Below, piece after piece: positions 1 through 64,000 of a DNA stretch of 64,000 nucleotides; the stretch's first letter is position 1, and every line of letters begins with the position of its first letter. The notes beneath the pieces are model-generated. The model made no database searches and was not told the origin of the DNA. It was given only the letters and a program-made list of their open reading frames with translations. The stretch is from a virus. The DNA lies in the IMG/VR virus record IMGVR_UViG_3300027608_000014, positions 1-64,000 of that record; one strand, written 5' to 3'. A program made the translations under genes and the position numbers.

Positions 1-2058
1 AGCGGCACTGGCAACGTAGCGATGACGGCAAGCCCGACGTTCACGGGAACACTTGCGGCTGCGGCAGTTACAGCGACGAGCCTCAATGGCATCACGATCA
101 CAGCGGCAGGCTCTGGCACGCTTACGATGGCCGGAAGTATCAACACTAGCAGCAGTGGTGGAGTAATAAACACTAGTGCTAACGGCGGCAACATCAATAC
201 TAACAGCAGCGGCGGTAACATCAACACAAGCGGCACTGGCGGAAGCATCAACACCGCCAACGGAGGCGGAGGTATTATTACTAGCGGCACCGGTAGCATC
301 GGCCTAGGAGTCACCGGCACGCGCACCACGCTCACCGGCACCGGATCAGGAAACGGCACTGTAAATCTGCCTAATCCAGTCAATGGAACGCTGACACTAG
401 CTTCGTTGACAGGAACGGAAACGCTAACAAACAAGACGCTGACCGCTCCGGTGCTAGGAGCAGCCACGGCGACTTCCATCAATGGTATCACGATCACGGC
501 ATCCGGAAACTCCGGCACGCTTACGATGGAAGGCGACATTAACACGGGCGGCCCTTATGGCGGTTACATCAGCACCACCAACAGCGGCGGAGACATCGAC
601 ACCAGCAGTAACGGCGGCAACATTTATACCGCTGGCAACGGAGGCAGCATTGACACCCACGACGGTGGTGGCAGCATCACCACCAGCGTTGGCGGAGGCA
701 GTATCTCAACCAATGGCACTGGCAGCATTGAGTTAGGAGTTACTGGAACGCGCACTATCTTTCGTGGAAATGCCGCCACCAACAACAAGACCATTGATCT
801 TCCCAACGTCACAGGCACCGTAGTCGTGACAGCAGCCACCAGCGCAACCGCCACACAAGCCTTGTTCGCACAGGCCACCGGATTCCCGGCTTATCGTGCA
901 ATTGCGGCGGGGGACTTGCCCGCAACCCTTACAAGCGGAACAGCCATCACAAACGCCGCGTTGACAACCCCGGTGCTGGGCACGCCATCAAGCGGCACGC
1001 TAACAAACTGCACTGGGCTCCCTGTTTCTGGTATCACAGCATCTACCACTACCGCAATTGGAGTTGGTTCAATCAACCTTGGCGACGTAAGCGACACGAC
1101 GATTTCCAGAGCTTCTGCTGGCGTAATCTCCGTCGAAGGCAAGACCATTCTTGACCAGACCAACACACTGGCTGGAATCACAAACAAGACGTTTGTTGCT
1201 CCGGAGCTGGGAGCAGCCACGGCGACTTCCATCAATGGCACCTTTATTGGTAGCTCGGCTAACGGCACTAGATTTGTCAGCATGGCAAGCAGTGTTTCCT
1301 ACATCAACCTTGAAGGGAATACTTCAGGAGGATATATTGACACATCTGCAACTGCAGGCGGGTCAGTATATTCGGGTGGATACATTAAAACAACAGGCGG
1401 CGTGACCAGCTTGGGCGGAAATATCAACACATCGGGTTCCGGTGCTAACGCTGGCGGAGACATCAACACCAGCGGCGGCGGCGGCAGCATCAACACCACA
1501 GGCAACGGCAGCATCGGCCTTGGCAGTGCCGCAAACCGCACCTATCTTGTCAGCACAGCAGGCAACAACGAAAAGACAGCCACCTTCCCTAACGTCAATG
1601 GCACCGTCGCAGTAGCAGCCACCAGCGCAACCGCCACGCAGGCGTTGTTCGCAACGGCGACAGCAGGCGCACCTGCCTATCGTGCGATAGAGGCAGGCGA
1701 CATTGCCGCCGCTTTGGCTACGCCGACAGCACCAACGGCTCGGGCGGCACTGACCGGAGTTATTAACGTCATCGCTTTCTCGACTGGAATAAAACAATCG
1801 GCCACGATGAGTGCGGCGGCGACAATTTCTAGCATCACTGGAGGCTCAGATGGAGCGACATTGGAGTTATGGGTTAAGGGCGGTGCCAGTGACTTTGTGC
1901 TTAAATGCACCCCTCCTTCCGCAAGTGACTCGCTGATCGACATGGTCACGACGGGCAAGACTATTACGGCAAACAAAATTTGGGTGTTGGGCTTCAAGTA
2001 TTTTGCTAACAGCACAACTCCCGGTTGGAAATTAGTTAGTTTAGTGGGAGGATTTTAG
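1..2058 (+). CDS. Tail fibre/adhesin protein, 5' end cut by window
   Basis: The frame is open to the first base of the window, so the Met at 22 is internal and the gene begins upstream. At least 678 residues are visible, almost all Gly, Asn, Thr, Ser and Ala. Two kinds of repeat alternate: a Gly-Gly-x-Ile-Asn-Thr rung (GGNINTSS-like), suggesting a beta-helix, and linker motifs common in phage fibres (TLTNKTLTAPVLGAATATS and FPAYRAIAAGDLPA), present two or three times each. The last ~100 residues (from about RAALTGVINV) are non-repetitive and may form the tip or trimerisation domain. Role inferred: host recognition. The stop is two bases before the next start, whose ribosome site lies inside this gene. 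The exact receptor cannot be told. Confidence 0.85.
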   Translation, partial: SGTGNVAMTASPTFTGTLAAAAVTATSLNGITITAAGSGTLTMAGSINTSSSGGVINTSANGGNINTNSSGGNINTSGTGGSINTANGGGGIITSGTGSIGLGVTGTRTTLTGTGSGNGTVNLPNPVNGTLTLASLTGTETLTNKTLTAPVLGAATATSINGITITASGNSGTLTMEGDINTGGPYGGYISTTNSGGDIDTSSNGGNIYTAGNGGSIDTHDGGGSITTSVGGGSISTNGTGSIELGVTGTRTIFRGNAATNNKTIDLPNVTGTVVVTAATSATATQALFAQATGFPAYRAIAAGDLPATLTSGTAITNAALTTPVLGTPSSGTLTNCTGLPVSGITASTTTAIGVGSINLGDVSDTTISRASAGVISVEGKTILDQTNTLAGITNKTFVAPELGAATATSINGTFIGSSANGTRFVSMASSVSYINLEGNTSGGYIDTSATAGGSVYSGGYIKTTGGVTSLGGNINTSGSGANAGGDINTSGGGGSINTTGNGSIGLGSAANRTYLVSTAGNNEKTATFPNVNGTVAVAATSATATQALFATATAGAPAYRAIEAGDIAAALATPTAPTARAALTGVINVIAFSTGIKQSATMSAAATISSITGGSDGATLELWVKGGASDFVLKCTPPSASDSLIDMVTTGKTITANKIWVLGFKYFANSTTPGWKLVSLVGGF
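2046..2052 (+). promoter_or_regulatory. Shine-Dalgarno site for the gene at 2060
   Basis: GGGAGGA ends 7 bases before the ATG at 2060 and overlaps the 3' end of the preceding gene. It is worth marking because most other genes here have no comparable site. Confidence 0.7.
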
Positions 2059-2059
2059 C

Positions 2060-2884
2060 ATGGCTATCTTTTACTGGAAAGGTGGCGATGAGGGGGGTTA
2101 TGACGCGTGGGACAACCAGTATAACTGGTTCAAGGATGAGGCGCTTACCATATCTGCCGACGCTTTTCCAAGTGGTAGCACGGACATTGCGGTGATTCCG
2201 GCTAGCGGCTCGCAGGCTAACATCTCAACTCTCGGAGCCAACCGCACCATTGCTGCGTTTATCGACTTGAATGACGGCACATACCGTTTTGAGGCCGTAG
2301 ATTTTACCCTAACGGTTGGTTCGGCGAGTTTTCTTGGGGCGAGCAGCAACAGTGCGGGCAAAATCACAGGTGGCTGCACGTTCAGTGGTGTTGGTTCCAA
2401 AAACCAGACTGGCGGCACCGTTACCGGGGGTTGTATTTTTGATGGGAGCAGCTACAGTGTTCGCAACTTAGGCACCGTCATCGGGGGCTGCATTTTTAGT
2501 GGAGAAAGTGGTGGTGCCGGAGGAACCATCACTGGCGATTGCCTTTTTAGTGGAAGCAGTGTCCGCAATGCTACAGGCATCATTACCGGTAATTGCATTT
2601 TTAGCGGGCTCAATGCCCGCACCAGTGGCGGCACCATTACCGGGGATTGTATTTTCAACTCAGGAGGCAGCAACAACGTCGGAACTGTTGTGGGAACTTG
2701 TGTTTTTAGTGGCACATCCGACGGCAACAGCGGCGGCACCATTACGGGTAACGCCATATTTCACACCGGAACGGGAATGAGTAACAGCGGCACCATCAGT
2801 GGCGTGCTCGTGCCCCTTGTTCCAATCACCAACACCGGAACGGCAGGCTCGCTGCCTATCGACGCACTCATCGCGGGAATTTAA
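2060..2884 (+). CDS. Beta-helix fibre/adhesin with cysteine ladder, copy 1
   Basis: 274 residues. The N-terminus MAIFYWKGG...W...YNWF resembles the W-x-G-G...W...N-W opening of some bacterial surface beta-helix proteins. From about residue 95 the protein is a series of rungs of 15-20 residues ending G-G/D/N-C-I/T/L-F-S-G (GGCTFSG, GGCIFDG, GGCIFSG, GDCLFSG, GNCIFSG, GDCIFNS, GTCVFSG, GNAIFHT), a pattern fitting a right-handed beta-helix with Cys stacked at one position. It is paralogous to the next gene. Start chosen from the Shine-Dalgarno site at 2046. Role inferred from the flanking fibre gene: virion surface or host binding. No enzymatic motif is seen. Confidence 0.85.
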   Translation: MAIFYWKGGDEGGYDAWDNQYNWFKDEALTISADAFPSGSTDIAVIPASGSQANISTLGANRTIAAFIDLNDGTYRFEAVDFTLTVGSASFLGASSNSAGKITGGCTFSGVGSKNQTGGTVTGGCIFDGSSYSVRNLGTVIGGCIFSGESGGAGGTITGDCLFSGSSVRNATGIITGNCIFSGLNARTSGGTITGDCIFNSGGSNNVGTVVGTCVFSGTSDGNSGGTITGNAIFHTGTGMSNSGTISGVLVPLVPITNTGTAGSLPIDALIAGI

Positions 2885-2896
2885 CTACTAAACCTT

Positions 2897-3706
2897 ATGG
2901 CTATTTTCTACTGGAAAGGCGGAGTCAGCGGTGCGTGGGCCACCGCTACTAACTGGTTCAAGGATGCGGCACTTACCGTAGCTGCCGGAGCTTTCCCAAA
3001 TGACAGTGCGGCCATCGTGGTTCTTACAAATAGCGCGTCGGCCAACATTACAACTTTCGGAGCCAGCCGCAGCATCGCGGCACTTATCGACTTTACTGCA
3101 TGGGACGATGTGGGTCGTCTTACCGCTACGGATTATACCCTCACGGTTGGTTCGGCAAGTTTTCTTGCGAATTACGCAGACAACGAGGTTAGTATCATAG
3201 GTAATTGCATTTTTAGCGGAGATGGTTGCTCCAATTCCGGCACTATCGTTGGTAACTGTATTTTTAGTAACGGGTCAACTAATGGCGGCGGCACCATTAC
3301 CGGGGACTGTATTTTTAACGGGGGCGGCTCTCACAATTATGGCACTATTAACGGCGATTGCATTTTTAGTGGGGGCAGCTGTCGCAACCAAACCGGAGCC
3401 ACTATCAACGGCAACTGTATTTTTAATAGCAGCAGCGGTCGAAACTACGGCACTATTAACGGTGATTGCATTTTTGCGTCAAGCACCCGCAACTTCACCA
3501 ACGGCATCGTCACTGGAACCTGTGTTTCCAAAAGTACTAGCAGTCATTTAAGCACCAGTACTGTAAGTGGAAACGCTATTTTTCACACCGCGACGGGGAT
3601 AGAAACCGCCATGACCATCACGGGTTCAATCGTGCCTCTCGTTCCCGTTATTGCTACCGGCACAATAGGTAAAAGGCCACTAGACGTACTTGGCGCAGGA
3701 ATTTAA
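2897..3706 (+). CDS. Beta-helix fibre/adhesin with cysteine ladder, copy 2
   Basis: 269 residues, a clear paralogue of the preceding protein: same MAIFYWKGG start, TNWFKDAALTVAAGAFP, the TLTVGSASFL strand, and a ladder of GNCIFSG, GNCIFSN, GDCIFNG, GDCIFSG, GNCIFNS, GDCIFAS and GTCVSKS rungs ending in GNAIFHT. The C-terminus (IVPLVPVIATGTIGKRPLDVLGAGI) aligns with that of copy 1. Twelve bases separate the genes and no Shine-Dalgarno site is seen. The pair probably arose by tandem duplication and may form two related surface proteins or a hetero-oligomer. Function beyond virion surface/adhesion is not visible. Confidence 0.85.
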   Translation: MAIFYWKGGVSGAWATATNWFKDAALTVAAGAFPNDSAAIVVLTNSASANITTFGASRSIAALIDFTAWDDVGRLTATDYTLTVGSASFLANYADNEVSIIGNCIFSGDGCSNSGTIVGNCIFSNGSTNGGGTITGDCIFNGGGSHNYGTINGDCIFSGGSCRNQTGATINGNCIFNSSSGRNYGTINGDCIFASSTRNFTNGIVTGTCVSKSTSSHLSTSTVSGNAIFHTATGIETAMTITGSIVPLVPVIATGTIGKRPLDVLGAGI

Positions 3707-3725
3707 CAACCAATAAAACAAAACT

Positions 3726-4097
3726 ATGAGCATCTTGAATCCACAACCCGAAGTCACTAAAGCCGAGCGCGTAAAGCGTCTCACCGATGACATCGTCGAA
3801 ACCCCGCGTGATACCGCCGAGCAGTTGTTCCAGCAGTGGGACCATGCTGTCCGTATGCTTTGGAGTACGCAGGGCGACATCACCCCTGCCGACAAGCTGG
3901 CGGCAATCGGCACCGATGCAGCGGAGCTAATTACAATGAGCCGCGCCCTGACGGTATTTCTCACCACGATCTGCACCGGTAAGCGGGACGATCTAGTGGC
4001 GAAAATCGACGCACGGCTAGCGACCATCCCGGCATTTACTACGAACAAGGACGGCACCGTGACTATCGACCCTGTGTCGCCTTTACAACAGGAGTAA
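3726..4097 (+). CDS. Conserved-looking helical protein of unknown function
   Basis: 123 residues, mostly predicted alpha-helix (two amphipathic stretches, about residues 10-55 and 60-105), then a short hydrophilic tail ending in SPLQQE. No recognised domain, signal peptide or membrane segment; a single Cys. It sits 20 bases after the fibre pair and before an Ala/Pro-rich protein. It could be a fibre chaperone or small virion protein, but nothing in the sequence proves this. Confidence 0.8.
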   Translation: MSILNPQPEVTKAERVKRLTDDIVETPRDTAEQLFQQWDHAVRMLWSTQGDITPADKLAAIGTDAAELITMSRALTVFLTTICTGKRDDLVAKIDARLATIPAFTTNKDGTVTIDPVSPLQQE

Positions 4098-4126
4098 CTC
4101 TCTAGTAATCTACCCAATCAATCTCT

Positions 4127-4540
4127 ATGACTCAACTATCACCTTTCGGACTAACTTTTGCTGCAGCCCTAACCAAGGTTGGATTCGTTCCTTCTCCGCA
4201 GGTACAGCAACAGCTTGAGGCTAAGCAAGCGCAGGAAGCGCCGCCACAGCCCCCAGCAGATCCAGCTGCAGCCGGTGCCCCTCCAGAGCAGGGCGCTCCG
4301 CCCCTAGCAACCCTAGAGGACGTAATGGCTGGTCTCGAGCAGCTTGCCCAAATGATCCAGCAGATCCCAAGTCAGGTAGCTACAGCTGCACTAGCAGGAG
4401 GAGAAGCCAAGAAGAAATCTCCAGCTGAGCGCATGGATGCGATCGAACAGCAACTCTCTCAGCTAACAGGAGGAGCCCCAGCCCCAGCCCCAGCGGCAGC
4501 TCCAGTAGATCCAGCCGCAGCCCCAGTAGCCCAGCCGTAA
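4127..4540 (+). CDS. Ala/Pro/Gln-rich low-complexity protein
   Basis: 137 residues. The first 22 residues are hydrophobic/amphipathic (MTQLSPFGLTFAAALTKVGF), then come Pro-Ala-Gln-rich linkers, a helical segment (about 65-110: LATLEDVMAGLEQLAQMIQQ, later MDAIEQQLSQL) and a PAPAPAAAPVDPAAAP tail. The composition resembles phage core or linker proteins. The stop is one base before the next ATG (TAA-T-ATG), so the two are probably co-translated. Its N-terminus recalls the head-targeting peptides further on (aromatic, Leu/Ala-rich, ending TKVG) but lacks a strict K-x-A. Function unknown. Confidence 0.75.
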   Translation: MTQLSPFGLTFAAALTKVGFVPSPQVQQQLEAKQAQEAPPQPPADPAAAGAPPEQGAPPLATLEDVMAGLEQLAQMIQQIPSQVATAALAGGEAKKKSPAERMDAIEQQLSQLTGGAPAPAPAAAPVDPAAAPVAQP

Positions 4541-4541
4541 T

Positions 4542-4817
4542 ATGGCTCCTCCAAATGAAGAACTTGCCGAGCTCCGTAGAGAGTGGAGGGAAATCGTATT
4601 GAAAGACCTTTCCGAACTTAAGCTTCTGGTCAAAGAGCTGTCTTCGCAAATTGTCGACGTGAAACTGACTTTTGCTCAGCAACACGAGTTGATAGATCTG
4701 AGGTTGCGCATCAGCAGCCTTGAGAGCTTTAAGGCTAAGATCATTGGAATCACTCTCGGCGCAAACGCAATCTTTGCTCTTCTTGCTTGGGTTACTATTC
4801 ATTTTCTTAATAAATGA
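4542..4817 (+). CDS. XhlA-like coiled-coil protein with C-terminal membrane anchor
   Basis: 91 residues. Residues 1-65 are charged heptad-like helix (ELAELRREWREIVLKDLSEL... LIDLRLRISSLESFK) and residues 68-88 form one hydrophobic segment (IIGITLGANAIFALLAWVTI) with a short FLNK tail. This matches the size and topology of XhlA/hemolysin-type accessory holins, which sit in the inner membrane and assist lysis. Family assignment is by architecture only. It overlaps the next gene by 4 bases (ATGA). Alternative: a tail-anchored virion or superinfection-exclusion protein. Confidence 0.75.
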   Translation: MAPPNEELAELRREWREIVLKDLSELKLLVKELSSQIVDVKLTFAQQHELIDLRLRISSLESFKAKIIGITLGANAIFALLAWVTIHFLNK

Positions 4818-4942
4818 AACAGCCGCGCAATGGCGGATGGAAAAGCATTATTGCAAGAGGCAGGCTGATTAAGGTAGAAAGTTGCTGCAAAAATAAAGTA
4901 TCAGGAGTCTGTTTTGAGGATGTCCTCAATGTACAAAAATGA
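4814..4942 (+). CDS. 42-residue basic Cys-containing protein
   Basis: Short ORF whose ATG overlaps the stop of the XhlA-like gene (ATGA) and whose own stop overlaps the next ATG in the same way. This double coupling is the main evidence that it is real. The product is basic at the N-terminus (MKQPRNGGWKSIIARGRLIK), has Cys at 24, 25 and 33, and ends in FEDVLNVQK. No family recognised. Given its place it could belong to a small lysis or host-takeover cassette, but this is a guess. Confidence 0.6.
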   Translation: MKQPRNGGWKSIIARGRLIKVESCCKNKVSGVCFEDVLNVQK

Positions 4943-5154
4943 GCATCATCGTCGCTTCTAGTCCACTAGGACCTCCACTTCTTGACACCAAGGACGCTAG
5001 TACGATCCTGGTCTATGACGGGGCAAACAAGCTGATCTACTTCCTGATCGTCCTGCCCAGCGGTCCTCATGAGGGGAACTTCATGACCTGTGACGCAAAG
5101 GATCCAAACTTTGTTAAGATCGCTCTGAACGCGGGGCTAAAATTGTTCAAATAA
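4939..5154 (+). CDS. Small protein of unknown function
   Basis: 71 residues (MSIIVASSPLGPPLLDTKDA...), overlapping the preceding 42-residue gene by 4 bases. The middle is beta-strand-like (STILVYDGANKLIYFLIVLP) and the tail helical (PNFVKIALNAGLKLFK). The hydrophobic run is short and contains Lys, so it is probably a core strand pair rather than a membrane segment. A promoter-like site and the next gene follow after 41 bases, so this may close a transcription unit. No family recognised. Confidence 0.7.
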   Translation: MSIIVASSPLGPPLLDTKDASTILVYDGANKLIYFLIVLPSGPHEGNFMTCDAKDPNFVKIALNAGLKLFK

Positions 5155-5160
5155 TTCTCC

Positions 5161-5189
5161 TTGCGGGAAGGAAGGGAAGGGCGTAATAT
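5161..5189 (+). promoter_or_regulatory. Candidate promoter, leaderless start at 5196
   Basis: TTGCGG (5161-5166), a 17-base spacer and TAATAT (5184-5189). With usual geometry the transcript would begin at the A of the ATG at 5196. Matches to the consensus are moderate (3/6 and 4/6). Confidence 0.35.
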
Positions 5190-5195
5190 GCGGGA

Positions 5196-5441
5196 ATGAA
5201 GATAAAGGAGATCACGCAGGCACCGCGCACCTTGATCAGTGAGGAGATAGATAAGCTCCCAAGTGACCAGGTGTATACAACAGAAGAGATTAGCAAAATG
5301 TTTAAAGTAGGTACGTCTACTCTTAGACATATGACTTCAGCCTTAAAAGATAATATCCATAAGGTGGGAACATTCAATAAGTGGGGAAGTAAAAAGGCGA
5401 TCAAGGCATTGATCCAACATCTATCCGGGGAGGTCAAGTAA
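5196..5441 (+). CDS. Small helix-turn-helix protein
   Basis: 81 residues. Residues 25-60 (DQVYTTEEISKMFKVGTSTLRHMTSALKD) read as a helix-turn-helix of the MerR/excisionase type: 'Y-T-T-E-E-I-S-K-M-F-K-V-G-T-S-T-L-R' aligns with the usual 'ysi.eia...gvs..tlr' pattern. The rest is basic, and the segment KWGSKKAIKALIQHL may be a second DNA-binding helix. Likely a sequence-specific DNA-binding regulator; target unknown. Its stop overlaps the next ATG by one base (TAATG). Preceded by a possible leaderless promoter. Confidence 0.7.
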   Translation: MKIKEITQAPRTLISEEIDKLPSDQVYTTEEISKMFKVGTSTLRHMTSALKDNIHKVGTFNKWGSKKAIKALIQHLSGEVK

Positions 5442-5599
5442 TGAGTACACATCAATGCAAGGGCAAAGGATGTGTCGAGATAATACCCAAAGGATGGGGA
5501 GATTTGTGTTCGTGTTGCTACTATGAGGGCATGAATCCCCAGGAGTTCAAAGCGTGGCTTGAGAATAAAAAGCAATCCCAGACACTATCTATCCAATGA
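5441..5599 (+). CDS. 52-residue Cys-rich miniprotein
   Basis: Too short to stand out by length, but its ATG overlaps the upstream stop (TAATG) and its stop overlaps the next ATG (ATGA). The product has Cys at 6, 11, 23, 25 and 26 in the pattern C-x4-C-x11-C-x-C-C followed by YYEGMNPQEFKAWLENKK. This suggests a small zinc-ribbon or knuckle joined to a helix. It may be a DNA- or protein-binding factor; no named family is recognised. Confidence 0.65.
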   Translation: MSTHQCKGKGCVEIIPKGWGDLCSCCYYEGMNPQEFKAWLENKKQSQTLSIQ

Positions 5600-5802
5600 A
5601 AGTCAAAGTAGGAGACGTCATTCATGACAGCGACGAAGAGCCCCTTATGGTTATTCTGTCACTAGCGGACAAGGAGAATATCAGCAACATGTTTCATGAC
5701 TGTACCAAATACGCAGCCTACCCCAACTGGTTCAAGTCACTAAGCAATAAGTGGATGGAGACAGAGCCAGCCACCGAAACACGGGAGGAGATCAAACAAT
5801 GA
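5596..5802 (+). CDS. Small paralogous protein, copy 1 (MKVKVGD family)
   Basis: 68 residues beginning MKVKVGDVIHDSDEEPLMVILSLADKENISNM. It shares its fold with the next gene product (MKVRIGDTTYDDIQHPIMLILTPQDKRNILHM): same Lys-Val-x-Val/Ile-Gly-Asp strand, Pro-hydrophobic-x-hydrophobic-Ile-Leu strand, Asp-Lys and Asn-Ile positions. Both overlap their upstream genes by ATGA. The pair must come from a tandem duplication. Function unknown. Confidence 0.75.
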   Translation: MKVKVGDVIHDSDEEPLMVILSLADKENISNMFHDCTKYAAYPNWFKSLSNKWMETEPATETREEIKQ

Positions 5803-5996
5803 AAGTACGTATCGGCGATACCACCTACGACGACATTCAGCATCCCATCATGCTCATCCTCACCCCGCAAGACAAACGCAACATCCTCCATATGCCACAG
5901 GGATCAAACAAATACATCAGTTGTCCAGGAGAACTCACCAAAGAAACCCAAGAGAATCTTGCAGCTTGGGCCAACTCCAGCGCAGTAAATCAGTAA
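5799..5996 (+). CDS. Small paralogous protein, copy 2 (MKVRIGD family)
   Basis: 65 residues. The start at 5799 is chosen because it overlaps the stop of copy 1 (ATGA) and aligns the MKVRIGD N-terminus with MKVKVGD; an upstream in-frame Met at 5751 lies inside copy 1. The middle (HPIMLILTPQDKRNILHMPQG) matches copy 1, while the C-terminus (SCPGELTKETQENLAAWANS) is a helix that has diverged. Ten bases, including a short repeated AGTAAATC, separate it from the phosphoesterase gene. Function unknown. Confidence 0.75.
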   Translation: MKVRIGDTTYDDIQHPIMLILTPQDKRNILHMPQGSNKYISCPGELTKETQENLAAWANSSAVNQ

Positions 5997-6006
5997 ATCA
6001 GCAATT

Positions 6007-7149
6007 ATGAAAGTTAAAGACATCGGTAAAGTAGCCACCACCACGCAGTTTGATAACAAGGGAGACAGCGGAGTCCTCACTTCTAAGTCTCACCTCATCA
6101 GCACGCTCGATCAACTCATTGCTCACTGCAAGATCGACCTCGAGAACTGGACCGTAGATCACTACATCGCCAACAGCTGGCAAGTAGGAGCCAGGATCGA
6201 TGGAGTCATCCTCGTCCAGCCCCTCTTCCAGATCAAGGCGTGGCTGAATCGCAACACCAAGAACGTCGCCTCCAAGGGGGTTGTTCAGTCATATATTGAG
6301 GATGCAAAGAAACATGCACCCAAGTACGCCAAGATCAACAGAGAGAAGGTCAAGGGAGACAAGCACTCTCTGTTCGTGTCTCTACCTGATGCCCACATCG
6401 GCAAGCTTGCCTGGTCCAAAGAGACCGGCGGTGCTGACTACGACATCGCTATTGCCAGCAAAGTGTTCATTGATGCCATCAAGGCATTGGTAGCGAGAAG
6501 TGCTGGATTCCAGTACGACGAGATTGTCTTCCCTGTGGGTAACGACTTTCTCCAGAGCGACAACTCTGAGAGCGAGACGACCTCTGGCACTAGAGTGGAC
6601 ACAGACGGTCGCTGGCAGAAAGCCCTGACTGAGGCTCGCAAAGTTCTCGTTGAGGCGATCGACTATCTCTCTGGTGTAGCGCCAGTCAAGGTGGTTGTCG
6701 TTTCAGGAAACCACGACATGCAGAGCATGTTTGGACTGGGAGAAGTACTCAGCGCTTGGTACCGGAATAGCAAGGATGTAACCGTGGACAACGCTCCAAC
6801 CCCTCGCAAGTACCACGAGTACGGCGACTGCCTGGTGATGTGGACGCACGGCAATCAAGAGAAGGCCGACAACCTCCCGTTGATTATGGCCACAGAGAAT
6901 CCTACCGCCTGGGGCAGAACGATCTATCGCGAAGTCCACACTGGTCACTTCCACACCAAGCGCTCCGTAAGGTTCCGTGATGTGGACGAGAAGAACGGTG
7001 TCCGAGTCAGAGTGATTCCTTCCCTTTCTCCTCCCGACTCCTGGCACAACCAGCACGGCTACTGGAACGTACGCGCTGCTGAGGCTTACGTGTATCACCG
7101 CAAGGATGGCTGCGTCGCCTCCTTTAGCTTCAACCTGGGGGTGAAGTAA
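6007..7149 (+). CDS. Calcineurin-like metallophosphoesterase
   Basis: 380 residues with the full set of binuclear-metal motifs of the calcineurin-like/SbcD-type superfamily: D128-x-H130, G178-N-D180, G234-N-H-D237, H281 in WTHGN, and G313-H-F-H316. The first ~100 residues lack metal motifs and look like a small helical domain (KSHLISTLDQLIAHCKIDLE... AWLNR) that could bind DNA. Such enzymes cleave phosphodiesters or phosphomonoesters; in phages similar proteins are often annotated as exonuclease/phosphoesterase. The substrate cannot be read from sequence. A 2-base gap joins it to the next gene. The region 100-120 is Lys-rich. Confidence 0.9.
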   Translation: MKVKDIGKVATTTQFDNKGDSGVLTSKSHLISTLDQLIAHCKIDLENWTVDHYIANSWQVGARIDGVILVQPLFQIKAWLNRNTKNVASKGVVQSYIEDAKKHAPKYAKINREKVKGDKHSLFVSLPDAHIGKLAWSKETGGADYDIAIASKVFIDAIKALVARSAGFQYDEIVFPVGNDFLQSDNSESETTSGTRVDTDGRWQKALTEARKVLVEAIDYLSGVAPVKVVVVSGNHDMQSMFGLGEVLSAWYRNSKDVTVDNAPTPRKYHEYGDCLVMWTHGNQEKADNLPLIMATENPTAWGRTIYREVHTGHFHTKRSVRFRDVDEKNGVRVRVIPSLSPPDSWHNQHGYWNVRAAEAYVYHRKDGCVASFSFNLGVK

Positions 7150-7151
7150 TT

Positions 7152-7667
7152 ATGGAACGTATCTCTGACAAGGTTCACGAACAAATCCTGCCAATTCTCA
7201 GCTTTGACCGTCGAAGGGCAGCCTGGAATACAGATTCAGCCCATCCATGTGGAGGTGAGGATCTTGACTTCAAATACTGTCTACAGACAAAAGAACAGAT
7301 AGAGAGCATGGGATGGAGATGTCTTAGAAAGGTCTCAGCATTTGAAGTCAAAGGCTGCGCCTATCACTACAAGAATCGCAAGCTAGAGTTTACTCTAATT
7401 GGAATCGCTCATCGTCTTCGACCTCATGATCCACAGGAGATCTATTTGTGGAATGAAGTCTTCAATCACATCTGTTGGATGTCAGGACGAACACCAATCA
7501 CTGAAATTCCGGAGCCGTCCATTGGCCTGCAGAGCTTCACTAAAGATGCTCCTAAGAATTGGAGACTGATTAAGGCACAGTCAGAGTGGGATAATAAGAC
7601 AGTAGAAATCGATCTGCCCGACGCCTCTGAGCCTGATTCGTTTGAGCAAGATCTAATCAATTGGTAA
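7152..7667 (+). CDS. Hypothetical protein, 171 residues
   Basis: Starts two bases after the phosphoesterase stop, with a Gly-rich GGGGGTGAAG stretch upstream that could act as a weak ribosome site. The protein is mixed alpha/beta, with Cys at about 33, 43, 57 and 68 and a Trp-rich second half (IYLWNEVFNHICWMSG; NWRLIKAQSEW), ending with an acidic tail (DASEPDSFEQDLINW). No signal peptide, membrane segment or known motif. The partner gene upstream suggests nucleic-acid metabolism. A strong terminator follows at 7732. Confidence 0.8.
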   Translation: MERISDKVHEQILPILSFDRRRAAWNTDSAHPCGGEDLDFKYCLQTKEQIESMGWRCLRKVSAFEVKGCAYHYKNRKLEFTLIGIAHRLRPHDPQEIYLWNEVFNHICWMSGRTPITEIPEPSIGLQSFTKDAPKNWRLIKAQSEWDNKTVEIDLPDASEPDSFEQDLINW

Positions 7668-7695
7668 TACACTTCCCAGGAAAACAAATCTTGAT

Positions 7696-7701
7696 TATAG
7701 T
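7696..7701 (+). promoter_or_regulatory. Candidate -10 box TATAGT before GTG 7708
   Basis: TATAGT ends exactly 6 bases before the GTG start at 7708, so a transcript from it would be leaderless. A terminator-like hairpin begins 24 bases inside that transcript. Confidence 0.35.
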
Positions 7702-7707
7702 CTGGTC

Positions 7708-8172
7708 GTGAAATCAAAGAGACCAAAGTTCAAAAGGCCACAGGAACCACCTGTGGCCTTTTTTCGCGTCCATCCACAGTGCAAGACATTGTACTTCGAG
7801 GTGCTGGTCTTTCGTACATGGCTAGAATTCCATAAGCACTGCGTAATCAAAACCTTTGAAGAGAGAGGCGTCATTGATAGAGAGGCATCATCGGGTCAGT
7901 GCTTCAATGGGCCGATCTACGATTCCAAAGGACTCGTCACGCCTTGTCTTGGACAGATTGTCTTCTATCTGAGCAAGGCCACTCCAGACATCGTCTCACA
8001 CGAAATGAATCATGGAGCTATCTACTGGGCTCAGAGGGCCGGTATCAATATCACAAACGATTCAAGGGAGACGCTCATCAATGGAGAGACTCAGGAGGAG
8101 ACCTTTGTGCGGGCTCAGCAGGAAATGGTAAAACAGTTTTTCAAGAAGATGGAGAAGCTCGCCCTTCTGTAA
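7708..8172 (+). CDS. HExxH zinc-metallopeptidase-like protein
   Basis: Up to 154 residues from a GTG start. The motif SHEMNHGAI at 97-105 contains H98-E99-x-x-H102, the zinc-binding and catalytic signature of zincins; the following helix (YWAQRAG) and a later Glu-rich helix (NGETQEETFVRAQQEM) are consistent, and one of those Glu could be the third ligand. Four Cys precede the motif (C25, C45, C65, C80). The start is uncertain: codons 9-19 lie inside a perfect intrinsic-terminator hairpin (7732-7764), so translation may start later, for instance at GTG 7753. Substrate unknown; resemblance to a true protease is by motif only. Confidence 0.7.
   Translation: MKSKRPKFKRPQEPPVAFFRVHPQCKTLYFEVLVFRTWLEFHKHCVIKTFEERGVIDREASSGQCFNGPIYDSKGLVTPCLGQIVFYLSKATPDIVSHEMNHGAIYWAQRAGINITNDSRETLINGETQEETFVRAQQEMVKQFFKKMEKLALL
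7732..7764 (+). terminator. Intrinsic terminator overlapping the 5' end of the HExxH ORF
   Basis: Arms AAAAGGCCACAGG (7732-7744) and CCTGTGGCCTTTT (7750-7762) pair perfectly over 13 bases with loop AACCA, followed by more T. It would terminate the 5.2-7.7 kb unit. The core GGCCACA stem is shared with the terminator at 25652. Confidence 0.85.
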
Positions 8173-8177
8173 GATAG

Positions 8178-8205
8178 TTGATATCTAAGCCGTTACAGCT
8201 ATAAT
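8178..8205 (+). promoter_or_regulatory. Strong sigma-70-like promoter for the beta'-like gene
   Basis: TTGATA (8178-8183), 16-base spacer, perfect TATAAT (8200-8205). The expected start is near 8212, giving a leader of about 3 bases before the ATG at 8215. It is the best promoter match in the window. Confidence 0.7.
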
Positions 8206-8214
8206 CAGGACAAC

Positions 8215-10101
8215 ATGCCAGACCCAGCCCCTCAAACGACCACGATCGGTAGGTTGATGTTTAATTCTATCGTTCCAGAGGTGCATCGTCAGGGACTTGA
8301 TCCGAACAAGCCAATCGAGACAAAGGCTGTTAAACAAGTATTGCAAAGTGTTGCGGACGGCGACCCCGACCGCTATAAGAACATCTCTCACGCCATTCTC
8401 AATCTTGGCTCTAGGGCTGCTCTCCAGACTGAGAGCTCGCTGACCCTGAACGACCTGAGAAGTCCCATCGACAAGACCAAGCTGATGACAGAGGTAGATG
8501 CCCAGGAGAGAAGCATCTTCAGCAATCCCAATCTAAGTGAGACCGCAAAGAAGAATGAGCTGGTCAAGCTCTATGGCAAACTGTCCTCAGAGATGCCAGA
8601 GGCAATTTTCAAGGCGTCGTATGCCCAGGGCAACAGACTCTCAAACATGGTTGCCTCTGGAGCTCGTGGCAACAAGTCACAGCTCTCTAGCAACATCGGA
8701 TCTGACTGGCTAGTTCTGGATCAGAACGACAACCCCATTCCGATTCCCATCAAGCATAACTACGCAGAGGGACTGGAGAGCGCCGAGTACTTCGGCAGTG
8801 CATATGGAACAAGGAGCGGACTTGTATCGGTTAAGTTGGCTACAGCAGACAGCGGATTTGCTAGCAAGCAGTTAGCTATCGCAGCTTCAGATCTTATTGT
8901 CACCAAGCTTGACTGTGGTACAGATCGAGGCATCCCTGTAGAGGTGGGTGATGGTGAGAACATTGGAACGCTCCTGGCCAGAACGACAGGAGGATACGCT
9001 GCAGGGACCATCCTGACGGCCCGAACGCTCAAGGCCATAAAGGACGACGGAGTCAAAAACATGCTAGTCAGGTCGCCCATCACCTGTCAGGCAGAGAGCG
9101 GACTATGCGCCAAATGCTCTGGCGTTCGAGAACGAGGCACTCTTCCACCGCTATTGGACAATGTTGGACTTGCGGCATCTAGTGCGATTGGCGAGCCGTT
9201 AAGTCAAGGCGCTCTATCAGCAAAGCACAAGGCGGGAGTTGCCGGAGCCCAGACGAGGAGAGTCGGTGGATTCAAGGCTATCAACGCTCTGCTTCAGTCT
9301 CCTGAGATTTATCCAGACGGAGCGCCGGTAGCGACTCAAGATGGAGTGGTCACCAAGATTGAAGCAGCACCACAAGGCGGTCATCATGTGTACGTTGGAG
9401 ACATTAAGCACTACGCTCCACTGCAGCAGAATTTGATCATCAAGTCAGGCAGCAGACTAGAGGCTGGAGATCCTCTGACAAATGGCGTCGTCAGTCCTGC
9501 GGATGTAGTGAAGTACAAAGGAATCGGAGAGGGACGGATGCACCTACTCAAATCTCTACGGCAATCATTCATCGATAATGGCCTTCCAGATAATAGGCGT
9601 AACATTGAGGTTCTTGCTAGAGCAGCGGTAAATCACTCAACCGTGACCGACCCTGATCGAACAGACTATCTCCCTGATGAGGTCGTCCATCACTCTGCGC
9701 TGGAGAACACTTATCAGCCACACGATGACACTGTCTCTATGCATCCATCTAAGTCGTACGGCCAGTATCTTCAGAAGCCGTCTCTGTACTTTACAGTTGG
9801 AACTAGAGTGACTCCGAATGTTGCCAAGGTTATGGAGGACAATGGAGAAAATGAGATTCAAGTCTCCAAGAAGCCTGCAGGGTTCGACCCAAGCTACATT
9901 CGACTGATGGATCACGGATCCATGAAGACCGACCTTGGAGATCAACTCTCGAGCAGCTACGTCGCCAGCTCCCTGAAGGACACGGTACTTAGTGGAAAGG
10001 CAAAGGCCGATATTCACGGAACTTCACCAATGATGCCGCTGGCCTACGCCATCGAGTTTGGTCAGAAAAGCAAAGTTGACCCTAACCGTGTAGGCTACTG
10101 A
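8215..10101 (+). CDS. RNA polymerase beta' subunit, C-terminal-half homologue
   Basis: 628 residues aligned by eye with the C-terminal part of bacterial RpoC. Residues 10-22 (TIGRLMFNSIVPE) match the 'TVGR..L..IVP' segment. Residues about 136-166 contain the bridge helix with SGARGN. C234 (LDCGTDRGI) and C291/C298/C301 (ITCQAESGLCAKCSG) match the four zinc ligands. SSAIGEPLSQ...KH (323-338) matches the trigger loop: the catalytic-position His is kept at 338 while the neighbouring Arg is Ser. The Mg-binding NADFDGD half of beta' is absent, so it must be on another gene, as in phages with split multisubunit polymerases (phiKZ/AR9 type). The promoter directly upstream is very strong. Virion-packaged versus intracellular enzyme cannot be decided. 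Confidence 0.88.
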   Translation: MPDPAPQTTTIGRLMFNSIVPEVHRQGLDPNKPIETKAVKQVLQSVADGDPDRYKNISHAILNLGSRAALQTESSLTLNDLRSPIDKTKLMTEVDAQERSIFSNPNLSETAKKNELVKLYGKLSSEMPEAIFKASYAQGNRLSNMVASGARGNKSQLSSNIGSDWLVLDQNDNPIPIPIKHNYAEGLESAEYFGSAYGTRSGLVSVKLATADSGFASKQLAIAASDLIVTKLDCGTDRGIPVEVGDGENIGTLLARTTGGYAAGTILTARTLKAIKDDGVKNMLVRSPITCQAESGLCAKCSGVRERGTLPPLLDNVGLAASSAIGEPLSQGALSAKHKAGVAGAQTRRVGGFKAINALLQSPEIYPDGAPVATQDGVVTKIEAAPQGGHHVYVGDIKHYAPLQQNLIIKSGSRLEAGDPLTNGVVSPADVVKYKGIGEGRMHLLKSLRQSFIDNGLPDNRRNIEVLARAAVNHSTVTDPDRTDYLPDEVVHHSALENTYQPHDDTVSMHPSKSYGQYLQKPSLYFTVGTRVTPNVAKVMEDNGENEIQVSKKPAGFDPSYIRLMDHGSMKTDLGDQLSSSYVASSLKDTVLSGKAKADIHGTSPMMPLAYAIEFGQKSKVDPNRVGY

Positions 10102-10104
10102 TGA

Positions 10105-10309
10105 AATGCACGCAGATTATTTTCTAATAATCAAATTTTAACTATTGTTGATCGATACAAAAGTGGAGAGTCTCTGGATTCCATTGCAAGGTCCCTTGGC
10201 ACATCAAGAGGGACGATCCTAGAGAGGTCAAAATCAAAAGTGTTAATTCTGGACGTTTTCTTTATTCAACCATACAATTCAGTTACTTATGCCAAATACG
10301 CAAATTGAG
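10105..10309 (+). pseudogene. Helix-turn-helix remnant without start codon
   Basis: After the beta'-like gene's TGA-TGA the same frame is open to 10309 and encodes NARRLFSNNQILTIVDRYKS followed by GESLDSIARSLGTSRGTILE. This resembles the helix-turn-helix tail of HNH homing endonucleases or resolvases (K-L-T-x-x-Q-V...Y-x-x-G-x-S...I-A...G-V-S...T-I). There is no ATG, GTG or TTG in a useful place, and the frame runs into the next gene, so it looks like the 3' remnant of a lost mobile endonuclease. Apart from this remnant and a -10-like box the 187-base gap holds nothing I recognise. Confidence 0.45.
10273..10278 (+). promoter_or_regulatory. Candidate -10 box TACAAT before 10289
   Basis: TACAAT ends 10 bases before the ATG at 10289. 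No convincing -35 box is visible. Same geometry as the sites at 8200 and 25729. Confidence 0.3.
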
Positions 10310-12982
10310 CGCAGCCTTTCGGATCTAGCCATTACTAGTCTGGGAGATAAACTGCCAGGGTTGATGGAATACTTACTAGGCTTCGAGCTTGTATCAACAG
10401 GGGGTGCTGGTGAGAGTAGCGGAGCCCGTGCAGCAGGCATCCTCGGCTTTGACATTGGAGGAGAGCAGATTCTGCAGCCCGTACTGTTCCTTAATGGTCA
10501 GATCAAGGGCAATGACTGTCTGTACCTCAAAAGCTCCGATACGTTCATTTCCGCCTCTCCGGAGTGGGTTGAGTATCTAACGTCCAGGTCGACAGGCAAT
10601 CCAGGAGAGCCAAGACCAGGCGGAAGGAATCTTCCAGGTGTTCCATCGGAGTCTCTTAGGATCTTCAATCAGCCTCCCCAGATCAGCAACTCCAAGTATG
10701 CGTCTTACGGTGATGAGCTAGACAGTATCTTTGAGGAGTTCATGAATCCGCAGAGAGCAATGAGCCCAGCCTCTCCGACCTTCAATGTTCCAAATGTACT
10801 GCGCTCGATGGGCAAGGAGGCGTGCGTACACTTCATGCAGCACCTGCTCCAGGACTTCCCTGAGCTATTGGTTAAGCTGGCCGACTACTACCCAGGCGAC
10901 GAGCTAAAGATCGACTTCCCGCCAGAGCCAGTCGTCAAGACTGCTGCTGTCGTGCAGGTTCTTCCAGTGGAGTTCTCAACCCTCAAGAAAGCAGACATTG
11001 TTGATCTGGTTGGAGCCTATAAGAATCCCATGGTTGGAGTTCAGTCATATCAAAACTCTATACAACCACAGCCTGGTGGTTATGGAATGGTCCAGGGCGA
11101 TACAGCTTCTCCGAAACAGATAGGGAATCCCGAACACATCAGAACGGGGGTAACGCCAGGATTTCATGAAAAGGGAGGCGGAGAACGATTCAAAGATTAT
11201 AGTGCTACTGAGCAAGCAGTGATTACTGGAATAAAGGACTACAAAAGAGGTCTAACTGATCCAGCAGGGTTGAATGTAGACGCCTATCTGAAAAGTACGA
11301 ATAGGCCATCTCTACAAAATCCAGGAGAGATCAACACTTTTATCAAGAATATATTTCCTAAGATTACACAGGCTGGTCCATCACCATCCCTGCCCAAGAT
11401 TGCCACTCTAGTAGAGTTCTCAACCCTCAAGAACGTACAGGATCATCCAGAGCTATTCAGTCTCGAGCAGAAGCAGGCTGCCTTCCGTGGCGAACTGATC
11501 GTGATCGACAAGCGTGCCAAGGAAGAGAAGTCAGAGACGTTCTCCGACGATTATACTGAGAGATTCTCTGCTCCAACAGAGAGCGGATTCTACAAGATGA
11601 TCAACGCCTATGGAGAGCTTGAAGACGTCTTCATCGGATACAACAGCTTCCTGCTAGACAAGCCAGGCAAGAGTGTCGACGGCTGCACGATCATCGATCC
11701 ATCTAGTGGAGCGTTCTATTTGCCGATCAAGTCAGAGGAGGTCCTCGTTCGTCCGAAGAAGTCACTGAGCGACGAAGAGTTTGAGAAGAGCTTCAATAAG
11801 CTCAGCGAGATCTCGTCAGCAACAATGAACAAATGTTATGTTGCTATCTCACCTAATCGTCAGGTCAGCGCTCCTTTTGAGGTTCGCTCGAAAGACAAGT
11901 CCCCCAACTATCTAGCTCTTCGAGTCGACACTCTGTATACGTTCGAGAGCCGCATGATTGAGCAGCGTAAGGGTCGTCCAGTGTATGGACCACCACGCAG
12001 CAGCAACCATGTTCGCGGAACAACAGTTCGAATCGTAGACGCAAACGTGGGTAAGGTTACTCAACTTGGTGATGTCATCTGTGTGCCAAGCAGTTGGAGG
12101 ATCATGGAAATCGACAACAATCAGGACTTCTATGCATCTTGCTGCACCAGCAGTGATGACGCAGAGACCGCTGACAAGAAGCACAATGAGAAGGAGAAGA
12201 GAGTCCTGAGCCTCAAGCCAGGAAATATTTCCGTTCTTACTCAGGCCATCCAGGACAAGAATATCAAAGCTGTCTCTGTGGATAAGAAGGCTGGTTACTA
12301 CACCATCCTGCTCGGCAAAGGAAAGATGGCACGTTGTACTCATCCATTTAACAAGCACGCCGCTCTAGTCACTCTAGTCGGACGATTCGGTTTGTCCGAG
12401 GAGGACGCCAACGGCCTGCTCAAAAGCGCTGACGACAACGGCGCCTCCAAGTGCTGGGTAAAGATGGCAGCCATCTATGACGGCATGCCGTTCCCTAGTT
12501 ACGACAACTCCGCCGGAATGGACGAGATGGGCTACCCTGAGCAGTACAGAGTTACTGAGCAAGTAAATATTCCATTCAATAACCCGCCCATTACAGACGG
12601 ATCAGATCCAGCAATCGCTAACTACGACAAGATCAAACAGAGTGACGTCGACTTCCTGACCAGAGCTGCCGACACTAACGCGAAGAACGTATTCGATCCA
12701 GCCATGATCGGACAGATTCTTAAGACGAGCAGAACTTCGGCCATGATCGACAAGTGGCTGCCTGATCTTGTCAAAGCCATGGACTCGAGCGCCCGATTCC
12801 TATTGATGTTCTACTGGGCAAATGCCAAGTTTGCTGATATGTATGGAAGTGATGAGCTTTCCTCCCTAGAAGACTTGCTCCAAGAGAACCTATCCCAGTT
12901 GGGCAAATTGGTTCTGTTCCTCAAGCAGAAAACTGTTGAGGGCTCATCTGATCAAACCAGTGCATTCGCAAGTCGCTATTAA
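10289..12982 (+). CDS. Large probable head/core protein, unknown family
   Basis: 897 residues, soluble-looking. The N-terminal ~130 residues form a Gly-rich alpha/beta domain (AAGILGFDIGGEQILQPVLF... CLYLKSSDTFISASPEW). Two segments share a motif: PVEFSTLKKADIV near 228 and LVEFSTLKNVQDH near 378. The C-terminus is a long helical bundle (DKWLPDLVKAMDSSARFLLMFYWANAKF... LSQLGKLVLFLKQK). Lys-x-Ala sites are frequent (KTAA, KKAD, KIAT, KKAG, KHAA, KSAD, KMAA), as in the scaffold and other head proteins. It heads the morphogenesis block. I could not match it to a portal or terminase. It may be a core or vertex protein; this is inferred from context only. Confidence 0.85.
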   Translation: MPNTQIERSLSDLAITSLGDKLPGLMEYLLGFELVSTGGAGESSGARAAGILGFDIGGEQILQPVLFLNGQIKGNDCLYLKSSDTFISASPEWVEYLTSRSTGNPGEPRPGGRNLPGVPSESLRIFNQPPQISNSKYASYGDELDSIFEEFMNPQRAMSPASPTFNVPNVLRSMGKEACVHFMQHLLQDFPELLVKLADYYPGDELKIDFPPEPVVKTAAVVQVLPVEFSTLKKADIVDLVGAYKNPMVGVQSYQNSIQPQPGGYGMVQGDTASPKQIGNPEHIRTGVTPGFHEKGGGERFKDYSATEQAVITGIKDYKRGLTDPAGLNVDAYLKSTNRPSLQNPGEINTFIKNIFPKITQAGPSPSLPKIATLVEFSTLKNVQDHPELFSLEQKQAAFRGELIVIDKRAKEEKSETFSDDYTERFSAPTESGFYKMINAYGELEDVFIGYNSFLLDKPGKSVDGCTIIDPSSGAFYLPIKSEEVLVRPKKSLSDEEFEKSFNKLSEISSATMNKCYVAISPNRQVSAPFEVRSKDKSPNYLALRVDTLYTFESRMIEQRKGRPVYGPPRSSNHVRGTTVRIVDANVGKVTQLGDVICVPSSWRIMEIDNNQDFYASCCTSSDDAETADKKHNEKEKRVLSLKPGNISVLTQAIQDKNIKAVSVDKKAGYYTILLGKGKMARCTHPFNKHAALVTLVGRFGLSEEDANGLLKSADDNGASKCWVKMAAIYDGMPFPSYDNSAGMDEMGYPEQYRVTEQVNIPFNNPPITDGSDPAIANYDKIKQSDVDFLTRAADTNAKNVFDPAMIGQILKTSRTSAMIDKWLPDLVKAMDSSARFLLMFYWANAKFADMYGSDELSSLEDLLQENLSQLGKLVLFLKQKTVEGSSDQTSAFASRY

Positions 12983-13000
12983 TTTTATCTAACCAATACT

Positions 13001-14632
13001 ATGTCTAATAAATTCACCCAAATCTACCTTGCCACCCTTAACAAGAAGGCTGAGGACGCAATAAGTAATCCTCCATTTGGCTATTATCCTGATACTCAAA
13101 TGAACGATTCGGTACCTGGATGGATGGGGCGAGGTGGAGATGCAGATGTTTTAACTCCAAAACCTCTGGGCCTTCAGGCTCCATTTGTTTCCCGCAGTCT
13201 CCTACCAAGTCTTTCGCCAGCCAGAGTGTATCTTTCCAGCAATCAAATTGACGACAATGGCATCAATGGCATTGCTTACATTAACGCTCCTGGAGGGATA
13301 GATAATACTAATGGTATAGGAGAACAGCCAGCTCTTCGTCCCGGATTCCCACAGACAGTAAGGTCCTCAGGAATACCTGGCGCTGAACTCTCTTTGGGAA
13401 ACATACCTCCAGACCCAACTCCTCAGCTTCGCGCTACGCCTCCAGGACTAAGGCCAGACCCATCCGCCCTAGGCAAGAAGGCTGAAGCCTTCCCAGAACC
13501 AGGTCGCTTTACTCTTGAGGGGTCTAGGCCAAGTCAGGGTGCTGCTCCAGAGATTCTTGGATCAAGACCAAGTAGCTTTACTCTTGAGCATACAGCAGCA
13601 AGGCCGACTACGGGTTTGGCCTTCACCTCTGGAGTTGATCTGCCAGCTCCTGCGCCAACTATCCTCGATTTGCTCATAAAAAATAGGCTCCTAGCTGGTG
13701 CTGGACTCGCTGCTGCTGGAGCCGCTGGCTACATGGGCTACAAAGCCTTGAGCAAAAAGAAGAAGAAGAAAGGTGACGACGACGATGACGACAAGACCGC
13801 ATCCTTCACTGAGGCCTACTACAATGGCCGTAAAGGTCCACAGTCGTACGCTGACACCTACATTGCTGCATTCCATAAGAGAGCTCAGGATGAGCCCCTT
13901 AGTGCTATTGAGCTGGATTATGGGAATATGGCGAGTAATACAGAGGCAAAGAAGAGGTTGCAGCAAACGCTCACCGACGTCGAAAGAATCCGTCGAGCTC
14001 CCGATCCCGAGCCACTGACTCGCAGACAGCGGGAGGAGGAGCTCGCAGAGGAGGATAGAGGAAACATCGCGTTGGGCGCGCCGCTTCGACCAAGTCCATA
14101 TCGGGCGCCTAAGTCCAGGAATCCAATCAATATTGCATCTGATACTGTTATGAATGGTGCCGCAGCACGCCAGTCCGCGCCAGCACAACCATCAATTCAG
14201 GACAAGGTTCTGTCAGCGGCTCGCTCAGCTGGCAACCAGATCAAGTCAACGGCCACCTCAGCAGGCAATGCGATCTCTGATGCCTATGGCCGGGCCAATG
14301 ACTCTATGGGCAGTAAGCTTGCTCCAGTAATTTATCCTAAAGTCTACGAGGAAGCCGCTGGAGTCGATCGAAACATCCCGATCCTTATGGAGAACAGTAG
14401 ATTCGCTAAGGCAATCGCTCCTTTCGATCCAAAGGCTCCACCTAAGCCAGGTCGTCAGCTCTCTGCCTTCAGTAGACTAGGAACTCCTGGATTCTCTAAG
14501 AACAAACTCAATCCTCCTCCTCAGCTTACTGGACTCGTCAACAGTGCGGCTCAGAATATGAATCCTAGTATCTCGGTTTCAACTCCCTCGGCGGCCCCGC
14601 GCTGGAACTTCACCCCCAGTGCCAATCCGTAA
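13001..14632 (+). CDS. Putative head-targeted internal protein with glycine-zipper segment
   Basis: 543 residues. The N-terminus MSNKFTQIYLATLNKKA matches that of the protein at 26860 and looks like a cleavable targeting peptide. Residues about 60-220 are Pro/Gly-rich linkers, including LRATPPGLRPD, a phrase shared with the genes at 14637 and 26860. Residues about 230-250 (AGAGLAAAGAAGYMGYKAL) form a small-residue-rich hydrophobic helix, followed by a KKKKKKGDDDDDDK charge patch and KTASF. A second targeting-like phrase (YADTYIAAFHKRAQ) follows. The C-terminal half is disordered and basic. It could be an ejected membrane-active core protein. No known family is recognised. Confidence 0.8.
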   Translation: MSNKFTQIYLATLNKKAEDAISNPPFGYYPDTQMNDSVPGWMGRGGDADVLTPKPLGLQAPFVSRSLLPSLSPARVYLSSNQIDDNGINGIAYINAPGGIDNTNGIGEQPALRPGFPQTVRSSGIPGAELSLGNIPPDPTPQLRATPPGLRPDPSALGKKAEAFPEPGRFTLEGSRPSQGAAPEILGSRPSSFTLEHTAARPTTGLAFTSGVDLPAPAPTILDLLIKNRLLAGAGLAAAGAAGYMGYKALSKKKKKKGDDDDDDKTASFTEAYYNGRKGPQSYADTYIAAFHKRAQDEPLSAIELDYGNMASNTEAKKRLQQTLTDVERIRRAPDPEPLTRRQREEELAEEDRGNIALGAPLRPSPYRAPKSRNPINIASDTVMNGAAARQSAPAQPSIQDKVLSAARSAGNQIKSTATSAGNAISDAYGRANDSMGSKLAPVIYPKVYEEAAGVDRNIPILMENSRFAKAIAPFDPKAPPKPGRQLSAFSRLGTPGFSKNKLNPPPQLTGLVNSAAQNMNPSISVSTPSAAPRWNFTPSANP

Positions 14633-14636
14633 CGGG

Positions 14637-15743
14637 ATGTCACACATCGACTACTTCAGCGCCTATCGCAGCGGCGTGCGAAAGGTCGCTACGATCGTGC
14701 CGACTGCAGTAGAGCTCTACATGCAGGGCTTTCTTAAGCAGGCGGAAGTGCCCCCTTTCAAGCGATCGGTGGTTACTTCAACTGTCACCCCCCGCACGCC
14801 CTGGGCAAGATCATTCAGCGATCTGAGTGCATATCCTGGTCGACCAGTTCCAGGGGAAAACCGGCAAGGGCAGACAATTACATATTATACGCCGCCCGCA
14901 AATTCGCGCCCAGGATTTAGGCGATTGGCAGCGCTGAAGGGTAACGAGACTAATGCTCAGATGGATGCTTACCTGAGAGCACTGGCTGAACAAAACGCAG
15001 GCGATAGGGGCTCCTATAGGACTGTTTTTACCCCGCCAAGAGTAACTGAAAACTCGAGAGTGCTTAGTCAGAGCGAAGGCGATGCTATTTTCGGTCCTGT
15101 CCGTCCTCCTATTCAAACTCGGGTGGGAGAAGTCACACAAGTTCCAGGTGGAACTGTTGGGGAAAAGCCTCTGCCCGCCGGTGTCGTGTTCGGTCCTGAC
15201 GTAAAGACTCCACATGGAGGCTATCGTAAAATTCTGAATTCAACTCAGCAGACAGACATAAAGCCTCCAGAACTTCGCGCTACGCCTCCAGAGCTAAGGC
15301 CAGACTCAGCCCCAGCTCTAGAAGAGCCTCCAGCGGCACTAGCTGTATCTCAACTTCCAGGAGAGCTTGCTCAGCCGACACTGGGTGGCAGGTCGCTTCT
15401 GTCACCGGAAACCAAACGAGAGTCGGGCGCTGAATTCAAGCGTGACAATCCCGAGCTTGCGAAGATCAGCCCCAGTAAGCCAGCCAGGCCAGTCGATATC
15501 TCGCCTGATATGAATACTCAGTTTAAAAGATTTCACGGAACTAAGTTCGATCCAACCAGTAGGGTTGATAGAGAAAAGCTGACGAAACTTCCGCCAATTT
15601 CAGCTAAACCAGAACCCATCTCATCAGCTAAGAACACACAGTTTAAAGACTATCACGGAACTAAGTTCGATCCAACCAGTAGGGTTGATAGAGAAAAGCT
15701 GACGAAACTTCCGCCAATTTCAACTTTCGACACAACGGCGTAG
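14637..15743 (+). CDS. Putative head-targeted internal protein with HGT-PTSRVD repeats
   Basis: 368 residues from the ATG at 14637, 4 bases after the previous stop (an in-frame Met at 14619 overlaps the upstream gene). The N-terminus has two targeting-like phrases, YFSAYRSGVRKVA and ELYMQGFLKQA. The middle is Pro-rich and includes LRATPPELRPD. The C-terminus carries two copies of a ~35-residue module (NTQFK-x-x-HGTKFDPTSRVDREKLTKLPPIS), encoded by a nearly identical 120-base tandem repeat. A third copy of the module lies in the protein at 26860. It belongs to the same mosaic family as its neighbours; function unknown, probably packaged with DNA. Confidence 0.78.
   Translation: MSHIDYFSAYRSGVRKVATIVPTAVELYMQGFLKQAEVPPFKRSVVTSTVTPRTPWARSFSDLSAYPGRPVPGENRQGQTITYYTPPANSRPGFRRLAALKGNETNAQMDAYLRALAEQNAGDRGSYRTVFTPPRVTENSRVLSQSEGDAIFGPVRPPIQTRVGEVTQVPGGTVGEKPLPAGVVFGPDVKTPHGGYRKILNSTQQTDIKPPELRATPPELRPDSAPALEEPPAALAVSQLPGELAQPTLGGRSLLSPETKRESGAEFKRDNPELAKISPSKPARPVDISPDMNTQFKRFHGTKFDPTSRVDREKLTKLPPISAKPEPISSAKNTQFKDYHGTKFDPTSRVDREKLTKLPPISTFDTTA
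15533..15722 (+). repeat. 120-base tandem duplication within gene 14637
   Basis: The stretch 15533-15602 (tcacggaactaagttcgatc... ) recurs identically at 15653-15722, a period of exactly 120 bases, so the frame is kept. A diverged third copy is at 28009-28112. Confidence 0.9.
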
Positions 15744-15756
15744 GGGCTTAATCGTC

Positions 15757-17346
15757 ATGTTAAAGCGCGCAGAGGAACTTGGCGTAGTCAGCTTGGGTCG
15801 ACCAGCAAGGTCGCCCGAGCGCGTACTTGCGGGTCAGAAGCAGCTTCAGGCAATCAGAGACGAGTACGACAATCGTCACTACACTACCGCCAAGAATCTA
15901 GGCAAGTCATACCTGGGAGCATTCAAGGATCTGGGCTCCTTCCTTGCCACACCCACCAGACCTTTACCTGGAAGCAGAGCTGCTGTTCTTGAAGCGTCTA
16001 AGGGGAGTCCCGATTATGCCGTCAAGGCTGTAGGTGGACTCCTCCGTAGAGCAAAGAAGATGGATCAGGACGCAGGTCAGTGGATAATAGACAAAAACCA
16101 GCAGGCTGGCGACTATATTATAAATGGAGTCACGAATGCCGGTAAATCATTCGCTGCACATCCAGTTCAATCAACTAAGGAGTTTTTAAACGAAGGCTTC
16201 GTTGAGCCGACCAAAGGACTAGGGCAGCACATCCCAGCGTATATTGCGGCGGGCAAAGAACGTGGATGGATGTCTGATGAGGCTAATGATGAGCTCATGA
16301 ATGCTGGATTTAATGGGGTTCACCTTGGAACCAACCTTATGCTGGGCTTGGGTACTATTGGCAAGAGGATGGGATTGAATAGGCTGGCTGTGGCAGGAAG
16401 AAACAAGCTTCTCCCAGGGTTCGGGCTGCGGGCGGCGGCTAAGCTGGAGGCTGCTAAAGTTTTAGCCTCCAGCAAGGCTATTGCTAAACTGCCAGCTCCA
16501 AGATATTTGAACTCGCCAGCTAAAGGAGCGGACGGTCCACTCACCAGAGAAGGCATTGGAACCCTCAGTGGAGCAGATAAAGCTTGGCAAGCTGAACTGG
16601 CTGTACCAACTAGCTTCAATCCAACTAGCTTCAATCCAACTATCTTCAATCCAAACGCTTCCTGGTTACAGAAGGCCGTCCCTGTCTCTCCTGGTTTTGC
16701 TAAGGGAACGGCCCAAACGATCGCAGGAGCAGAATTACTAGCATGGAATGGATTGTTTCCGTCGATGACCAAACGGGATGCTCCGTCTCTACAAGATCAG
16801 AGCATCATAGGCCCCCTAACTGACGGGCCTGTTGAGGCACCTTTCTTTCAGGCTGCTCAGGCACAACAAGATGCCATTGATGACGCAAAACTATTTCAGG
16901 CCTTCACTGGCTTTCGAAAGTACCAGCCGATTAGTACGGCTCCATCTCTACAAGATCAGAGCATCATGGGTGCCCTAACTGACGGGCCTGTTGAGGCACC
17001 TTTCTTTCAGGCTGCTCAGGCACAACAAGATGCCATTGATAACGCAGATCTAAATCGTGCCCTCACTGGAGTCCCCGACTTCCAGCCGATCAGTACCGCT
17101 GCCTCCACTCCAGCCCCAGAGCTTTCAAGTCCAGACTCTAATCCAATCAATACGGCTCCACTCCAGCCAACGACTCTGCCTCCAGGAAGATCACTTCTTC
17201 CTTATGCTGGGTGGGTCGCTGGTGGCTTAGCTGCCGGTGGACTGCTGGCCTGGACGATAAACCACGCCAGGCAAAAGAAACTAGAAGCAAAGAAGCGGCA
17301 GTACCCTCTTGCTCAGCGCTATCCGGCACTGTATGGTTCCAGATAA
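15757..17346 (+). CDS. Putative internal virion protein with tandem repeat and C-terminal membrane segment
   Basis: 529 residues. It begins MLKRAEELG, so a K-x-A site lies at the very start. Residues 30-170 are helical and basic. A Pro-Asn repeat (TSFNPTSFNPTIFNP) is near 285. Two copies of a 53-residue module follow (PSLQDQSI... LTDGPVEAPFFQAAQAQQ). Near the C-terminus LLPYAGWVAGGLAAGGLLAWTI is a clear glycine-zipper-like membrane segment followed by a basic tail (NHARQKKLEAKKRQYP). This fits a DNA-ejection or pore protein; no known homologue is recognised. It ends one base before the next gene's ATG. Confidence 0.8.
   Translation: MLKRAEELGVVSLGRPARSPERVLAGQKQLQAIRDEYDNRHYTTAKNLGKSYLGAFKDLGSFLATPTRPLPGSRAAVLEASKGSPDYAVKAVGGLLRRAKKMDQDAGQWIIDKNQQAGDYIINGVTNAGKSFAAHPVQSTKEFLNEGFVEPTKGLGQHIPAYIAAGKERGWMSDEANDELMNAGFNGVHLGTNLMLGLGTIGKRMGLNRLAVAGRNKLLPGFGLRAAAKLEAAKVLASSKAIAKLPAPRYLNSPAKGADGPLTREGIGTLSGADKAWQAELAVPTSFNPTSFNPTIFNPNASWLQKAVPVSPGFAKGTAQTIAGAELLAWNGLFPSMTKRDAPSLQDQSIIGPLTDGPVEAPFFQAAQAQQDAIDDAKLFQAFTGFRKYQPISTAPSLQDQSIMGALTDGPVEAPFFQAAQAQQDAIDNADLNRALTGVPDFQPISTAASTPAPELSSPDSNPINTAPLQPTTLPPGRSLLPYAGWVAGGLAAGGLLAWTINHARQKKLEAKKRQYPLAQRYPALYGSR
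16783..17100 (+). repeat. 159-base in-frame tandem duplication within gene 15757
   Basis: Copies start at 16783 and 16942 (period 159 bases, 53 codons). The first two-thirds are almost identical and the last third has diverged (AFTGFRKYQPIST versus ALTGVPDFQPIST). Confidence 0.9.
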
Positions 17347-18285
17347 ATGGCTGACGAGGTAATTCCACAATTAAAGAGACTCCCACGATCACTAGAGGAG
17401 TCTTCTAGCTATTATCCTGACTGGCGAATGCGCCAGGTCCTGCAATATAACGCCTTAGAGGGAGCGGAGAGAGCGGCTCATGGACGAGGCTTTCAACTAC
17501 CCGACTGGGAAGATGACGAAGAGGTTCATCGCTACTTTGCGTATACCACACAGGGAGTAAGCTTTGATATAGCTGACACTAAAAGATTTTTCTATGCTGA
17601 TGAGGCCATCCAGCACAACTATCGCACAGGAGCTGCCGCCCGCATCAGATGCCTATTGATCGCTGGTGCGACACCTGACTTTGTCGCCAAGAGACTGGGA
17701 ACCAAGAAGGACCACATCGAAACCTTCTACAGGCTATACTTCGACATCGATCGGTGCTTGGACAACAAGGACTTCATGGCCAGTCTAGTATTTCCATTTG
17801 TGGTTCCCAGATCAGAGCCACCAGAGCAGAAGAAGGAGCGCCTGTGGAGAACAGGCGCCTTCCTAATGGACATCCCTGGATTCGACGCAATCTCACAGAA
17901 AAGAATCGACATGAACGCCGCTGACATCGAGAAGATGAACGGTCAGCTCAAGTCTCTAATGTACAGTCAAGGACTCGAGTACTGCTTGCACCGACGCGCA
18001 GGAATGCTTCCTGGCCCAGGAGACTTGGACAATGTCCTTGCCCATATGCAGATCCCTGCTACTGGAGACAGCGAGAGAGACAGCCAATCCTCAATCTTTA
18101 CTTCTAGTCTTGTTCAGGTGGCTGCAGAGAAATACAGCCTGACCACGACAACAAAAATCACAGATATTCAGGTTGTCTCCACTCGAATTGGACCCGCCAC
18201 TTCGTACGCTATACAAGACCTTGATTATTTTGCTGGAGACGAAGAGATAAACCAACTAGGATTACTGACTGATGAATACCGCTGA
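17347..18285 (+). CDS. Helix-turn-helix-containing protein of unknown role
   Basis: 312 residues. Near residues 98-125 the phrase LLIAGATPDFVAKRLGTKKDHIETFYRLYFD reads as a helix-turn-helix of the kind that recognises DNA or organises a small ATPase partner ('G-x-x-x-x-x-I-A-x-x-L-G-x-x-x-x-x-I'). N-terminal residues 20-70 are acidic and aromatic (WRMRQVLQYNALEG). A LPGPGDLDNVLAHM loop is at about 223. No K-x-A enrichment, membrane segment or signal. It overlaps the next gene by 14 bases. It might be a packaging or connector factor, but no such assignment can be proved. Confidence 0.75.
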   Translation: MADEVIPQLKRLPRSLEESSSYYPDWRMRQVLQYNALEGAERAAHGRGFQLPDWEDDEEVHRYFAYTTQGVSFDIADTKRFFYADEAIQHNYRTGAAARIRCLLIAGATPDFVAKRLGTKKDHIETFYRLYFDIDRCLDNKDFMASLVFPFVVPRSEPPEQKKERLWRTGAFLMDIPGFDAISQKRIDMNAADIEKMNGQLKSLMYSQGLEYCLHRRAGMLPGPGDLDNVLAHMQIPATGDSERDSQSSIFTSSLVQVAAEKYSLTTTTKITDIQVVSTRIGPATSYAIQDLDYFAGDEEINQLGLLTDEYR

Positions 18286-19585
18286 ACGTAAAATTTTTGC
18301 TGCTCACAAGAAAGCTGGTCAATACTGCGTAGAGGGCCTGGACCCAACTAGCGCTCTGATCAAAGCCGCTAACCTTGATGAGCTGAATCCAGAGATGACT
18401 CGTCGAGTTTCTGAGATGTTGAATATCTCTCTCACGAAGTCCTTCATGAAGTCAGCCAGCGATAAGACCGCTAGTTTTCCTCTAGCCGACTGTGAAAAGG
18501 CAATCAAGGAAGTGTTTGCTGGAGAGGTTCACGCCAAGACAGCAGCTGTGCTCTCTGATCTTAATTGGGAGCTAGAAGGCAAGTCGCTCTCTATCACTAG
18601 AAAGATTGATACCAGCAACGACCATTCATTCTTTAAGGTTGCCAAGACAGAGACCAAAGAGGACATCAATCATCTGGTCAAGCAAGCTGAAGGGGCAAAA
18701 GACCTACTTCGCGTTGAGATCAGCAAGAGAGCTCAGGATCTACTATCCGCTGAGACTAAGGCCCTTCACACCTATACCGATATCATCTCTCACTTCAGAC
18801 AGAACGCTTACCTTCCTCAGAAGTTTGCTCAGTTCGAGGAGCGCTGCTACAGCGAGTACGGACTCGATGTCGGTCAGTATCTTGACTCGATTCACGTACA
18901 GCTAAATGAAGGCACAGATCGTGGAGACAGTGACTCTCATAAGAAGGCTTTCTACTTTGAACCAGACAGCGCTAATATCCTGTTCGATTCCCTCATGAGT
19001 CAAACAGATCAGATTAGCAAGCAGGCCTCTGAGTTGGTAATCGCCAAGGCGGCGTTCGGTAGCTTTGACTCTCAGATCAACCATTTCTATAAGCAAGCTC
19101 TTGGTGGTAAGCCCGAAGTCGCTGGCTGTGCCGGTGACATGCTCGACCTGAGTAAAAAAAAAGCTGACTTCGGCTTGCTAAGCAGTCCTCGACTGGAAGC
19201 TGCTGTTGCTTCACACGGTCAGCAAGGTTCTGACGCGTTTACCAAAGGCTTAGAGGCTGCTCAAAACAGAATCTACAAGCGTCCCGGTGATGAGACCGAC
19301 ATGGAGATGGACAATGTTCGTCGCCAAGCTATCCTAGCCGACCTGATGAGTAATGATGACATTATCTCAGGTCAGGAACCAGGCCACGTTCAGTCAGCCT
19401 ACAACACTTTGCTTTCGATCTCCCCACGCTCTACTCTGCATCGAGAGGTCGTCAGATCTGTATTGAGAAACGCAACTGCAGCTCAAGCGATCGATCCATT
19501 TACCGCCAAACAACTAGCTGACCTTGAGGGCCAGCACCTGAAGAACGAGAAGATCGAGAAGGGTCAGATGGCGGTTTCTCCATAA
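18272..19585 (+). CDS. Probable head/core protein rich in Lys-x-Ala sites
   Basis: 437 residues, largely helical with no membrane segment. Lys-x-Ala sites: KTAS near residue 65, KTAA near 90, KVAK near 117, KQAE near 131, KRAQ near 150, KQAS near 253, KQAL near 275 and KKAD near 294. These resemble the scaffold at 22030. A run of nine A (19154-19162) encodes the three Lys of SKKKAD, a possible slippage site. The start overlaps the preceding gene by 14 bases and the stop is 8 bases before the next ATG. Best guess: a prohead core component trimmed by the protease. No named family. Confidence 0.8.
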   Translation: MNTAERKIFAAHKKAGQYCVEGLDPTSALIKAANLDELNPEMTRRVSEMLNISLTKSFMKSASDKTASFPLADCEKAIKEVFAGEVHAKTAAVLSDLNWELEGKSLSITRKIDTSNDHSFFKVAKTETKEDINHLVKQAEGAKDLLRVEISKRAQDLLSAETKALHTYTDIISHFRQNAYLPQKFAQFEERCYSEYGLDVGQYLDSIHVQLNEGTDRGDSDSHKKAFYFEPDSANILFDSLMSQTDQISKQASELVIAKAAFGSFDSQINHFYKQALGGKPEVAGCAGDMLDLSKKKADFGLLSSPRLEAAVASHGQQGSDAFTKGLEAAQNRIYKRPGDETDMEMDNVRRQAILADLMSNDDIISGQEPGHVQSAYNTLLSISPRSTLHREVVRSVLRNATAAQAIDPFTAKQLADLEGQHLKNEKIEKGQMAVSP

Positions 19586-19593
19586 GCATAACT

Positions 19594-20661
19594 ATGAACA
19601 AATTAGCTTTCTTAGACTCTATTCGTCAGGGTATTCGGGGCATAGTTGACAAGGGCTACAATGCTGTCAACGATGCTGCCAAGAGTCTTACCCAAGGGAA
19701 TCTTGATCCTCGGACTGGAACTTATCCCGCTGACGGACTGTCACTGGACCAACTTGGCAATAAGTACCACGACAATCTCGTTTACGGCCTAGCCGGAACA
19801 GCTGTCGGTGGCGGTATTGGTGCACTCACTACTGACACTGAAGAGGATAAAACATTTGGAGATAAACTCAGACATCGTCTACGTAATGCGCTTACTGGCG
19901 GTATTGCTGGCGGTGCCGTGGGACTTGGTGGAAAGGTATTTGTTGATAGCTACGTCACTAAGCCAGATCTCCCTAAGAGGCCTTCTTACTATGGTGCTGA
20001 ACTGGGAAAGAAAGTTGATAACTTTTTTGGAGTCAACAAAAATGAAAGTCTGACCGTCGAACAGGTAGCAAATCGAGCAAGGGCGGAAGCGACAGCCAAA
20101 CCGGGCGCGACACCGAAGTCTATTGATGCGGATGTAAAAGCGGCTGTTGAGGCCACAACCGCTCCTCTTGGACCTGTAGAGACCGCCGTCGCGATAGCTA
20201 ATCCAATGACAGGCTCAGAGGTTGGTAGGTCCGCTAGCGGTGCATTGATTGCAGGGACCCTTGGAGAGGGGGTCGTCCGCCTTGGTAATAATAGGATAGA
20301 TCCTATTGTTGTGAGCGATAACGTGAGTAAAAGACTGAATGACTTCAAGCTTACCAGGATGACTACAGGAACGCCAGGTGCCCCAGGAATAGCAGCTATC
20401 GATCCTGCACTAAAAGCCCCCGGCGCTGAATCTCCTTATCGTAAAGGATTCTCTCTGAAAAGACTAACCAACCAGCAGGCGCTTGATGAGATGACTCTAC
20501 TGAGAGACTCACCAAAGCCAGGAACAAGGGCTCTCAAGAGATACGGCCTTACAAATAGAATGCCGATCGGAAAGGGACCCAGGGCCCTTCAGGCTCTAGC
20601 TGCATTTGCGGGACTAGTTGGCGCCAACGTGGTCGGAAAACCCAACGTAGAACCCAAGTAA
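19594..20661 (+). CDS. Putative internal virion protein with glycine-zipper pair
   Basis: 355 residues. The first 25 residues are amphipathic (MNKLAFLDSIRQGIRGIVDK). Two Gly/Ala-rich hydrophobic helices follow: about residues 65-85 (GLAGTAVGGGIGALTTD) and 100-118 (ALTGGIAGGAVGLGGKVFVD), the classic spacing of a glycine-zipper hairpin that inserts into or spans a membrane. A third short hydrophobic stretch lies near the end (ALQALAAFAGLVGANVVG). The rest is basic and probably extended. Its stop overlaps the protease ATG by one base (TAATG). Likely packaged in the head and delivered to the cell envelope, by analogy of architecture only. Confidence 0.78.
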   Translation: MNKLAFLDSIRQGIRGIVDKGYNAVNDAAKSLTQGNLDPRTGTYPADGLSLDQLGNKYHDNLVYGLAGTAVGGGIGALTTDTEEDKTFGDKLRHRLRNALTGGIAGGAVGLGGKVFVDSYVTKPDLPKRPSYYGAELGKKVDNFFGVNKNESLTVEQVANRARAEATAKPGATPKSIDADVKAAVEATTAPLGPVETAVAIANPMTGSEVGRSASGALIAGTLGEGVVRLGNNRIDPIVVSDNVSKRLNDFKLTRMTTGTPGAPGIAAIDPALKAPGAESPYRKGFSLKRLTNQQALDEMTLLRDSPKPGTRALKRYGLTNRMPIGKGPRALQALAAFAGLVGANVVGKPNVEPK

Positions 20662-21989
20662 TGGACAAGATTGTTTTCAACGACAGCTTCGACTATGGAA
20701 CTGATCTTCCACTGGCCACCATCGCTGATGATCCAATGGTCCTGCGTAAGTGCGCTTCGTCTGTCTCGGATGGATGGGGCAAGATTGACCCAATCAAGGA
20801 TCACACGTTGATTCATCTAATTGCCCTAGGCGCCCACGAGAAGACTGGTCGTAATAGAAATGCAGACTCTTGGAGAGAAAATGTTCTCAGGCAGAAGCAC
20901 GGAACATTCAAGACCCACGGCAAGCTCTACCACAACCATCTGGCAGAAGAGGGCAAGGAAGAGGGCTTCGTCCACAAGACCGCCTTCAACGAAGACATGG
21001 GCCGTGCAGAACTGGTCATTGCTGCAGATAACGATAAGTGCGCCGCCTGGCTGGGAGACGTTGAAAAAGGGAAACCAGTGAGTTTCTCCATGGGATTCAA
21101 GTGTACTCATCCAGGAGACGAGTGCTCTATCTGTGGTAACTTTGCAGCTAAGAGAGAAGATTACTGCAAGCATCTAAAGAAGAACGCCTCAGCACCGTAC
21201 GGACTGAATCGAATTCTTCCCGATGGTCGTGCGTGTTTTGCTTTCAACGATGCGGGATTCTTTAACGACATCTCCAAGGTTCCTATTGGCGCTGATCAAA
21301 TCGCCATGGGCCTTCGCAAGGTTGCGTCTCTGTCTTCCGATGAAGTGATCGGTGGAGCAGAACTAGCTGAGCAATACTTCATTCATCACAGCGATGTGGA
21401 TCACGGCAAGGTTGCCATCGTTCTAAAGCTGGCTGACATCGAGAAACGCATTGAGTCGATCGGTACTGGCATCAAGGGATCTAGAAAGAGATCCCTCTGC
21501 AAGGTGGCGATGGACAAACTTCGTGAAGCTCCAACTAAAGAAATGTTCCTCGAGCTGTCCAAGCTGGGAGCTATTCTGCCGATGGTCGATTTTTACAAAC
21601 TTGTTTTTGGTTCGGAATTTGCGAATCACGAACGCGCCATCAATAAGGCCGCAAGCTACGAGGCAAACTTTTTTTTAGCTATTGCAGCCGACAAGGAGAG
21701 ACTGCGCAGCGTGTGCTCCAATACTACCTACGATCCTGCACCCATTAGCCACGTTCGTTTGGACTACGAAAGTAAGCGAGCAATTGCAGCTGAGTATTCT
21801 ATTGATACTGAGCTTGCCGCAGATCGCGCCATTAAGCGTGCAGCTTTGCTTGACAGTATTCCTCCAGCGAATACTATTTCATCCCAAGATAACTATCTGA
21901 TCGACCAATACGGCGCTTACAAAATTAGCGCGTTGAAGGCGATCAGCCCAGAAGTGAACGACGAAATTCTTTTTGCATCACTTATTTAG
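20661..21989 (+). CDS. Prohead maturation protease (gp21-like)
   Basis: 442 residues. Residues about 50-150 fit the prohead serine protease fold: GAHEKTGRNRNADSW (57-71) is the usual opening, H86/H91 in KTHGKLYHNH are candidates for the catalytic His, and S141/S143 in GKPVSFSMGFK for the nucleophile. A Cys cluster (C148, C154, C157, C169; CSICGNFAAKREDYCKHL) follows and may bind zinc. The region after 200 is extra to a minimal protease and may be a propeptide or scaffold-binding domain; it contains K-x-A sites (KCAS, KVAS, KVAI, KVAM). Position directly before the scaffold and capsid genes matches T4 order. It should cleave scaffold, capsid and internal proteins in the prohead. Confidence 0.88.
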   Translation: MDKIVFNDSFDYGTDLPLATIADDPMVLRKCASSVSDGWGKIDPIKDHTLIHLIALGAHEKTGRNRNADSWRENVLRQKHGTFKTHGKLYHNHLAEEGKEEGFVHKTAFNEDMGRAELVIAADNDKCAAWLGDVEKGKPVSFSMGFKCTHPGDECSICGNFAAKREDYCKHLKKNASAPYGLNRILPDGRACFAFNDAGFFNDISKVPIGADQIAMGLRKVASLSSDEVIGGAELAEQYFIHHSDVDHGKVAIVLKLADIEKRIESIGTGIKGSRKRSLCKVAMDKLREAPTKEMFLELSKLGAILPMVDFYKLVFGSEFANHERAINKAASYEANFFLAIAADKERLRSVCSNTTYDPAPISHVRLDYESKRAIAAEYSIDTELAADRAIKRAALLDSIPPANTISSQDNYLIDQYGAYKISALKAISPEVNDEILFASLI

Positions 21990-22029
21990 TTGCAGCGTAA
22001 CAATCTATCCCATAACATCCACTAAACAT

Positions 22030-23427
22030 ATGCATAAACAAGCGTCAGTAGGCAGTATCCTAGACTCCTTTTCAAAGTTCTACAGTCCCAAGACGGCAGG
22101 TCATGACTCTCAGGGCTTTCACGAATCACCCGCTCCTGCTACCAAGACGGACGAGGAAACTGCATCAGCTCTAATTACTCCAGGAACTAACGTTCCTAAT
22201 GCCGTCAACTCCGCTGGAGTTGACGCAGGAACATCGATGTCCTGTTGCCCCGCTAACATCCCAACTGAAGAGCTCGTCCGCAAGGAACAGAGTGTGTCGG
22301 CCAAGATCGCTGCGGCTCCAGGTAGCGTTGAAGAGCTAGTCAGTCGACTCTCTGGTAATCTTCTCAAGATCGCTGGAGGCGAAACACTGGCAGCCCAGAC
22401 GGTGGAACCGGTGGAACCAGTAGAAGCCAACAAAGTTGCTTCTGTCATTTCCGAAGTAAATATTGATCTTCTAGCGCAGAAGACAGCAGCCTTTCTAGCG
22501 GCCACCGAGTTTGGTTATAATAAAGCCAAGGAAGTCTTTGCTCCTCAGACCAAGATCGCAGCTCCCTCGCTCACTCTCCCAGAAGACATCGAGGCTCGTA
22601 TCGAAAGTCGAGTTTACGAACTCAAGACTGCAGGCCTAAACGACCAGCAGATCTACGCTCAGCTTCAGGCTGACGGTCAGGCTGACGCAGAGATCCTGAC
22701 AAAAGAGGCCGAAGTTGCGGAAATCACCCGGCACAATCTGGCATCGTTTGTTGAGCAGAAAATTGCAGCGCAACTTAATGCTGGCACCATTTCCTCACAA
22801 CAGGCTGAGATTCTACTGACCGATCTAGGTTATGAAACTGATACCGTCAAGCTAGCCAGCATCGAGCAGGCAGTTGATCATAAGGTTGCTTCACTCCGTC
22901 ATCAGTATCCAGCGATTACTGACGAGCAGATTATGGAAGTTCTCCAGAAAGACGCTGAGGCTGACGCCGCAGCGATGGTTGATCCAAATGCGATGCCTCC
23001 AAATGAAATGGTCGATCCAAATGCGATGTATCCAGATGAGAGGCCTCCAGGCGAGATGCCTCCAGGTGCCGAAGGTGAAATGCCTGCAGGTGCTGAAGAA
23101 GAATTGGCCGCTCAATTGCAGCAGGCCATTGCTGAACTACAGCAGGCAGTTGAAGCGGGACAGATGACTGAAGAGCAGGCTCTACAGTTGCTTGAAGAGG
23201 CCGGTCTAGACGTTCAAGGGATGCTCGCTGCTGCAGGCGCTGCGCTTGAAGCCCCAGTCGCTGAAGGTGCAGAGGCTCTTCCAGCCGATGCCTACGCAGC
23301 TGAGGAGGGGGCCGAAAAGAAAGAAGCCGCTCTGACCGATCTCATTGCTGCAGCTGACAGGGCTTATCTAGCGGGTAGTCTCACTAAGGCTCAGGCCAAT
23401 TCAATGGTCGCAGCTCTCAAAGCTTAA
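22030..23427 (+). CDS. Prohead scaffold/core protein
   Basis: 465 residues. The start at 22030 is chosen because the frame's earlier Met (21973) lies inside the protease gene. It is acidic and helical, with no membrane segment. Fourteen or so Lys-x-Ala tripeptides are spread over its length (KQAS, KTAG, KIAA, KIAG, KVAS, KTAA, KIAA, KTAG, KEAE, KIAA, KLAS, KVAS, KDAE, KEAA). A Pro/Met-rich repeat (about 335-375) precedes an acidic coiled coil (LAAQLQQAIAELQQAVEAG). Place between protease and capsid, together with repeated candidate cut sites, is what a scaffold degraded to peptides (T4 gp22-like) should look like. The first K-x-A is at residues 3-5. Confidence 0.85.
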   Translation: MHKQASVGSILDSFSKFYSPKTAGHDSQGFHESPAPATKTDEETASALITPGTNVPNAVNSAGVDAGTSMSCCPANIPTEELVRKEQSVSAKIAAAPGSVEELVSRLSGNLLKIAGGETLAAQTVEPVEPVEANKVASVISEVNIDLLAQKTAAFLAATEFGYNKAKEVFAPQTKIAAPSLTLPEDIEARIESRVYELKTAGLNDQQIYAQLQADGQADAEILTKEAEVAEITRHNLASFVEQKIAAQLNAGTISSQQAEILLTDLGYETDTVKLASIEQAVDHKVASLRHQYPAITDEQIMEVLQKDAEADAAAMVDPNAMPPNEMVDPNAMYPDERPPGEMPPGAEGEMPAGAEEELAAQLQQAIAELQQAVEAGQMTEEQALQLLEEAGLDVQGMLAAAGAALEAPVAEGAEALPADAYAAEEGAEKKEAALTDLIAAADRAYLAGSLTKAQANSMVAALKA

Positions 23428-23434
23428 TTATCAC

Positions 23435-23827
23435 ATGGACTCACAGATCGAATCAGTAATTGCGGACTCCAAGGCTCTGCTCGCTCTTGCGGGTCCAGCT
23501 TTTGAGGCTCAGAAAAAAGTAGCAGCCCTAGAAACTTCCAAGGTAGAGTTGCTCTCCAAGGTAGCTTCATTGGAGAAAGCTAGCACCGATCGCGAATCGA
23601 TCATCAAGACTGCTGCCGATGAAGCTGCAGAATTCTTTGATGCTCGTGGTATGCTCAAGGTGTCAGCCGAAGACTTCAGTGCCCGTCTTCAGTCAAATCC
23701 CGCCGAGATCTTTTCTGTAGTACAGAAGTTTACAGATGCTTCGACCCAAAAAGAAGCGGGCGCACCAATGGAAAATACATTGGCTGACGATGGACTTGAT
23801 CCAATTCAAAGATTTGTTCGTAGCTAA
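23435..23827 (+). CDS. Small coiled-coil head/core protein
   Basis: 130 residues, 7 bases after the scaffold stop. Helical and coiled-coil-like throughout (LETSKVELLSKVASLEKAST... IIKTAADEAAEFFD) with K-x-A sites KVAA, KVAS, KTAA and KEAG. It resembles the scaffold in composition and may be a second core component or a chaperone for the capsid protein. No known domain. A 170-base untranslated gap follows before the next gene. Confidence 0.8.
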   Translation: MDSQIESVIADSKALLALAGPAFEAQKKVAALETSKVELLSKVASLEKASTDRESIIKTAADEAAEFFDARGMLKVSAEDFSARLQSNPAEIFSVVQKFTDASTQKEAGAPMENTLADDGLDPIQRFVRS

Positions 23828-23997
23828 AAGATTTTTCTTTTAAGCCATAAACTTTTCATCTAATATTCTCAACATTCAAGCGAGTCAAAGGCCAGAGCCA
23901 GAGACTCACAATCACCCGCGACGCTAACAGTGACAGAGATAGATCTCTGCTCGGAGCACCAACACTAATTCCAAAATAAAGGAATCATCACTCTATT
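23828..23997 (+). promoter_or_regulatory. 170-base untranslated region before the capsid genes
   Basis: No gene is visible. It contains a short T-rich run after the stop, a TAATAT box (23861-23866) without a clear -35, and a 16-base palindrome CAGAGAT-AG-ATCTCTG (23934-23949) that would form a 7-base-pair stem in RNA. AAAGGAA lies 13 bases before the ATG at 23998. This is a plausible leader for high-level capsid expression. Confidence 0.4.
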
Positions 23998-24528
23998 ATG
24001 AGTATCGCAAATAAAGTTAACTTCAAGAAGGGCTGGCCCTCTTCCACTATCCTGGAAACGGTCGCACTTCCTCCAGCTTCTGGAACACTAGAAGCAGGTA
24101 TGGTCGGGTATCTCGACTACGCTACAGGCAAGTGGGTTCTGGGTATGACACAGTCCATTGTTGGTCTGTCTCAGGTCCCCCATATCTTCCACAATGACGC
24201 AGCTGACGGTGACGTCGGTAATGCCTCAGCAGACAACTTCATCTCAAACCCAGTCAAATTCGGCGGTGTTCATGGAATTTCCCTTCAGAACCCTCTGGAG
24301 ATCGAAACCACACAGTTTACAGCCAATTCTCTGCTCGTCCCAGGTGCTGGTGTTTACGCAGCAGCTGGAACCGGTCTTCTGACTTATGGTTCTCTTCCTG
24401 CCTCTCTAACAACTAGCATCGGTGGTGGCAATAAGGTGATCATCGGAATCGTAACTGAAGCCTCGCACAGCTACCAGGGCCTCAACTACATCACGATCGT
24501 TCCGATCCAGCCAGTTCTACAGGCCTAA
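23998..24528 (+). CDS. Probable capsid decoration/stabilisation protein
   Basis: 176 residues, beta-rich with many Gly and small residues (PPASGTLEAGMVGYLDYATG; LLVPGAGVYAAAGTGLLTYG), ending ITIVPIQPVLQA. It lies just before the major capsid gene, where lambda-D-like or other decoration proteins are often encoded. N-terminus MSIANKVNFKKGWP has no K-x-A motif, so it may be added after maturation. It is preceded by the 170-base leader, suggesting strong expression. Family not recognised by sequence. Confidence 0.75.
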   Translation: MSIANKVNFKKGWPSSTILETVALPPASGTLEAGMVGYLDYATGKWVLGMTQSIVGLSQVPHIFHNDAADGDVGNASADNFISNPVKFGGVHGISLQNPLEIETTQFTANSLLVPGAGVYAAAGTGLLTYGSLPASLTTSIGGGNKVIIGIVTEASHSYQGLNYITIVPIQPVLQA

Positions 24529-24549
24529 TTCTAAAAGGAACAACTAATC

Positions 24550-25632
24550 ATGTCTAATACAAATTCAGTTCTCAGCACCCAGTTCTTCTCCAAGCTCGCG
24601 TCTTCGGACCCAGGCGTGCAGAAGCAAGCCGCAGAAGCCGCAACAGACTACACTCGTATCACTCTTCGTGACGAGGGTATCCTACGTAAGATTCTCCCAG
24701 TAGAGTCGATCACCGAAGCGCAGCTGGACAACCAGCTCAACACTGACCAGCCGGTCAAGATCGTTGAGAAGGAAGTTCAGACTCCTCTTGGAGCCTCAGT
24801 GCCCTTCAGCACTCTGCCAAGCAACGTTGAGATGAACTTCAGCAAGTACTCAGTCAACTTTGCTCGCATCTTGACCAAGAACTTCATCAAGGACGTTCAG
24901 CTTCTAAAGGGTTATAATACCGACATCCGCAACATCTTCAAAGACAATGCGATCAAGGACATGATGACCGCCGAAGACGTGCCTTTCATGGCCCTCATCG
25001 ATGCGATCGTTACTCCGCAGTCGACGCTCGTTCAGGCAACGGCCGCCGCGACCGCTCTGGCTACCCCAACAGAAGTTGCAGCTCGTATCGCTGATACCAC
25101 TGGTGTCTACGGTAACCAGGTCAGCAAACTAACTGGCAAAGTGCAGTACTACGATTGGACCCATGCAAATGGTAACCCTCTCGGTGCCGCTCTTGGATTC
25201 TCCCGTGATTCGCTGGTCGAATCCAAGAAGATCCTGTTGAAGGCTCACTCGCTGACCAACGCTGGCGTGTCGACCCCGATCCGCAACAAGCCAGCCCTCG
25301 TCCTCATGAACGCTAATACGTTCAGCGAATACGAGAAGTTCACTCGCGACAACATGGGTGGCGACAAGTCCCAGGAACTCTTTGAAAAGGGTGTTTCCGA
25401 AGGAACATATAACGGTCTGAAGCACGTTACCACGCTCAAGGATGATATCGTCCTCGACGGTATGGCGTACTACTTTGCCGCGCCAGAATTCCTAGGCCGC
25501 GCCTACGAACTCCAGTCCCCAACAATGTTCATGGAGCTTCGTGCATACCTGCTCGAGTTCTTCGCTTACAGCTGCCTGGGCGCCTCAATCGGCAACCCTT
25601 ATGCAGTGGCTGCTGTTCGTTTCTTCAGATAA
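24550..25632 (+). CDS. Major capsid protein (best candidate)
   Basis: 360 residues. The N-terminus carries two K-x-A sites, K15-L-A17 and K25-Q-A27, then a core with HK97-type features: an extended N-arm (TRITLRDEGILRKILP), a long helix (NIFKDNAIKDMMTAEDVPFMALIDAIV, about 125-150), and a C-terminal domain with TPIRNKPALVLMNANTFSEY and an AYLLEFFAYSCLG segment. It follows the protease and scaffold and has a Shine-Dalgarno-like AAGGAA 9 bases before the ATG. A strong terminator follows the gene. Position and features make it the major capsid protein; the exact fold was not checked. Cleavage at a K-x-A would remove about 17-27 residues. Confidence 0.82.
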   Translation: MSNTNSVLSTQFFSKLASSDPGVQKQAAEAATDYTRITLRDEGILRKILPVESITEAQLDNQLNTDQPVKIVEKEVQTPLGASVPFSTLPSNVEMNFSKYSVNFARILTKNFIKDVQLLKGYNTDIRNIFKDNAIKDMMTAEDVPFMALIDAIVTPQSTLVQATAAATALATPTEVAARIADTTGVYGNQVSKLTGKVQYYDWTHANGNPLGAALGFSRDSLVESKKILLKAHSLTNAGVSTPIRNKPALVLMNANTFSEYEKFTRDNMGGDKSQELFEKGVSEGTYNGLKHVTTLKDDIVLDGMAYYFAAPEFLGRAYELQSPTMFMELRAYLLEFFAYSCLGASIGNPYAVAAVRFFR

Positions 25633-25651
25633 GCTAGGATCAACAATTAAC

Positions 25652-25681
25652 AAAGGCCACACAGAAATGTGTGGCCTTTTT
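25652..25681 (+). terminator. Intrinsic terminator after the capsid gene
   Basis: GGCCACACA (25655-25663) pairs with TGTGTGGCC (25668-25676), loop GAAA, with A-run before and T5 after. Almost the same stem as the terminator at 7732. Confidence 0.9.
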
Positions 25682-25728
25682 GTTGTCTATGTATCAATAT
25701 CAATCTTCCCAACTCATACTAACCACGC

Positions 25729-25734
25729 TACAAT
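25729..25734 (+). promoter_or_regulatory. Candidate -10 box TACAAT before 25744
   Basis: TACAAT ends 9 bases before the ATG at 25744, downstream of the capsid terminator, so the following genes need their own start. No clear -35 box. A leader of about 3 bases is predicted. Confidence 0.4.
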
Positions 25735-25743
25735 AACCCGCAA

Positions 25744-26157
25744 ATGCAAGACCTCGAATTTATTAACGCTCCGCAGACTGGAGAATCCGCTGAAACTTAC
25801 TTGGGCCGAATTGCTGTTGCTATGCGTGGGACATCTTCTCGTGGTCTCACCTCCAGTGCCCGCTTTACTAGCGCGGACCAATCGGCAGCTGTGGCCAGTG
25901 TCACCCCGGTTCCAACTACTGGACAAAAACTTGTCATCACTGATCTGATCGTTTCTGTTGGAAGCGCTCTAACAGTTAACTTTACAGAAGAGACTACAGG
26001 AACGGTATTACTGACACTATACATGGCAGCAAACTCCACTGTGACCGTCTCTCCTCGTGGGCTCTTTAAGCTAACCACGATCAATAAAAGGCTACAGGTC
26101 CAGACTAGCGGTGCCGGAAACATCTCGGTCCTAGCCTTCTACCGATCCGAAGCGTAA
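25744..26157 (+). CDS. Probable head-decoration or head-completion protein
   Basis: 137 residues. It begins MQDLEFINAPQTGESAETYLGRIAVAMRG and then becomes beta-rich with Thr/Val strands (TTGQKLVITDLIVSVGSAL; TGTVLLTLYMAANSTVTVSP), like small virion accessory proteins. No K-x-A site. It follows the capsid terminator, with its own possible promoter. A role at the head surface is inferred from position only. Confidence 0.75.
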   Translation: MQDLEFINAPQTGESAETYLGRIAVAMRGTSSRGLTSSARFTSADQSAAVASVTPVPTTGQKLVITDLIVSVGSALTVNFTEETTGTVLLTLYMAANSTVTVSPRGLFKLTTINKRLQVQTSGAGNISVLAFYRSEA

Positions 26158-26206
26158 TACCTCTGACGACGGGGCCTTTTGATGTCGCCTCTTTGATTTC
26201 ATAATT

Positions 26207-26860
26207 ATGTCTCTCCTTAGATTCAGTCAGACCTTCATATTTCCAGGAACACTTGTCGACGAACAGGTGTTCGGGATCTTTACTGCTGATGTCGGCGTAA
26301 ACATCAATCAGGCTCAGATATCCTGCCAGACTGCTCCTACAGGAGCCAACGTAACTGTAGATCTAGTCAATGGAGCAGGAACCTCTTTGTCCGCACTAGC
26401 AACTCTGACTGCTGCCTCAAAGGATCAAGTTACCACCTTTAATTCGCCAATTTCTGTAGCAGCGAATGAGACCATAAGAGCGAAGATCAAATCTATTGGA
26501 AGTTCCGAGCCAGGAGTGTTTCTAGTTCTTACAATCATTGGAACGTACGATCCCACTGAAATAGATGAAGTCTTCCCAGATGCCGTTGATGTCTGCACGT
26601 TGTTCGGCTATCAGTATGTGAACGGACTGCCAACCGTAGGCACTCGCGTCTCGATCAGACTAAATGAATCGCCAGTTATATCCTCGACGACCGTTTTCGA
26701 ACACGAGCCTCGCAGCGTGGATACAGATGAAGATGGATACTGGGAGATGGATCTGGTACAAAACCAGAACTACTTGCTGACTATCTGGAAGTCTGGCATT
26801 CTCAATCAGTCGATTGTGATTCCGGCTCAAAACACTTGCAACGTAGCCACACTAATTTAA
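26207..26860 (+). CDS. Virion protein with carboxypeptidase-regulatory-like beta domain
   Basis: 217 residues. The first ~110 are beta-sandwich-like (TLVDEQVFGIFTADVGVNIN... VFLVLTIIGTYDP). The C-terminal ~80 (CTLFGYQYVNGLPTVGTRVSIRLNESPV... DTDEDGYWEMDLVQNQNYLL) fit the carboxypeptidase-regulatory/Ig-like fold, including the typical T-D-E-D-G-Y-W-x-x-D-L turn. Such domains decorate phage capsids or tails. The stop overlaps the next ATG by one base (TAATG). Function inferred: surface decoration, possibly binding glycans. Confidence 0.75.
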   Translation: MSLLRFSQTFIFPGTLVDEQVFGIFTADVGVNINQAQISCQTAPTGANVTVDLVNGAGTSLSALATLTAASKDQVTTFNSPISVAANETIRAKIKSIGSSEPGVFLVLTIIGTYDPTEIDEVFPDAVDVCTLFGYQYVNGLPTVGTRVSIRLNESPVISSTTVFEHEPRSVDTDEDGYWEMDLVQNQNYLLTIWKSGILNQSIVIPAQNTCNVATLI

Positions 26861-28575
26861 TGAATAAGTTTACACAATTCTACTTGAACGAGATGAACAA
26901 GAGAGCTGCGATAAATTGGCCTTCAATCATAAAGAAGGTCAAGAGTGTTATTGCTTTAAACGCCGCACCGGTTGGCGCAGCCGCCGGTGGTGGGTACCTA
27001 AACTATGATGAGAATGATCCCATAAGATCAGCAGCCATTGGTGCCATCTCAGGATACGGTGCTACCCATATGGGACAAGGAGGGGCTAAGTTACTTCCAC
27101 AGACCGCCAAGTGGAGACCAATGAGAGCAGGTCTAGTCGGCACCTCAATGCTTGCTGGTGATGTTATTATTCCACAGGGACGTGAAATGATGCGTACCTC
27201 AAAGGAACTCAATATGGCTGACACCGCTCTTAAGTTAGAGCAAAAGAATTTCCTCCTAAATCCTCCACCAGCCGCTCCGACACCCGCTCAGCTTTACGGG
27301 CCTCCGATGCCGACGCCAGCTGCTCCCGCACCAGCTGCTCCCGCACCAGCTGCTCCCGCACCAGTTACTATCAACACTCCTAGCAAACAGAATATCAACT
27401 TGATCCCAGGTGGTCCAGCAGTCCAGTGGGCCGCAGGGCTCACCGCTCTAGGGCTGTCTGCTGCTGGCATCTACGCTTTATCACAGATTGCTCGAGCCAA
27501 TAAGCGTAAAGCTGACGGCAAGGAAACCCCTCCAGTTACCAACATCAATATGACCGGTGGTGGCGGTGAAGGTGGTGCACCTGGTGCACCTGGCGCTCCA
27601 GCTGGACCGGCTAAGCCTTCTGCTGGAACTCTCAGGGTTACACTTCCAACTCGCAATGGAAAAGATAATGAGACCCAGGTCGAGATGCCACTTGAGCAGA
27701 TCGGTCTCTCCAAGACTCTGATCAATAAGATTCGTCGTGACACCAAGCGCAGGCTACGACTTGAAAGCGACGGTCGCACGCTCCACGTCGTTCCACCAGC
27801 AACGGCGGCTACCAAGATCGCAAGATTTACAAGGAGGCCACTAAACTTTGACCACATCCTCAAGAGAGCAGACTCGACTGGACTTGACACTGCCCCCTCG
27901 AAGTCATCACCGCCTTCCGCTATTCCTAAGCTTCGCGCCGCCTCTCCAGGGCTAAGGTCCACGCCAGCTGTGATTAAGCCAGGAATCGTCAGGCCAGCTA
28001 AACCAGGCGATATCTCGCCTGAGATGAATGATCAGTTTAAAAGATTTCACGGAACTGACTTCGAGCCAACCAGTAGGGTTGATCAGCAGAAACTAAAATC
28101 ACTGCCGCCGATCAAAGTGCCTCAGCCTCCCAAGGCACCAGCGCCTGCAGCGCCTGCTCCAGCGGCACCAGCTCCCTTGTCAGCTACTCCAGTTCCATTT
28201 AAGGATCCTAATGAAGAAGAAAATGCAATCTTTGACCAAAAGAACAAAGATCTCCTAGCAGCGTCCTCGTCGAAGAATTTCTATCGTGACCGAGCGCAGA
28301 AAGGTACGATCAATCAGAACAACGATATTGCAGCAGGACGACTAAGTGGATTTGAATCACCCTTGCCAGAGCCATCTGTGAAGACCGATAGCGGTTATCC
28401 AGGCATGAGCCTGACTCCTTCTCGCCCCGCTGAACTCCAGCCAGCGCCTGAGCGGCTCGTTAAAAACCAACAACGTAGGGAGGATAAAAAGTTCCTAGAT
28501 TTCCTCGCCCGGAAGCCGAAAATTCCAGACGAACAAGTTCTTCGGCAAGGCGGGGAGGTTCCGGTTACTGATTAA
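26860..28575 (+). CDS. Putative head-targeted internal protein, mosaic with 13001 and 14637
   Basis: 571 residues from ATG 26860. N-terminus MNKFTQFYLNEMNKRA matches MSNKFTQIYLATLNKKA of the protein at 13001. Residues about 30-75 (APVGAAAGGGYLNYDENDPIRSAAIGAISGYGATHMG) form a glycine-zipper hairpin; residues about 200-220 (LTALGLSAAGIYALSQIA) form a second hydrophobic helix. Pro-Ala repeats (a 15-base DNA repeat) and a collagen-like GAPGAPGAP stretch link them. Then come KIAR, LKRAD, LRAASPGLRSTP and one HGTDFEPTSRVD module shared with 14637. The C-terminus is charged. Likely cleaved and packaged with DNA; role as a membrane-active ejection protein is inferred. Confidence 0.8.
   Translation: MNKFTQFYLNEMNKRAAINWPSIIKKVKSVIALNAAPVGAAAGGGYLNYDENDPIRSAAIGAISGYGATHMGQGGAKLLPQTAKWRPMRAGLVGTSMLAGDVIIPQGREMMRTSKELNMADTALKLEQKNFLLNPPPAAPTPAQLYGPPMPTPAAPAPAAPAPAAPAPVTINTPSKQNINLIPGGPAVQWAAGLTALGLSAAGIYALSQIARANKRKADGKETPPVTNINMTGGGGEGGAPGAPGAPAGPAKPSAGTLRVTLPTRNGKDNETQVEMPLEQIGLSKTLINKIRRDTKRRLRLESDGRTLHVVPPATAATKIARFTRRPLNFDHILKRADSTGLDTAPSKSSPPSAIPKLRAASPGLRSTPAVIKPGIVRPAKPGDISPEMNDQFKRFHGTDFEPTSRVDQQKLKSLPPIKVPQPPKAPAPAAPAPAAPAPLSATPVPFKDPNEEENAIFDQKNKDLLAASSSKNFYRDRAQKGTINQNNDIAAGRLSGFESPLPEPSVKTDSGYPGMSLTPSRPAELQPAPERLVKNQQRREDKKFLDFLARKPKIPDEQVLRQGGEVPVTD
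28009..28112 (+). repeat. Third copy of the HGT-PTSRVD module
   Basis: About 104 bases that align without gaps with 15495-15598, including gtttaaaagatttcacggaa and ccaaccagtagggttgat. The DNA similarity is much higher than needed for protein conservation, suggesting recent copying between genes 12.5 kb apart. Confidence 0.8.
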
Positions 28576-28635
28576 AGAAACAGATTAGTAAATGAGGAGT
28601 TGTGACACCCCAAAAAGTAAAATTAGAACTAAATA

Positions 28636-29085
28636 ATGGCCGTTGATCCATCCATAATCACAGAGAACGATATTCGTCTTTTCATGATCGATAAGACGAG
28701 TGACGACAACTATCTGCTGAACGATGTCGAGTTCACTCCCGAGGAGATCGCTCAGGCTCACATTCTCATTGTGGCCAAGTATAACTCCACCCTTCCTCTA
28801 ATGTCTGAAGTTACTGAGATCCCTCGGTACGAAGCGATCATTGGCACTGCCGCCATCCTTATGAGGATGAAGGCGATAAACTTTGTCCGTAACCGACTAG
28901 ACTATCAGAACAGGAATGGTACAGCGGTTCAGGATAAGAACAAGGCACCAGAGTACCTGGCTATCGCCAGGGACATGATGGTGGAGTTTGAGCGGAGAGT
29001 GAAGGCTCTCAAGACCCACCAGAACATAGAGGCCTGCTACGGTCACGTCAGTAGCCCATACCGATACGTAGGTTACCGCTGGTAA
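28636..29085 (+). CDS. Head-tail connector/neck protein candidate
   Basis: 149 residues, mostly helix (ITENDIRLFMIDKTSDDNYL... DVEFTPEEIAQAHILIVAKY... MVEFERRVKALK) with a basic aromatic tail (PYRYVGYRW). The size, helical profile and location between head genes and the tail sheath match connector or adaptor proteins of other phages. A 60-base gap precedes it with no clear signal. The assignment rests on position and profile. Confidence 0.65.
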   Translation: MAVDPSIITENDIRLFMIDKTSDDNYLLNDVEFTPEEIAQAHILIVAKYNSTLPLMSEVTEIPRYEAIIGTAAILMRMKAINFVRNRLDYQNRNGTAVQDKNKAPEYLAIARDMMVEFERRVKALKTHQNIEACYGHVSSPYRYVGYRW

Positions 29086-29088
29086 ATT

Positions 29089-29886
29089 ATGGCAATCAGG
29101 GCCAAGGTTATATCAATCAAAATAGTTCCTACGATGATCAAGAGCCTCACAGGGGGATTTGACATCTATTGGGACGTACAGACCTTTGGCTTCACTCCAA
29201 CCTTCATGCCTCAGTACTCTTCGACTGAGCACGGTCCTTGGGAGGACCTGGTTGCGTCGCCGGTAGCAACCTACTCGATTTCTGAGGTTGGACCTAAGAA
29301 ACTTAGCTTTCAGGAAAATACATTCTTTAGGCTCAAGGTTCTTAATGGCTCAACTATCGTGTTGACCAGTGCAGCGTACATTCCAGGTGAGATAATGAAC
29401 GGGCACCACTTGGCCATCTATAGAGAGATGGTTCGTCGTGAGGCCCTTGAAATAGACAGGTACAATGGTAGAATAGGGCTTCTCTTCAGGAGGATCGTCT
29501 ATGGAACTGCATGCTCAATCTGCATCGATGAAACCCTAGGCGAGACCTCCTCTAACGAGTGCACCTCCTGTTTTGGTACAGGACTGGCCGGTGGCTATTA
29601 TCCTTCAGTTGCTCTTAAGGTTGACTGGTCGTCAGCACCATCTAACTTAGTAAAGACAACTCTGACTGAGAACGGCCCGTCAGAGGTCTTTGTTTGTGAA
29701 GCTGTGTTTCCTCCATATCCCGAAGTAAAGTTCAAGGATGTCTTTGCTGACCTGGCTACAGGTCAGAGACTTGAAATCAAAACCTCAGTTAAAGATGAGT
29801 ATCATGGTGGCACTATTCGACAGATTGTGACAATGTCTCTGCTATCACCTAGTGACCCAGCTTACCAACTGCCTGTCAACGTATGA
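29089..29886 (+). CDS. Neck/tail-completion-type protein with Cys4 motif
   Basis: 265 residues, starting 3 bases after the upstream stop. The middle has a zinc-ribbon-like pattern CSICIDETLGETSSNECTSCFGTG (C-x2-C ... C-x2-C-x-G-x-G, about residues 142-165), similar to DnaJ-type Cys pairs. The N-terminal half is a beta domain (FDIYWDVQTFGFTPTFMPQY) resembling fibronectin-like folds; the C-terminal half is beta-rich. Likely a neck or head-closure component by position. It overlaps the next gene by 4 bases. Confidence 0.65.
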   Translation: MAIRAKVISIKIVPTMIKSLTGGFDIYWDVQTFGFTPTFMPQYSSTEHGPWEDLVASPVATYSISEVGPKKLSFQENTFFRLKVLNGSTIVLTSAAYIPGEIMNGHHLAIYREMVRREALEIDRYNGRIGLLFRRIVYGTACSICIDETLGETSSNECTSCFGTGLAGGYYPSVALKVDWSSAPSNLVKTTLTENGPSEVFVCEAVFPPYPEVKFKDVFADLATGQRLEIKTSVKDEYHGGTIRQIVTMSLLSPSDPAYQLPVNV

Positions 29887-30503
29887 GTTTACGACTAGAG
29901 TATCCAATTTCATCAGATACCAGTGCTCCGTGCCAACTGAAGACCCCAATCTATATGTTGGGCTTGGGCGTTGCTCTCATTCGTCAGCACTTTGGAAACG
30001 ATGATAGAGTTGCCCTAGAGAAGTCCAAGTACTTGTGGCAGGATGACCAGGAGGCGTCTCAGGTTTACATTGGACATCAGGATAACCTGGATTACACCAC
30101 GATCGCAAAGAGACCAGCAATCATCGTGTCGCTCGACGCTCAAGCCTTCCCTAGAGAAGTTATCGCAGATCGATTTAATGTGACCGAAGATGGTGGGTCC
30201 CAATTTGTCGACTATGCTACTGGCGGATGGCTGTTTACCTGCCTCTCTGACAAGCCACTGGACAGTCTCGGCCTAGCTGGCGAGATAAAGTACTTCTTCC
30301 AGACGTACCGACAGTTCATTCGTCCAGCATACGCCCTCCAGTCCATCCGCGTGATGGCAATGGGTCGATATCAGCAACAGCAAGATTTCAAAAACATGTA
30401 CGGGACAGTAGTCTCCGTTACATTTGAGGTTCAAGATAACTTCGAAGTAGATCAGGAAAGCCTAAAGGTTGGCGCTGTCAAACTAGGATTTATCCTGGAA
30501 TAG
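29883..30503 (+). CDS. Tail terminator/completion protein candidate
   Basis: 206 residues, alpha/beta (KRPAIIVSLDAQAFPREVIA; GGWLFTCLSDKPLDSLGLAGEIKYFFQTYRQF; VVSVTFEVQDNFEV). Place immediately before the sheath is that of a tail terminator or completion protein. Overlaps the preceding gene by ATGA. No recognised family motif. A TATACA box lies in the 73-base gap after it. Confidence 0.6.
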   Translation: MSLRLEYPISSDTSAPCQLKTPIYMLGLGVALIRQHFGNDDRVALEKSKYLWQDDQEASQVYIGHQDNLDYTTIAKRPAIIVSLDAQAFPREVIADRFNVTEDGGSQFVDYATGGWLFTCLSDKPLDSLGLAGEIKYFFQTYRQFIRPAYALQSIRVMAMGRYQQQQDFKNMYGTVVSVTFEVQDNFEVDQESLKVGAVKLGFILE

Positions 30504-30576
30504 TGATAATCTTCTTGTGAGTCTTATCTAAACTTGCGATTATACACCTAGCTCAATTAATTGACGAGATTTCATC

Positions 30577-33500
30577 ATGGCCACCTACCGTAAACCACAA
30601 TTCACAATCCAACAAGAGTTCGCAGTTATTCCAAGTGCTATCGTTGAGCCGTTGCAGACATGCATCATCGGCCCAAGCAAGCGCGTTTACGAGTACACTG
30701 ACGCCTCTGACAAGGCAGTTGTTTCCTATGGCGAATACGACTACACAGAGGACAACACCTTCAACTACCTAGGACTGCCAACGGCAGCTGTAGTAGACGA
30801 AGGCACTGTCGAGCTTTACGTTGAAGAGCTATGGGCTCGATACGCCAGGCTCACATCGTCTGCTACCCGTGGATCAGCAGCGAACAGAATTGTTCTAACT
30901 ACAAATTCGTTTGTAGCCAGCACCGGATATGCTCGCAATTCTGCCTTTGGAACCAGAGACGTTCGTGTAGGCGATAAGGTTCGCGTCACAGCGGGCAATT
31001 CCATCACACTAGACACTAGGGTTGCCGCTCTAGCCTCTACCCCAACCGCAGCAACTGCTGCTGCTTTTGCTGCAGGATCGGGGAACCTGACGACTCGCGC
31101 CGCTAGTGCCACAGCTACCGTTGTAACCGCATCTGGCTCCCCGGCTCACACTGTATCTAGCTCTGCCGCACTATACGTCGGTAATCCATCTGACGGTGTA
31201 ATGACTGACACATACGTTGTCACATGCACAACAGCTGGCGTCGGTGGAACTCGACAGGTTGAGACGGCAACTGTGGGTGCAAGTGCGGTCGCTACAACGG
31301 GCAACGCTCTAGTTACCGTTACGACTGGTGGAGTCAGTAGGATCGTAAGTGTCGCAGTTACTGCTGCGGACGCAACTAATGCGATTGCTACCAAGATCAG
31401 AGCGGCACTCGCTGCTGATTACGTAATCGACTCTCTTTATACCGTTAGTGGATCAACCTCTGGAGTTGTACTGACACTTAAGAGTCCAGCGGCTAATGAT
31501 GCAACCATCAATATCGCAATTGCTGCGAATGGAACTGGAATCACAGCTGTTCCAACCAGTGCCGACACAACAGCTGGAGTGGCATCGGTTGCTCGATTCA
31601 GTGTAACAAGTCTCAATGGTGACAATGTTGCCGATTTCGGAGCCACTGCCATTGGAAGCGCCTTCTTTGTTGGAACCCTTGGTCTGACCGCGACTATCGC
31701 TGTAAATAGTGGAGCAGCAGCTTACGTTGCGGATGAAAGCTACTCCATCGTGGCCGTTGCTGAGTATACGACAAGCGTTCCAGTTATTACTGGAAATGCT
31801 TCGAGTTACACTGGAGCCCTAGACACTATCTACACCCTCAAGGTTGTTACTGGTGGACTGTGGACAACCACTGCTGACACTATTCGGGTCTCTGCCTCAA
31901 CCAGCAATGGTGTAGACTACAGCGCCTCAACGCCAATCTCTACTCCAACCGTAACCGGACAGGACGTATCATTTGCCCTAGGCTCACTTGGCCTGACTAT
32001 CAAGTTCCCAGTTGAATCGGTTCAGAACGCTCTCGTTACAGGTGAGACCTTCACAGTAGCGGTGACCGCTAGTGCTGCCGGTCCGATTAATCAAATCATC
32101 CTGTCTGACCCTCTTGACGCTTCGATTGCAGCATCAGCGGCGATCACTACTCTGGATCTTCACATCTACAAGGAGTCCCTGCAGATTCCAGCTAGTGGAT
32201 ATCCATCCGCAGGCTCTCAGGCCCTAACGACAACAGAAGAAGACTTCACCGTTACTGCCGCCCTAGAAATCACTGACTCAACTTGGGTTGACGGCGCAGG
32301 CGATCTCATTCCGATCCCGGTCATCAAGGGTAACATTATCGCTCCATACGAAGCGCTATTGACTGTGGGCACAAATAGCTTTGACACCATCAGTGAGCTA
32401 AGCGAAGTCGAGACCGTCCTTGGCAAGCCAATCCCAGCCAACCCGCTGGCCTATGGTGTCTACAAGGCCCTTGAGAATAGCGCCGGTCAACCAATCAACT
32501 ATGTCTCTGTTTTGTCAGATGACGTCGAGGGATTCACCTCTGCCCTGATTGCCCTTGAGCAGAGCGAGGAGGCCTACTTCATCGTTCCCCTCTCCACAAG
32601 TGCTGAGGTTCAGAGCCTCTACAAGGCTCACGTCTTGTCAATGTCTGGCACAACTCATCAGTTCGAGCGCGTCCTGCTTGTCAGCCGTCCGCTCTCAGCT
32701 ACAGAGGTCAAGTATGGTGCCAAGACAACTGGCGGCTACTGGCAAGGGTACATCGCAGCTAACAGCGCAGGAGCGTTCAAGTTACTGACCATCCCAGACG
32801 CAGACTTCCTCACAGATGGCCTAAGGGCTGGAGACTCAGTTCGTATCAACTTCAGTGTTGATCAGTATGGTGTTGAAAATTACGACACCTACGTTTTGGC
32901 AAGTGTCACTGACAATCAGAATGCGGTACTAGTGTCTGGGCCAGCTGTAGCTTACGCCACATCTGGCGCCCCAAATCGTATCGACATTGTTCGCAACCTC
33001 ACCAGGACAGAGCAGGCAGAGTCACTCGCCGCAACCTCAGGTGCGTTTGATAATCGTCGAGTCTACTCAGTCTGGCCAGATCTATTGGTTGATGACGCTG
33101 GACGAGAGGTCCCAGGACACTTCTTGGCTTGCTCCATCGCTGGCCTGAAGAGCTCAGTTGCTCCTCATCAGGGCATCACAAACTACAGCCTAAATGGCTG
33201 GTCAAGTGTAGCTCGTTCTTACAGATACTTCACCCCAACACAGCTCAACGTCGCTGCCGCAGGTGGAACGTTCATCGTCACTCAGGATGCGACAGGCGGA
33301 GAGGTTTACATTCGTCATCAGATCAGCTCTGATCCGACAGATGCCAATACCGCTCAGCTGTCTATCACAACAAACCTGGACTCAATTACTAAGTTTATCC
33401 GTGGAGATCTAAAGAACTTCATCGGTAAGTACAACAGTGGCGAAAACTTCGAGAGAATTGCTCACGCAATCATCGCTCAGAAAATCTCGTACCTACAGAC

Positions 33501-33663
33501 CCAGACATCTACAGTAACTGCTGGGCCTCAGGTTACTAGTTTTGATGTTGCCTCACTCGTGGTTAAACAAGACCCATTGATCCGCACAACGGTCAATGCA
33601 AAAGCAAGCATCGGCCTACCATACCCAGTCGATAACTTCGACTTCGTCCTAACCGTTATCTAA
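30577..33663 (+). CDS. Contractile tail sheath protein
   Basis: 1028 residues, much longer than typical sheaths (T4 gp18 has ~659). N-terminal ~110 residues and the C-terminal ~250 (VYSVWPDLLVDDAGREVPG; FLACSIAGLKSSVAPHQGIT; KFIRGDLKNFIGKYNSGENF; VNAKASIGLPYPVDNFDF) are typical sheath core. Between about residue 150 and 520 is an insertion of Thr/Ala/Val-rich repeated beta domains (for example VTVTTGGVSRIVSVAVTAAD, SVAFTVTAS-type strands), probably Ig-like modules on the sheath surface. It assembles around the tube and contracts to drive the tube into the host. Clear assignment. Confidence 0.92.
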   Translation: MATYRKPQFTIQQEFAVIPSAIVEPLQTCIIGPSKRVYEYTDASDKAVVSYGEYDYTEDNTFNYLGLPTAAVVDEGTVELYVEELWARYARLTSSATRGSAANRIVLTTNSFVASTGYARNSAFGTRDVRVGDKVRVTAGNSITLDTRVAALASTPTAATAAAFAAGSGNLTTRAASATATVVTASGSPAHTVSSSAALYVGNPSDGVMTDTYVVTCTTAGVGGTRQVETATVGASAVATTGNALVTVTTGGVSRIVSVAVTAADATNAIATKIRAALAADYVIDSLYTVSGSTSGVVLTLKSPAANDATINIAIAANGTGITAVPTSADTTAGVASVARFSVTSLNGDNVADFGATAIGSAFFVGTLGLTATIAVNSGAAAYVADESYSIVAVAEYTTSVPVITGNASSYTGALDTIYTLKVVTGGLWTTTADTIRVSASTSNGVDYSASTPISTPTVTGQDVSFALGSLGLTIKFPVESVQNALVTGETFTVAVTASAAGPINQIILSDPLDASIAASAAITTLDLHIYKESLQIPASGYPSAGSQALTTTEEDFTVTAALEITDSTWVDGAGDLIPIPVIKGNIIAPYEALLTVGTNSFDTISELSEVETVLGKPIPANPLAYGVYKALENSAGQPINYVSVLSDDVEGFTSALIALEQSEEAYFIVPLSTSAEVQSLYKAHVLSMSGTTHQFERVLLVSRPLSATEVKYGAKTTGGYWQGYIAANSAGAFKLLTIPDADFLTDGLRAGDSVRINFSVDQYGVENYDTYVLASVTDNQNAVLVSGPAVAYATSGAPNRIDIVRNLTRTEQAESLAATSGAFDNRRVYSVWPDLLVDDAGREVPGHFLACSIAGLKSSVAPHQGITNYSLNGWSSVARSYRYFTPTQLNVAAAGGTFIVTQDATGGEVYIRHQISSDPTDANTAQLSITTNLDSITKFIRGDLKNFIGKYNSGENFERIAHAIIAQKISYLQTQTSTVTAGPQVTSFDVASLVVKQDPLIRTTVNAKASIGLPYPVDNFDFVLTVI

Positions 33664-33672
33664 TCAATCCAA

Positions 33673-34143
33673 ATGGCAACAGACATCTATAAACGCCCAG
33701 TTCGTAACGTTGGTGGAGTATTCAGTGTTGAATCTTCCCTGGCAACATTCAGCGGAGGCTCCGGTACAAGCGCCGGTATCGCCTCTCTGGTTCAACAGGT
33801 TCAGTGGAACTATCCTCGAGATGTGAAATACATCTACGAGATCGGCTCTACTGATGAATATCGAGTCCTGGGTCGTACCCGTGGATCTCTGAGCATTGGT
33901 CGAATCGTTGGCGCTAATGGCGGTAACATCGTCGATGAAGAGCTCTTTGATGCCTGTGACACAGGCGGAACCATGACAATCTCTGCAAAGGGACAGCTCT
34001 GTAATGGTAAGGGAGCTACGGTCATCTACACATTCTCAAGTCTGTTTGTTGTCGACTTTGGTGGCACTATCTCAGTTGAGGATCAAATGATTCGTGAAAA
34101 CGTCCAGCTAACCTTCTCTGGGTTGGCTAAGTCAACCAGCTAG
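33673..34143 (+). CDS. Tail tube protein
   Basis: 156 residues, a typical size. The phrases TDIYKRPVRNVGGVFSVESS, VQWNYPRDVKYIYEIGSTDEY, GRTRGSLSIGRIVG and FGGTISVEDQMIRENVQLTF fit the gp19/TTP beta-barrel family. It directly follows the sheath, as usual. It forms the hexameric inner tube through which DNA passes. A perfect terminator follows at 34191. Confidence 0.9.
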   Translation: MATDIYKRPVRNVGGVFSVESSLATFSGGSGTSAGIASLVQQVQWNYPRDVKYIYEIGSTDEYRVLGRTRGSLSIGRIVGANGGNIVDEELFDACDTGGTMTISAKGQLCNGKGATVIYTFSSLFVVDFGGTISVEDQMIRENVQLTFSGLAKSTS

Positions 34144-34190
34144 GTCGTTATTTAAGGATTGCTTAGCAGTCACAATCAAGATTAACTTCT

Positions 34191-34226
34191 GGCGACGCTC
34201 GAAAAGGGGCGTCGCCATTTTTTTTT
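34191..34226 (+). terminator. Intrinsic terminator ending at the start of the spike gene
   Basis: GGCGACGC (34191-34198) pairs with GCGTCGCC (34209-34216), loop of 10 bases, then T9 (34218-34226). The ATG at 34227 follows immediately, so the spike gene has no separate leader or Shine-Dalgarno site. Confidence 0.9.
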
Positions 34227-36611
34227 ATGAATCTCAACTCCGCAGTTAACTCATTCGAAATCAAAGGAACAGGGCCAGATCATGGAATGGGCAATCTAAT
34301 TGCCTCAAACAACCTCGAAGGTACGTCCATTTTCCTTGGCAAGATCGACAACACCTTTCCTGCCTCAGGGTGTTGCAAAGTGAGCCTATACGGATACCTG
34401 ACGGATATTCCTTGCTACTTGCCGTCATCGGTCATGGGAGGGCTGTTTGGTGCTCGATCAATCTCCCTGCCGCCAATTGGCACTGATGTGCTAGTCTATG
34501 TATCGCCTAACAAGAAGGTTGGGTACATTCTGATGCTTATGCCGCCAACTGACTCTTCCCCAGGGTCTTCTCCAGCAGGTCAGTTGGTTACAGAGGGTGG
34601 AGTTACTGCCTACAGTGAAAATGAATCCTTTAATCAAGACGACTGGTGCGGTGGGTCAGATCTTCCCCAGGCTGGAGGGGGATCGCCAGTTGACGCGCTG
34701 TCTGGAGATGCGGGCATAATCAATGACCTAGGATGTTTCGTTGGATTGCTACGAGCAATCGCCATGCTGCGTGGAAGTGACTTAGCAAAGATTGAGGCCT
34801 TTGCTATGAATGATCGCTTGAATATTGTAGGTCACAATCTCAACATCTTTACGTCACAAGGAGAGAAAAGGACATTCAACGATCACGGTAGAATCTCAGA
34901 GGAAGAGCAGTCAGCCCTTAGACAGAAAGAGTCGCTTGGAACAGATAGTCCTTCTGGCGCATTTGAGGATAATCCAGACGCAAACATCAGAACGAAGGCC
35001 GATGAGATAGCCCTCGAGGAGAAAGAGGAGAGACAGGTTCTTAAGCCCAGATGGAAGAGATGGACTGGCTGGCTTGGTGACTTCTCCCAGTCTTTTCTGT
35101 GTAGACCGGCATCTGGAATTGGATCTCTAAATAAAGCCAGTAAACCAGACCTTGGACTATATCAGGAGTCACTAACGATATCTGGCCAGCACATTGAACG
35201 AAGCATTGTTGGTGGAGGAATACACAAGTCGTTTCAGATCGCTGTACCCAAGAAGAAGAGGGAGTACGACGATCCAGACGGAGACAAGGTTATACCTGAC
35301 GTCATCAAGTCTGACTTCCAACTCGACACGGAGCACCCAGCGGGATCCGCCGCTCAGCACAGAGACTATCTAGCTCATCTATTCAACAAGCAGCTCCCAA
35401 GTAATAGAGATGCTCTGAAAAAAGACTGGGAGACTCCTGACGAGGCTACCTGTCCAGCTCCTGGCCCGGCACCTTCAGTTCCCGGACTGGGAGAGTTCTT
35501 CCGTGAATTTCCTGAAGAGCAGGACATCATGGCCGCACAATCTGGTATCACCGATGATGCCGAACTTGGCGTCAAGAATTTTAGAGTGGGCGAGGCCTTC
35601 ATGGGAATCCTTCCTGATGGTTCTATCTTACTACGCAACGCATGGGGAGATTCTATTCAGCTGATTGCGGGTCACTGCATTGTAACGGCCAGCAAGAATA
35701 TTACGACTGCAGCCGGTGGATCTGTCATTAGCTTGGCCGGAGACGATCAAATCATCAAGGCGCGTAGGTACCTAGATATTACCACAACAGAGGGCCAGGT
35801 CCGAATTAAGGGCCAGAAGGACGTTCTGATCCATACAGAAGCTGGCGGAATGCTTCTTAGTGCGCCATATACAAATGCTAACATTGAGGACGTCGAAAAG
35901 GGCGAACTGCAAGGTTTGCGGGGTATTGTTCTGAAGTCTGAGCCAGGAGTGACTATCACATCGGATTGTGTATCACTAGTCTCAGAGAGAAGAATTGAGA
36001 TAAAGGGCGCGAACTCTAAAGTTCCACAGCTCGTGACTGACTGTGATAATCAAATTCATAGAGTAAGAAATACAGTCTCCTACCAGCTGGACAGTGAGTA
36101 TGTCGTATTCTCAGGGGGACAGATTTTGTGCACAAACGGAATCTTTACAGATGGATCATTATTTGTCAGAGAGAGTATTGCCTTTGGTGGCGGCTCTGGT
36201 CAAGTTGACAATGTAGATGACATTCCAACCATCAAGCCTAACTTCGAATTGCTCTTTACTGATGATCTGTTTGTCAGCAACATATACACCGACGAACAGA
36301 TCACTAATATCAAGTTCACATACCGTAGCACTGAGGAGTATGCCGCAACTGATGCGGTCTGGTACGAAAGTGAGTGGCAGAGGACTATGGACGGGCTAAT
36401 ATCATGGAGAGAGCCCGATATCGATGATACTTATCCATGGCCCGGAGAGGAGCACTACAAAGAAGAAAACTTTAAGAAGTCATTCATCACCTACAAAGAA
36501 GTAAATGTAGAAAAGAGTGGTAAACCTAAGAGTAGAGACATACAGTCTGACAAACACGGAGCCTTTACTGGAAATCAATTCTCTAGTTTTAAAGTGCACC
36601 CAAGTAGATAA
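34227..36611 (+). CDS. Baseplate central spike/hub protein (gp5/VgrG-like)
   Basis: 794 residues. Residues about 30-110 (TSIFLGKIDNTFPASGCCKV... SISLPPIGTDVLVYVSPNKKVGYIL) fit an OB-fold of gp5/VgrG type. The middle is long, charged and variable (GEKRTFNDHGRISEEEQSAL). From about residue 450 (AFMGILPDGSILLRNAWGDSIQL... CIVTASKNITTAAGGSVISLAG... LDITTTEGQVRIKGQKDVLIHT) it has the short repeating strands of a triple beta-helix needle. The last ~170 residues are extra. No lysozyme signature was seen. It pierces the outer membrane during contraction. The ATG directly follows a terminator T-run, so its expression is unusual. Confidence 0.8.
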   Translation: MNLNSAVNSFEIKGTGPDHGMGNLIASNNLEGTSIFLGKIDNTFPASGCCKVSLYGYLTDIPCYLPSSVMGGLFGARSISLPPIGTDVLVYVSPNKKVGYILMLMPPTDSSPGSSPAGQLVTEGGVTAYSENESFNQDDWCGGSDLPQAGGGSPVDALSGDAGIINDLGCFVGLLRAIAMLRGSDLAKIEAFAMNDRLNIVGHNLNIFTSQGEKRTFNDHGRISEEEQSALRQKESLGTDSPSGAFEDNPDANIRTKADEIALEEKEERQVLKPRWKRWTGWLGDFSQSFLCRPASGIGSLNKASKPDLGLYQESLTISGQHIERSIVGGGIHKSFQIAVPKKKREYDDPDGDKVIPDVIKSDFQLDTEHPAGSAAQHRDYLAHLFNKQLPSNRDALKKDWETPDEATCPAPGPAPSVPGLGEFFREFPEEQDIMAAQSGITDDAELGVKNFRVGEAFMGILPDGSILLRNAWGDSIQLIAGHCIVTASKNITTAAGGSVISLAGDDQIIKARRYLDITTTEGQVRIKGQKDVLIHTEAGGMLLSAPYTNANIEDVEKGELQGLRGIVLKSEPGVTITSDCVSLVSERRIEIKGANSKVPQLVTDCDNQIHRVRNTVSYQLDSEYVVFSGGQILCTNGIFTDGSLFVRESIAFGGGSGQVDNVDDIPTIKPNFELLFTDDLFVSNIYTDEQITNIKFTYRSTEEYAATDAVWYESEWQRTMDGLISWREPDIDDTYPWPGEEHYKEENFKKSFITYKEVNVEKSGKPKSRDIQSDKHGAFTGNQFSSFKVHPSR

Positions 36612-36612
36612 T

Positions 36613-37212
36613 ATGACCAATACACCAACTAATCCATTGCCAGATACAACCGTCGATATTGCTAAGCCACCTGAAGAAAGCTTTAACACTCTTTCTGCTG
36701 CCGAGGTCCAGTCGCTCAGGGTTATCATGCAGACTAACCGTGAAGGGCGATCCAAGACCTTCAGGGTTCCAGAGATGCTAATCACTGAGCGTGACAAAGA
36801 CCTTTTTGCTGAGTCTCTGTGTGGCGGAACCCCATTCAGGGAAGTCATCGAGAGATACAAAGGTAAACTGAAAGTCACCTTCCGAACAAAAGTAAAGTGG
36901 GAGGAAGATATGATTATTGAGCAGATCAGGAAGGACTTTGAGGACGAGTATACTCATACTGATGGTCAGTACGTAAATCGTCTAAACGTTTACAATCTAT
37001 GCTTTGAATTATGTGAGCTGGACGGCGTTCCTCAGAAGCCAATTACCAAAGGTACTGACCTTCGCAAGTATGTCGAAGAGAGCGTCCTAGAGTCCATGTT
37101 AGAGCCAAAGTTGTACATTCTGATTACACTGATGGCGCAGTTCGACGATAAGGTTTCAAGGCTCTGCAGATTAGCTACGCCGGATTTTTCGAAGTCCGAC
37201 GCCGATTCCTGA
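36613..37212 (+). CDS. Tail assembly chaperone, upstream frame (gpG-like)
   Basis: 199 residues from ATG 36613, which follows the spike stop by one base; an earlier in-frame Met at 36517 is inside the spike gene. Acidic/helical: ESFNTLSAAEVQSLRVIMQT... FRVPEMLITERDKDLFAESL. It lies just upstream of the tape measure, the usual place of the tail chaperone pair. Its last 61 bases overlap a -1 frame that is open from 37152 to 37577, so ribosomes slipping near 37185-37191 would make a longer fusion. Family assignment is from position and overlap architecture rather than sequence similarity. Confidence 0.75.
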   Translation: MTNTPTNPLPDTTVDIAKPPEESFNTLSAAEVQSLRVIMQTNREGRSKTFRVPEMLITERDKDLFAESLCGGTPFREVIERYKGKLKVTFRTKVKWEEDMIIEQIRKDFEDEYTHTDGQYVNRLNVYNLCFELCELDGVPQKPITKGTDLRKYVEESVLESMLEPKLYILITLMAQFDDKVSRLCRLATPDFSKSDADS

Positions 37213-37577
37213 TTCGACAGACGGCGATTCGGACAGACAGTAGGATACCGGGGTCGGACAGAATGACAGACGAGATGGAAACAGCTCGTAGGGAAATGAT
37301 TTTGTCTGGACTCGAATGGGAAAATAACCTGCGCGTCTCTCAGGCCCGATTTGATCTGTACTCTCGATCCGATGGTAGTATCGACTTCAGAATTGGAGTT
37401 TACCATGAATACATCCAGGCAGCTTTACCGTATGTTAGCTTCAACTTCGGAGATGACGATGAGAGGAGTCAGGCGTCTGAAGAGCAGAAGAGGGCTGATT
37501 TTATGAAGCAGCTCAAGTCAATCAATTGGAGCGAGGCCATGAATCATCTTCCTGTGGCGGGGACTTCTAAAGTATAA
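37152..37577 (+). CDS. Tail assembly chaperone, -1 frame extension (gpT-like)
   Basis: This frame is open from 37152 to the TAA at 37577, without stop, through the end of the preceding gene. Read from the first ATG (37263) it gives 104 residues (MTDEMETARREMILSGLEWEN...), but that ATG has no convincing ribosome site and the open upstream frame is unnecessary for it. A -1 shift at the T-run GATTTTTCG (37183-37191) would give a fusion of about 321 residues ending NHLPVAGTSKV. This is the standard G/GT arrangement of long-tailed phages, where the longer form recruits tape measure. The exact slip site is inferred. Confidence 0.6.
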   Translation, partial: GFKALQISYAGFFEVRRRFLIRQTAIRTDSRIPGSDRMTDEMETARREMILSGLEWENNLRVSQARFDLYSRSDGSIDFRIGVYHEYIQAALPYVSFNFGDDDERSQASEEQKRADFMKQLKSINWSEAMNHLPVAGTSKV

Positions 37578-37578
37578 T
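37573..37578 (+). promoter_or_regulatory. Candidate -10 box TATAAT before 37590
   Basis: Perfect TATAAT, overlapping the stop of the upstream frame and ending 11 bases before the ATG at 37590. A weak TTCCTG (37549-37554) lies 18 bases upstream. Confidence 0.4.
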
Positions 37579-37589
37579 AGCCCTCGATT

Positions 37590-39887
37590 ATGCCTCAAGG
37601 ATACAATCCCGGATACCAAGAAGAGCAGTTTAGCCCTTATGGTGCACCTCCATCATTTCCAAACGAAATGTTTGGGAATCCATCTCCCTCACAAAGATTC
37701 TTCCAAGACTCCAGGAACAGGGGAATGCAGTACTCACCTGGACAGGGATTTGCGCCAGCTGGCGGAATGGACATGAGTCAGTTCGGTCTGCTCGGCACGT
37801 TTGCTAACATGGCGCTTCAGAAGTCTATGGGCGGATTTCCGATTCGTCCGTTTAATGGATACGAAGGTGGAGATTCAGACTTCCTAGAGAGTAATGCACG
37901 AAGCCGGGCCATGCGCGACAACATGAGCGCCGAACTCGACAAGGGTGGTGCTTTAGGCAATAGCAATCTTGGGAAAAGCAGATTGGCTCAAACTCTTCAG
38001 GAGATGGCTGGAGTTACCTATGGAGGATCGTCCTATCAGGCGTCTAACCTCCTTGCCTCCAGGCAGGGGCGCTCACTAAGTAATAGCACTGACCCAGCAG
38101 ACCAGTATAAGGCGGCTACTAGCGCCGTCGATCAGATGCGTAGGCAATTTGGCATTGGAGGATTCGGCGACAGTGAGGAACCCGGATATATTGCGCCCAC
38201 TCACAGTTACACTCGATCGTTCGGTTTTAATCTCCAGGAGTCAGCAAATAACCTAGACAGCGGCATTCGTTATGGAAACGTCTCCGGTGGAAGACAGGGA
38301 CTCGCTGATGCCGTAAGAAATGGAGAAATTGGCGAAATGGCTGCCGCTCAGAACGCTAAGGTCAGAATGGGCAAGCAGGCCTTCGGACAGAATACTAGCG
38401 CTGATCAGATCAACCAACTGCTAGATTCAGCAATGGGCGGTCTAGCCAACGTGACCCCTGATAAAGCCACTGCATTCTTGGCTAAGATTCAAACTGCAGC
38501 TAGGGCCATGGATATCAACGCCAAGGCCTTCACTGAGTACGTCGCTATGCAGCAGGGCGTATACAAACAGATGGGTCTAGGCGGAGCGGCCTCGGCAGAT
38601 TCTATTATTGGAGCCGCACTATCCGGCCAGGCCGTAATGGATGCAGCGCAGAGCAAGGGAGGCATCGGTGGACTAAACGCCAACAAGGACGTTGCAATGG
38701 CCGCCACTGCTGCTATTGAGGCTAGGTCTCAGGGGAGTAATCTTTATAATCAGGCTCGGGCCGTTGGAGCAATTTACGACAACCTATCTCCCGCACAGAG
38801 GGCTGCGGTCAAGACGGCCAACGGAGTCTCAGTATCCACCCAGATGAGGAAGGTTGAGGCCCTACTCAATGAAGGCAAGTCAGATGAGGCCGAAGCTATA
38901 ATTCGTGATATCAAGGGTGTGTCAGGATTTGAGATGACAGATTCATTGGCCAATAACATGAATTCTGACATAGCTGCCAAGGGTAATAGGCACATAAGGC
39001 CAAATGGTCAGGGCGCCTCCTTCTCTGTCAGAGAGGATCACGTCAATCAGATCTTCGCAAGGATGGGTGGTCCCAACGCAAGTATCAAAAGTTCTGCTGA
39101 CCTTGGATCCATGCTAGCCAACGTCAAGGACTTCGGGAGCCAAAAAGAGATCGAGAAAGCCTTGATGGCTGGAGGAGTAAGCCCAGCAGAGGCAGCAGCG
39201 CTCTCAGGCCAGATGGCTACCAGCTCTGTTGACATACAGTCCCGTATGAACGGTGACGGCGAAAGAGCGATCTTCCAGGCGCAAGCTAATGAAACTAGTG
39301 TCGATGGGATCGCAAGGCGAAAAGCAGACCAGGCCAAGCGGGACAAGGAATCGAACGTGGCACTTGTCCTAAATAGGCGCATGGGAGGCATCGCTAGTGA
39401 ACTGGGCGTTAAAGATTTAATCAAATTCACCAAGGATTTTATTGATGCTGGTGGTGTGAACGGTGGCGAGGCCGCTGCTAGAGCAGCGCTCGATAAGTCC
39501 GGTGTTGTCGCTGACTCTAAGCAACTAGCTGGGTTAATGGAAAGCATGAAGCCTGGTGGAGAATTAGAGCAAGTCTCAGATAAGGCTGAAAAGGCCAGGG
39601 CAGATGCACTAGCTCAAGGAAAATCATATGTAGAGGCTGATGCGATTAAAGCTGAGATATTAGCTCAAGCTGGTGGATTGAACGACGCGGACGCTCAAGC
39701 CAAAGTAGATGATGCGTCTAGAGCAGCCGAAGAGGCGAAAAATAAATCAGAGGCAGATGGAACAAATGTCCTTTTAGATCCCCTCAAGCAAATGCTCGAG
39801 CTACTTGCGAAGATATTATATGCCATCCTCAATGGCACGGCGATGCCTGTGACACCGGAGGTAGTCCCCCAAAGCAACCATAGATGA
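37590..39887 (+). CDS. Tape measure protein candidate
   Basis: 765 residues. It directly follows the chaperone pair and is the only long helical protein in the tail block. The first ~150 residues are Gln/Pro/Gly-rich; the rest is Ala-rich helix (KATAFLAKIQTAARAMDINAKAF; AVMDAAQSKGGIGGLNANKDVAMAATAAI; DKAEKARADALAQGKSYVEA) with a C-terminal hydrophobic helix (LLDPLKQMLELLAKILYAIL). It would extend inside the tail tube and set its length. The last ~55 codons are duplicated downstream in a +1 frame; the TGA at 39885 is created at the duplication junction. Confidence 0.72.
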   Translation: MPQGYNPGYQEEQFSPYGAPPSFPNEMFGNPSPSQRFFQDSRNRGMQYSPGQGFAPAGGMDMSQFGLLGTFANMALQKSMGGFPIRPFNGYEGGDSDFLESNARSRAMRDNMSAELDKGGALGNSNLGKSRLAQTLQEMAGVTYGGSSYQASNLLASRQGRSLSNSTDPADQYKAATSAVDQMRRQFGIGGFGDSEEPGYIAPTHSYTRSFGFNLQESANNLDSGIRYGNVSGGRQGLADAVRNGEIGEMAAAQNAKVRMGKQAFGQNTSADQINQLLDSAMGGLANVTPDKATAFLAKIQTAARAMDINAKAFTEYVAMQQGVYKQMGLGGAASADSIIGAALSGQAVMDAAQSKGGIGGLNANKDVAMAATAAIEARSQGSNLYNQARAVGAIYDNLSPAQRAAVKTANGVSVSTQMRKVEALLNEGKSDEAEAIIRDIKGVSGFEMTDSLANNMNSDIAAKGNRHIRPNGQGASFSVREDHVNQIFARMGGPNASIKSSADLGSMLANVKDFGSQKEIEKALMAGGVSPAEAAALSGQMATSSVDIQSRMNGDGERAIFQAQANETSVDGIARRKADQAKRDKESNVALVLNRRMGGIASELGVKDLIKFTKDFIDAGGVNGGEAAARAALDKSGVVADSKQLAGLMESMKPGGELEQVSDKAEKARADALAQGKSYVEADAIKAEILAQAGGLNDADAQAKVDDASRAAEEAKNKSEADGTNVLLDPLKQMLELLAKILYAILNGTAMPVTPEVVPQSNHR

Positions 39888-40050
39888 TGCGGCTAAAGCG
39901 GCCGAAGATAAGAAAAATAGATCAGAGGCAAATGAAACAGATGTCCTTTTAGATCCCCTCAAACAAATGATCAATCTACTTGCGAAGATATTATATGCCA
40001 TCCTCAATGGCACTGATATGCCTCTGACGAAGGTAAACCCCCAGCAGTAA
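39708..40050 (+). repeat. 175-base tandem duplication of the tape-measure 3' end
   Basis: Copy 1 starts at 39708 and copy 2 at 39883 (GATGATGCG in both). Both encode A-E-E/D-x-K-N-K/R-S-E-A...VLLDPLKQM...LLAKILYAILNGT. The period, 175, is not a multiple of three, so copy 2 is in the +1 frame and runs to TAA 40048-40050. A CCC-C at 39867-39870 just before the junction could allow +1 slippage to join them. Confidence 0.85.
39883..40050 (+). pseudogene. Out-of-frame duplicate of the tape-measure C-terminus
   Basis: Open in the +1 frame with no start codon of its own, encoding DDAAKAAEDKKNRSEANE followed by TDVLLDPLKQMINLLAKILY and ending MPLTKVNPQQ. It is either dead duplicated sequence or, if +1 frameshifting occurs at CCC-C (39867-39870), a ~59-residue extension of the tape-measure protein. 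Its protein sequence is well kept (most changes are conservative), which argues for selection on it. Confidence 0.55.
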
Positions 40051-40055
40051 AACTT

Positions 40056-40556
40056 ATGGCCAACATTTATAGATCAACTCCTGGAGCACTAGTTAAGTCC
40101 TCCGTGCGTCAGCCTTCGTTCCTAACGGTTAGTGGACTGGATTTTGGAGACAAAATGATCGCTACTAACTTCAAGCTGGATCGAGGTCAGGACATGCAGC
40201 ACCAGAAGACATTGTCGCAAGAAATCTACTCGTACGCCTTTGGAGAGGCCATGGGACGAATTCAGGTGGGAGGCATGATATTCTTTGGAGGCTGCAATGG
40301 ACCTTCATCGGCGGGAATCTCCCGTATAAATGGATATTACAGCGGTAACAATGCGTTTGCCAAAAAATCGTCCGTTACATGTACGATTGGAGGCCAGAGT
40401 GCATTCAAGTGCTACTTAGAGAATCTATCCATTCTCGTTGAGTCATCTGCCTATAACACGGGAAGCTTCAGCCTTGGATTCTCTGTGATTCCAGCAGGAG
40501 CCAAGGGTAGTGGAGGCGGGTTGTCAACTGGTGGGTTGTCAACTGGCTCCCTATAA
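40056..40556 (+). CDS. Baseplate/tail tube-like hub protein
   Basis: 166 residues. Beta-rich with phrases like IQVGGMIFFGGCNG, SSVTCTIGGQSAFKCYLENLSILVE and TGSFSLGFSVIPAG, resembling tube-fold proteins that join tube to baseplate. The C-terminus is a short GGLSTGGLSTG repeat from a duplicated 15-base unit. It lies between the tape measure and the hub candidates. Assignment is by position and general fold. Confidence 0.65.
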   Translation: MANIYRSTPGALVKSSVRQPSFLTVSGLDFGDKMIATNFKLDRGQDMQHQKTLSQEIYSYAFGEAMGRIQVGGMIFFGGCNGPSSAGISRINGYYSGNNAFAKKSSVTCTIGGQSAFKCYLENLSILVESSAYNTGSFSLGFSVIPAGAKGSGGGLSTGGLSTGSL

Positions 40557-40568
40557 GGCAATACGAAC

Positions 40569-41327
40569 ATGGTAAATCACCTTAGGACATTACTGCTCAA
40601 CCTAGCGTCATCTCCAGATGCAGAGGGAGAAGAACTTATTGAGGCGTCGTTTATGCCCAAGACTCTGACTAAAAATCAGAGCGCTGTTCGCAACCTGATT
40701 TTTCCAGAAAAAATCAGCAGAAAGTACGGCAACTTCATCTCCACAGCGTTGACGCGCATTGTCATGAATTCACCATTTGCCAGCGACATCGACGCTCTGG
40801 ATTCACGATCACTACTCTCTGATCCTGTCAACGCAGCTCAAGAGTTCGGATCCCAGATTACTATCAACCCACTGACAAGTGCCAGCTCACTAACCGTGCG
40901 CGGACAGATACTACCAAACAATCGCAGTGGAGTATTTTCTGAGGACTGGATAATCAGCTACGCCAGCTCATCATCAGTAACCATTTTAAATCCAGCCGCT
41001 GGGATCCCAACGACTAAAACTATAACTTTTAATGAGGGATCTAGTTCTGTGTTCTCCATTAACCTGGAGGGGTCGCTAATTGGGCAGCTACTGAACGTAA
41101 GCGCCGTACCTTCTGGATTTCTAGCCACAGTCACCGCAACTCTCCCTATAAGCTACAGTATTATTGACCTAGCTAAGGACCTTCAGTTATCCAGTAGAAC
41201 AAGAAGTCTGATGTTTATCCCTAATAACGAAGCCCTGTCGCAAAAGTGCCTAGATTACTTCGAGAGCGATAGTAGGCCGGATCTTACAGTTGCAGCCGCA
41301 CTCACTGCTTACGCTTACAGCTTCTAA
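40569..41327 (+). CDS. Baseplate-region protein, unknown family
   Basis: 252 residues. The N-terminal ~90 residues are helical and basic (LRTLLLNLASSPDAEGEELIEASF; FPEKISRKYGNFISTALTRIV); the middle is beta-rich (TINPLTSASSLTVRGQILP; KTITFNEGSSSVFSINLEG). The C-terminal helix region (IIDLAKDLQLSSRTRSLMFIP) may bind another baseplate protein. Two bases separate it from the hub candidate gene. No specific family recognised. Confidence 0.7.
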   Translation: MVNHLRTLLLNLASSPDAEGEELIEASFMPKTLTKNQSAVRNLIFPEKISRKYGNFISTALTRIVMNSPFASDIDALDSRSLLSDPVNAAQEFGSQITINPLTSASSLTVRGQILPNNRSGVFSEDWIISYASSSSVTILNPAAGIPTTKTITFNEGSSSVFSINLEGSLIGQLLNVSAVPSGFLATVTATLPISYSIIDLAKDLQLSSRTRSLMFIPNNEALSQKCLDYFESDSRPDLTVAAALTAYAYSF

Positions 41328-41329
41328 GT

Positions 41330-42802
41330 ATGGTAATTATTGGATCAGCAGGTAACTTAGTTATCCCAAGTGGAAGGCTGGTACCCAAGGGTGGTGGCAG
41401 TGGAATTCCTATCACCTCGTTTTCGGGATCTTTTGTCGTAGGATCTATTCCAACATGCAGGGTCGGAATTCCTATTGAGTTTCTCGGTGACATTCCAGAT
41501 GACGCCACCACCAAACTATACCAGGTTAAGGTGGGCTCTGCGGGCAAAGAGTACGATATTTTTACTGGTTACATCTCAGGACGAGCTGGAAGGATAACTG
41601 GACGATCGATTGAGGCTGGAGTCAGCTTGGTACACCCAGCAAGGGACATGGACACAATGAGACTGTTGGCTCCTGGAATGCACTCTCATGGTAAAATGGA
41701 TTACTCGTATACAACCAAACCAAGTGGTGACGGAAGCAAACCGGGCACGGTTAATAATTGGTACTATAGCGGTAACAGTTCGGCGCCGCTTCCAAAGCAA
41801 ATCATCGATGGAATCATTAAGACGCTGACGTTCAGAAACACTACTACCAACACCCAAGGCCTTGGAGGCGCTAGCAAGACAATAAGTTACGCTCGTACAA
41901 TTGCCCTCCTAGGATCGATCAAGTGTCTAAATGGTGCACTAACAAGGGTTCCTTTTAGGATAGAGCATTCAATCAATACTGCTGTGAACAATGAGGTGGA
42001 GGGGTCATTTCGGACTCAGTCCAGTTTGTGGAATTCTATTGTCAATATTCTTGGTCAATTCGGACTCTACGTAATCTGTGATCACAATGGAGACACACTG
42101 GTGTCAGCTGACGTAACAAACTTTGAGCCACCTGAGAAAAATTATTTTTACTCTAATCAGATTTATAGCATGGATCAGTCCTCGTCCTTTGGCAGAAACG
42201 TCAAAGAAGTTAGACTACTAAATCAAGATCACAGATCGCCAGAGGGTGGGTCGTCTGTCTCGTTGCTGGCCACCTATAGCTACCCAGATCCACCGACCGA
42301 CCCGGATGGTGGAACTGTAGTAATTAATCTGCCGCCATGGCTTAGTCCACTTAATGATGCCACCAGGATATACCCTGGAGGTGGACCTCCTATCCCGATC
42401 TCCCCAACCAACCCATCTCCGAAGCCATCTGGATCCGTTCCCAGGCCGTCTGATGCAGCCGAAGTCAGTCAGATCTACAAGGACTTCGCCCAAGCCACCT
42501 ACAATAATGAGAGGAACAAGTGGAAAAGCATGACGTTCTCTGGTCCACTACTGCCCAATGTAACCCCAGGTACCACTGTCTGGGTTCAACCGTACAGTGG
42601 CGCTATAGCCCTAAGTAAAAAAGAGATTAGAGATGCATCAACATTCTCTGGATACGTATCCTCCGTCATGCATCGTATTGATGTAGGGAGCAAATCTATG
42701 TCCACTACTCTGACCCTTAGGAATGTCAGCAATGTGACATCAGCCCTGAATATTACTTCTCATCCCATTTTTTCAGACGTTAAGGCGTTTGTGTTGGCTT
42801 GA
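41330..42802 (+). CDS. Baseplate hub protein (gp27/gpD-like) candidate
   Basis: 490 residues. The N-terminal ~110 residues fit the beta-barrel of late-control protein D (VGSIPTCRVGIPIEFLGDIP; KVGSAGKEYDIFTGYISGRAGRITGRSIEAGVSLVHPARDMD: 'phi-x-G-x-I...G' strands). The middle has a helical part (WNSIVNILGQFGLYVICDHN) and a Pro-rich linker (PGGGPPIPISPTNPSPKP); the C-terminal ~80 residues are again beta (GTTVWVQPYSGAIALSKK; GYVSSVMHRIDVGSKSMSTTL). In such phages this trimer connects the spike to the tube. Assignment from architecture and place. Confidence 0.65.
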   Translation: MVIIGSAGNLVIPSGRLVPKGGGSGIPITSFSGSFVVGSIPTCRVGIPIEFLGDIPDDATTKLYQVKVGSAGKEYDIFTGYISGRAGRITGRSIEAGVSLVHPARDMDTMRLLAPGMHSHGKMDYSYTTKPSGDGSKPGTVNNWYYSGNSSAPLPKQIIDGIIKTLTFRNTTTNTQGLGGASKTISYARTIALLGSIKCLNGALTRVPFRIEHSINTAVNNEVEGSFRTQSSLWNSIVNILGQFGLYVICDHNGDTLVSADVTNFEPPEKNYFYSNQIYSMDQSSSFGRNVKEVRLLNQDHRSPEGGSSVSLLATYSYPDPPTDPDGGTVVINLPPWLSPLNDATRIYPGGGPPIPISPTNPSPKPSGSVPRPSDAAEVSQIYKDFAQATYNNERNKWKSMTFSGPLLPNVTPGTTVWVQPYSGAIALSKKEIRDASTFSGYVSSVMHRIDVGSKSMSTTLTLRNVSNVTSALNITSHPIFSDVKAFVLA

Positions 42803-42823
42803 CTAATTCACCTCTGATAGAGT
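42794..42823 (+). promoter_or_regulatory. Candidate promoter, leaderless start of sigma gene
   Basis: TTGGCT (42794-42799), 18-base spacer, TAGAGT (42818-42823), then 6 bases to GTG 42830, so the transcript would begin at the start codon. Confidence 0.4.
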
Positions 42824-42829
42824 CTATCT

Positions 42830-43660
42830 GTGCCCGAGTCTCTTGAAATCGAATCTGAAGTAGATCCCGAACAGCATGCTGCCGAAGTAGGAGCCATGCC
42901 GCATCAGGACGCCCTAGGCCAGTGGCAGAATTGGAAGCGCAAGCCTGGCCCTGAGTCCATGGCTAAGGTGCTAAACTCTGTAAGGCCGATCATCAATAAA
43001 TCAGTGTCTAAGTTTCCAAAGTACAACTCAGCCATTCTTGGTGGTGAAGCTAAGCGACTGGCTATTGGGGCAATCAAGACCTTTGATCCTGAGCGTGGGG
43101 CATCACTACCAACGCACATTTACGGTCACCTAAAGTCTCTGGGAAGATTCGCCAGTGACGTTGGCCCTGCCGTTCGCAAGAGCCGTCTAGAGCGGGATCG
43201 CACATCTGAGTACCTCGGTGCTGTTCGTGATCTAACAGAGATCAACAACCGTGAACCATCAGACGATGAGCTCAGAGATCGCCTCTTAGTTGATCGTAAA
43301 ACTCTATCCAAGATGAGACTTGCAGCTAGCGGTGAGGTTGCCGAGAGTCAGCTTGATTACCTACCCAGTCAAGAAGAGGAAGATCCAAGAGTAGGTATGT
43401 GGACCAATTATGTTTATCACGACCTGGACTCAACTGGCAAGTTGATCATGGACTACAAGCTTGGACGCAATGGGCGACCAATGCTTGGGACTGAAGCGGC
43501 TGCTGCTAAACTTGGAATGAACCCAGATTATTTAAACCGTAGAGCTGGAGAGATTTCCAAGAGAATACTTGATGGCGTAAATGCATCTCAAGCGTCTAGG
43601 GCGAATCCTAAACTAGACAGAGAGCTTGGACTAGGCGAAATGGCACTAGGAGAAGAATAA
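42830..43660 (+). CDS. Sigma-70-family factor
   Basis: 276 residues from a GTG start. Residues 45-115 match sigma region 2 (KRLAIGAIKTFDPERGASLPTHIYGHLKSLGRF, with the hallmark F-D-P-E-R-G at 85-90). Residues about 125-170 match region 3 (LTEINNREPSDDELRDRLLV). Residues about 198-250 resemble region 4 (LDSTGKLIMDYKLG... TEAAAAKLGMNPDYLNRRAG). It would direct RNA polymerase to phage promoters, probably late ones, possibly with the phage's own beta'-type subunit. Its location inside the baseplate cluster is unusual. It may start without leader. The next ATG overlaps its stop (TAATG). Confidence 0.85.
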   Translation: MPESLEIESEVDPEQHAAEVGAMPHQDALGQWQNWKRKPGPESMAKVLNSVRPIINKSVSKFPKYNSAILGGEAKRLAIGAIKTFDPERGASLPTHIYGHLKSLGRFASDVGPAVRKSRLERDRTSEYLGAVRDLTEINNREPSDDELRDRLLVDRKTLSKMRLAASGEVAESQLDYLPSQEEEDPRVGMWTNYVYHDLDSTGKLIMDYKLGRNGRPMLGTEAAAAKLGMNPDYLNRRAGEISKRILDGVNASQASRANPKLDRELGLGEMALGEE

Positions 43661-44040
43661 TGGCTAAAAATTCTATACAGGCAGTTCATAAGCTAATTAG
43701 CCGACTGGGAGTGTCGTTTGGCTCTAGAGGATCAGCTCTTCAGGGTAAGAGCGATGACGAGGACTTTTTCGAGAAAGAGACTTCAATGACCGAGATCTTC
43801 GATTTGTTTGATCGAAGTGAGTACGTCTTGGAACTTAAGAAGATAGATGGAAAGGTCTATCCGATTAAAGATCGAATTGCCAACAAGAGCCCGACCGAAT
43901 TTATGGCTGGCTTGGAACGTGACGTACGCGCTAGCTATTGCAGTCGACTGGATAACTATCGCTCAGCAGCTTTATCCAAGCAGATGCCCAGTGCGTTCTT
44001 CGGTAGCTATGCAGCCATGATTAGATCAGTATCATCATAA
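43660..44040 (+). CDS. Small baseplate-region protein, unknown
   Basis: 126 residues, mixed charged helix (SDDEDFFEKETSMTEIFDLF; PTEFMAGLERDVRASYCSRL) with a basic N-terminus. It overlaps the sigma stop by one base and ends one base before the gp25-like gene's ATG (TAA-T-ATG). In T4-like order a wedge component such as gp53 would be near here, but there is no sequence evidence for that identity. Confidence 0.65.
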   Translation: MAKNSIQAVHKLISRLGVSFGSRGSALQGKSDDEDFFEKETSMTEIFDLFDRSEYVLELKKIDGKVYPIKDRIANKSPTEFMAGLERDVRASYCSRLDNYRSAALSKQMPSAFFGSYAAMIRSVSS

Positions 44041-44041
44041 T

Positions 44042-44506
44042 ATGGCCATCACTGGAACGTCCAAAAACTACACGGGTCGAAAAGTAGACCTAAGTCTCTA
44101 TCCTGAGCTTACCGTCAACGGTAACAAAGTGTCTGCTGGCGCTCCGTACTCTCGTGCCATAGCCGGTCCGTCAAAGGTGGCGCAAAACTTTGCTAGAATT
44201 CTACTTACACCACTCGGCAAGTATCGAGGAAATCCAGACCTTGGCAGTAACTTCATGCAGCGTATCCAGAATGGCGCGGTGAAGTACGACGTCGACCTAC
44301 TCCACTTATTCGCTGGTGAATCACTTGGCGTCATGGATTTCATGAGCAGCAACGAACCAGAATCGTCGCCTGACGATGAGCGCATCCTCTCTGTTGAGAT
44401 GACAAAGTACTCAGCAATGAGGGGATCATTCAGTATGACGGTAGAGCTAAAAACAAGAGGCGGCGATTCCGTCTTATTTCTGCTGCCTGTAGTCTGGAGT
44501 AATTAA
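44042..44506 (+). CDS. Baseplate wedge protein, gp25/gpW-like
   Basis: 154 residues. The family signature is LLTPLGKYRGNPDLGSNFMQ (about 59-78): gp25/GPW proteins have 'l-l-T-x-x-G-x-R-x-x-x-P-x-x-G' followed by a helix. Residues 100-150 have ERILSVEMTKYSAMRGSFSMTVEL, the usual two-strand end. It forms the wedge core with the gp6-like protein encoded next, as is normal in contractile systems. One base lies between its stop and that gene. Confidence 0.85.
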   Translation: MAITGTSKNYTGRKVDLSLYPELTVNGNKVSAGAPYSRAIAGPSKVAQNFARILLTPLGKYRGNPDLGSNFMQRIQNGAVKYDVDLLHLFAGESLGVMDFMSSNEPESSPDDERILSVEMTKYSAMRGSFSMTVELKTRGGDSVLFLLPVVWSN

Positions 44507-44507
44507 T

Positions 44508-46148
44508 ATGGCCATCATCGACTCTCTCTCTTTTGTTCCAGGCATCAACCTGAACGATCTCTCCTTTACAGACGAAGAAATCGCTAGATCTGAAGCACTT
44601 ATTGCAGAGTCTATTTCTGCACGACACCCTTCACTGGACGTTTCACCAACGACCAGCCTATATGACCTACAGGCACGCCCCGGTGCCATTGAGTATCTAA
44701 ATAACCGAGCCATGAGCCTTGCTATCCAGGCGACGCAGAGCCTCAAGGGCGTGCAAGAGAACCCTGAGCTGGCTAGTAACGATGTTGTAGACGCTATTCT
44801 TTCAAATTACAGTATTACTAGAAGATCTGGAGTGGTCGCCACGGGATCGGTAAAGATCGACGTTAGTCAAGACGTCGCGTACTCAATACTGGCCACTGAA
44901 GGATTCACCTCAGCCTCTGGAGCCAAGTTTTATCCCGATGCTGACTATCTAGTAACATCTGGTCAATCTGAGGGTAACCTGCAGCTACGTCCAGCTGACT
45001 CACAGAATGACCAATTTTACTTCATTCTTCCATTGATCGCCTCAGAGGTTGGCGTGGACTCGCAACTTGCCGACAACGTAGAGCTAGTACCAGACGTTCC
45101 TGTTCCAAACTTTATTTCGGCCTACAGTTTTGGGGCATTTACTGGGGCTATCAATGAGGAGACCAATGACGAACTGATTGCTCGAATCCCTGAGGCCATC
45201 TCAGCAAAGAACCGGGTATCTAAGGTTTCTCTGTCCTCTGAACTAAGAAGCGCATTCACTTCTGTGATAGATGTAAGCGTTCAGGGGTACGGCGACGCTG
45301 CCCTGCTAAGAGGATCAGGAACGATCCTGCCGATCAAGAGCGGTGGATTTGCCGATGTGTGGGTCAGAACGTCTTTAGCGGCCGTTTCTGTTTCTACTGA
45401 CGTAATCGCTACACTCAACAGCGTTAGTGGCACGGGAAGAGGCACTTGTAGCTGCACAGTTGCTGAGACTGATCACCCTGGACACTTCTTTGTCGCTTCT
45501 GTCAGGGCATCCGAAAGAGCAGGGTTGCTTGGAACCTACGGGGTCACTAGCCAGACCAAGTCTATTACAACATCTGGCCATAAAAACGCTTCAGTGTCAC
45601 AAGGAGCCTTTGGAAAGTATCAATCTACAGAGGTAGTCTTCGTAATCGACCCAGAAGCTGGCCAGGCATTCCCAGTTGTCGGCGAGGAGTTCTCAGTGTC
45701 AGTTGAAACTATTGGAATTCCACAAATTGACAAGATCCAAGATTTTATTGATGATCCAGATACCAGGGCTGCCGGTGTGGATTACTTAGTGAGAGCTTCG
45801 GTTCCCTGTTTGGTTTGGTTGTCACCAATTACTGTCAACGCTGAAGACGGAACTGACGAGGAAGCCATCAGAACGGCAATCTTCTCTTATATCAACAACA
45901 TTCCAATGGGAGAGTCGCTATTCATTGATGGTATCGTGATGGCAATTCGCTCAGTGAGTGGAGTGAACAATGTAATTTTGCCAATCAGAGTAAACGGTAG
46001 GATCTTCTGTCCAGATGGCAGTTCGATCAACCTAACGAGTGAGAGCATCTTGACCGCTCCGTCACGCCCAGACATCCAGGTTGTCCCGAGGACTGTGGCT
46101 TTCTACGTTTCCATTGACGACATTCCGATAAGCGTTATCCTCTCCTAA
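44508..46148 (+). CDS. Baseplate wedge protein, gp6/gpJ-like
   Basis: 546 residues. The J-like family features are visible: helical N-terminus (AIQATQSLKGVQENPELASNDVVDAILSNY), NEETNDELIARIPEAISAKN (about 215-235; typical 'E-T-D-e-e-l-r-x-R'), and the strand region TSVIDVSVQGYGDAALLRG. The C-terminal ~150 residues (ADGTDEEAIRTAIFSYINNIPMGESLFIDGIVMAIRSVSGVNN-like) fit the J wedge tip: I-F-S-Y-I-N-N-I-P-M-G then GVNNVILPI. Size is close to the T4 gp6 class. Together with the gp25-like protein it makes the wedge. Confidence 0.85.
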   Translation: MAIIDSLSFVPGINLNDLSFTDEEIARSEALIAESISARHPSLDVSPTTSLYDLQARPGAIEYLNNRAMSLAIQATQSLKGVQENPELASNDVVDAILSNYSITRRSGVVATGSVKIDVSQDVAYSILATEGFTSASGAKFYPDADYLVTSGQSEGNLQLRPADSQNDQFYFILPLIASEVGVDSQLADNVELVPDVPVPNFISAYSFGAFTGAINEETNDELIARIPEAISAKNRVSKVSLSSELRSAFTSVIDVSVQGYGDAALLRGSGTILPIKSGGFADVWVRTSLAAVSVSTDVIATLNSVSGTGRGTCSCTVAETDHPGHFFVASVRASERAGLLGTYGVTSQTKSITTSGHKNASVSQGAFGKYQSTEVVFVIDPEAGQAFPVVGEEFSVSVETIGIPQIDKIQDFIDDPDTRAAGVDYLVRASVPCLVWLSPITVNAEDGTDEEAIRTAIFSYINNIPMGESLFIDGIVMAIRSVSGVNNVILPIRVNGRIFCPDGSSINLTSESILTAPSRPDIQVVPRTVAFYVSIDDIPISVILS

Positions 46149-46149
46149 T

Positions 46150-47838
46150 ATGGCTGGTGATTTTACTGACGGAATCAACTTTTCCAATTATCTTTCTAGT
46201 TTCTGGTTTCAGATGTTTTCTGATCCAGAGATGGTGATCGGTATTGGTGACGCCTATGCCCGTCAGCTATCTCAACACTATCAGGACTTCGCAGAAACAG
46301 TTAACTCCGTATCAGTAAGGGACATCGATCCATTCCACACTGAGCTAGTTTATCCAATCTTCATTCGACAGTCTGAGTTCTCAGCAGGCATAAGGCCGCT
46401 TAAATTCGGAGAAAATGCCGTTTTCGGTCCACAGCCTGCAGGAAGAACGTTCAAAGAGGGCACTACTCTAGATTTTGGACGAAAGGCAGCACTGGCTCCA
46501 GTTTACTACGCCGATCTGCCGGATGACTTAGTTGATGCAGGAACGACTATTCTCAATCGACTGCACAACCCCAGCGTAATTCTGATTAATGGGTTAGACT
46601 ATGTCTTTCAGGATGGTGTCATTGTATTCAAGGAGGACATTTTTAATAACGATTTGATCGCCAAGAGGACGACGGCTACCAGCAATGGCTCAGCTGACTC
46701 AGAGATCGTGCTATGGGCAACGAACGTTCATATCGAGAAGCTCCAGCTGTATAGAAGTTTTGGCCACCTTTTCTTTGGAAAGTCAGTCAAAGGTCCAGCT
46801 CTCAAGGCGGCTCTGAAGTCAATCTTTGCTCTATATTCAGGCGGCCCATCTATCGCCAGGCTCGACAGTTTTGTGGCAGTTGCGTGCGGATTCCCTGTAA
46901 CCGCTGAAGCCTCAGAGACCGTAATGTCAATCGAGCGCCTAGGAACAGCACAGATCGTAATCACTGATAAGGCGGCATACAGCGTAACTCCCAGCTTGAC
47001 GCTCCGTGACTCTGTCATTGTCGGAGCTACACTGACCGCAGGAAGTCCATTGACCACGGCCACCGAAGTGATCGATCGGGTATCCAGCCCTCTGTGGTGG
47101 AACGGCATTGATGGAATCACAGTTGATAAGGGGCTTATGTTGGCAGGAGTGCCGCCCCTTGGATTCTTGAATCAAGAGTATCCGGTAACACTAGACGGAA
47201 CTATCTCTATTAATGGAGTTAGTCGACAGCTTTGCAGATTTTATTTGGCTGGAACTGAGTCTGGAATAGAAGCCTTCTGGGATAAAACCAAAGAGCTGGG
47301 CATTGCATCTGATGAGTTCCTTGCCGAGATCCTGTGGACAGGCGCCAATCTAGTTGATGGAAACGGTGACCCAGATTACGATCAAGACCTGTATGTCAAT
47401 CCCATGCAGATACTCAACGATCTGATCGGAGACAGCCTCATAATCGTCAAAATCAACGAAGACATTACTAGTGATGTTGCCTCTATGTTGCGACTTCTTC
47501 GTCAGACCATCCCGTCGTTCTGCACCATTATTGTCTTAATCAACATTAACATAGAGGACTCGTATTCCCTAGTCTCAGACTCCGAGACGGCCCCAGAAAT
47601 CGAACAACTGGAGTTTGTTGATGGCAGATCTTTGTTTATCAATGACACTGCCAGCTTTGACGCTACTACTCAAGGATTCTGGGAAAATCGAGACTCAGAG
47701 ACAGGAGAGTTACTCACTAAGACACCAGAGGCTATCTCCCTTGGAATCTCTCCCTCAATCCTCGTCGATACGGTTGACCTTGGGGGCGCTTCAGTTTATG
47801 CTGAAAGTGTTACAGCTCGTCTCGAACCTACCTGTTAA
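46150..47838 (+). CDS. Baseplate wedge component, unknown family
   Basis: 562 residues, one base after the gp6-like gene. N-terminus has a helix (YLSSFWFQMFSDPEMVIGIGDAYARQLSQHYQDF), then many beta strands, DNDLIAKRTTATS and a repetitive C-terminal tail. The order wedge-J then this protein matches gpI/gp7-type neighbours, which anchor tail fibres. It ends with EDSYSLVSDSETAPEIEQLEFVDG and a beta tail. No more specific motif. Confidence 0.7.
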   Translation: MAGDFTDGINFSNYLSSFWFQMFSDPEMVIGIGDAYARQLSQHYQDFAETVNSVSVRDIDPFHTELVYPIFIRQSEFSAGIRPLKFGENAVFGPQPAGRTFKEGTTLDFGRKAALAPVYYADLPDDLVDAGTTILNRLHNPSVILINGLDYVFQDGVIVFKEDIFNNDLIAKRTTATSNGSADSEIVLWATNVHIEKLQLYRSFGHLFFGKSVKGPALKAALKSIFALYSGGPSIARLDSFVAVACGFPVTAEASETVMSIERLGTAQIVITDKAAYSVTPSLTLRDSVIVGATLTAGSPLTTATEVIDRVSSPLWWNGIDGITVDKGLMLAGVPPLGFLNQEYPVTLDGTISINGVSRQLCRFYLAGTESGIEAFWDKTKELGIASDEFLAEILWTGANLVDGNGDPDYDQDLYVNPMQILNDLIGDSLIIVKINEDITSDVASMLRLLRQTIPSFCTIIVLININIEDSYSLVSDSETAPEIEQLEFVDGRSLFINDTASFDATTQGFWENRDSETGELLTKTPEAISLGISPSILVDTVDLGGASVYAESVTARLEPTC

Positions 47839-47846
47839 ATCCATTC

Positions 47847-48434
47847 ATGAACTTAGATTGCACTGTCCTCGCCGGTCATACAAACGACAAGACCGGAATA
47901 TTCTCTCCGGTATCAACCCAGCGTAATATGGTCATGTACCAGGGCGCCGACATCATTGCTTCACTTCTCAGTGGGGATCAAAGTGCCGCCCTATCTCACA
48001 TGTACTTTCATTACTCGAATGATGGTGATACCACTCCAGCCGCTCCGCCTCTAGACAGGACCATGGGCGGAAGTTGGTTTTATGACGAAGTGGATGGTGC
48101 TGATTACTATGACTGGCTTCGCGTTCCGATCATCACCGCTCCAAGACTATTTAGGTCTCCCTCCAATTCTTCTAACTATGCGGCTAATGGCATCTATTTA
48201 ACGGCCACAGCCGCAGCGTCAGAGTCAATGCACGGAGAGAGCCCGCAAGGCAATGAGTTTGGTTCCGGCGCGTCTCCCTCGCCAAGTATTGTGTTTGCTG
48301 CCGCACTAGTCTCTGCTGCGAATCCATCCTTTCCATCGCAGGACAGAATCTTTTCTCGAGTTAATCTTGTGACACCCTTGACCACTGTTGCTGGCTCCCA
48401 GCCAACCATCTTCTGGTCTGTAAGCATCTCATAA
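47847..48434 (+). CDS. Baseplate/tail protein, unknown
   Basis: 195 residues from ATG 47847. N-terminus TVLAGHTNDKTGIFSPVSTQ, then an aromatic, Asp-rich middle (MGGSWFYDEVDGADYYDWLR) and a Ser/Ala-rich end. Its stop overlaps the next ATG by one base (TAATG). Likely a baseplate periphery or fibre-attachment protein from context only. Confidence 0.7.
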   Translation: MNLDCTVLAGHTNDKTGIFSPVSTQRNMVMYQGADIIASLLSGDQSAALSHMYFHYSNDGDTTPAAPPLDRTMGGSWFYDEVDGADYYDWLRVPIITAPRLFRSPSNSSNYAANGIYLTATAAASESMHGESPQGNEFGSGASPSPSIVFAAALVSAANPSFPSQDRIFSRVNLVTPLTTVAGSQPTIFWSVSIS

Positions 48435-50656
48435 TGGCAAGTCCTCAATACTGGAAAACAAGCGTCCGTCCCATTGTGGACGGCGAGAGTGTAAATGCTC
48501 AGGTTGCTAATCGAGCGATTCAGGATCAGACCTCAAGAGAGGAGTTTCTTTACGGTCAGATTCAGAACCTTAACCTAACCAGCGGTAGAGTAGTTAAGGC
48601 TGGAGTTGCAATTCACTCTAGCGCGGCACTTTATGATATTGTTTACTTTGACACTGTCTCTGAGTCGTGGGCCCCAGCACTAGCTGAGTACACTGAGGTG
48701 GACGGTGAGCCGGTCCCAACTGATCGCTCGTTCGCAACAGGGATGATACTAAGTCTCTCAGCTGGATTTGGTGATGTTCTGCTCTTTGGACAAATTCTGG
48801 TCTCAGGAACCCTGATGGACTATGCAATCGATTTTCTGGAACTCCTGGATACCGCTGAATTCTCTCTGACCCCAGGAGCATACTATCTGTCCCGTAAGAT
48901 TGCCGGTAAGATCTCCCGTGTCCCCGCCGCCCCGACTGTGCATATTGGAAACTTCAATAGCACCAACTTCTTCTTTAATCCTAATCATAAAAGCTTTCAA
49001 GAGAGTCACTTCCATTATGCCTTTGATCTAGATTCAATTCCATCGGCTAGTCAGAACTATGACGAGACAGGATGGTTTCAGTTTGTGGCTGGTGGGACAA
49101 AGTTCGTTGATTACTTCAACCGAAACACCAACACTAGCCCGCCACTGATCATTGCCACTATCAGATGGACTGGAGCGGTCGTACCAACTGACTGTAGGGT
49201 TGAAATTTATCGATCGTCGGCTGGAAGGTTCTCAGCTGTAGTTATCAGTGACGGCATTGACTATAACAATCCTCAGAGCGCTGGGGTCTACAATGACACC
49301 GTAATCACCGACCAGCTATGGCCGCAGTACGGAGAATATATCTCTATTGGTACTACCGGACTCGAAGTCGCCTTCTTGCGTAATGACGGAGTCTATGGCA
49401 GCGGAACAAGCCTCTCGGCTGATGCTGAGTCATTAATTCCAAATGCTACTGATAAGTTTAAATTCTTTCTGCCTAACGATCTACATGGCTGGACAAATGT
49501 AAACACTCTAGACATCAACTCCCCAGTAGGAGCAGTCTATCGGTACGTCATCGAGGGGCAGAAGTTACTCGATATGGCCTTTCCGCCACTACCACTCTCC
49601 AGTGCAATCATCGAGTCGAATGGAATTAGCCTGCAGCGGGGGGAGGACTTTATCATCAGCCTGGCCGGAATCTGGTGGATCCCAAGCGATGACTATGCGC
49701 CTTGGCCATCAGACTACAGAGCTGACGGTGTTGGTATGGTGGATAACAACGCTCGCTCTCTGAAGATCCACTTTTCAAGGGCCACGACTTCAAATGTCGC
49801 AGCGGGCGTTCAGAGCCTGAGGAGTAACACTCCTGCCTTGGTTATTGCCAAGTGCCCAACTGGAGAGCCCGCAGAAGATGGACCTCTAAGTATCGATCTA
49901 AATCTTAGCCTACAGGTTGATACCGATGTTACTGAATCTAAAGATCTTGCTCTTGTCGGCGTAGACGGGCTGACGTTCCTAACCGGACCAATTGTCACTG
50001 AGCTTGTGGCTGGCTCTGGAATCGCACTCGAGAGACTGTCTTCATCACTTATCCCAAACTCATCCAGGTTTACTGGTAAGGTCAGGGTCAGCAGAATGGA
50101 TGTCAATCTTGAGGGAGAAATCTCATCAATTGCCCTTCGTAACGCCAAGGAAGAAAAGGGTTCTTTCTTTCCATACGTCTCATTCCCACCACCAAGTAGA
50201 ACCGCAAGTGGCATTACAGCCAGCTTCAAGATACCAATCACAGGCGTTACCATGGGTGGCCTAACAGTCTCGACGCAAGTGCTCGGCTCAGTCAGTGCCA
50301 CTGCTGACAGAACGGCCATATTCAAGGCGGTGTATCATGCTGTCAGACCAGGATTCAATGTCGGCACCTTCGTCGAGGGAAACGCTTTCGCGGTCCAATA
50401 CTGGACAGTGCTCTTAGCCACTGGCTATTCGGCACTTAATGTTCTGAGTAATGAGGTGCAAGGTGATGAAATCACCGCGACAACCATTGCAGCTGACTAC
50501 CCATCTTCCTTGGTTGCAATAGACACAGGAGCTACCCTTAAGGATGGAGACATCATTGCTGTAACCATCACCAGAGTAACTAATGATGGAGGATCGGGTA
50601 CAGATAATTACGCTGGTGATATTGGGTTTGCCGGTCTTCGTTGGGTAATTGCATAA
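48434..50656 (+). CDS. Large fibre/baseplate protein
   Basis: 740 residues. The opening (SPQYWKTSVRPIVDGESVNAQVANRAIQDQTSREEFLYGQI) is the common N-terminal block of phage proteins that attach at the baseplate: 'Y-W-x-x...V-x-D-G-E-x-V-x-A...N-R...R...L-y'. Then follow beta domains of receptor-binding type, a Trp-rich motif (ISLAGIWWIPSDDYAPWPSDY), and a C-terminal fibre-like domain ending DNYAGDIGFAGLRWVIA. Probably a major tail fibre or baseplate spike with enzymatic or binding activity unknown. Confidence 0.78.
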   Translation: MASPQYWKTSVRPIVDGESVNAQVANRAIQDQTSREEFLYGQIQNLNLTSGRVVKAGVAIHSSAALYDIVYFDTVSESWAPALAEYTEVDGEPVPTDRSFATGMILSLSAGFGDVLLFGQILVSGTLMDYAIDFLELLDTAEFSLTPGAYYLSRKIAGKISRVPAAPTVHIGNFNSTNFFFNPNHKSFQESHFHYAFDLDSIPSASQNYDETGWFQFVAGGTKFVDYFNRNTNTSPPLIIATIRWTGAVVPTDCRVEIYRSSAGRFSAVVISDGIDYNNPQSAGVYNDTVITDQLWPQYGEYISIGTTGLEVAFLRNDGVYGSGTSLSADAESLIPNATDKFKFFLPNDLHGWTNVNTLDINSPVGAVYRYVIEGQKLLDMAFPPLPLSSAIIESNGISLQRGEDFIISLAGIWWIPSDDYAPWPSDYRADGVGMVDNNARSLKIHFSRATTSNVAAGVQSLRSNTPALVIAKCPTGEPAEDGPLSIDLNLSLQVDTDVTESKDLALVGVDGLTFLTGPIVTELVAGSGIALERLSSSLIPNSSRFTGKVRVSRMDVNLEGEISSIALRNAKEEKGSFFPYVSFPPPSRTASGITASFKIPITGVTMGGLTVSTQVLGSVSATADRTAIFKAVYHAVRPGFNVGTFVEGNAFAVQYWTVLLATGYSALNVLSNEVQGDEITATTIAADYPSSLVAIDTGATLKDGDIIAVTITRVTNDGGSGTDNYAGDIGFAGLRWVIA

Positions 50657-50659
50657 TGT

Positions 50660-51571
50660 ATGGCTGGAAATTTTCAGTTTCCTGAATTCCTAGTAGCTAA
50701 TTCTGTTCGAGCCTTCCCACTATCACAGGTTGGAACCAGACTGGATACAACTGGAGTGATCAATCTGCCGGATAGCCTATTGGTATCTGCTGCTATCAAT
50801 GCGACTCCGGACTACGTCACTGGTACTTTTTACATCTCTAAGGTCATCAGTTTACCAGACCTTGTGTCGATCGATCTGTCTTTTGCTCCTTTGTCTGGAG
50901 TTGTCCGAACTATTTGCCGAATCACCGCTCCGTCAACTCACGTAGAAAACACATCATACTCCATCACTGCGTCTGGTGAGGATGAGGCCGTAACTGGATC
51001 AATCACCATTGGATCAATCGTCAATACTCAGCAAGACCTGGGAGGGGTGTTTAACTTCAGCTCAGATAGCACAGCGTTTGAGGCTGACTGCTTGTTCATT
51101 TCAGTTGCACAGGTCAAGTATCTGGAGATGTTTAATGGGGCAACTTCTCTTGGGCAATTTACTGACGTCATCAAATTGCGTGCCGGTCGAAACATCAGAC
51201 TGCGCTATGTTGGGCTGGATACCATTGCTATCGATGCCATTGATGGACTAAACCTACTAGCTCCAGATAGCTGTGAGCAGCTGCCCGCTGCTGGAGATCC
51301 AATTCTTACGATTAATGGAATTCCACCGGATGTTTCTGGAAACTTTAAGATAGAGGGCAGCGACTGTATCGATATTGTGGAGGTAACCAATGGAATCTCA
51401 ATTAAGGATACCTGTGCGTCCTCGTGCTGTAGCTGTACCGAACTGGAGGAGCTGATGAGCGCACAGAGGGAAGTAGAGGCTCAACTACAGATTATCAGAA
51501 GTCAAATTTCGTTAGTTCAGAGCAATCAGACTTCGATGATTGTAAACCTCATTGGAAACCTACCCTCCTAA
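50660..51571 (+). CDS. Virion protein, tandem paralogue family, member 1
   Basis: 303 residues. N-terminal phrase FLVANSVRAFPLSQVGTR, followed by LPDSLLVSAAI, is shared with four further genes (52303, 53786, 54631, 55371). Near the C-terminus is the conserved link ILTINGIPPDVSGNFKI, then a Cys cluster (CASSCCSCTELEE) and a coiled coil (AQREVEAQLQIIRSQI). Members differ in the middle. It may be the prototype of a ring or network of related fibre/baseplate proteins. Function unknown. Confidence 0.78.
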   Translation: MAGNFQFPEFLVANSVRAFPLSQVGTRLDTTGVINLPDSLLVSAAINATPDYVTGTFYISKVISLPDLVSIDLSFAPLSGVVRTICRITAPSTHVENTSYSITASGEDEAVTGSITIGSIVNTQQDLGGVFNFSSDSTAFEADCLFISVAQVKYLEMFNGATSLGQFTDVIKLRAGRNIRLRYVGLDTIAIDAIDGLNLLAPDSCEQLPAAGDPILTINGIPPDVSGNFKIEGSDCIDIVEVTNGISIKDTCASSCCSCTELEELMSAQREVEAQLQIIRSQISLVQSNQTSMIVNLIGNLPS

Positions 51572-51574
51572 TGT

Positions 51575-51817
51575 ATGAGCCAAATAATCTGCCATCGGTG
51601 CGGAGAGCTAAAAGACAAAAAGCTATGTTCGCCAGTCAGGGTTTGGGTTGGGGCAATTAAGGCCAAGAAGGAAAATAAGATGCACTGCCATGACTGCATG
51701 GCTGAACTTCGAGCAGAGCAAGAGGAGAACCGGGCCAAGGACTACGACGGCGAGGACTGGAAACCTGGCTACGACGCAGATGCTGATGACGAAGAAAGGT
51801 GGAAGGATGATGAGTGA
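51575..51817 (+). CDS. Small Cys-motif protein
   Basis: 80 residues. C6 and C9 (ICHRCGELKDKKLCS, with a third Cys at 17) and C38/C41 (HCHDCMAELR) suggest a zinc ribbon of two C-x2-C knuckles, then an acidic tail (DYDGEDWKPGYDADADDEER). It is the first gene of a three-gene insertion (51575-52303) between paralogue members 1 and 2, together with another C-x2-C protein and an HNH endonuclease. Likely mobile-element cargo or regulator. Family not recognised. Confidence 0.65.
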   Translation: MSQIICHRCGELKDKKLCSPVRVWVGAIKAKKENKMHCHDCMAELRAEQEENRAKDYDGEDWKPGYDADADDEERWKDDE

Positions 51818-51920
51818 GAGCCTATGCACTTCTTGTTCATCATATAATCTTAAAAGAAGGCAAAGCCTTTATGTGTTTGGAATAACTCACTTAAAGAGCC
51901 AGTATTATTTTAGGCCATGA
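51810..51920 (+). CDS. 36-residue C-x2-C protein
   Basis: Short ORF (start 51810 or 51807, both ATG) overlapping the preceding stop, and ending with TGA that overlaps the HNH gene's ATG (ATGA). Product MSESLCTSCSSYNLKRRQSL then YVFGITHLKSQYYFRP: one C-x2-C pair and a basic segment. Coupling on both sides is the evidence that it is real. It may be a partner of the HNH nuclease. Confidence 0.5.
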   Translation: MSESLCTSCSSYNLKRRQSLYVFGITHLKSQYYFRP

Positions 51921-52303
51921 GGGCTAAAATCACATTGCCCAAAAGTATGAGCTGGCGTGAATTTGGAACATGTCGCTGGTGTGGACTCCAGATCCTGGGT
52001 AAAGACGGTAACATCAACAAGCGCAGACTCTGGCACCCAGAGTGCTCGGCTATCTATATGATAGCCACCCGACCAGGGTTTGCCCGAAAGGCCCTCAGGA
52101 AAAGAGACAAGAAGATTTGCGCTGTATGCGGCGTGAAGTGCAACTCAACAGATAAGCCATGGGAGGCAGATCATATTCTCCCACTCTGGAAAAGCGGCGG
52201 AAAGCATGAATTCTTTGATCTGTCTAATCTTCAAACCTTGTGCGTATCACATCATAATGCTAAAACTGTAATCGACATGATCGAATATAGAAAGTCACGC
52301 TAA
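51917..52303 (+). CDS. HNH endonuclease
   Basis: 128 residues. First Cys pair CRWCGLQIL (about 19-22) and a second, CAVCGVKC, precede the HNH core WEADHILPLWKSGGKHEFF (with D-H and the later H-H of LCVSHHNAKT) and the supporting Asn of LSNLQTLC. This is the standard zinc-supported H-N-H double-strand nuclease architecture. It lies within the tail-protein array and interrupts paralogue members 1 and 2, as free-standing homing endonucleases often do. Its activity on this genome is inferred. Confidence 0.85.
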   Translation: MRAKITLPKSMSWREFGTCRWCGLQILGKDGNINKRRLWHPECSAIYMIATRPGFARKALRKRDKKICAVCGVKCNSTDKPWEADHILPLWKSGGKHEFFDLSNLQTLCVSHHNAKTVIDMIEYRKSR

Positions 52304-53784
52304 TGCCAAATACAGGTGAATATCTCAATGAGAACTCGGAGCGGTCCTATCCGTTCAGGTCGTCGACTGCCGACGCTGCCCCGATACCACTAGACTTCAT
52401 TGTTTCTCTGAGGCTGTTCCTTAGCGCCAATCAGGAAGTTAATGTGTACATCTCCGAGATTACTTATAATTCTACGGCAGATACTTACTTCTTAGAGTTT
52501 AGCAATGATGCTGGAGTGGTTCTCGATGGAACCATCGATCGGACTGACCTTGGAGCTCCACGAAAATTCAAGAAGACCGTCTTAGGAAGTGGACAGACTG
52601 TTTGCTTGTTTACACCAGGACCTCTCTGGGACGACCCCTCATGGGGCGGGGGTGGAAATTGGACTGAGAATTATACAATTGCTGATTCAGTCATTGAGAC
52701 ATCAGCCGTCTTACCAGGGCCGTCTCCATTTCGTAGAATGCTTATTGATGGAGAGAGCGATCCGCGTGGAGGAGTCTGGCCACTAGATATTTCACAATCT
52801 TTGATTGGTGGGTACAATGTTGGCCTGAGCATTGATCGGGATCAGAACACTTTTACCGATGATGGAGGGATACTGATCGAGGCCGGAGCTGGGCTCGGTC
52901 TTGGGTACTTACCGCTAGAAGAAGAGACAACGTCACTACCGATCACTAGCATTAATGGGGTTACACCTGACGAGTTTGGCAATATCAATTTAAGCGCAGA
53001 AGACTGCCTTAGAGTGTTCACTCCAGTGTTCGATGGAAGGCCAATCGACAACACGCTGCAGGTGGAAAGTGACTGTGCACCGTGCTGTCCGTGCTCTTCT
53101 TACAGCAAGATGTCTGCCTCTATTTCCAGAAGAAGCAACAATATCAGGGTTCAGTGTGAGACTCTCGCTTCGACACAGGCCGATGCGGCGATGGCCTACG
53201 CTCTGGGAATCGACTACATAACCACTCACCGTAAAAACATCATTGTCAGCCAGGGCATGATTGCTCGAGATCTCATGCTTGAGAGCGATGGCCTGATATT
53301 TACGGTGCAGAATTTAGCCGCATATCCCGCGTACGCTTATCTCTCCGTTACATTCGAGGGCGTGGTCTCTGGGGCAGTTGGAGTGGACTCGCCAATCTCA
53401 GCCGTCATCATTACTGCTCCTAGTCCTCTAATCAGCAATCCTCCGACGTTCGAAGAGGCAGTCAATGAAGACGCTAGCAATATCGCACCATTGCTAGCCA
53501 ATGGCATAGGATCACTGGTATTTCCCAAGAACATCACTACAGCAATGGGAGTGCCAGTTCGAGTTGGTTATCCAGAACAGAAGTCTGGTGTATTTCCGTT
53601 TCCATCTGGAGCCTCCTCCGTGATTCGCCTCACACTGGGAAGTGACATTAGACTGCCAGACGCCAAGGTTACACTAAGGACAGTGTCTAGATTTGGTAAG
53701 CACTTGTTCTACGGAAAGCTTGCTCACAAAATAACGGGCCATGTATCTGGCACCGGTGACGCCTCAACCCTAACGACGTATTGA
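52303..53784 (+). CDS. Virion protein, tandem paralogue family, member 2
   Basis: 493 residues, the longest member. It opens with YLNENSERSYPFRSSTAD and LDFIVSLRLFL. The conserved link ITSINGVTPDEFGNINL occurs near residue 215, then a Cys cluster (CAPCCPCSSYSKM) like that of member 1. Unlike the other members it goes on for another ~230 residues, including a helical stretch (ASTQADAAMAYALGIDYITT) and a C-terminal beta domain that may reach outwards. The start overlaps the HNH stop by one base. Confidence 0.8.
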   Translation: MPNTGEYLNENSERSYPFRSSTADAAPIPLDFIVSLRLFLSANQEVNVYISEITYNSTADTYFLEFSNDAGVVLDGTIDRTDLGAPRKFKKTVLGSGQTVCLFTPGPLWDDPSWGGGGNWTENYTIADSVIETSAVLPGPSPFRRMLIDGESDPRGGVWPLDISQSLIGGYNVGLSIDRDQNTFTDDGGILIEAGAGLGLGYLPLEEETTSLPITSINGVTPDEFGNINLSAEDCLRVFTPVFDGRPIDNTLQVESDCAPCCPCSSYSKMSASISRRSNNIRVQCETLASTQADAAMAYALGIDYITTHRKNIIVSQGMIARDLMLESDGLIFTVQNLAAYPAYAYLSVTFEGVVSGAVGVDSPISAVIITAPSPLISNPPTFEEAVNEDASNIAPLLANGIGSLVFPKNITTAMGVPVRVGYPEQKSGVFPFPSGASSVIRLTLGSDIRLPDAKVTLRTVSRFGKHLFYGKLAHKITGHVSGTGDASTLTTY

Positions 53785-53785
53785 T

Positions 53786-54628
53786 ATGGCAATTAAACAT
53801 CTAGAGTGGCTATCTAGAAACAATCTTCGATCGTTTCCTATTCGGGAGGACGCACCTAGAGTATCCACCTCGGGCTTTGCCATTCCAGACAACCTTCTCG
53901 TTGATCTTTTCCTGTGTGTTCCTGATGAGCCACAAGGGGTTTACATTAGCTCAGTCTGTCTCACGCCAAAAATTATAACTATAGTTTTTGCATCAGTGGC
54001 TACCAATATAACTCTGGCAACCGCATCTGCTTTTCCTGAGACCGAGAGGGGATTAAAAAGTAAACCCATCAATCCTTTAGTCGATGGAGTTGCGGGCTTC
54101 GTCACCTTTGGATCATTTCTCAGTGATGGATTTAAAAGTGCAGCTTCTTCTTACAGTGGCAGCAACATGTTTACTGGGTCCTGCATTATTGAGGCTAAGT
54201 GCCTCACCATGATCTCATCTTTTCCGGTATCATCGATTAGGGCCTCGGCAGCCACAAAGACCATTACTGGAGCGGCTACCGTAATTCCGGGCGGATATCT
54301 CAACATGGAGACCACTAGCGGAACGGATACTGATGACGAGATTATTACTTATGTCACACTATCACTATCGGCCTCTGACCTAAGCGCTTTTGCTCCAGCA
54401 TGCGCTACAGTCCCTGATAAGGCCTTGTGCTCCAGGCGTCCTATTTTGAGTATTAATGATGCAGTTCCTGATCTGAATGGAAACATTACTATTGAATTTA
54501 TCGATATGATTACGGAGCAGATTGTTCATATATTAAAGATTTCGCTACTGGCTACCGGTACGATCTTCTGCACCCAGGTCGAGTTGCCTGATTCGCTTGG
54601 AAGGCTGCCACCAAACTACGTTGATTAA
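53786..54628 (+). CDS. Virion protein, tandem paralogue family, member 3
   Basis: 280 residues. Opening LEWLSRNNLRSFPIREDA then IPDNLLVDLFLCVP matches the other members. The C-terminal link is ILSINDAVPDLNGNITI. Unlike members 1 and 2 it lacks the Cys cluster after the link and ends with a hydrophobic helix-like stretch (EQIVHILKISLLATGTIFC) and a short Pro tail. Two bases separate it from the next member. Function unknown. Confidence 0.78.
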   Translation: MAIKHLEWLSRNNLRSFPIREDAPRVSTSGFAIPDNLLVDLFLCVPDEPQGVYISSVCLTPKIITIVFASVATNITLATASAFPETERGLKSKPINPLVDGVAGFVTFGSFLSDGFKSAASSYSGSNMFTGSCIIEAKCLTMISSFPVSSIRASAATKTITGAATVIPGGYLNMETTSGTDTDDEIITYVTLSLSASDLSAFAPACATVPDKALCSRRPILSINDAVPDLNGNITIEFIDMITEQIVHILKISLLATGTIFCTQVELPDSLGRLPPNYVD

Positions 54629-54630
54629 AT

Positions 54631-55374
54631 ATGAGTAATATTGTTGAATGGAGGGATGCCAACGACTCATCTAAGTATCCATTTTCTGAATCGTGCACAC
54701 TTCTGTCTTCTACCTATCAATGGAGCATTCCCGATGGACTGTTTGCAGACGCACAGATTAGGTTGCCTCACGGAGTCAATACAGCTGAGTTAATTAGCAT
54801 CGTGAGAACCGGTGGTGGAATAATGGGGACAATTGTTTCTGGAACCCAAACCATTGGAACCTTCGAGTTTACAGTGGACGACCTTGATGGAGGAGCCGTA
54901 CCCATTGTTGATGCTTTTGGAATCAACCGTGGGTTCTTAGTTGCAGGTATCAGCGCTCTCAGGGAACTTGATCAGATGCCTGAGAGCCTTATTTCCTTTG
55001 CATCTGGCAGGGCTGTCTTTGAGGGATCAGTTGTGTTTCAGTATCCAGAGACTATCCTTCAGTCTATAACCGTTTCCGATGAAACGCTTTACGGAAGAAT
55101 TGTCCTCGTTGAGGGACCTGGCATTGTAATGACCAAAGAGGGCACACAAACCATTAGAATTGATGCTATCGGTTTGATTGATGATGTCACTGATTGTGCC
55201 AGGTTACCGACAGGAGCGGCACTAAGGACCATCAACACTGTGATCCCTAATAGCCAAGGCGTGTTTGGGCTAGAAGCTGGAGGCTATTATAGACCAATGT
55301 TTCCAGAGAGCTTACGACAAATATTGAAAATTGTCCCATCTGGTAATACCCTTACCTTCTCAATTGCTAAATGA
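54631..55374 (+). CDS. Virion protein, tandem paralogue family, member 4
   Basis: 247 residues. Opening VEWRDANDSSKYPFSES then IPDGLFADAQIRLP. The conserved link is degenerate (RTINTVIPNSQGVFGLEAGG) and the tail [19 protein letters not shown] resembles member 3's end. It overlaps the next gene by 4 bases (ATGA). Same inferred role as the other members. Confidence 0.78.
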   Translation: MSNIVEWRDANDSSKYPFSESCTLLSSTYQWSIPDGLFADAQIRLPHGVNTAELISIVRTGGGIMGTIVSGTQTIGTFEFTVDDLDGGAVPIVDAFGINRGFLVAGISALRELDQMPESLISFASGRAVFEGSVVFQYPETILQSITVSDETLYGRIVLVEGPGIVMTKEGTQTIRIDAIGLIDDVTDCARLPTGAALRTINTVIPNSQGVFGLEAGGYYRPMFPESLRQILKIVPSGNTLTFSIAK

Positions 55375-56146
55375 TTGACGCCTATCTTGAATTCCTAACC
55401 GAAAACTCTCAGAGGAAATATCCTCTGTTAGAGGACTGCGTCTCAGATGCGGCCTGGCCAGACAATATACTACTAGACGTTCGGGGCTTTACTAGGGCAG
55501 CACCAGAAGGATGCTTTCTGCTGGCCTACAGTGGATCGAGCGTCACCGGAACATCCTGGGATCCAGGAGCGTCCAGCTCTTCGCTGTTCTTTGGTTTAGG
55601 CACCAATGCCATCGCCAGGGTTGATGTGCCCTTTAGTCAGTCTGAGTTTCCATACACAACTAGTGCCACTGTAGCTGACTCCAGAACTTCAGCACCACTT
55701 GCGGGTATAACTGTAACAATAAGCAAAGCTTGGCTTAATCTATCCGTCTCAGATCAAATATTATTTGGAAGCAATGCTCCTCTCGAGAATTGCACCATTG
55801 TTGATCTTCATCGTCAGCAAGTGGATCTTATTGGCGTACTTCACACGAATGATACTACAGAACTATTTGAGGGAGACGTCGTGTTGCGTGGTGGATATAA
55901 TGTTGAAGTGACACAGAACAATCAGAGAATCAACGTCAGTGCTATACCTGGTCGCGGAGAGCTGGGTGAGTATCCGGGTGATGGACCCGGAGACGAGTGT
56001 CGAGGCCTGATCTACTCGATAAGCGGAGCCTCGCCTAATGGTGCTGGAAAGATTACGTTCGTGGCAGGAAAGGGAATTAAGATCGTTAGCTTTGACAGTA
56101 CGGTTCAGATCTTTCTAGATACCATTGGAACCAAAGGAGGCTGCTC

Positions 56147-56150
<4 letters not shown>
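55371..56150 (+). CDS. Virion protein, tandem paralogue family, member 5
   Basis: 259 residues. Opening [19 protein letters not shown] and [12 protein letters not shown]. The link is represented by [20 protein letters not shown], followed by [16 protein letters not shown] Gly/Pro loop ([13 protein letters not shown]) precedes it. Overlaps both neighbours by 4 bases. The next gene is the collagen-like fibre, so the array may form the base on which it sits. Confidence 0.78.
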
Positions 56151-57751
<1,601 letters not shown>

Positions 57752-57766
57752 GTCAGCGGGCTATTG

Positions 57767-57862
57767 ATGTATGTGTGGCGGAGTGACCACGGCATATGCG
57801 CTCCATGCCGAAGATTAGGTCACGGCTCGTGCTGCATTTGTAGATCACAAGCAGTAAGTTGA
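57767..57862 (+). CDS. 31-residue Cys-rich mini-ORF
   Basis: ATG 57767, 15 bases after the fibre stop. Product MYVWRSDHGICAPCRRLGHG then SCCICRSQAVS: C11-x2-C14 and C22-C23-x-C25, a possible zinc knuckle. It has no strong ribosome site. The remaining 57863-58015 gap contains only a small remnant (57909) and a -10-like box, so this is the only clear coding candidate nearby. Low confidence. Confidence 0.3.
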   Translation: MYVWRSDHGICAPCRRLGHGSCCICRSQAVS

Positions 57863-57908
57863 ACTTGGGCAACTTGGCGCCGAGTACAACACGGATACCA
57901 TAAGTACT

Positions 57909-57992
57909 ATGCCGGGCACTCGTATCATCAATCCAACCGTCACTGTCATCATAGACACAGCGCGGGCTCGGTATTTATACGTTGCGAAATGA
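57909..57992 (+). pseudogene. Truncated glycosyltransferase start
   Basis: 27-residue ORF (MPGTRIINPTVTVIIDTARA...) whose INPTVTVIIDT repeats the opening strand of both domains of the following glycosyltransferase (INPTVTVI at residues 14-21 and INPTVTVIMDT at 231-241). Apparently the remnant of a further copy after deletion. Confidence 0.5.
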
Positions 57993-58001
57993 TCGATGCT
58001 G

Positions 58002-58007
58002 TATAGT
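58002..58007 (+). promoter_or_regulatory. Candidate -10 box TATAGT before 58016
   Basis: TATAGT ends 8 bases before ATG 58016. No clear -35 box with 16-18 bases spacing. Confidence 0.35.
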
Positions 58008-58015
58008 GTTCCGTT

Positions 58016-59425
58016 ATGTCTAGCGATCAAGTCATCAAACCCACCGTCACCGTCATCAACCCTACCGTCACCGTCATCATGGGTACAAATACCCTGATGA
58101 ATCCGACGCTTTCCATATTGACTCCTACGATTCCTCGTCGCTCTGCGGAGTTGGTACGGCTAAGAAAGTCTATCGAAGATAGTCTGATTCACTCCGGAGT
58201 TGACCCTCAGCAGGTCGAGCATTGCATTTTGGGGGATGATGAAAAAGTCTGCAGTATCGGGGAGAAGCGAAATCAGTTGATGGATATGGCTCGAGGAAAG
58301 TATATTGCTTTTGTGGATGACGATGACGTTGTGACCCCTGAATACATCGGGCGCATACTCGAAGCCGCTGCTCTTGATCCTGATGTCATTACTTTTAAAC
58401 AGCATGCCACAATTAACGGAGTCCATGCAACAGTTGAGTTTAAGCTAGGTAATCCGAACGATGCCTTTCCGGGCGATGGCACTGTTCGTCGTAATGCTTG
58501 GCATCTTTGTGCGTGGCGTAAAACTGTTGCCATTAAAAGTCGGTTCCCTCACACCAGCTATTGGGAGGACATAAACTGGGCTAAGCCTTTGTGGCAATTA
58601 CGCAATCTTCGAGAGCAGCACATTCCGGAGACGCTCTATATTTATCGCCACGATTCTGCAACTACCTCCGTAGGTCCGCCGAAGCCCCCCATTCGAAAAC
58701 ATGTCATCAACCCCACTGTCACCGTAATCATGGACACAATCGGTGGGCATCAAGATCAAATTGGCGACACCATCAAGTCGTTTCTGGCCCAGGACTACCC
58801 ACTCTGCAGACTACTGATCTTTAATCGACATCCATCACCACTTATCATAAAAGGCCTCTCAGATGAGGCAAGGATGCGGATCGAAATTATCAATGAGCAA
58901 GATACTTACCTGCGTCCAGTGTATCAGCACATGGCAAATATGAAGGCTATCCGTACTGATTGTTGGACCATTTTAGATGACGACGACCTCCTTGAGCCAG
59001 ACCACATCTCACAACTCGTCGGATTCTGGAACACTTGCGTCGACCGCACAGCAGATCCTCTTTCTGTCAGCTCCATGAATTATATGGTCCACTATGAGGA
59101 TAGCACGCATCCGATGCACTTCCGTGGATGGGCTGTGACACTTTTTGAAAGACTCAAACCAGACGAGGTTGATCTTTGCTTTAAGCTGTTTCCGCCCGAT
59201 ATTGTGTGTGGTAGCGACACCTGGATTGCCGGGTGCTCTTACTTTGATCGGCGCGACTTCGACGGAAAACCAACGTATCATTGGGATCGCAAGGGTAACA
59301 GCCATGTCTCCCAGCACGAAACTAACCGAGGTGATACCCCTGTGGGCGTATTCGCCATTATCGAGAACTACTGGCGAATCAAAATTGCTAGTCGCGGCAT
59401 GACTCTCAATCCAGTAATTCTGTAA
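58016..59425 (+). CDS. Two-domain family-2-type glycosyltransferase
   Basis: 469 residues. Domain 1 (about 28-220): PTLSILTPTIPRR opening strand, then KYIAFVDDDDVVTPEYIG with D101-D104 as the D-x-D metal/nucleotide-sugar motif. Domain 2 (about 230-440): INPTVTVIMDT opening strand and WTILDDDDLLEPDHIS with D321-D324. Both are GT-A folds, so the enzyme probably adds two sugars or one domain is regulatory. Before domain 1 the opening strand is duplicated (KPTVTVINPTVTVIMGT). Likely glycosylates virion protein, DNA or host surface glycan. Its neighbour is a methyltransferase. Confidence 0.85.
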   Translation: MSSDQVIKPTVTVINPTVTVIMGTNTLMNPTLSILTPTIPRRSAELVRLRKSIEDSLIHSGVDPQQVEHCILGDDEKVCSIGEKRNQLMDMARGKYIAFVDDDDVVTPEYIGRILEAAALDPDVITFKQHATINGVHATVEFKLGNPNDAFPGDGTVRRNAWHLCAWRKTVAIKSRFPHTSYWEDINWAKPLWQLRNLREQHIPETLYIYRHDSATTSVGPPKPPIRKHVINPTVTVIMDTIGGHQDQIGDTIKSFLAQDYPLCRLLIFNRHPSPLIIKGLSDEARMRIEIINEQDTYLRPVYQHMANMKAIRTDCWTILDDDDLLEPDHISQLVGFWNTCVDRTADPLSVSSMNYMVHYEDSTHPMHFRGWAVTLFERLKPDEVDLCFKLFPPDIVCGSDTWIAGCSYFDRRDFDGKPTYHWDRKGNSHVSQHETNRGDTPVGVFAIIENYWRIKIASRGMTLNPVIL

Positions 59426-59443
59426 TTCTGTAATTCTGTAATT
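59414..59443 (+). repeat. 8-base tandem repeat gtaattct
   Basis: Three full units and part of a fourth (59414-59443), covering the glycosyltransferase stop codon; each unit contains TAA. Possibly a slippage product. Confidence 0.8.
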
Positions 59444-59470
59444 TCAAGGGTATAACTTTAATTTGATACT

Positions 59471-60034
59471 ATGAGCCTAGAGCGTATTACCGCAAGACAC
59501 CCTACTGATAAAATGTCGGTTCACTCATACATTCCTATTTATGAGCGGCTGTTTGCTAAATTTAAGGAAAGCCATGGACGAGTCCTGGAGATTGGCACGT
59601 TAGACGGCGGCTCTCTACGTGCCTGGGAAGATTGGTTTACAAAAGCCAGTATCGTGGGAGTGGATATAAATCCTAAGCCACCTTACATCGAAGGACGCGA
59701 AAGGATTCATCATATCAGAGGAGACGCCTACACTGAGGAAGTTTTTCACAAACTTGAGGCCATTGGAGACTATAACATCATTATTGATGATGGTCTGCAC
59801 GAGCTCGATGCTCAATGCACCTTCTGCGCAAATTATGTAAAGCTCCTTGCTCCAGGAGGAATAGCTGCAGTTGAGGACGTCCAAGATCCTGCACATGCTA
59901 AGGCTCTATCTGCGGCAGTACCGGAAGGGTTTCATAGCGTACTGGTCGACCTTCGATATATCAAAAAAAATCGCCATGACGATCTGCTTTTTCTGATCTG
60001 GCAAAAGTCAGCCACCTTTGAGCCGACATTATGA
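59471..60034 (+). CDS. Class I SAM-dependent methyltransferase
   Basis: 187 residues. Motif I is GRVLEIGTLDGGSLRAW (about 37-53), motif II VGVDINPKP (about 63-71), then DYNIIIDDGLHELDAQ (about 100-115), and a Rossmann C-terminal part (GGIAAVEDVQD). This resembles the sugar/macrocin-type O-methyltransferases (MTase_24-like; IDDGLHE phrase). Together with the glycosyltransferase it could modify a surface glycan or virion glycan. The leader contains TATAAC (59451-59456), 14 bases before the ATG. Confidence 0.85.
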   Translation: MSLERITARHPTDKMSVHSYIPIYERLFAKFKESHGRVLEIGTLDGGSLRAWEDWFTKASIVGVDINPKPPYIEGRERIHHIRGDAYTEEVFHKLEAIGDYNIIIDDGLHELDAQCTFCANYVKLLAPGGIAAVEDVQDPAHAKALSAAVPEGFHSVLVDLRYIKKNRHDDLLFLIWQKSATFEPTL

Positions 60035-60080
60035 TTGCTCCTGCAAGCGTCATTTGAGTAGAGCAATTCTCAAATATCTG

Positions 60081-60086
60081 TATAAT
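60081..60086 (+). promoter_or_regulatory. Candidate -10 box TATAAT before 60095
   Basis: Perfect TATAAT ending 8 bases before the ATG, predicting a 2-base leader for the fibre gene. Confidence 0.45.
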
Positions 60087-60094
60087 CACCAACA

Positions 60095-61516
60095 ATGAGT
60101 CCCAACCTTATCATTTCAGATGCCGTCCTGGATCTTTCTTCTTATCAGCCCACGAATGAAAAGAGTGCCCCTAGTGGATATGCGTCGTTAAACGCTAGCA
60201 GTGTCGTTCCTCCAGCAGAGCTATTCCCTAACTTCTCGGCGTCACCAGTTGGATCTTTGTGGGTTAAGGGGAGCAGCACGGCAATGGCCGTTCAGGCTGG
60301 AACGACTTTTGATACCAATGGTATCACTGCTGGTCAGGTCAGGGTTGGCTTGATCACTGGCACACAGTACGGAATCGATCAGCAGAGGGCAAGCGCACCA
60401 CTATATCTTCACAGCAGTGCGGGAAGTAATAGGGTATATATTAGCTACAACCAATTTGTCGGCGGCGCAGACTCTGGCGGAAACAACTTTACCTGGAGCG
60501 TAGGTCCAACCGGAACATTTGCACTATTGGGAGGAACATTTGGTGGCACAGTCAACATGACGACCCATCCAATCAGCAACATTACAACTGCCTCTGGATC
60601 AACACTTACTGTTAATTTTGATACAGGGGGAATTGCTTCAACCGGAACAATGGCACTTACCGGTACCGTTACTGTGCCGAATGCCCACACCGGAAGTGTT
60701 GATGGTCGTCCAGTAAACCGAGTATCTGGCGACACCCTTTACGCAAGGAAGGACACAACTAATACCTACAGTCAGGTTCAGACCTTTACTCAGAAGCCAA
60801 CCTTTACCGCTCTGCTAAATCAGAGCGACACTACCGGACTGACAGCAGCTCTAGCTGACAGACTGACAAGATCTACTGGTGGAACAATGGCAGGACCAAT
60901 CGCCATGGGATCCAATAAGATTACCGGACTTGGCGCTCCAACTGCCGCTACTCAGGATGCAGCCACAGCGACTTACGTGGAGTCGTTGTCAACAACATCC
61001 ACTGGTGGAATCCTAACCAACCTAATTGCTACCTCTCCGCTGACCAAGTCCATGGCGGGAAGTGTCACTACGATTTCGCTGCCAGTAGCGTCAAATAGTT
61101 CAGCTGGGTATCTCTCTATATCTGATTGGCAAAAATTCAATTCGACTGCCGCACTGACTACCAATCAGGCCGATGCCACCATCTTTGCGGGTCCAGTCTC
61201 TGGGGCCGACGCCTACCCCACATTTAGAGCTCTAGCGCTGACAGACTTGGCGGATTTCGCATTTACAGCAACTCAAACCTTAACGATTGGACCTGTCTCC
61301 AGCCAGTCTCATGCCGACAGTGCCAACATTTCAGTCGCAGGCGCAGCGGTCGGAAATCCGGTAATCTTAGGTCTCCCTGCTGCGCCGATCGCTGGAATCT
61401 CTTACTTTGCTTATGTCGCCTCGACAAACAATGTAAAGATCAGGGCCCTCAACATAACGGGATCATCCGTCACAGTGACGTCTGCCAGCTACACTGTAAC
61501 CGTCATTAAGACCTAA
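60095..61516 (+). CDS. Tail fibre protein
   Basis: 473 residues, Thr/Ser/Ala/Gly-rich beta protein. Typical fibre phrases: GGTMAGPIAMGSNKITGLGA then PTAATQDAATATYVESL, and YPTFRALALTDLADFAFTAT. The N-terminal part (about 1-80: ISDAVLDLSSYQPTNEKSAPSGYASLNAS) may attach to the virion; the C-terminal ~90 residues (SQSHADSANISVAGAAVGNP... NNVKIRALNITGSSVTVTSA) form a jelly-roll-like tip. It shares the FRALA linker style with the fibre at position 1. Four bases precede the next gene. Confidence 0.85.
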   Translation: MSPNLIISDAVLDLSSYQPTNEKSAPSGYASLNASSVVPPAELFPNFSASPVGSLWVKGSSTAMAVQAGTTFDTNGITAGQVRVGLITGTQYGIDQQRASAPLYLHSSAGSNRVYISYNQFVGGADSGGNNFTWSVGPTGTFALLGGTFGGTVNMTTHPISNITTASGSTLTVNFDTGGIASTGTMALTGTVTVPNAHTGSVDGRPVNRVSGDTLYARKDTTNTYSQVQTFTQKPTFTALLNQSDTTGLTAALADRLTRSTGGTMAGPIAMGSNKITGLGAPTAATQDAATATYVESLSTTSTGGILTNLIATSPLTKSMAGSVTTISLPVASNSSAGYLSISDWQKFNSTAALTTNQADATIFAGPVSGADAYPTFRALALTDLADFAFTATQTLTIGPVSSQSHADSANISVAGAAVGNPVILGLPAAPIAGISYFAYVASTNNVKIRALNITGSSVTVTSASYTVTVIKT

Positions 61517-61520
61517 TTAT

Positions 61521-62246
61521 ATGGCACTATCTACCTACGTCTGGACCAAACAGGTCACTGAGGAGGCAGCGAGCTCGACCTCAGGAAACCAGGCTGGTCA
61601 CCGACTGATTATTGAGATCATAGAGTCATCTATTATTGATGGTAATCCATTTGTTTTTCAAAGGGCAGTAGTGAGCGACGGATCAACAGACTACGAGGAT
61701 GCCTTCTACTCTGTTGCCTCTGTTGTCGATATGGCGGATCTTTCTGTAGATGATCCGGCGACAGGCTCTGTCTTCTACAGAACCAACTCAATTGATCTTT
61801 TTTTCTCGGATCTAGACTCCCTGAATGACGCCATCGTTGATATCAAAGACGCCCTAGGTTCCCTTTGTCTGGCTAATGATACAGCCATCACTCTGACGCC
61901 TGCAGTTATAGATTATTATCCAGAGGGAAGCTACGAGCGTTACTGGGGAGTCTCTGGAAATCCAACTCTAACCAATGCGGAGATCATCGCTCTGGAGCAC
62001 GAGGAAGGAACCGTAAAGGCTACAAGCAAAACTTACGACACCAACGATGCGACTCTATATCTCTATATTGCCTTCAGGGCCGCACTCGGAACTGGGACGT
62101 TTACTCTAAACGGCGCGGCCGTTTCGGGTGGAATGACACTGGCAGTTACGTCTGTGACCAATGCCAATGGATACGCTGCCTCTTACAACGTCTATCGAAC
62201 AACCGTGACCAAGACCGGATCGGCATTAGTCTTAGCTGTAACATGA
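61521..62246 (+). CDS. Fibre-associated protein
   Basis: 241 residues. The N-terminal ~120 residues are helical/beta (DLFFSDLDSLNDAIVDIKDALGSL), and the C-terminus YLYIAFRAALGTGTFTLNGAAV... TNANGYAASYNVYRTTVTKTGSALVLAVT closely resembles a C-terminal domain common in phage fibre or fibre-adjacent proteins ('Y-x-Y-i-A-y-x-A-x-L-G...N-x-x-G-y...Y-x-v-y-R-T'). Overlaps the next gene by 4 bases. Likely a fibre tip or receptor-binding partner. Confidence 0.78.
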   Translation: MALSTYVWTKQVTEEAASSTSGNQAGHRLIIEIIESSIIDGNPFVFQRAVVSDGSTDYEDAFYSVASVVDMADLSVDDPATGSVFYRTNSIDLFFSDLDSLNDAIVDIKDALGSLCLANDTAITLTPAVIDYYPEGSYERYWGVSGNPTLTNAEIIALEHEEGTVKATSKTYDTNDATLYLYIAFRAALGTGTFTLNGAAVSGGMTLAVTSVTNANGYAASYNVYRTTVTKTGSALVLAVT

Positions 62247-62548
62247 TACTAGATCAAAACAAAGTTAGACGGCTGCTGCAGAATGCTGCATTGAGCGTGA
62301 CGATGCCAGAACTGTCTCTGTTTGTCGATCAAGCTAAGGCCGTCAAGTCTATGGTTCTCACTGGAGGTTGTCGTCCATGCCAGGAGAACGCAAAGATGAT
62401 GCCGATCGTTACAAGGGCACAGGACTTCATCTCCAGACTTTCTCCTGAAAGGATTTCAGTATTGAAGTCAATCCTTGGAGTAAGGGACAGGCTATTTTCG
62501 TACTCTCCTGGGAAACATGGCAAGCCGGGACTGGTCGAATTGAAATAG
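62243..62548 (+). CDS. Small fibre-operon protein, unknown
   Basis: 101 residues, helical, with a C-x2-C in GGCRPCQENAKMM (about 41-46). No membrane segment. ATGA overlap with the fibre-associated gene. Could be a fibre-assembly chaperone, by position only. Confidence 0.7.
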   Translation: MILDQNKVRRLLQNAALSVTMPELSLFVDQAKAVKSMVLTGGCRPCQENAKMMPIVTRAQDFISRLSPERISVLKSILGVRDRLFSYSPGKHGKPGLVELK

Positions 62549-62567
62549 CTAAAAAAAAGCAATTTTG

Positions 62568-62597
62568 TTGATGACAGCCTAATCTATCTCCGATACT
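62568..62597 (+). promoter_or_regulatory. Candidate promoter before the exported-protein gene
   Basis: TTGATG (62568-62573), 18-base spacer, GATACT (62592-62597). Predicted leader of about 10 bases to ATG 62614. Confidence 0.4.
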
Positions 62598-62613
62598 ATC
62601 TACGCACATATAT

Positions 62614-63294
62614 ATGAAGAAACTCATCCTATCCCTTTTCACCCTAACTGCACTTTCCTTCTCTGCCCTCGGCGGTCAGAACGAGAAGTTCACGGGTACC
62701 ACCCAAATCCAAGCGGGCACTCTGACGCTCAAGCCAGGAACGACCCTCACTCTTTCCAATACAGCTTCAGCTCCGCAGCTCGATCGAGCGTTCTATCTTG
62801 GCGAACCAGCAACGTCGCTAACTATTGTTACTGCCACAGCGATTACCGCTGCTGGCACAACCTATACCGTCGCTAACCAGCCCGACGTTCCTCGTTTGCT
62901 TCAGACGGTAAGAGCTCTGACGAGTACTGCCGATACGGGTGTGATTTCAGTAACTATCGTTGGAACCGACACAACTGGCGCTGCTCTTACTGAAACAATT
63001 CTAGTGGCTACTGGTGCAACAACCACCCTTGGAACGAAAGCGTTTAAAACCGTAACGAGCGTTACTCAAGTGGGAACCAACACAGCTGTTGCTGGAGCCG
63101 ATACCGTAGCCGTTACCTGTCAGGGTGTTTATGGACTTCCAGTTATTCCAGTTGAAAACCAGACGTTTGCGATCACGACTTCCGGCAGTACTCTCGCCGC
63201 TTCTGCTGTCGTAACAAATGCCAGCGTTGCCCTTTGCACAGTTGCAGTGGCCTCCAATGGTGGTGCTAAGCTCTGGGTCCACATCGCCCGCTAA
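62614..63294 (+). CDS. Exported beta-rich protein with Sec signal peptide
   Basis: 226 residues. Residues 1-21 (MKKLILSLFTLTALSFSALG) are a textbook signal peptide: two Lys, a hydrophobic core and a likely cleavage site after SALG/G near residue 21. The mature part is Thr/Ala/Val-rich beta sandwich (TTYTVANQPDVPRLLQTVRAL; VISVTIVGTDTTGAALTETI), like domains of phage decoration or fibre proteins. Exported proteins are rare in phage late blocks; this one may be secreted to the periplasm or outer surface and could block adsorption of other phages. A strong terminator follows. Confidence 0.82.
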   Translation: MKKLILSLFTLTALSFSALGGQNEKFTGTTQIQAGTLTLKPGTTLTLSNTASAPQLDRAFYLGEPATSLTIVTATAITAAGTTYTVANQPDVPRLLQTVRALTSTADTGVISVTIVGTDTTGAALTETILVATGATTTLGTKAFKTVTSVTQVGTNTAVAGADTVAVTCQGVYGLPVIPVENQTFAITTSGSTLAASAVVTNASVALCTVAVASNGGAKLWVHIAR

Positions 63295-63314
63295 GTAGTT
63301 TCCCCTCACAATCT

Positions 63315-63341
63315 ACCCGACCAGAAATGGTCGGGTTTTTT
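63315..63341 (+). terminator. Intrinsic terminator after the exported-protein gene
   Basis: ACCCGACCA (63315-63323) pairs with TGGTCGGGT (63328-63336), loop GAAA, followed by T6. Confidence 0.9.
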
Positions 63342-63401
63342 GTTGTCGTGATGCAAAGAAGGTCCTTGCGTCGAATCGATTTCTTCGTATTCTTATGCCA
63401 C

Positions 63402-63866
63402 ATGAGAAAACCACTAACCGAAGAACAGAAAGCCAAAAATCGCATATATCGAATGGCCTACTATGAGAAAAATAAAGACCTTGAATTGGCCAGGGCAAAA
63501 GAGTACCAATCAAAAAATCGTGAGAAGCTCAATGATTACTACCGAGAGTATCATGCCAAGGATCGAGAGAAGAACAATGAGTATCATAGGCAATATCGAA
63601 AGGACAATCCTGATAAGATTGCCAGGATTGAGTTTGAGTCCAAAGCTAGAAATCCTCTGAAAGAATGGGCCAAGGATCAGTGCCAGAAGGCCGTTCGTCA
63701 GGGGCTCTTAAGTAGGCCAGATAAGTGCGATAGGTGTCCCACTGCATGCGTACCAGATGGACATCATGAAGATTACAGCAGGCCGTTGGATGTAGTGTGG
63801 CTGTGTCACACTTGTCACGCAGTTGCCGATCGATCTAGGAGGGCTAAGGAGAAAGCCACAAGGTAA
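63402..63866 (+). CDS. HNH endonuclease-type zinc protein
   Basis: 154 residues from ATG 63402; an in-frame Met at 63327 lies in the terminator and is not used. The N-terminal ~90 residues are Lys/Glu/Tyr-rich helix (YYEKNKDLELARAKEYQSKN... YHRQYRKDNPDKIAR). The C-terminus has CDRCPTACVPDGHHEDYSRP and LDVVWLCHTCHAVAD: two C-x2-C pairs around a G-H-H-E-D-Y...V-W-L-C motif known from many small phage HNH-like proteins. It is outside the structural operon, between the terminator and the inverted repeat, so probably a mobile homing-type gene. Confidence 0.78.
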   Translation: MRKPLTEEQKAKNRIYRMAYYEKNKDLELARAKEYQSKNREKLNDYYREYHAKDREKNNEYHRQYRKDNPDKIARIEFESKARNPLKEWAKDQCQKAVRQGLLSRPDKCDRCPTACVPDGHHEDYSRPLDVVWLCHTCHAVADRSRRAKEKATR

Positions 63867-63908
63867 AGATACAAGAGGTCGGAAATGATAGAATATGGGA
63901 CATAATAC

Positions 63909-63947
63909 TTTGTATAGCATATATCTATCAGATACATGTTATACAAA
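63909..63947 (+). repeat. 39-base near-perfect inverted repeat
   Basis: Arms 63909-63926 (tttgtatagcatatatct) and 63930-63947 (agatacatgttatacaaa) pair over 18 positions with one G-T wobble and one A-C mismatch and a 3-base loop. It is AT-rich and in an intergenic region with no T-run, so it does not look like a terminator. Possible operator, recombination or packaging/replication site. Confidence 0.7.
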
Positions 63948-63966
63948 AGGCCTTAGGGCCCAACAC

Positions 63967-64000
63967 ATGTCGCAAGACAAAAGTCTTCATCGAGCTGAAC
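63967..64000 (+). CDS. Possible 5' end of a further gene
   Basis: ATG 63967 opens a frame to the window edge (MSQDKSLHRAE...). Only 11 codons are visible, no ribosome site is present, and a small AAGAC-AAAA-GTCTT hairpin lies inside it, so this is only a possibility. Confidence 0.2.
   Translation, partial: MSQDKSLHRAE

Follow-up and report, generated by a model that had tools for sequence, protein, structure and literature searches.

Analysis of the head-gene region of IMG/VR virus record IMGVR_UViG_3300027608_000014, of which positions 1 to 64,000 were taken (the window, 64 kb), raised the question of whether the Lys-x-Ala (K-x-A) tripeptide that recurs in its proteins is the cleavage code of a prohead protease, and whether N-terminal peptides ending in it are capsid-targeting tags, as proposed in a preliminary description of the sequence. 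According to the reading favoured here, the prohead core, the capsid and the cargo are very probably cut after Ala by the phage's own protease, and the N-terminal peptides probably double as targeting tags.

Enrichment of K-x-A in the head proteins of the window

The proteins of the head cluster include the following:
10289..12982, + strand: head-cluster protein with 14 K-x-A (4.4 expected) and a homologue in the relative L007
18272..19585, + strand: core/prohead protein with 14 K-x-A (3.9 expected, P below 1/3000)
19594..20661, + strand: Gly-zipper-like head-cluster protein beginning MNKLA, with only 2 K-x-A
20661..21989, + strand: prohead protease candidate, 442 aa, from PHROG matches in its family and the alignment of His93/Ser143 with T4 gp21
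22030..23427, + strand: scaffold candidate, 465 aa, starting MHKQA, with 14 K-x-A (4.2 expected, P below 1/3000)
23435..23827, + strand: small head-cluster protein, 130 aa, with 4 K-x-A (1.7 expected, P = 0.07)

A total of 75 K-x-A were found in 11 head-gene proteins, compared to 39.0 ± 5.7 expected from within-protein permutation, and none of the 3,000 permutations reached that number. The remaining proteins of the window presented 32 (47.8 expected), so that the count of head versus tail proteins against shuffled sequences, which the preliminary description had put forward as a check, revealed an excess in the head set and none elsewhere. A dipeptide-preserving shuffle of the head set around the protease gave the same answer (47 vs. 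26.2 ± 5.7). About half of the head total is expected from composition, and so not every K-x-A is cuttable. In particular, the recurrence described for the scaffold (about 14 times), the proteins at 10289 and 18272 and the protease was reproduced, with 14, 14, 14 and 11 sites counted, respectively, all above expectation (for the protease, 4.2 expected, P = 0.001 by permutation of the protein), while that described for the protein at 23435 appeared in its count but with a P-value of only 0.07. On the tail side, the described absence of K-x-A held for the sheath (0), but not to the letter for the tube protein (33673), the gp6-like protein (44508) and the 46150 protein, with 1, 1 and 3 sites, respectively, none of them exceeding chance. 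Among the relatives, the proteins at the scaffold position had approximately 8–17 K-x-A each, those at the position of 23435 approximately 3–9, and the homologue of the 18272 protein in L007 had 12. Moreover, a protein with 11 K-x-A sites was observed at G000:83582-84550, remote from the head cluster.

K-x-A across related genomes

The comparison set comprised 65 related IMG/VR loci together with the cultured Vibrio phage D181 and Salmonella phage Arash. The IMG/VR relatives were reached through the capsid alignment, using two search patterns, one of which contained K-x-A; the window protease used as a single-protein query had no match in IMG/VR, and Pfam and PHROG searches with single window proteins returned almost nothing. 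All 2,786 spaced residue pairs were then ranked blindly in the head genes of 34 genomes, leaving out the major capsid protein, which had been the bait for finding the loci. K-x-A ranked 1st (1,860 vs. 891 expected, z = 32; 970 ± 28 with dipeptide-preserving shuffles), whereas in the tail genes it was only 598th (350 vs. 329). The same scan of T4 head proteins returned the known I-x-E in first place, which validates the method. No a-x-E pair appeared in the top 14 of the head-gene scan, and the x-x-E motif of the Glu-specific subgroup was thus not found. Furthermore, [LM].K.A occurred 83.7 times per 10,000 aa in head genes and 11.4 times in tail genes, while its order-scrambled versions stayed at or below about 25 in head genes, and neither A-x-K nor the other scrambled orders were raised to the degree of K-x-A.

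It is highly improbable that this enrichment is a side effect of a Lys/Ala-rich helical scaffold composition. Scaffold proteins are indeed rich in A, E and K, and the helix signals LxxxA and GxxxG were also enriched in the head-gene scan; however, neither within-protein permutation nor the dipeptide-preserving shuffle reproduces the excess, a helix has no period of i,i+2, the reordered motifs are raised less, and fixed K-x-A sites are kept in diverged proteins other than the scaffold. Composition bias or a helical repeat was therefore rejected at the family level by the two shuffle, the tail-gene and the scrambled-motif controls, and could account for single sites.

The positions flanking K-x-A in the head genes of the family were also biased, with L/M at P5, E at P4 and S/A at P1′, where Pro was avoided, and the preference had gone by about P3′. 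The motif in full reads [L/M]-x-K-x-A↓[S/A], with flanking preferences that extend from P5 to P2′, as expected of the footprint left by protease subsites.

Conserved sites in the protease and the major capsid protein

The single sites and the capsid gene are located as follows:
20748..20756, + strand: N-terminal K-x-A of the protease (KCA, residues 30-32), a predicted propeptide cut, in 36/36 homologues, phage G included
21318..21326, + strand: C-terminal K-x-A of the protease (KVA, residues 220-222), where the catalytic domain ends and autocleavage is predicted, in 36/36 homologues
24550..25632, + strand: major capsid protein with the HK97 fold, from profile and model matches
24592..24600, + strand: capsid KLA (residues 15-17; FFSKLA), where the relatives' alignment has no conserved K-x-A column
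24622..24630, + strand: conserved capsid KQA (residues 25-27; VQKQA), a predicted cut, in 47/48 non-redundant homologues, the exception being truncated

The protease gene lies upstream of those for the scaffold and the major capsid protein, both in the window and in 34 loci, and 24 of the 28 members of its family matched PHROG 18299 ('head maturation protease'). H93 and S143 are invariant in the family alignment and, in an hhalign alignment of weak score (E = 0.07), fall opposite H85 and S140 of T4 gp21, which we take to be the catalytic residues; Ser and His thus occupy the positions of the herpesvirus/T4-type prohead serine proteases despite that score. When the AF2 model was compared with the PDB in Foldseek, the hits were at chance level and none fell below E = 0.001, probably owing to the low-confidence tails of the model. 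The protein is accordingly considered a candidate assemblin-type protease on its aligned catalytic residues and PHROG matches.

The confidence of the AF2 model was below 50 over residues 1-36, rose above 80 just past the KCA site and dropped below 50 again from residue 225, and hence the two invariant K-x-A sites bracket the only confidently folded domain (approximately 40-222). At the N-terminal site, P2 is free and P5 is L, F, M or I across the homologues. Autocleavage at A32 and A222 is predicted from these invariant sites.

As for the capsid protein, a profile search identified phage G gp27 (6wkk, E = 1.7e−20) as a match, its model matches HK97 capsids (Foldseek, E = 1.6e−8), and it shows 27–29% identity to the capsid proteins of Arash and D181. 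The preliminary description had chosen FFSKLA (K15-L-A17) as the capsid site, which is probably wrong, K25-Q-A27 being the conserved one. The proposed alignment of homologues thus revealed conservation at two protease sites and one capsid N-terminal site, with x varying at all three and mean identities of 33% and 43% in the protease and capsid alignments, respectively. The possibility of a circular search was considered and rejected: 33 of the 48 capsid proteins match only the pattern lacking K-x-A, and the site is missing from none except a truncated protein; moreover, neither the protease sites nor the scaffold counts took part in any search.

That K-x-A is a recurring binding motif, mediating scaffold-to-capsid or cargo-to-core contacts, and not a cut site is improbable. 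Its many repeats in scaffold and core proteins would suit a multivalent docking peptide, and it ends the tags, but it is invariant within the protease at either edge of the catalytic domain, P1′ is small and Pro is avoided around the bond, and the T4 control found a known cleavage motif by the same signature. The proposal of K-x-A as the code by which the head protease cuts, unlike the T4 (I/L)-x-E, is strongly supported by 34 to 48 related genomes, the T4 control, the sites at the protease edges and the flank preference, and from these we infer that the protease at 20661 cleaves after Ala. Under this mechanism, the herpesvirus/T4-type serine protease would cut after Ala in the fuller motif, freeing its own catalytic domain at A32 and A222; the capsid protein would lose about 27 N-terminal residues; the scaffold and other core proteins would be shredded at many sites; and short N-terminal peptides would be trimmed off the cargo.

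Putative N-terminal tags and candidate cargo

The candidate cargo proteins of the window are:
13001..14632, + strand: internal/ejected protein candidate, residues 1-17 (MSNKFTQIYLATLNKKA) being a predicted targeting tag ending in K-x-A
14637..15743, + strand: internal protein candidate whose N-terminal K-x-A lie at residues 18 and 36 (GFLKQA)
15757..17346, + strand: internal protein candidate beginning MLKRA, with only 2 K-x-A, not above chance
26860..28575, + strand: internal/ejected protein candidate, residues 1-16 (MNKFTQFYLNEMNKRA) being the same tag as in 13001

The N-termini quoted previously for 13001, 26860, 14637, 15757, 22030 and 24550 were all confirmed from the translations. Since the total of K-x-A in 13001, 14637, 15757, 24550 and 26860 was not above chance, only the placement of single sites is informative in these proteins. 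The N-termini of 13001 and 26860 are identical at 10 of 15 positions (pairwise E = 0.002), and 13001 has a second stretch ending in K-x-A at residues 283-295 (YADTYIAAFHKRA). In IMG/VR, no homologues of 13001 were found, nor any NKFTQ-type tag outside the window genome, where two proteins carry it.

In the relatives, a different tag, M-N-K-Y-L-E-K-I-A, opens 110 non-redundant proteins of about 54 unrelated families, SNF2-type helicases among them. NKYLEKIA nearly always adjoins the start Met (138 vs. 15), and its copies within one genome use differing synonymous codons, which indicates that it is conserved as a peptide. The relatives therefore share one feature of the T4 capsid-targeting sequences, namely a short N-terminal peptide on unrelated proteins that ends at the protease site, while the window has two such proteins only. 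The previous designation of NKFTQ as a targeting tag thus gained an equivalent modular tag in the relatives but stands on two proteins here and none elsewhere in IMG/VR; by analogy with NKYLEKIA, it is likely. Tags of both kinds (NKFTQ-x-Y-L in the window) would bind the core first and be removed afterwards, and we infer that they direct packaging.

With the code taken as real, NKFTQ might instead go back to a common ancestor of two related internal proteins and play no part in targeting, which we regard as rather unlikely, if less so than the alternatives to cleavage. Besides the tag, 13001 and 26860 share a short LRA-x-PGLR stretch, the FHGT module common to 26860 and 14637 (E = 1e−17) indicates that this gene set exchanges modules, and NKFTQ is unique to the window genome in the IMG/VR search. 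Nevertheless, what 13001 and 26860 have in common beyond the tag is limited to short, low-scoring pieces, and the equally placed tag of the relatives, of the same build and ending in the same cut site, spans about 54 unrelated families.

Comparison with known systems

The scissile bond of herpesvirus assemblin is A↓S, and we know of no requirement for Lys at P3 in herpesvirus proteases. Assemblin (pUL26 family) cuts itself free at a release site and also cleaves the scaffold (PMC4498786), as is predicted here, although in herpesviruses protease and scaffold form one fused precursor.

T4 gp21 cleaves at L/I-x-E, and the T4 internal proteins carry N-terminal capsid-targeting sequences of 10–19 residues, which unrelated proteins have in common and which end in the cut site; in IPIII, 10 residues are enough (PMC9026906). 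The system described here resembles T4 in its gene setting, the aligned catalytic His/Ser, a short motif with free P2, a scaffold with many sites and an N-terminal tag ending in the cut site, MxNKYLEKIA having the 10 residues that suffice in IPIII. In contrast to T4, P1 would be Ala and not Glu and P3 Lys and not Leu/Ile, and P5, P4 and P1′ show additional preferences; the tag is unrelated in sequence and the similarity of the protease sequence is weak.

In T4, phiKZ, 201phi2-1 and SPN3US alike, cleavage by the prohead protease is reported to follow Glu, phiKZ gp175 cutting at S/A-x-E and SPN3US gp245 at A-x-E (PMC9026906, PMC10052503). C-terminal autocleavage (predicted here), many cleaved internal/ejected proteins and multiple sites per propeptide are found in phiKZ and SPN3US, and Ser is preferred at P1′ in SPN3US (PMC9026906, PMC10052503), all of which recall the present case. 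However, Ala would take the place of Glu here, and the tags are short whereas the SPN3US propeptides are mostly long (6/8 of 111–254 residues).

The literature search retrieved no paper joining a prohead protease with K-x-A, none containing NKYLEKIA, none on Arash and no N-terminal or semi-tryptic proteomics of this phage or a relative; in the literature searched, no phage head protease is described with the specificity proposed here, Ala at P1 with Lys at P3. On balance, it seems probable, with less assurance than for the mechanism, that a large phage lineage, uncultured for the most part and extending to phage G and to at least one genome of 485 kb, relies on an Ala-specific head protease that takes Lys at P3, a specificity closer to the herpesvirus A↓S bond than to T4, and on an address-and-cut tag of such modularity that the packaged and ejected proteins of a phage (helicases and possibly ADP-ribosyltransferase-like proteins among them) could be listed from sequence alone. 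Such an Ala-specific relative would widen the activity of the enzyme family and offer a point of comparison with the herpesvirus proteases. Moreover, code and tag would allow head and ejected proteins to be picked out where nearly all genes are hypothetical, as for the 11-site protein of G000 and the tagged helicases, making the old question of which proteins large phages bring into the cell directly testable.

Finally, Bacillus phage G (gp14, gp19, gp21, gp27) has a homologous protease with both K-x-A sites and a homologous capsid protein (6wkk), and no tag was found among its genes examined. In contrast to the window, its capsid protein lacks K-x-A and the listed sequence of the solved chain keeps the N-terminus, and therefore the code does not extend to all capsid proteins. 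K-x-A ranked 1st among its portal, protease and two core proteins and 4th when all eight head proteins were pooled, while I-x-E and L-x-E were 1,659th and 699th, respectively, in the spaced-pair ranking.

Enrichment of K-x-A in head genes

The preliminary description had proposed K-x-A as the cleavage site of the head protease, and the N-termini and K-x-A counts that it quoted were found as stated in the window proteins (bases 1-64000 of an uncultivated-virus record of 148,872 bases). When each protein was permuted separately, 75 K-x-A were seen in the eleven head-cluster proteins vs. 39.0 ± 5.7 expected, and 32 in the remaining window proteins vs. 47.8 expected. The surplus was borne by the proteins starting at 10289 and 18272, the protease and the scaffold candidate, with 11-14 sites each and about 4 expected. 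The claim that tail proteins carry no K-x-A was not exact, as the tube and gp6-like proteins had one each and the 46150 protein three.

Head genes of the window
20661-21989, prohead protease candidate
22030-23427, scaffold candidate
24550-25632, capsid protein

A tblastn search for the capsid protein and the protease detected both in Salmonella phage Arash and in the Vibrio phages D69, D148 and D181; in Bacillus phage G and an uncultured phage of 485 kb it detected the protease. A total of 65 IMG/VR loci were retrieved with an alignment of four capsid proteins, and 46 of all the loci and records examined contained the protease as well. Genes of the relatives were called automatically, and the loci, environmental assemblies of which some are near-identical, were clustered before counting, the genomes still sharing descent. 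The first independent support for the K-x-A code came from the sequences of D181, whose scaffold reads ...LEKVAAVDALMAQG...VKEASAQL...LEKSAAVQEL..., and Arash.

All spaced residue pairs (0-6 residues between) were then scored blindly against the within-protein expectation in 34 non-redundant genomes, for the genes lying between a point 3.5 kb upstream of the protease and the capsid gene, which was itself excluded. K-x-A ranked first of 2,786 pairs in these head genes (1,860 vs. 891, z 32.4; 970 ± 28 in dipeptide-preserving shuffles), and among the pairs that followed were L-x-K, M-x-K, E-K and K-x-x-S, all flanks of the motif itself. In tail genes K-x-A was only 598th (350 vs. 329), and its frequency was higher in head than in tail genes in every genome with countable tail genes. 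As a positive control, the T4 genes (gp67, gp68, gp21-gp24) put I-x-E at the top and L-x-E in ninth place among 1,839 pairs, recovering the known L/I-x-E code of gp21 (PMC9026906).

Motif and comparison with known head proteases

Across 1,817 head sites, the preferred residues were L or M at P5, E at P4, K at P3, Q/T/I/V/E at P2 (Pro, Asp, His and Trp being rare), A at P1, S followed by E and A at P1' (Pro being avoided) and V/E/D at P2', with preference nearly gone from P3' onward; this logo is diluted, because composition alone predicts about half of the sites. From the spread of preferences and the x-x-E| precedent, we infer that the scissile bond is the one after Ala.

The proteases of T4, phiKZ, 201phi2-1 and SPN3US all cut after Glu (PMC9026906, PMC10052503, PMC5694885). 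In contrast to their P1 Glu, P1 is Ala here, with Ser preferred after it, and x-x-E pairs were absent from the leading pairs in the head genes. Herpesvirus assemblins cleave at Ala-Ser. Given these three points, the system is classed outside the Glu-specific subgroup and, as judged from sequence, may be filed as a prohead protease system working like that of T4. The enzyme itself is very probably homologous to T4's. H93 and S143 are invariant and align with H85 and S140 of gp21, with a weak profile score, and the protease fold search gave no significant match.

Conserved sites in the protease and the capsid protein

K-x-A was kept in 36 of 36 proteases both at A32, where x is T, Q, S, K, V, C, R, E and others, and at A222. 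In the capsid protein, K-x-A at A27 was kept in 47 of 48 sequences, the remaining one being truncated at a contig edge; 15 of the 48 match the K-x-A-containing search pattern and 33 the other pattern only. By alignment, all three sites are retained despite great divergence. AlphaFold2 models the protease with high confidence only in its middle part, confidence being low for residues 1-36 and again from 225 onward; both A32 and A222 thus fall at the borders of the folded domain. The capsid protein has a clear HK97-fold and is related to phage G gp27; its model has helices at residues 2-16 and 21-42, so that A27 lies inside the start of the second, which cutting would shorten. A capsid protein can lack K-x-A, since that of phage G has no such site. 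The 485-kb uncultured phage (LR745208, L012:19695-24690) has K-x-A in its protease, core and capsid genes, with NKLA near the capsid N-terminus, which suggests that the code extends to very large phages.

Some relatives have proteases of 900-1,100 residues with large K-x-A-rich extensions past the catalytic domain (L058:3199-6540, L075:3002-5902 and L039:4075-6864), as if a core protein and the protease were fused in a herpesvirus-like arrangement. Upstream of its capsid gene, the closest relative (L007) has adjacent decoration-like paralogues (8733-9245 and 9299-9931) vs. a single such protein in the window (23998-24528).

N-terminal tag

In one branch of relatives, M(x)NKYLEKIA begins many small proteins. 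A DNA scan of IMG/VR for NKYLEKIA gave 84 stretches, with several copies on many contigs, and the reversed-pattern control gave none in the records tested. Of the tag's occurrences, 138 lay within eight residues of a Met and 15 did not. The 136 distinct tagged proteins (110 non-redundant) form about 54 groups without detectable similarity beyond the tag, an upper estimate as short proteins may mask kinship, and tag copies within a single genome vary at synonymous positions. Some tagged proteins carry Gly-zipper repeats, and some are helicases of the SNF2 type (Pfam E 6e-17 and 3e-22), for which packaging and ejection along with the DNA are predicted. One family, with a weak PARP-like match below the curated cut-off, is possibly a packaged ADP-ribosyltransferase, cf. 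T4 Alt.

Tagged proteins in related loci (helicases with the tag or a near variant)
L163:4827-6278, SNF2-type helicase (Pfam)
L091:5264-6832, SNF2-type helicase (Pfam)
L135:1612-3069, SNF2-type helicase (by similarity)
L153:2074-3525, SNF2-type helicase (by similarity)
L018:203-1651, minus strand, SNF2-type helicase (by similarity)
L124:6690-7997, minus strand, YHG...I...GL stretch (weak PARP match, E 3e-4)
L099:138-917, minus strand, YHG...I...GL stretch
L117:2669-3343, YHG...I...GL stretch

The arrangement is that of T4, where the first ten residues of IPIII are enough for packaging and IPII bears an identical peptide (PMC9026906). The NKFTQ peptide, earlier proposed as the targeting tag, matches the relatives' tag in its build (NKFTQ-x-Y-L-x-x-x-N-K-x-A) but was found in two window proteins (13001 and 26860) and nowhere else; its targeting role is one that we infer by analogy.

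Other proteins of the genome

The code also predicts a head-core protein outside the window and distant from the head cluster; its 322 residues contain 11 K-x-A, where 2.5 are expected, and it has a weak DUF6582 match. The portal carries two K-x-A close to the C-terminal end, and the proteins at 135581, 136681 and 140314 have an N-terminal K-x-A.

Proteins elsewhere in the genome
83582-84550, minus strand (L003:82-1050), predicted head-core protein
132910-135012, portal (homologue of a D181 protein, E 7e-50; PHROG portal E 0.004)

An RNA polymerase beta/beta'-type protein (8215-10101; PHROG 3015, E 1e-18) adjoins the head genes, as do its homologues in D181 and Arash, and may represent a subunit of a virion RNA polymerase. 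Among the internal-protein candidates, a module of 40-50 residues around FKRFHGTKFDPTSRVDREKLTKLPPI occurs twice in 14637-15743 and once in 26860-28575. Finally, the 13001-14632 protein has a second, internal tag-like stretch at residues about 267-295 (FTEAYYN...YADTYIAAFHKRA), and looks as if two tagged proteins had been fused.
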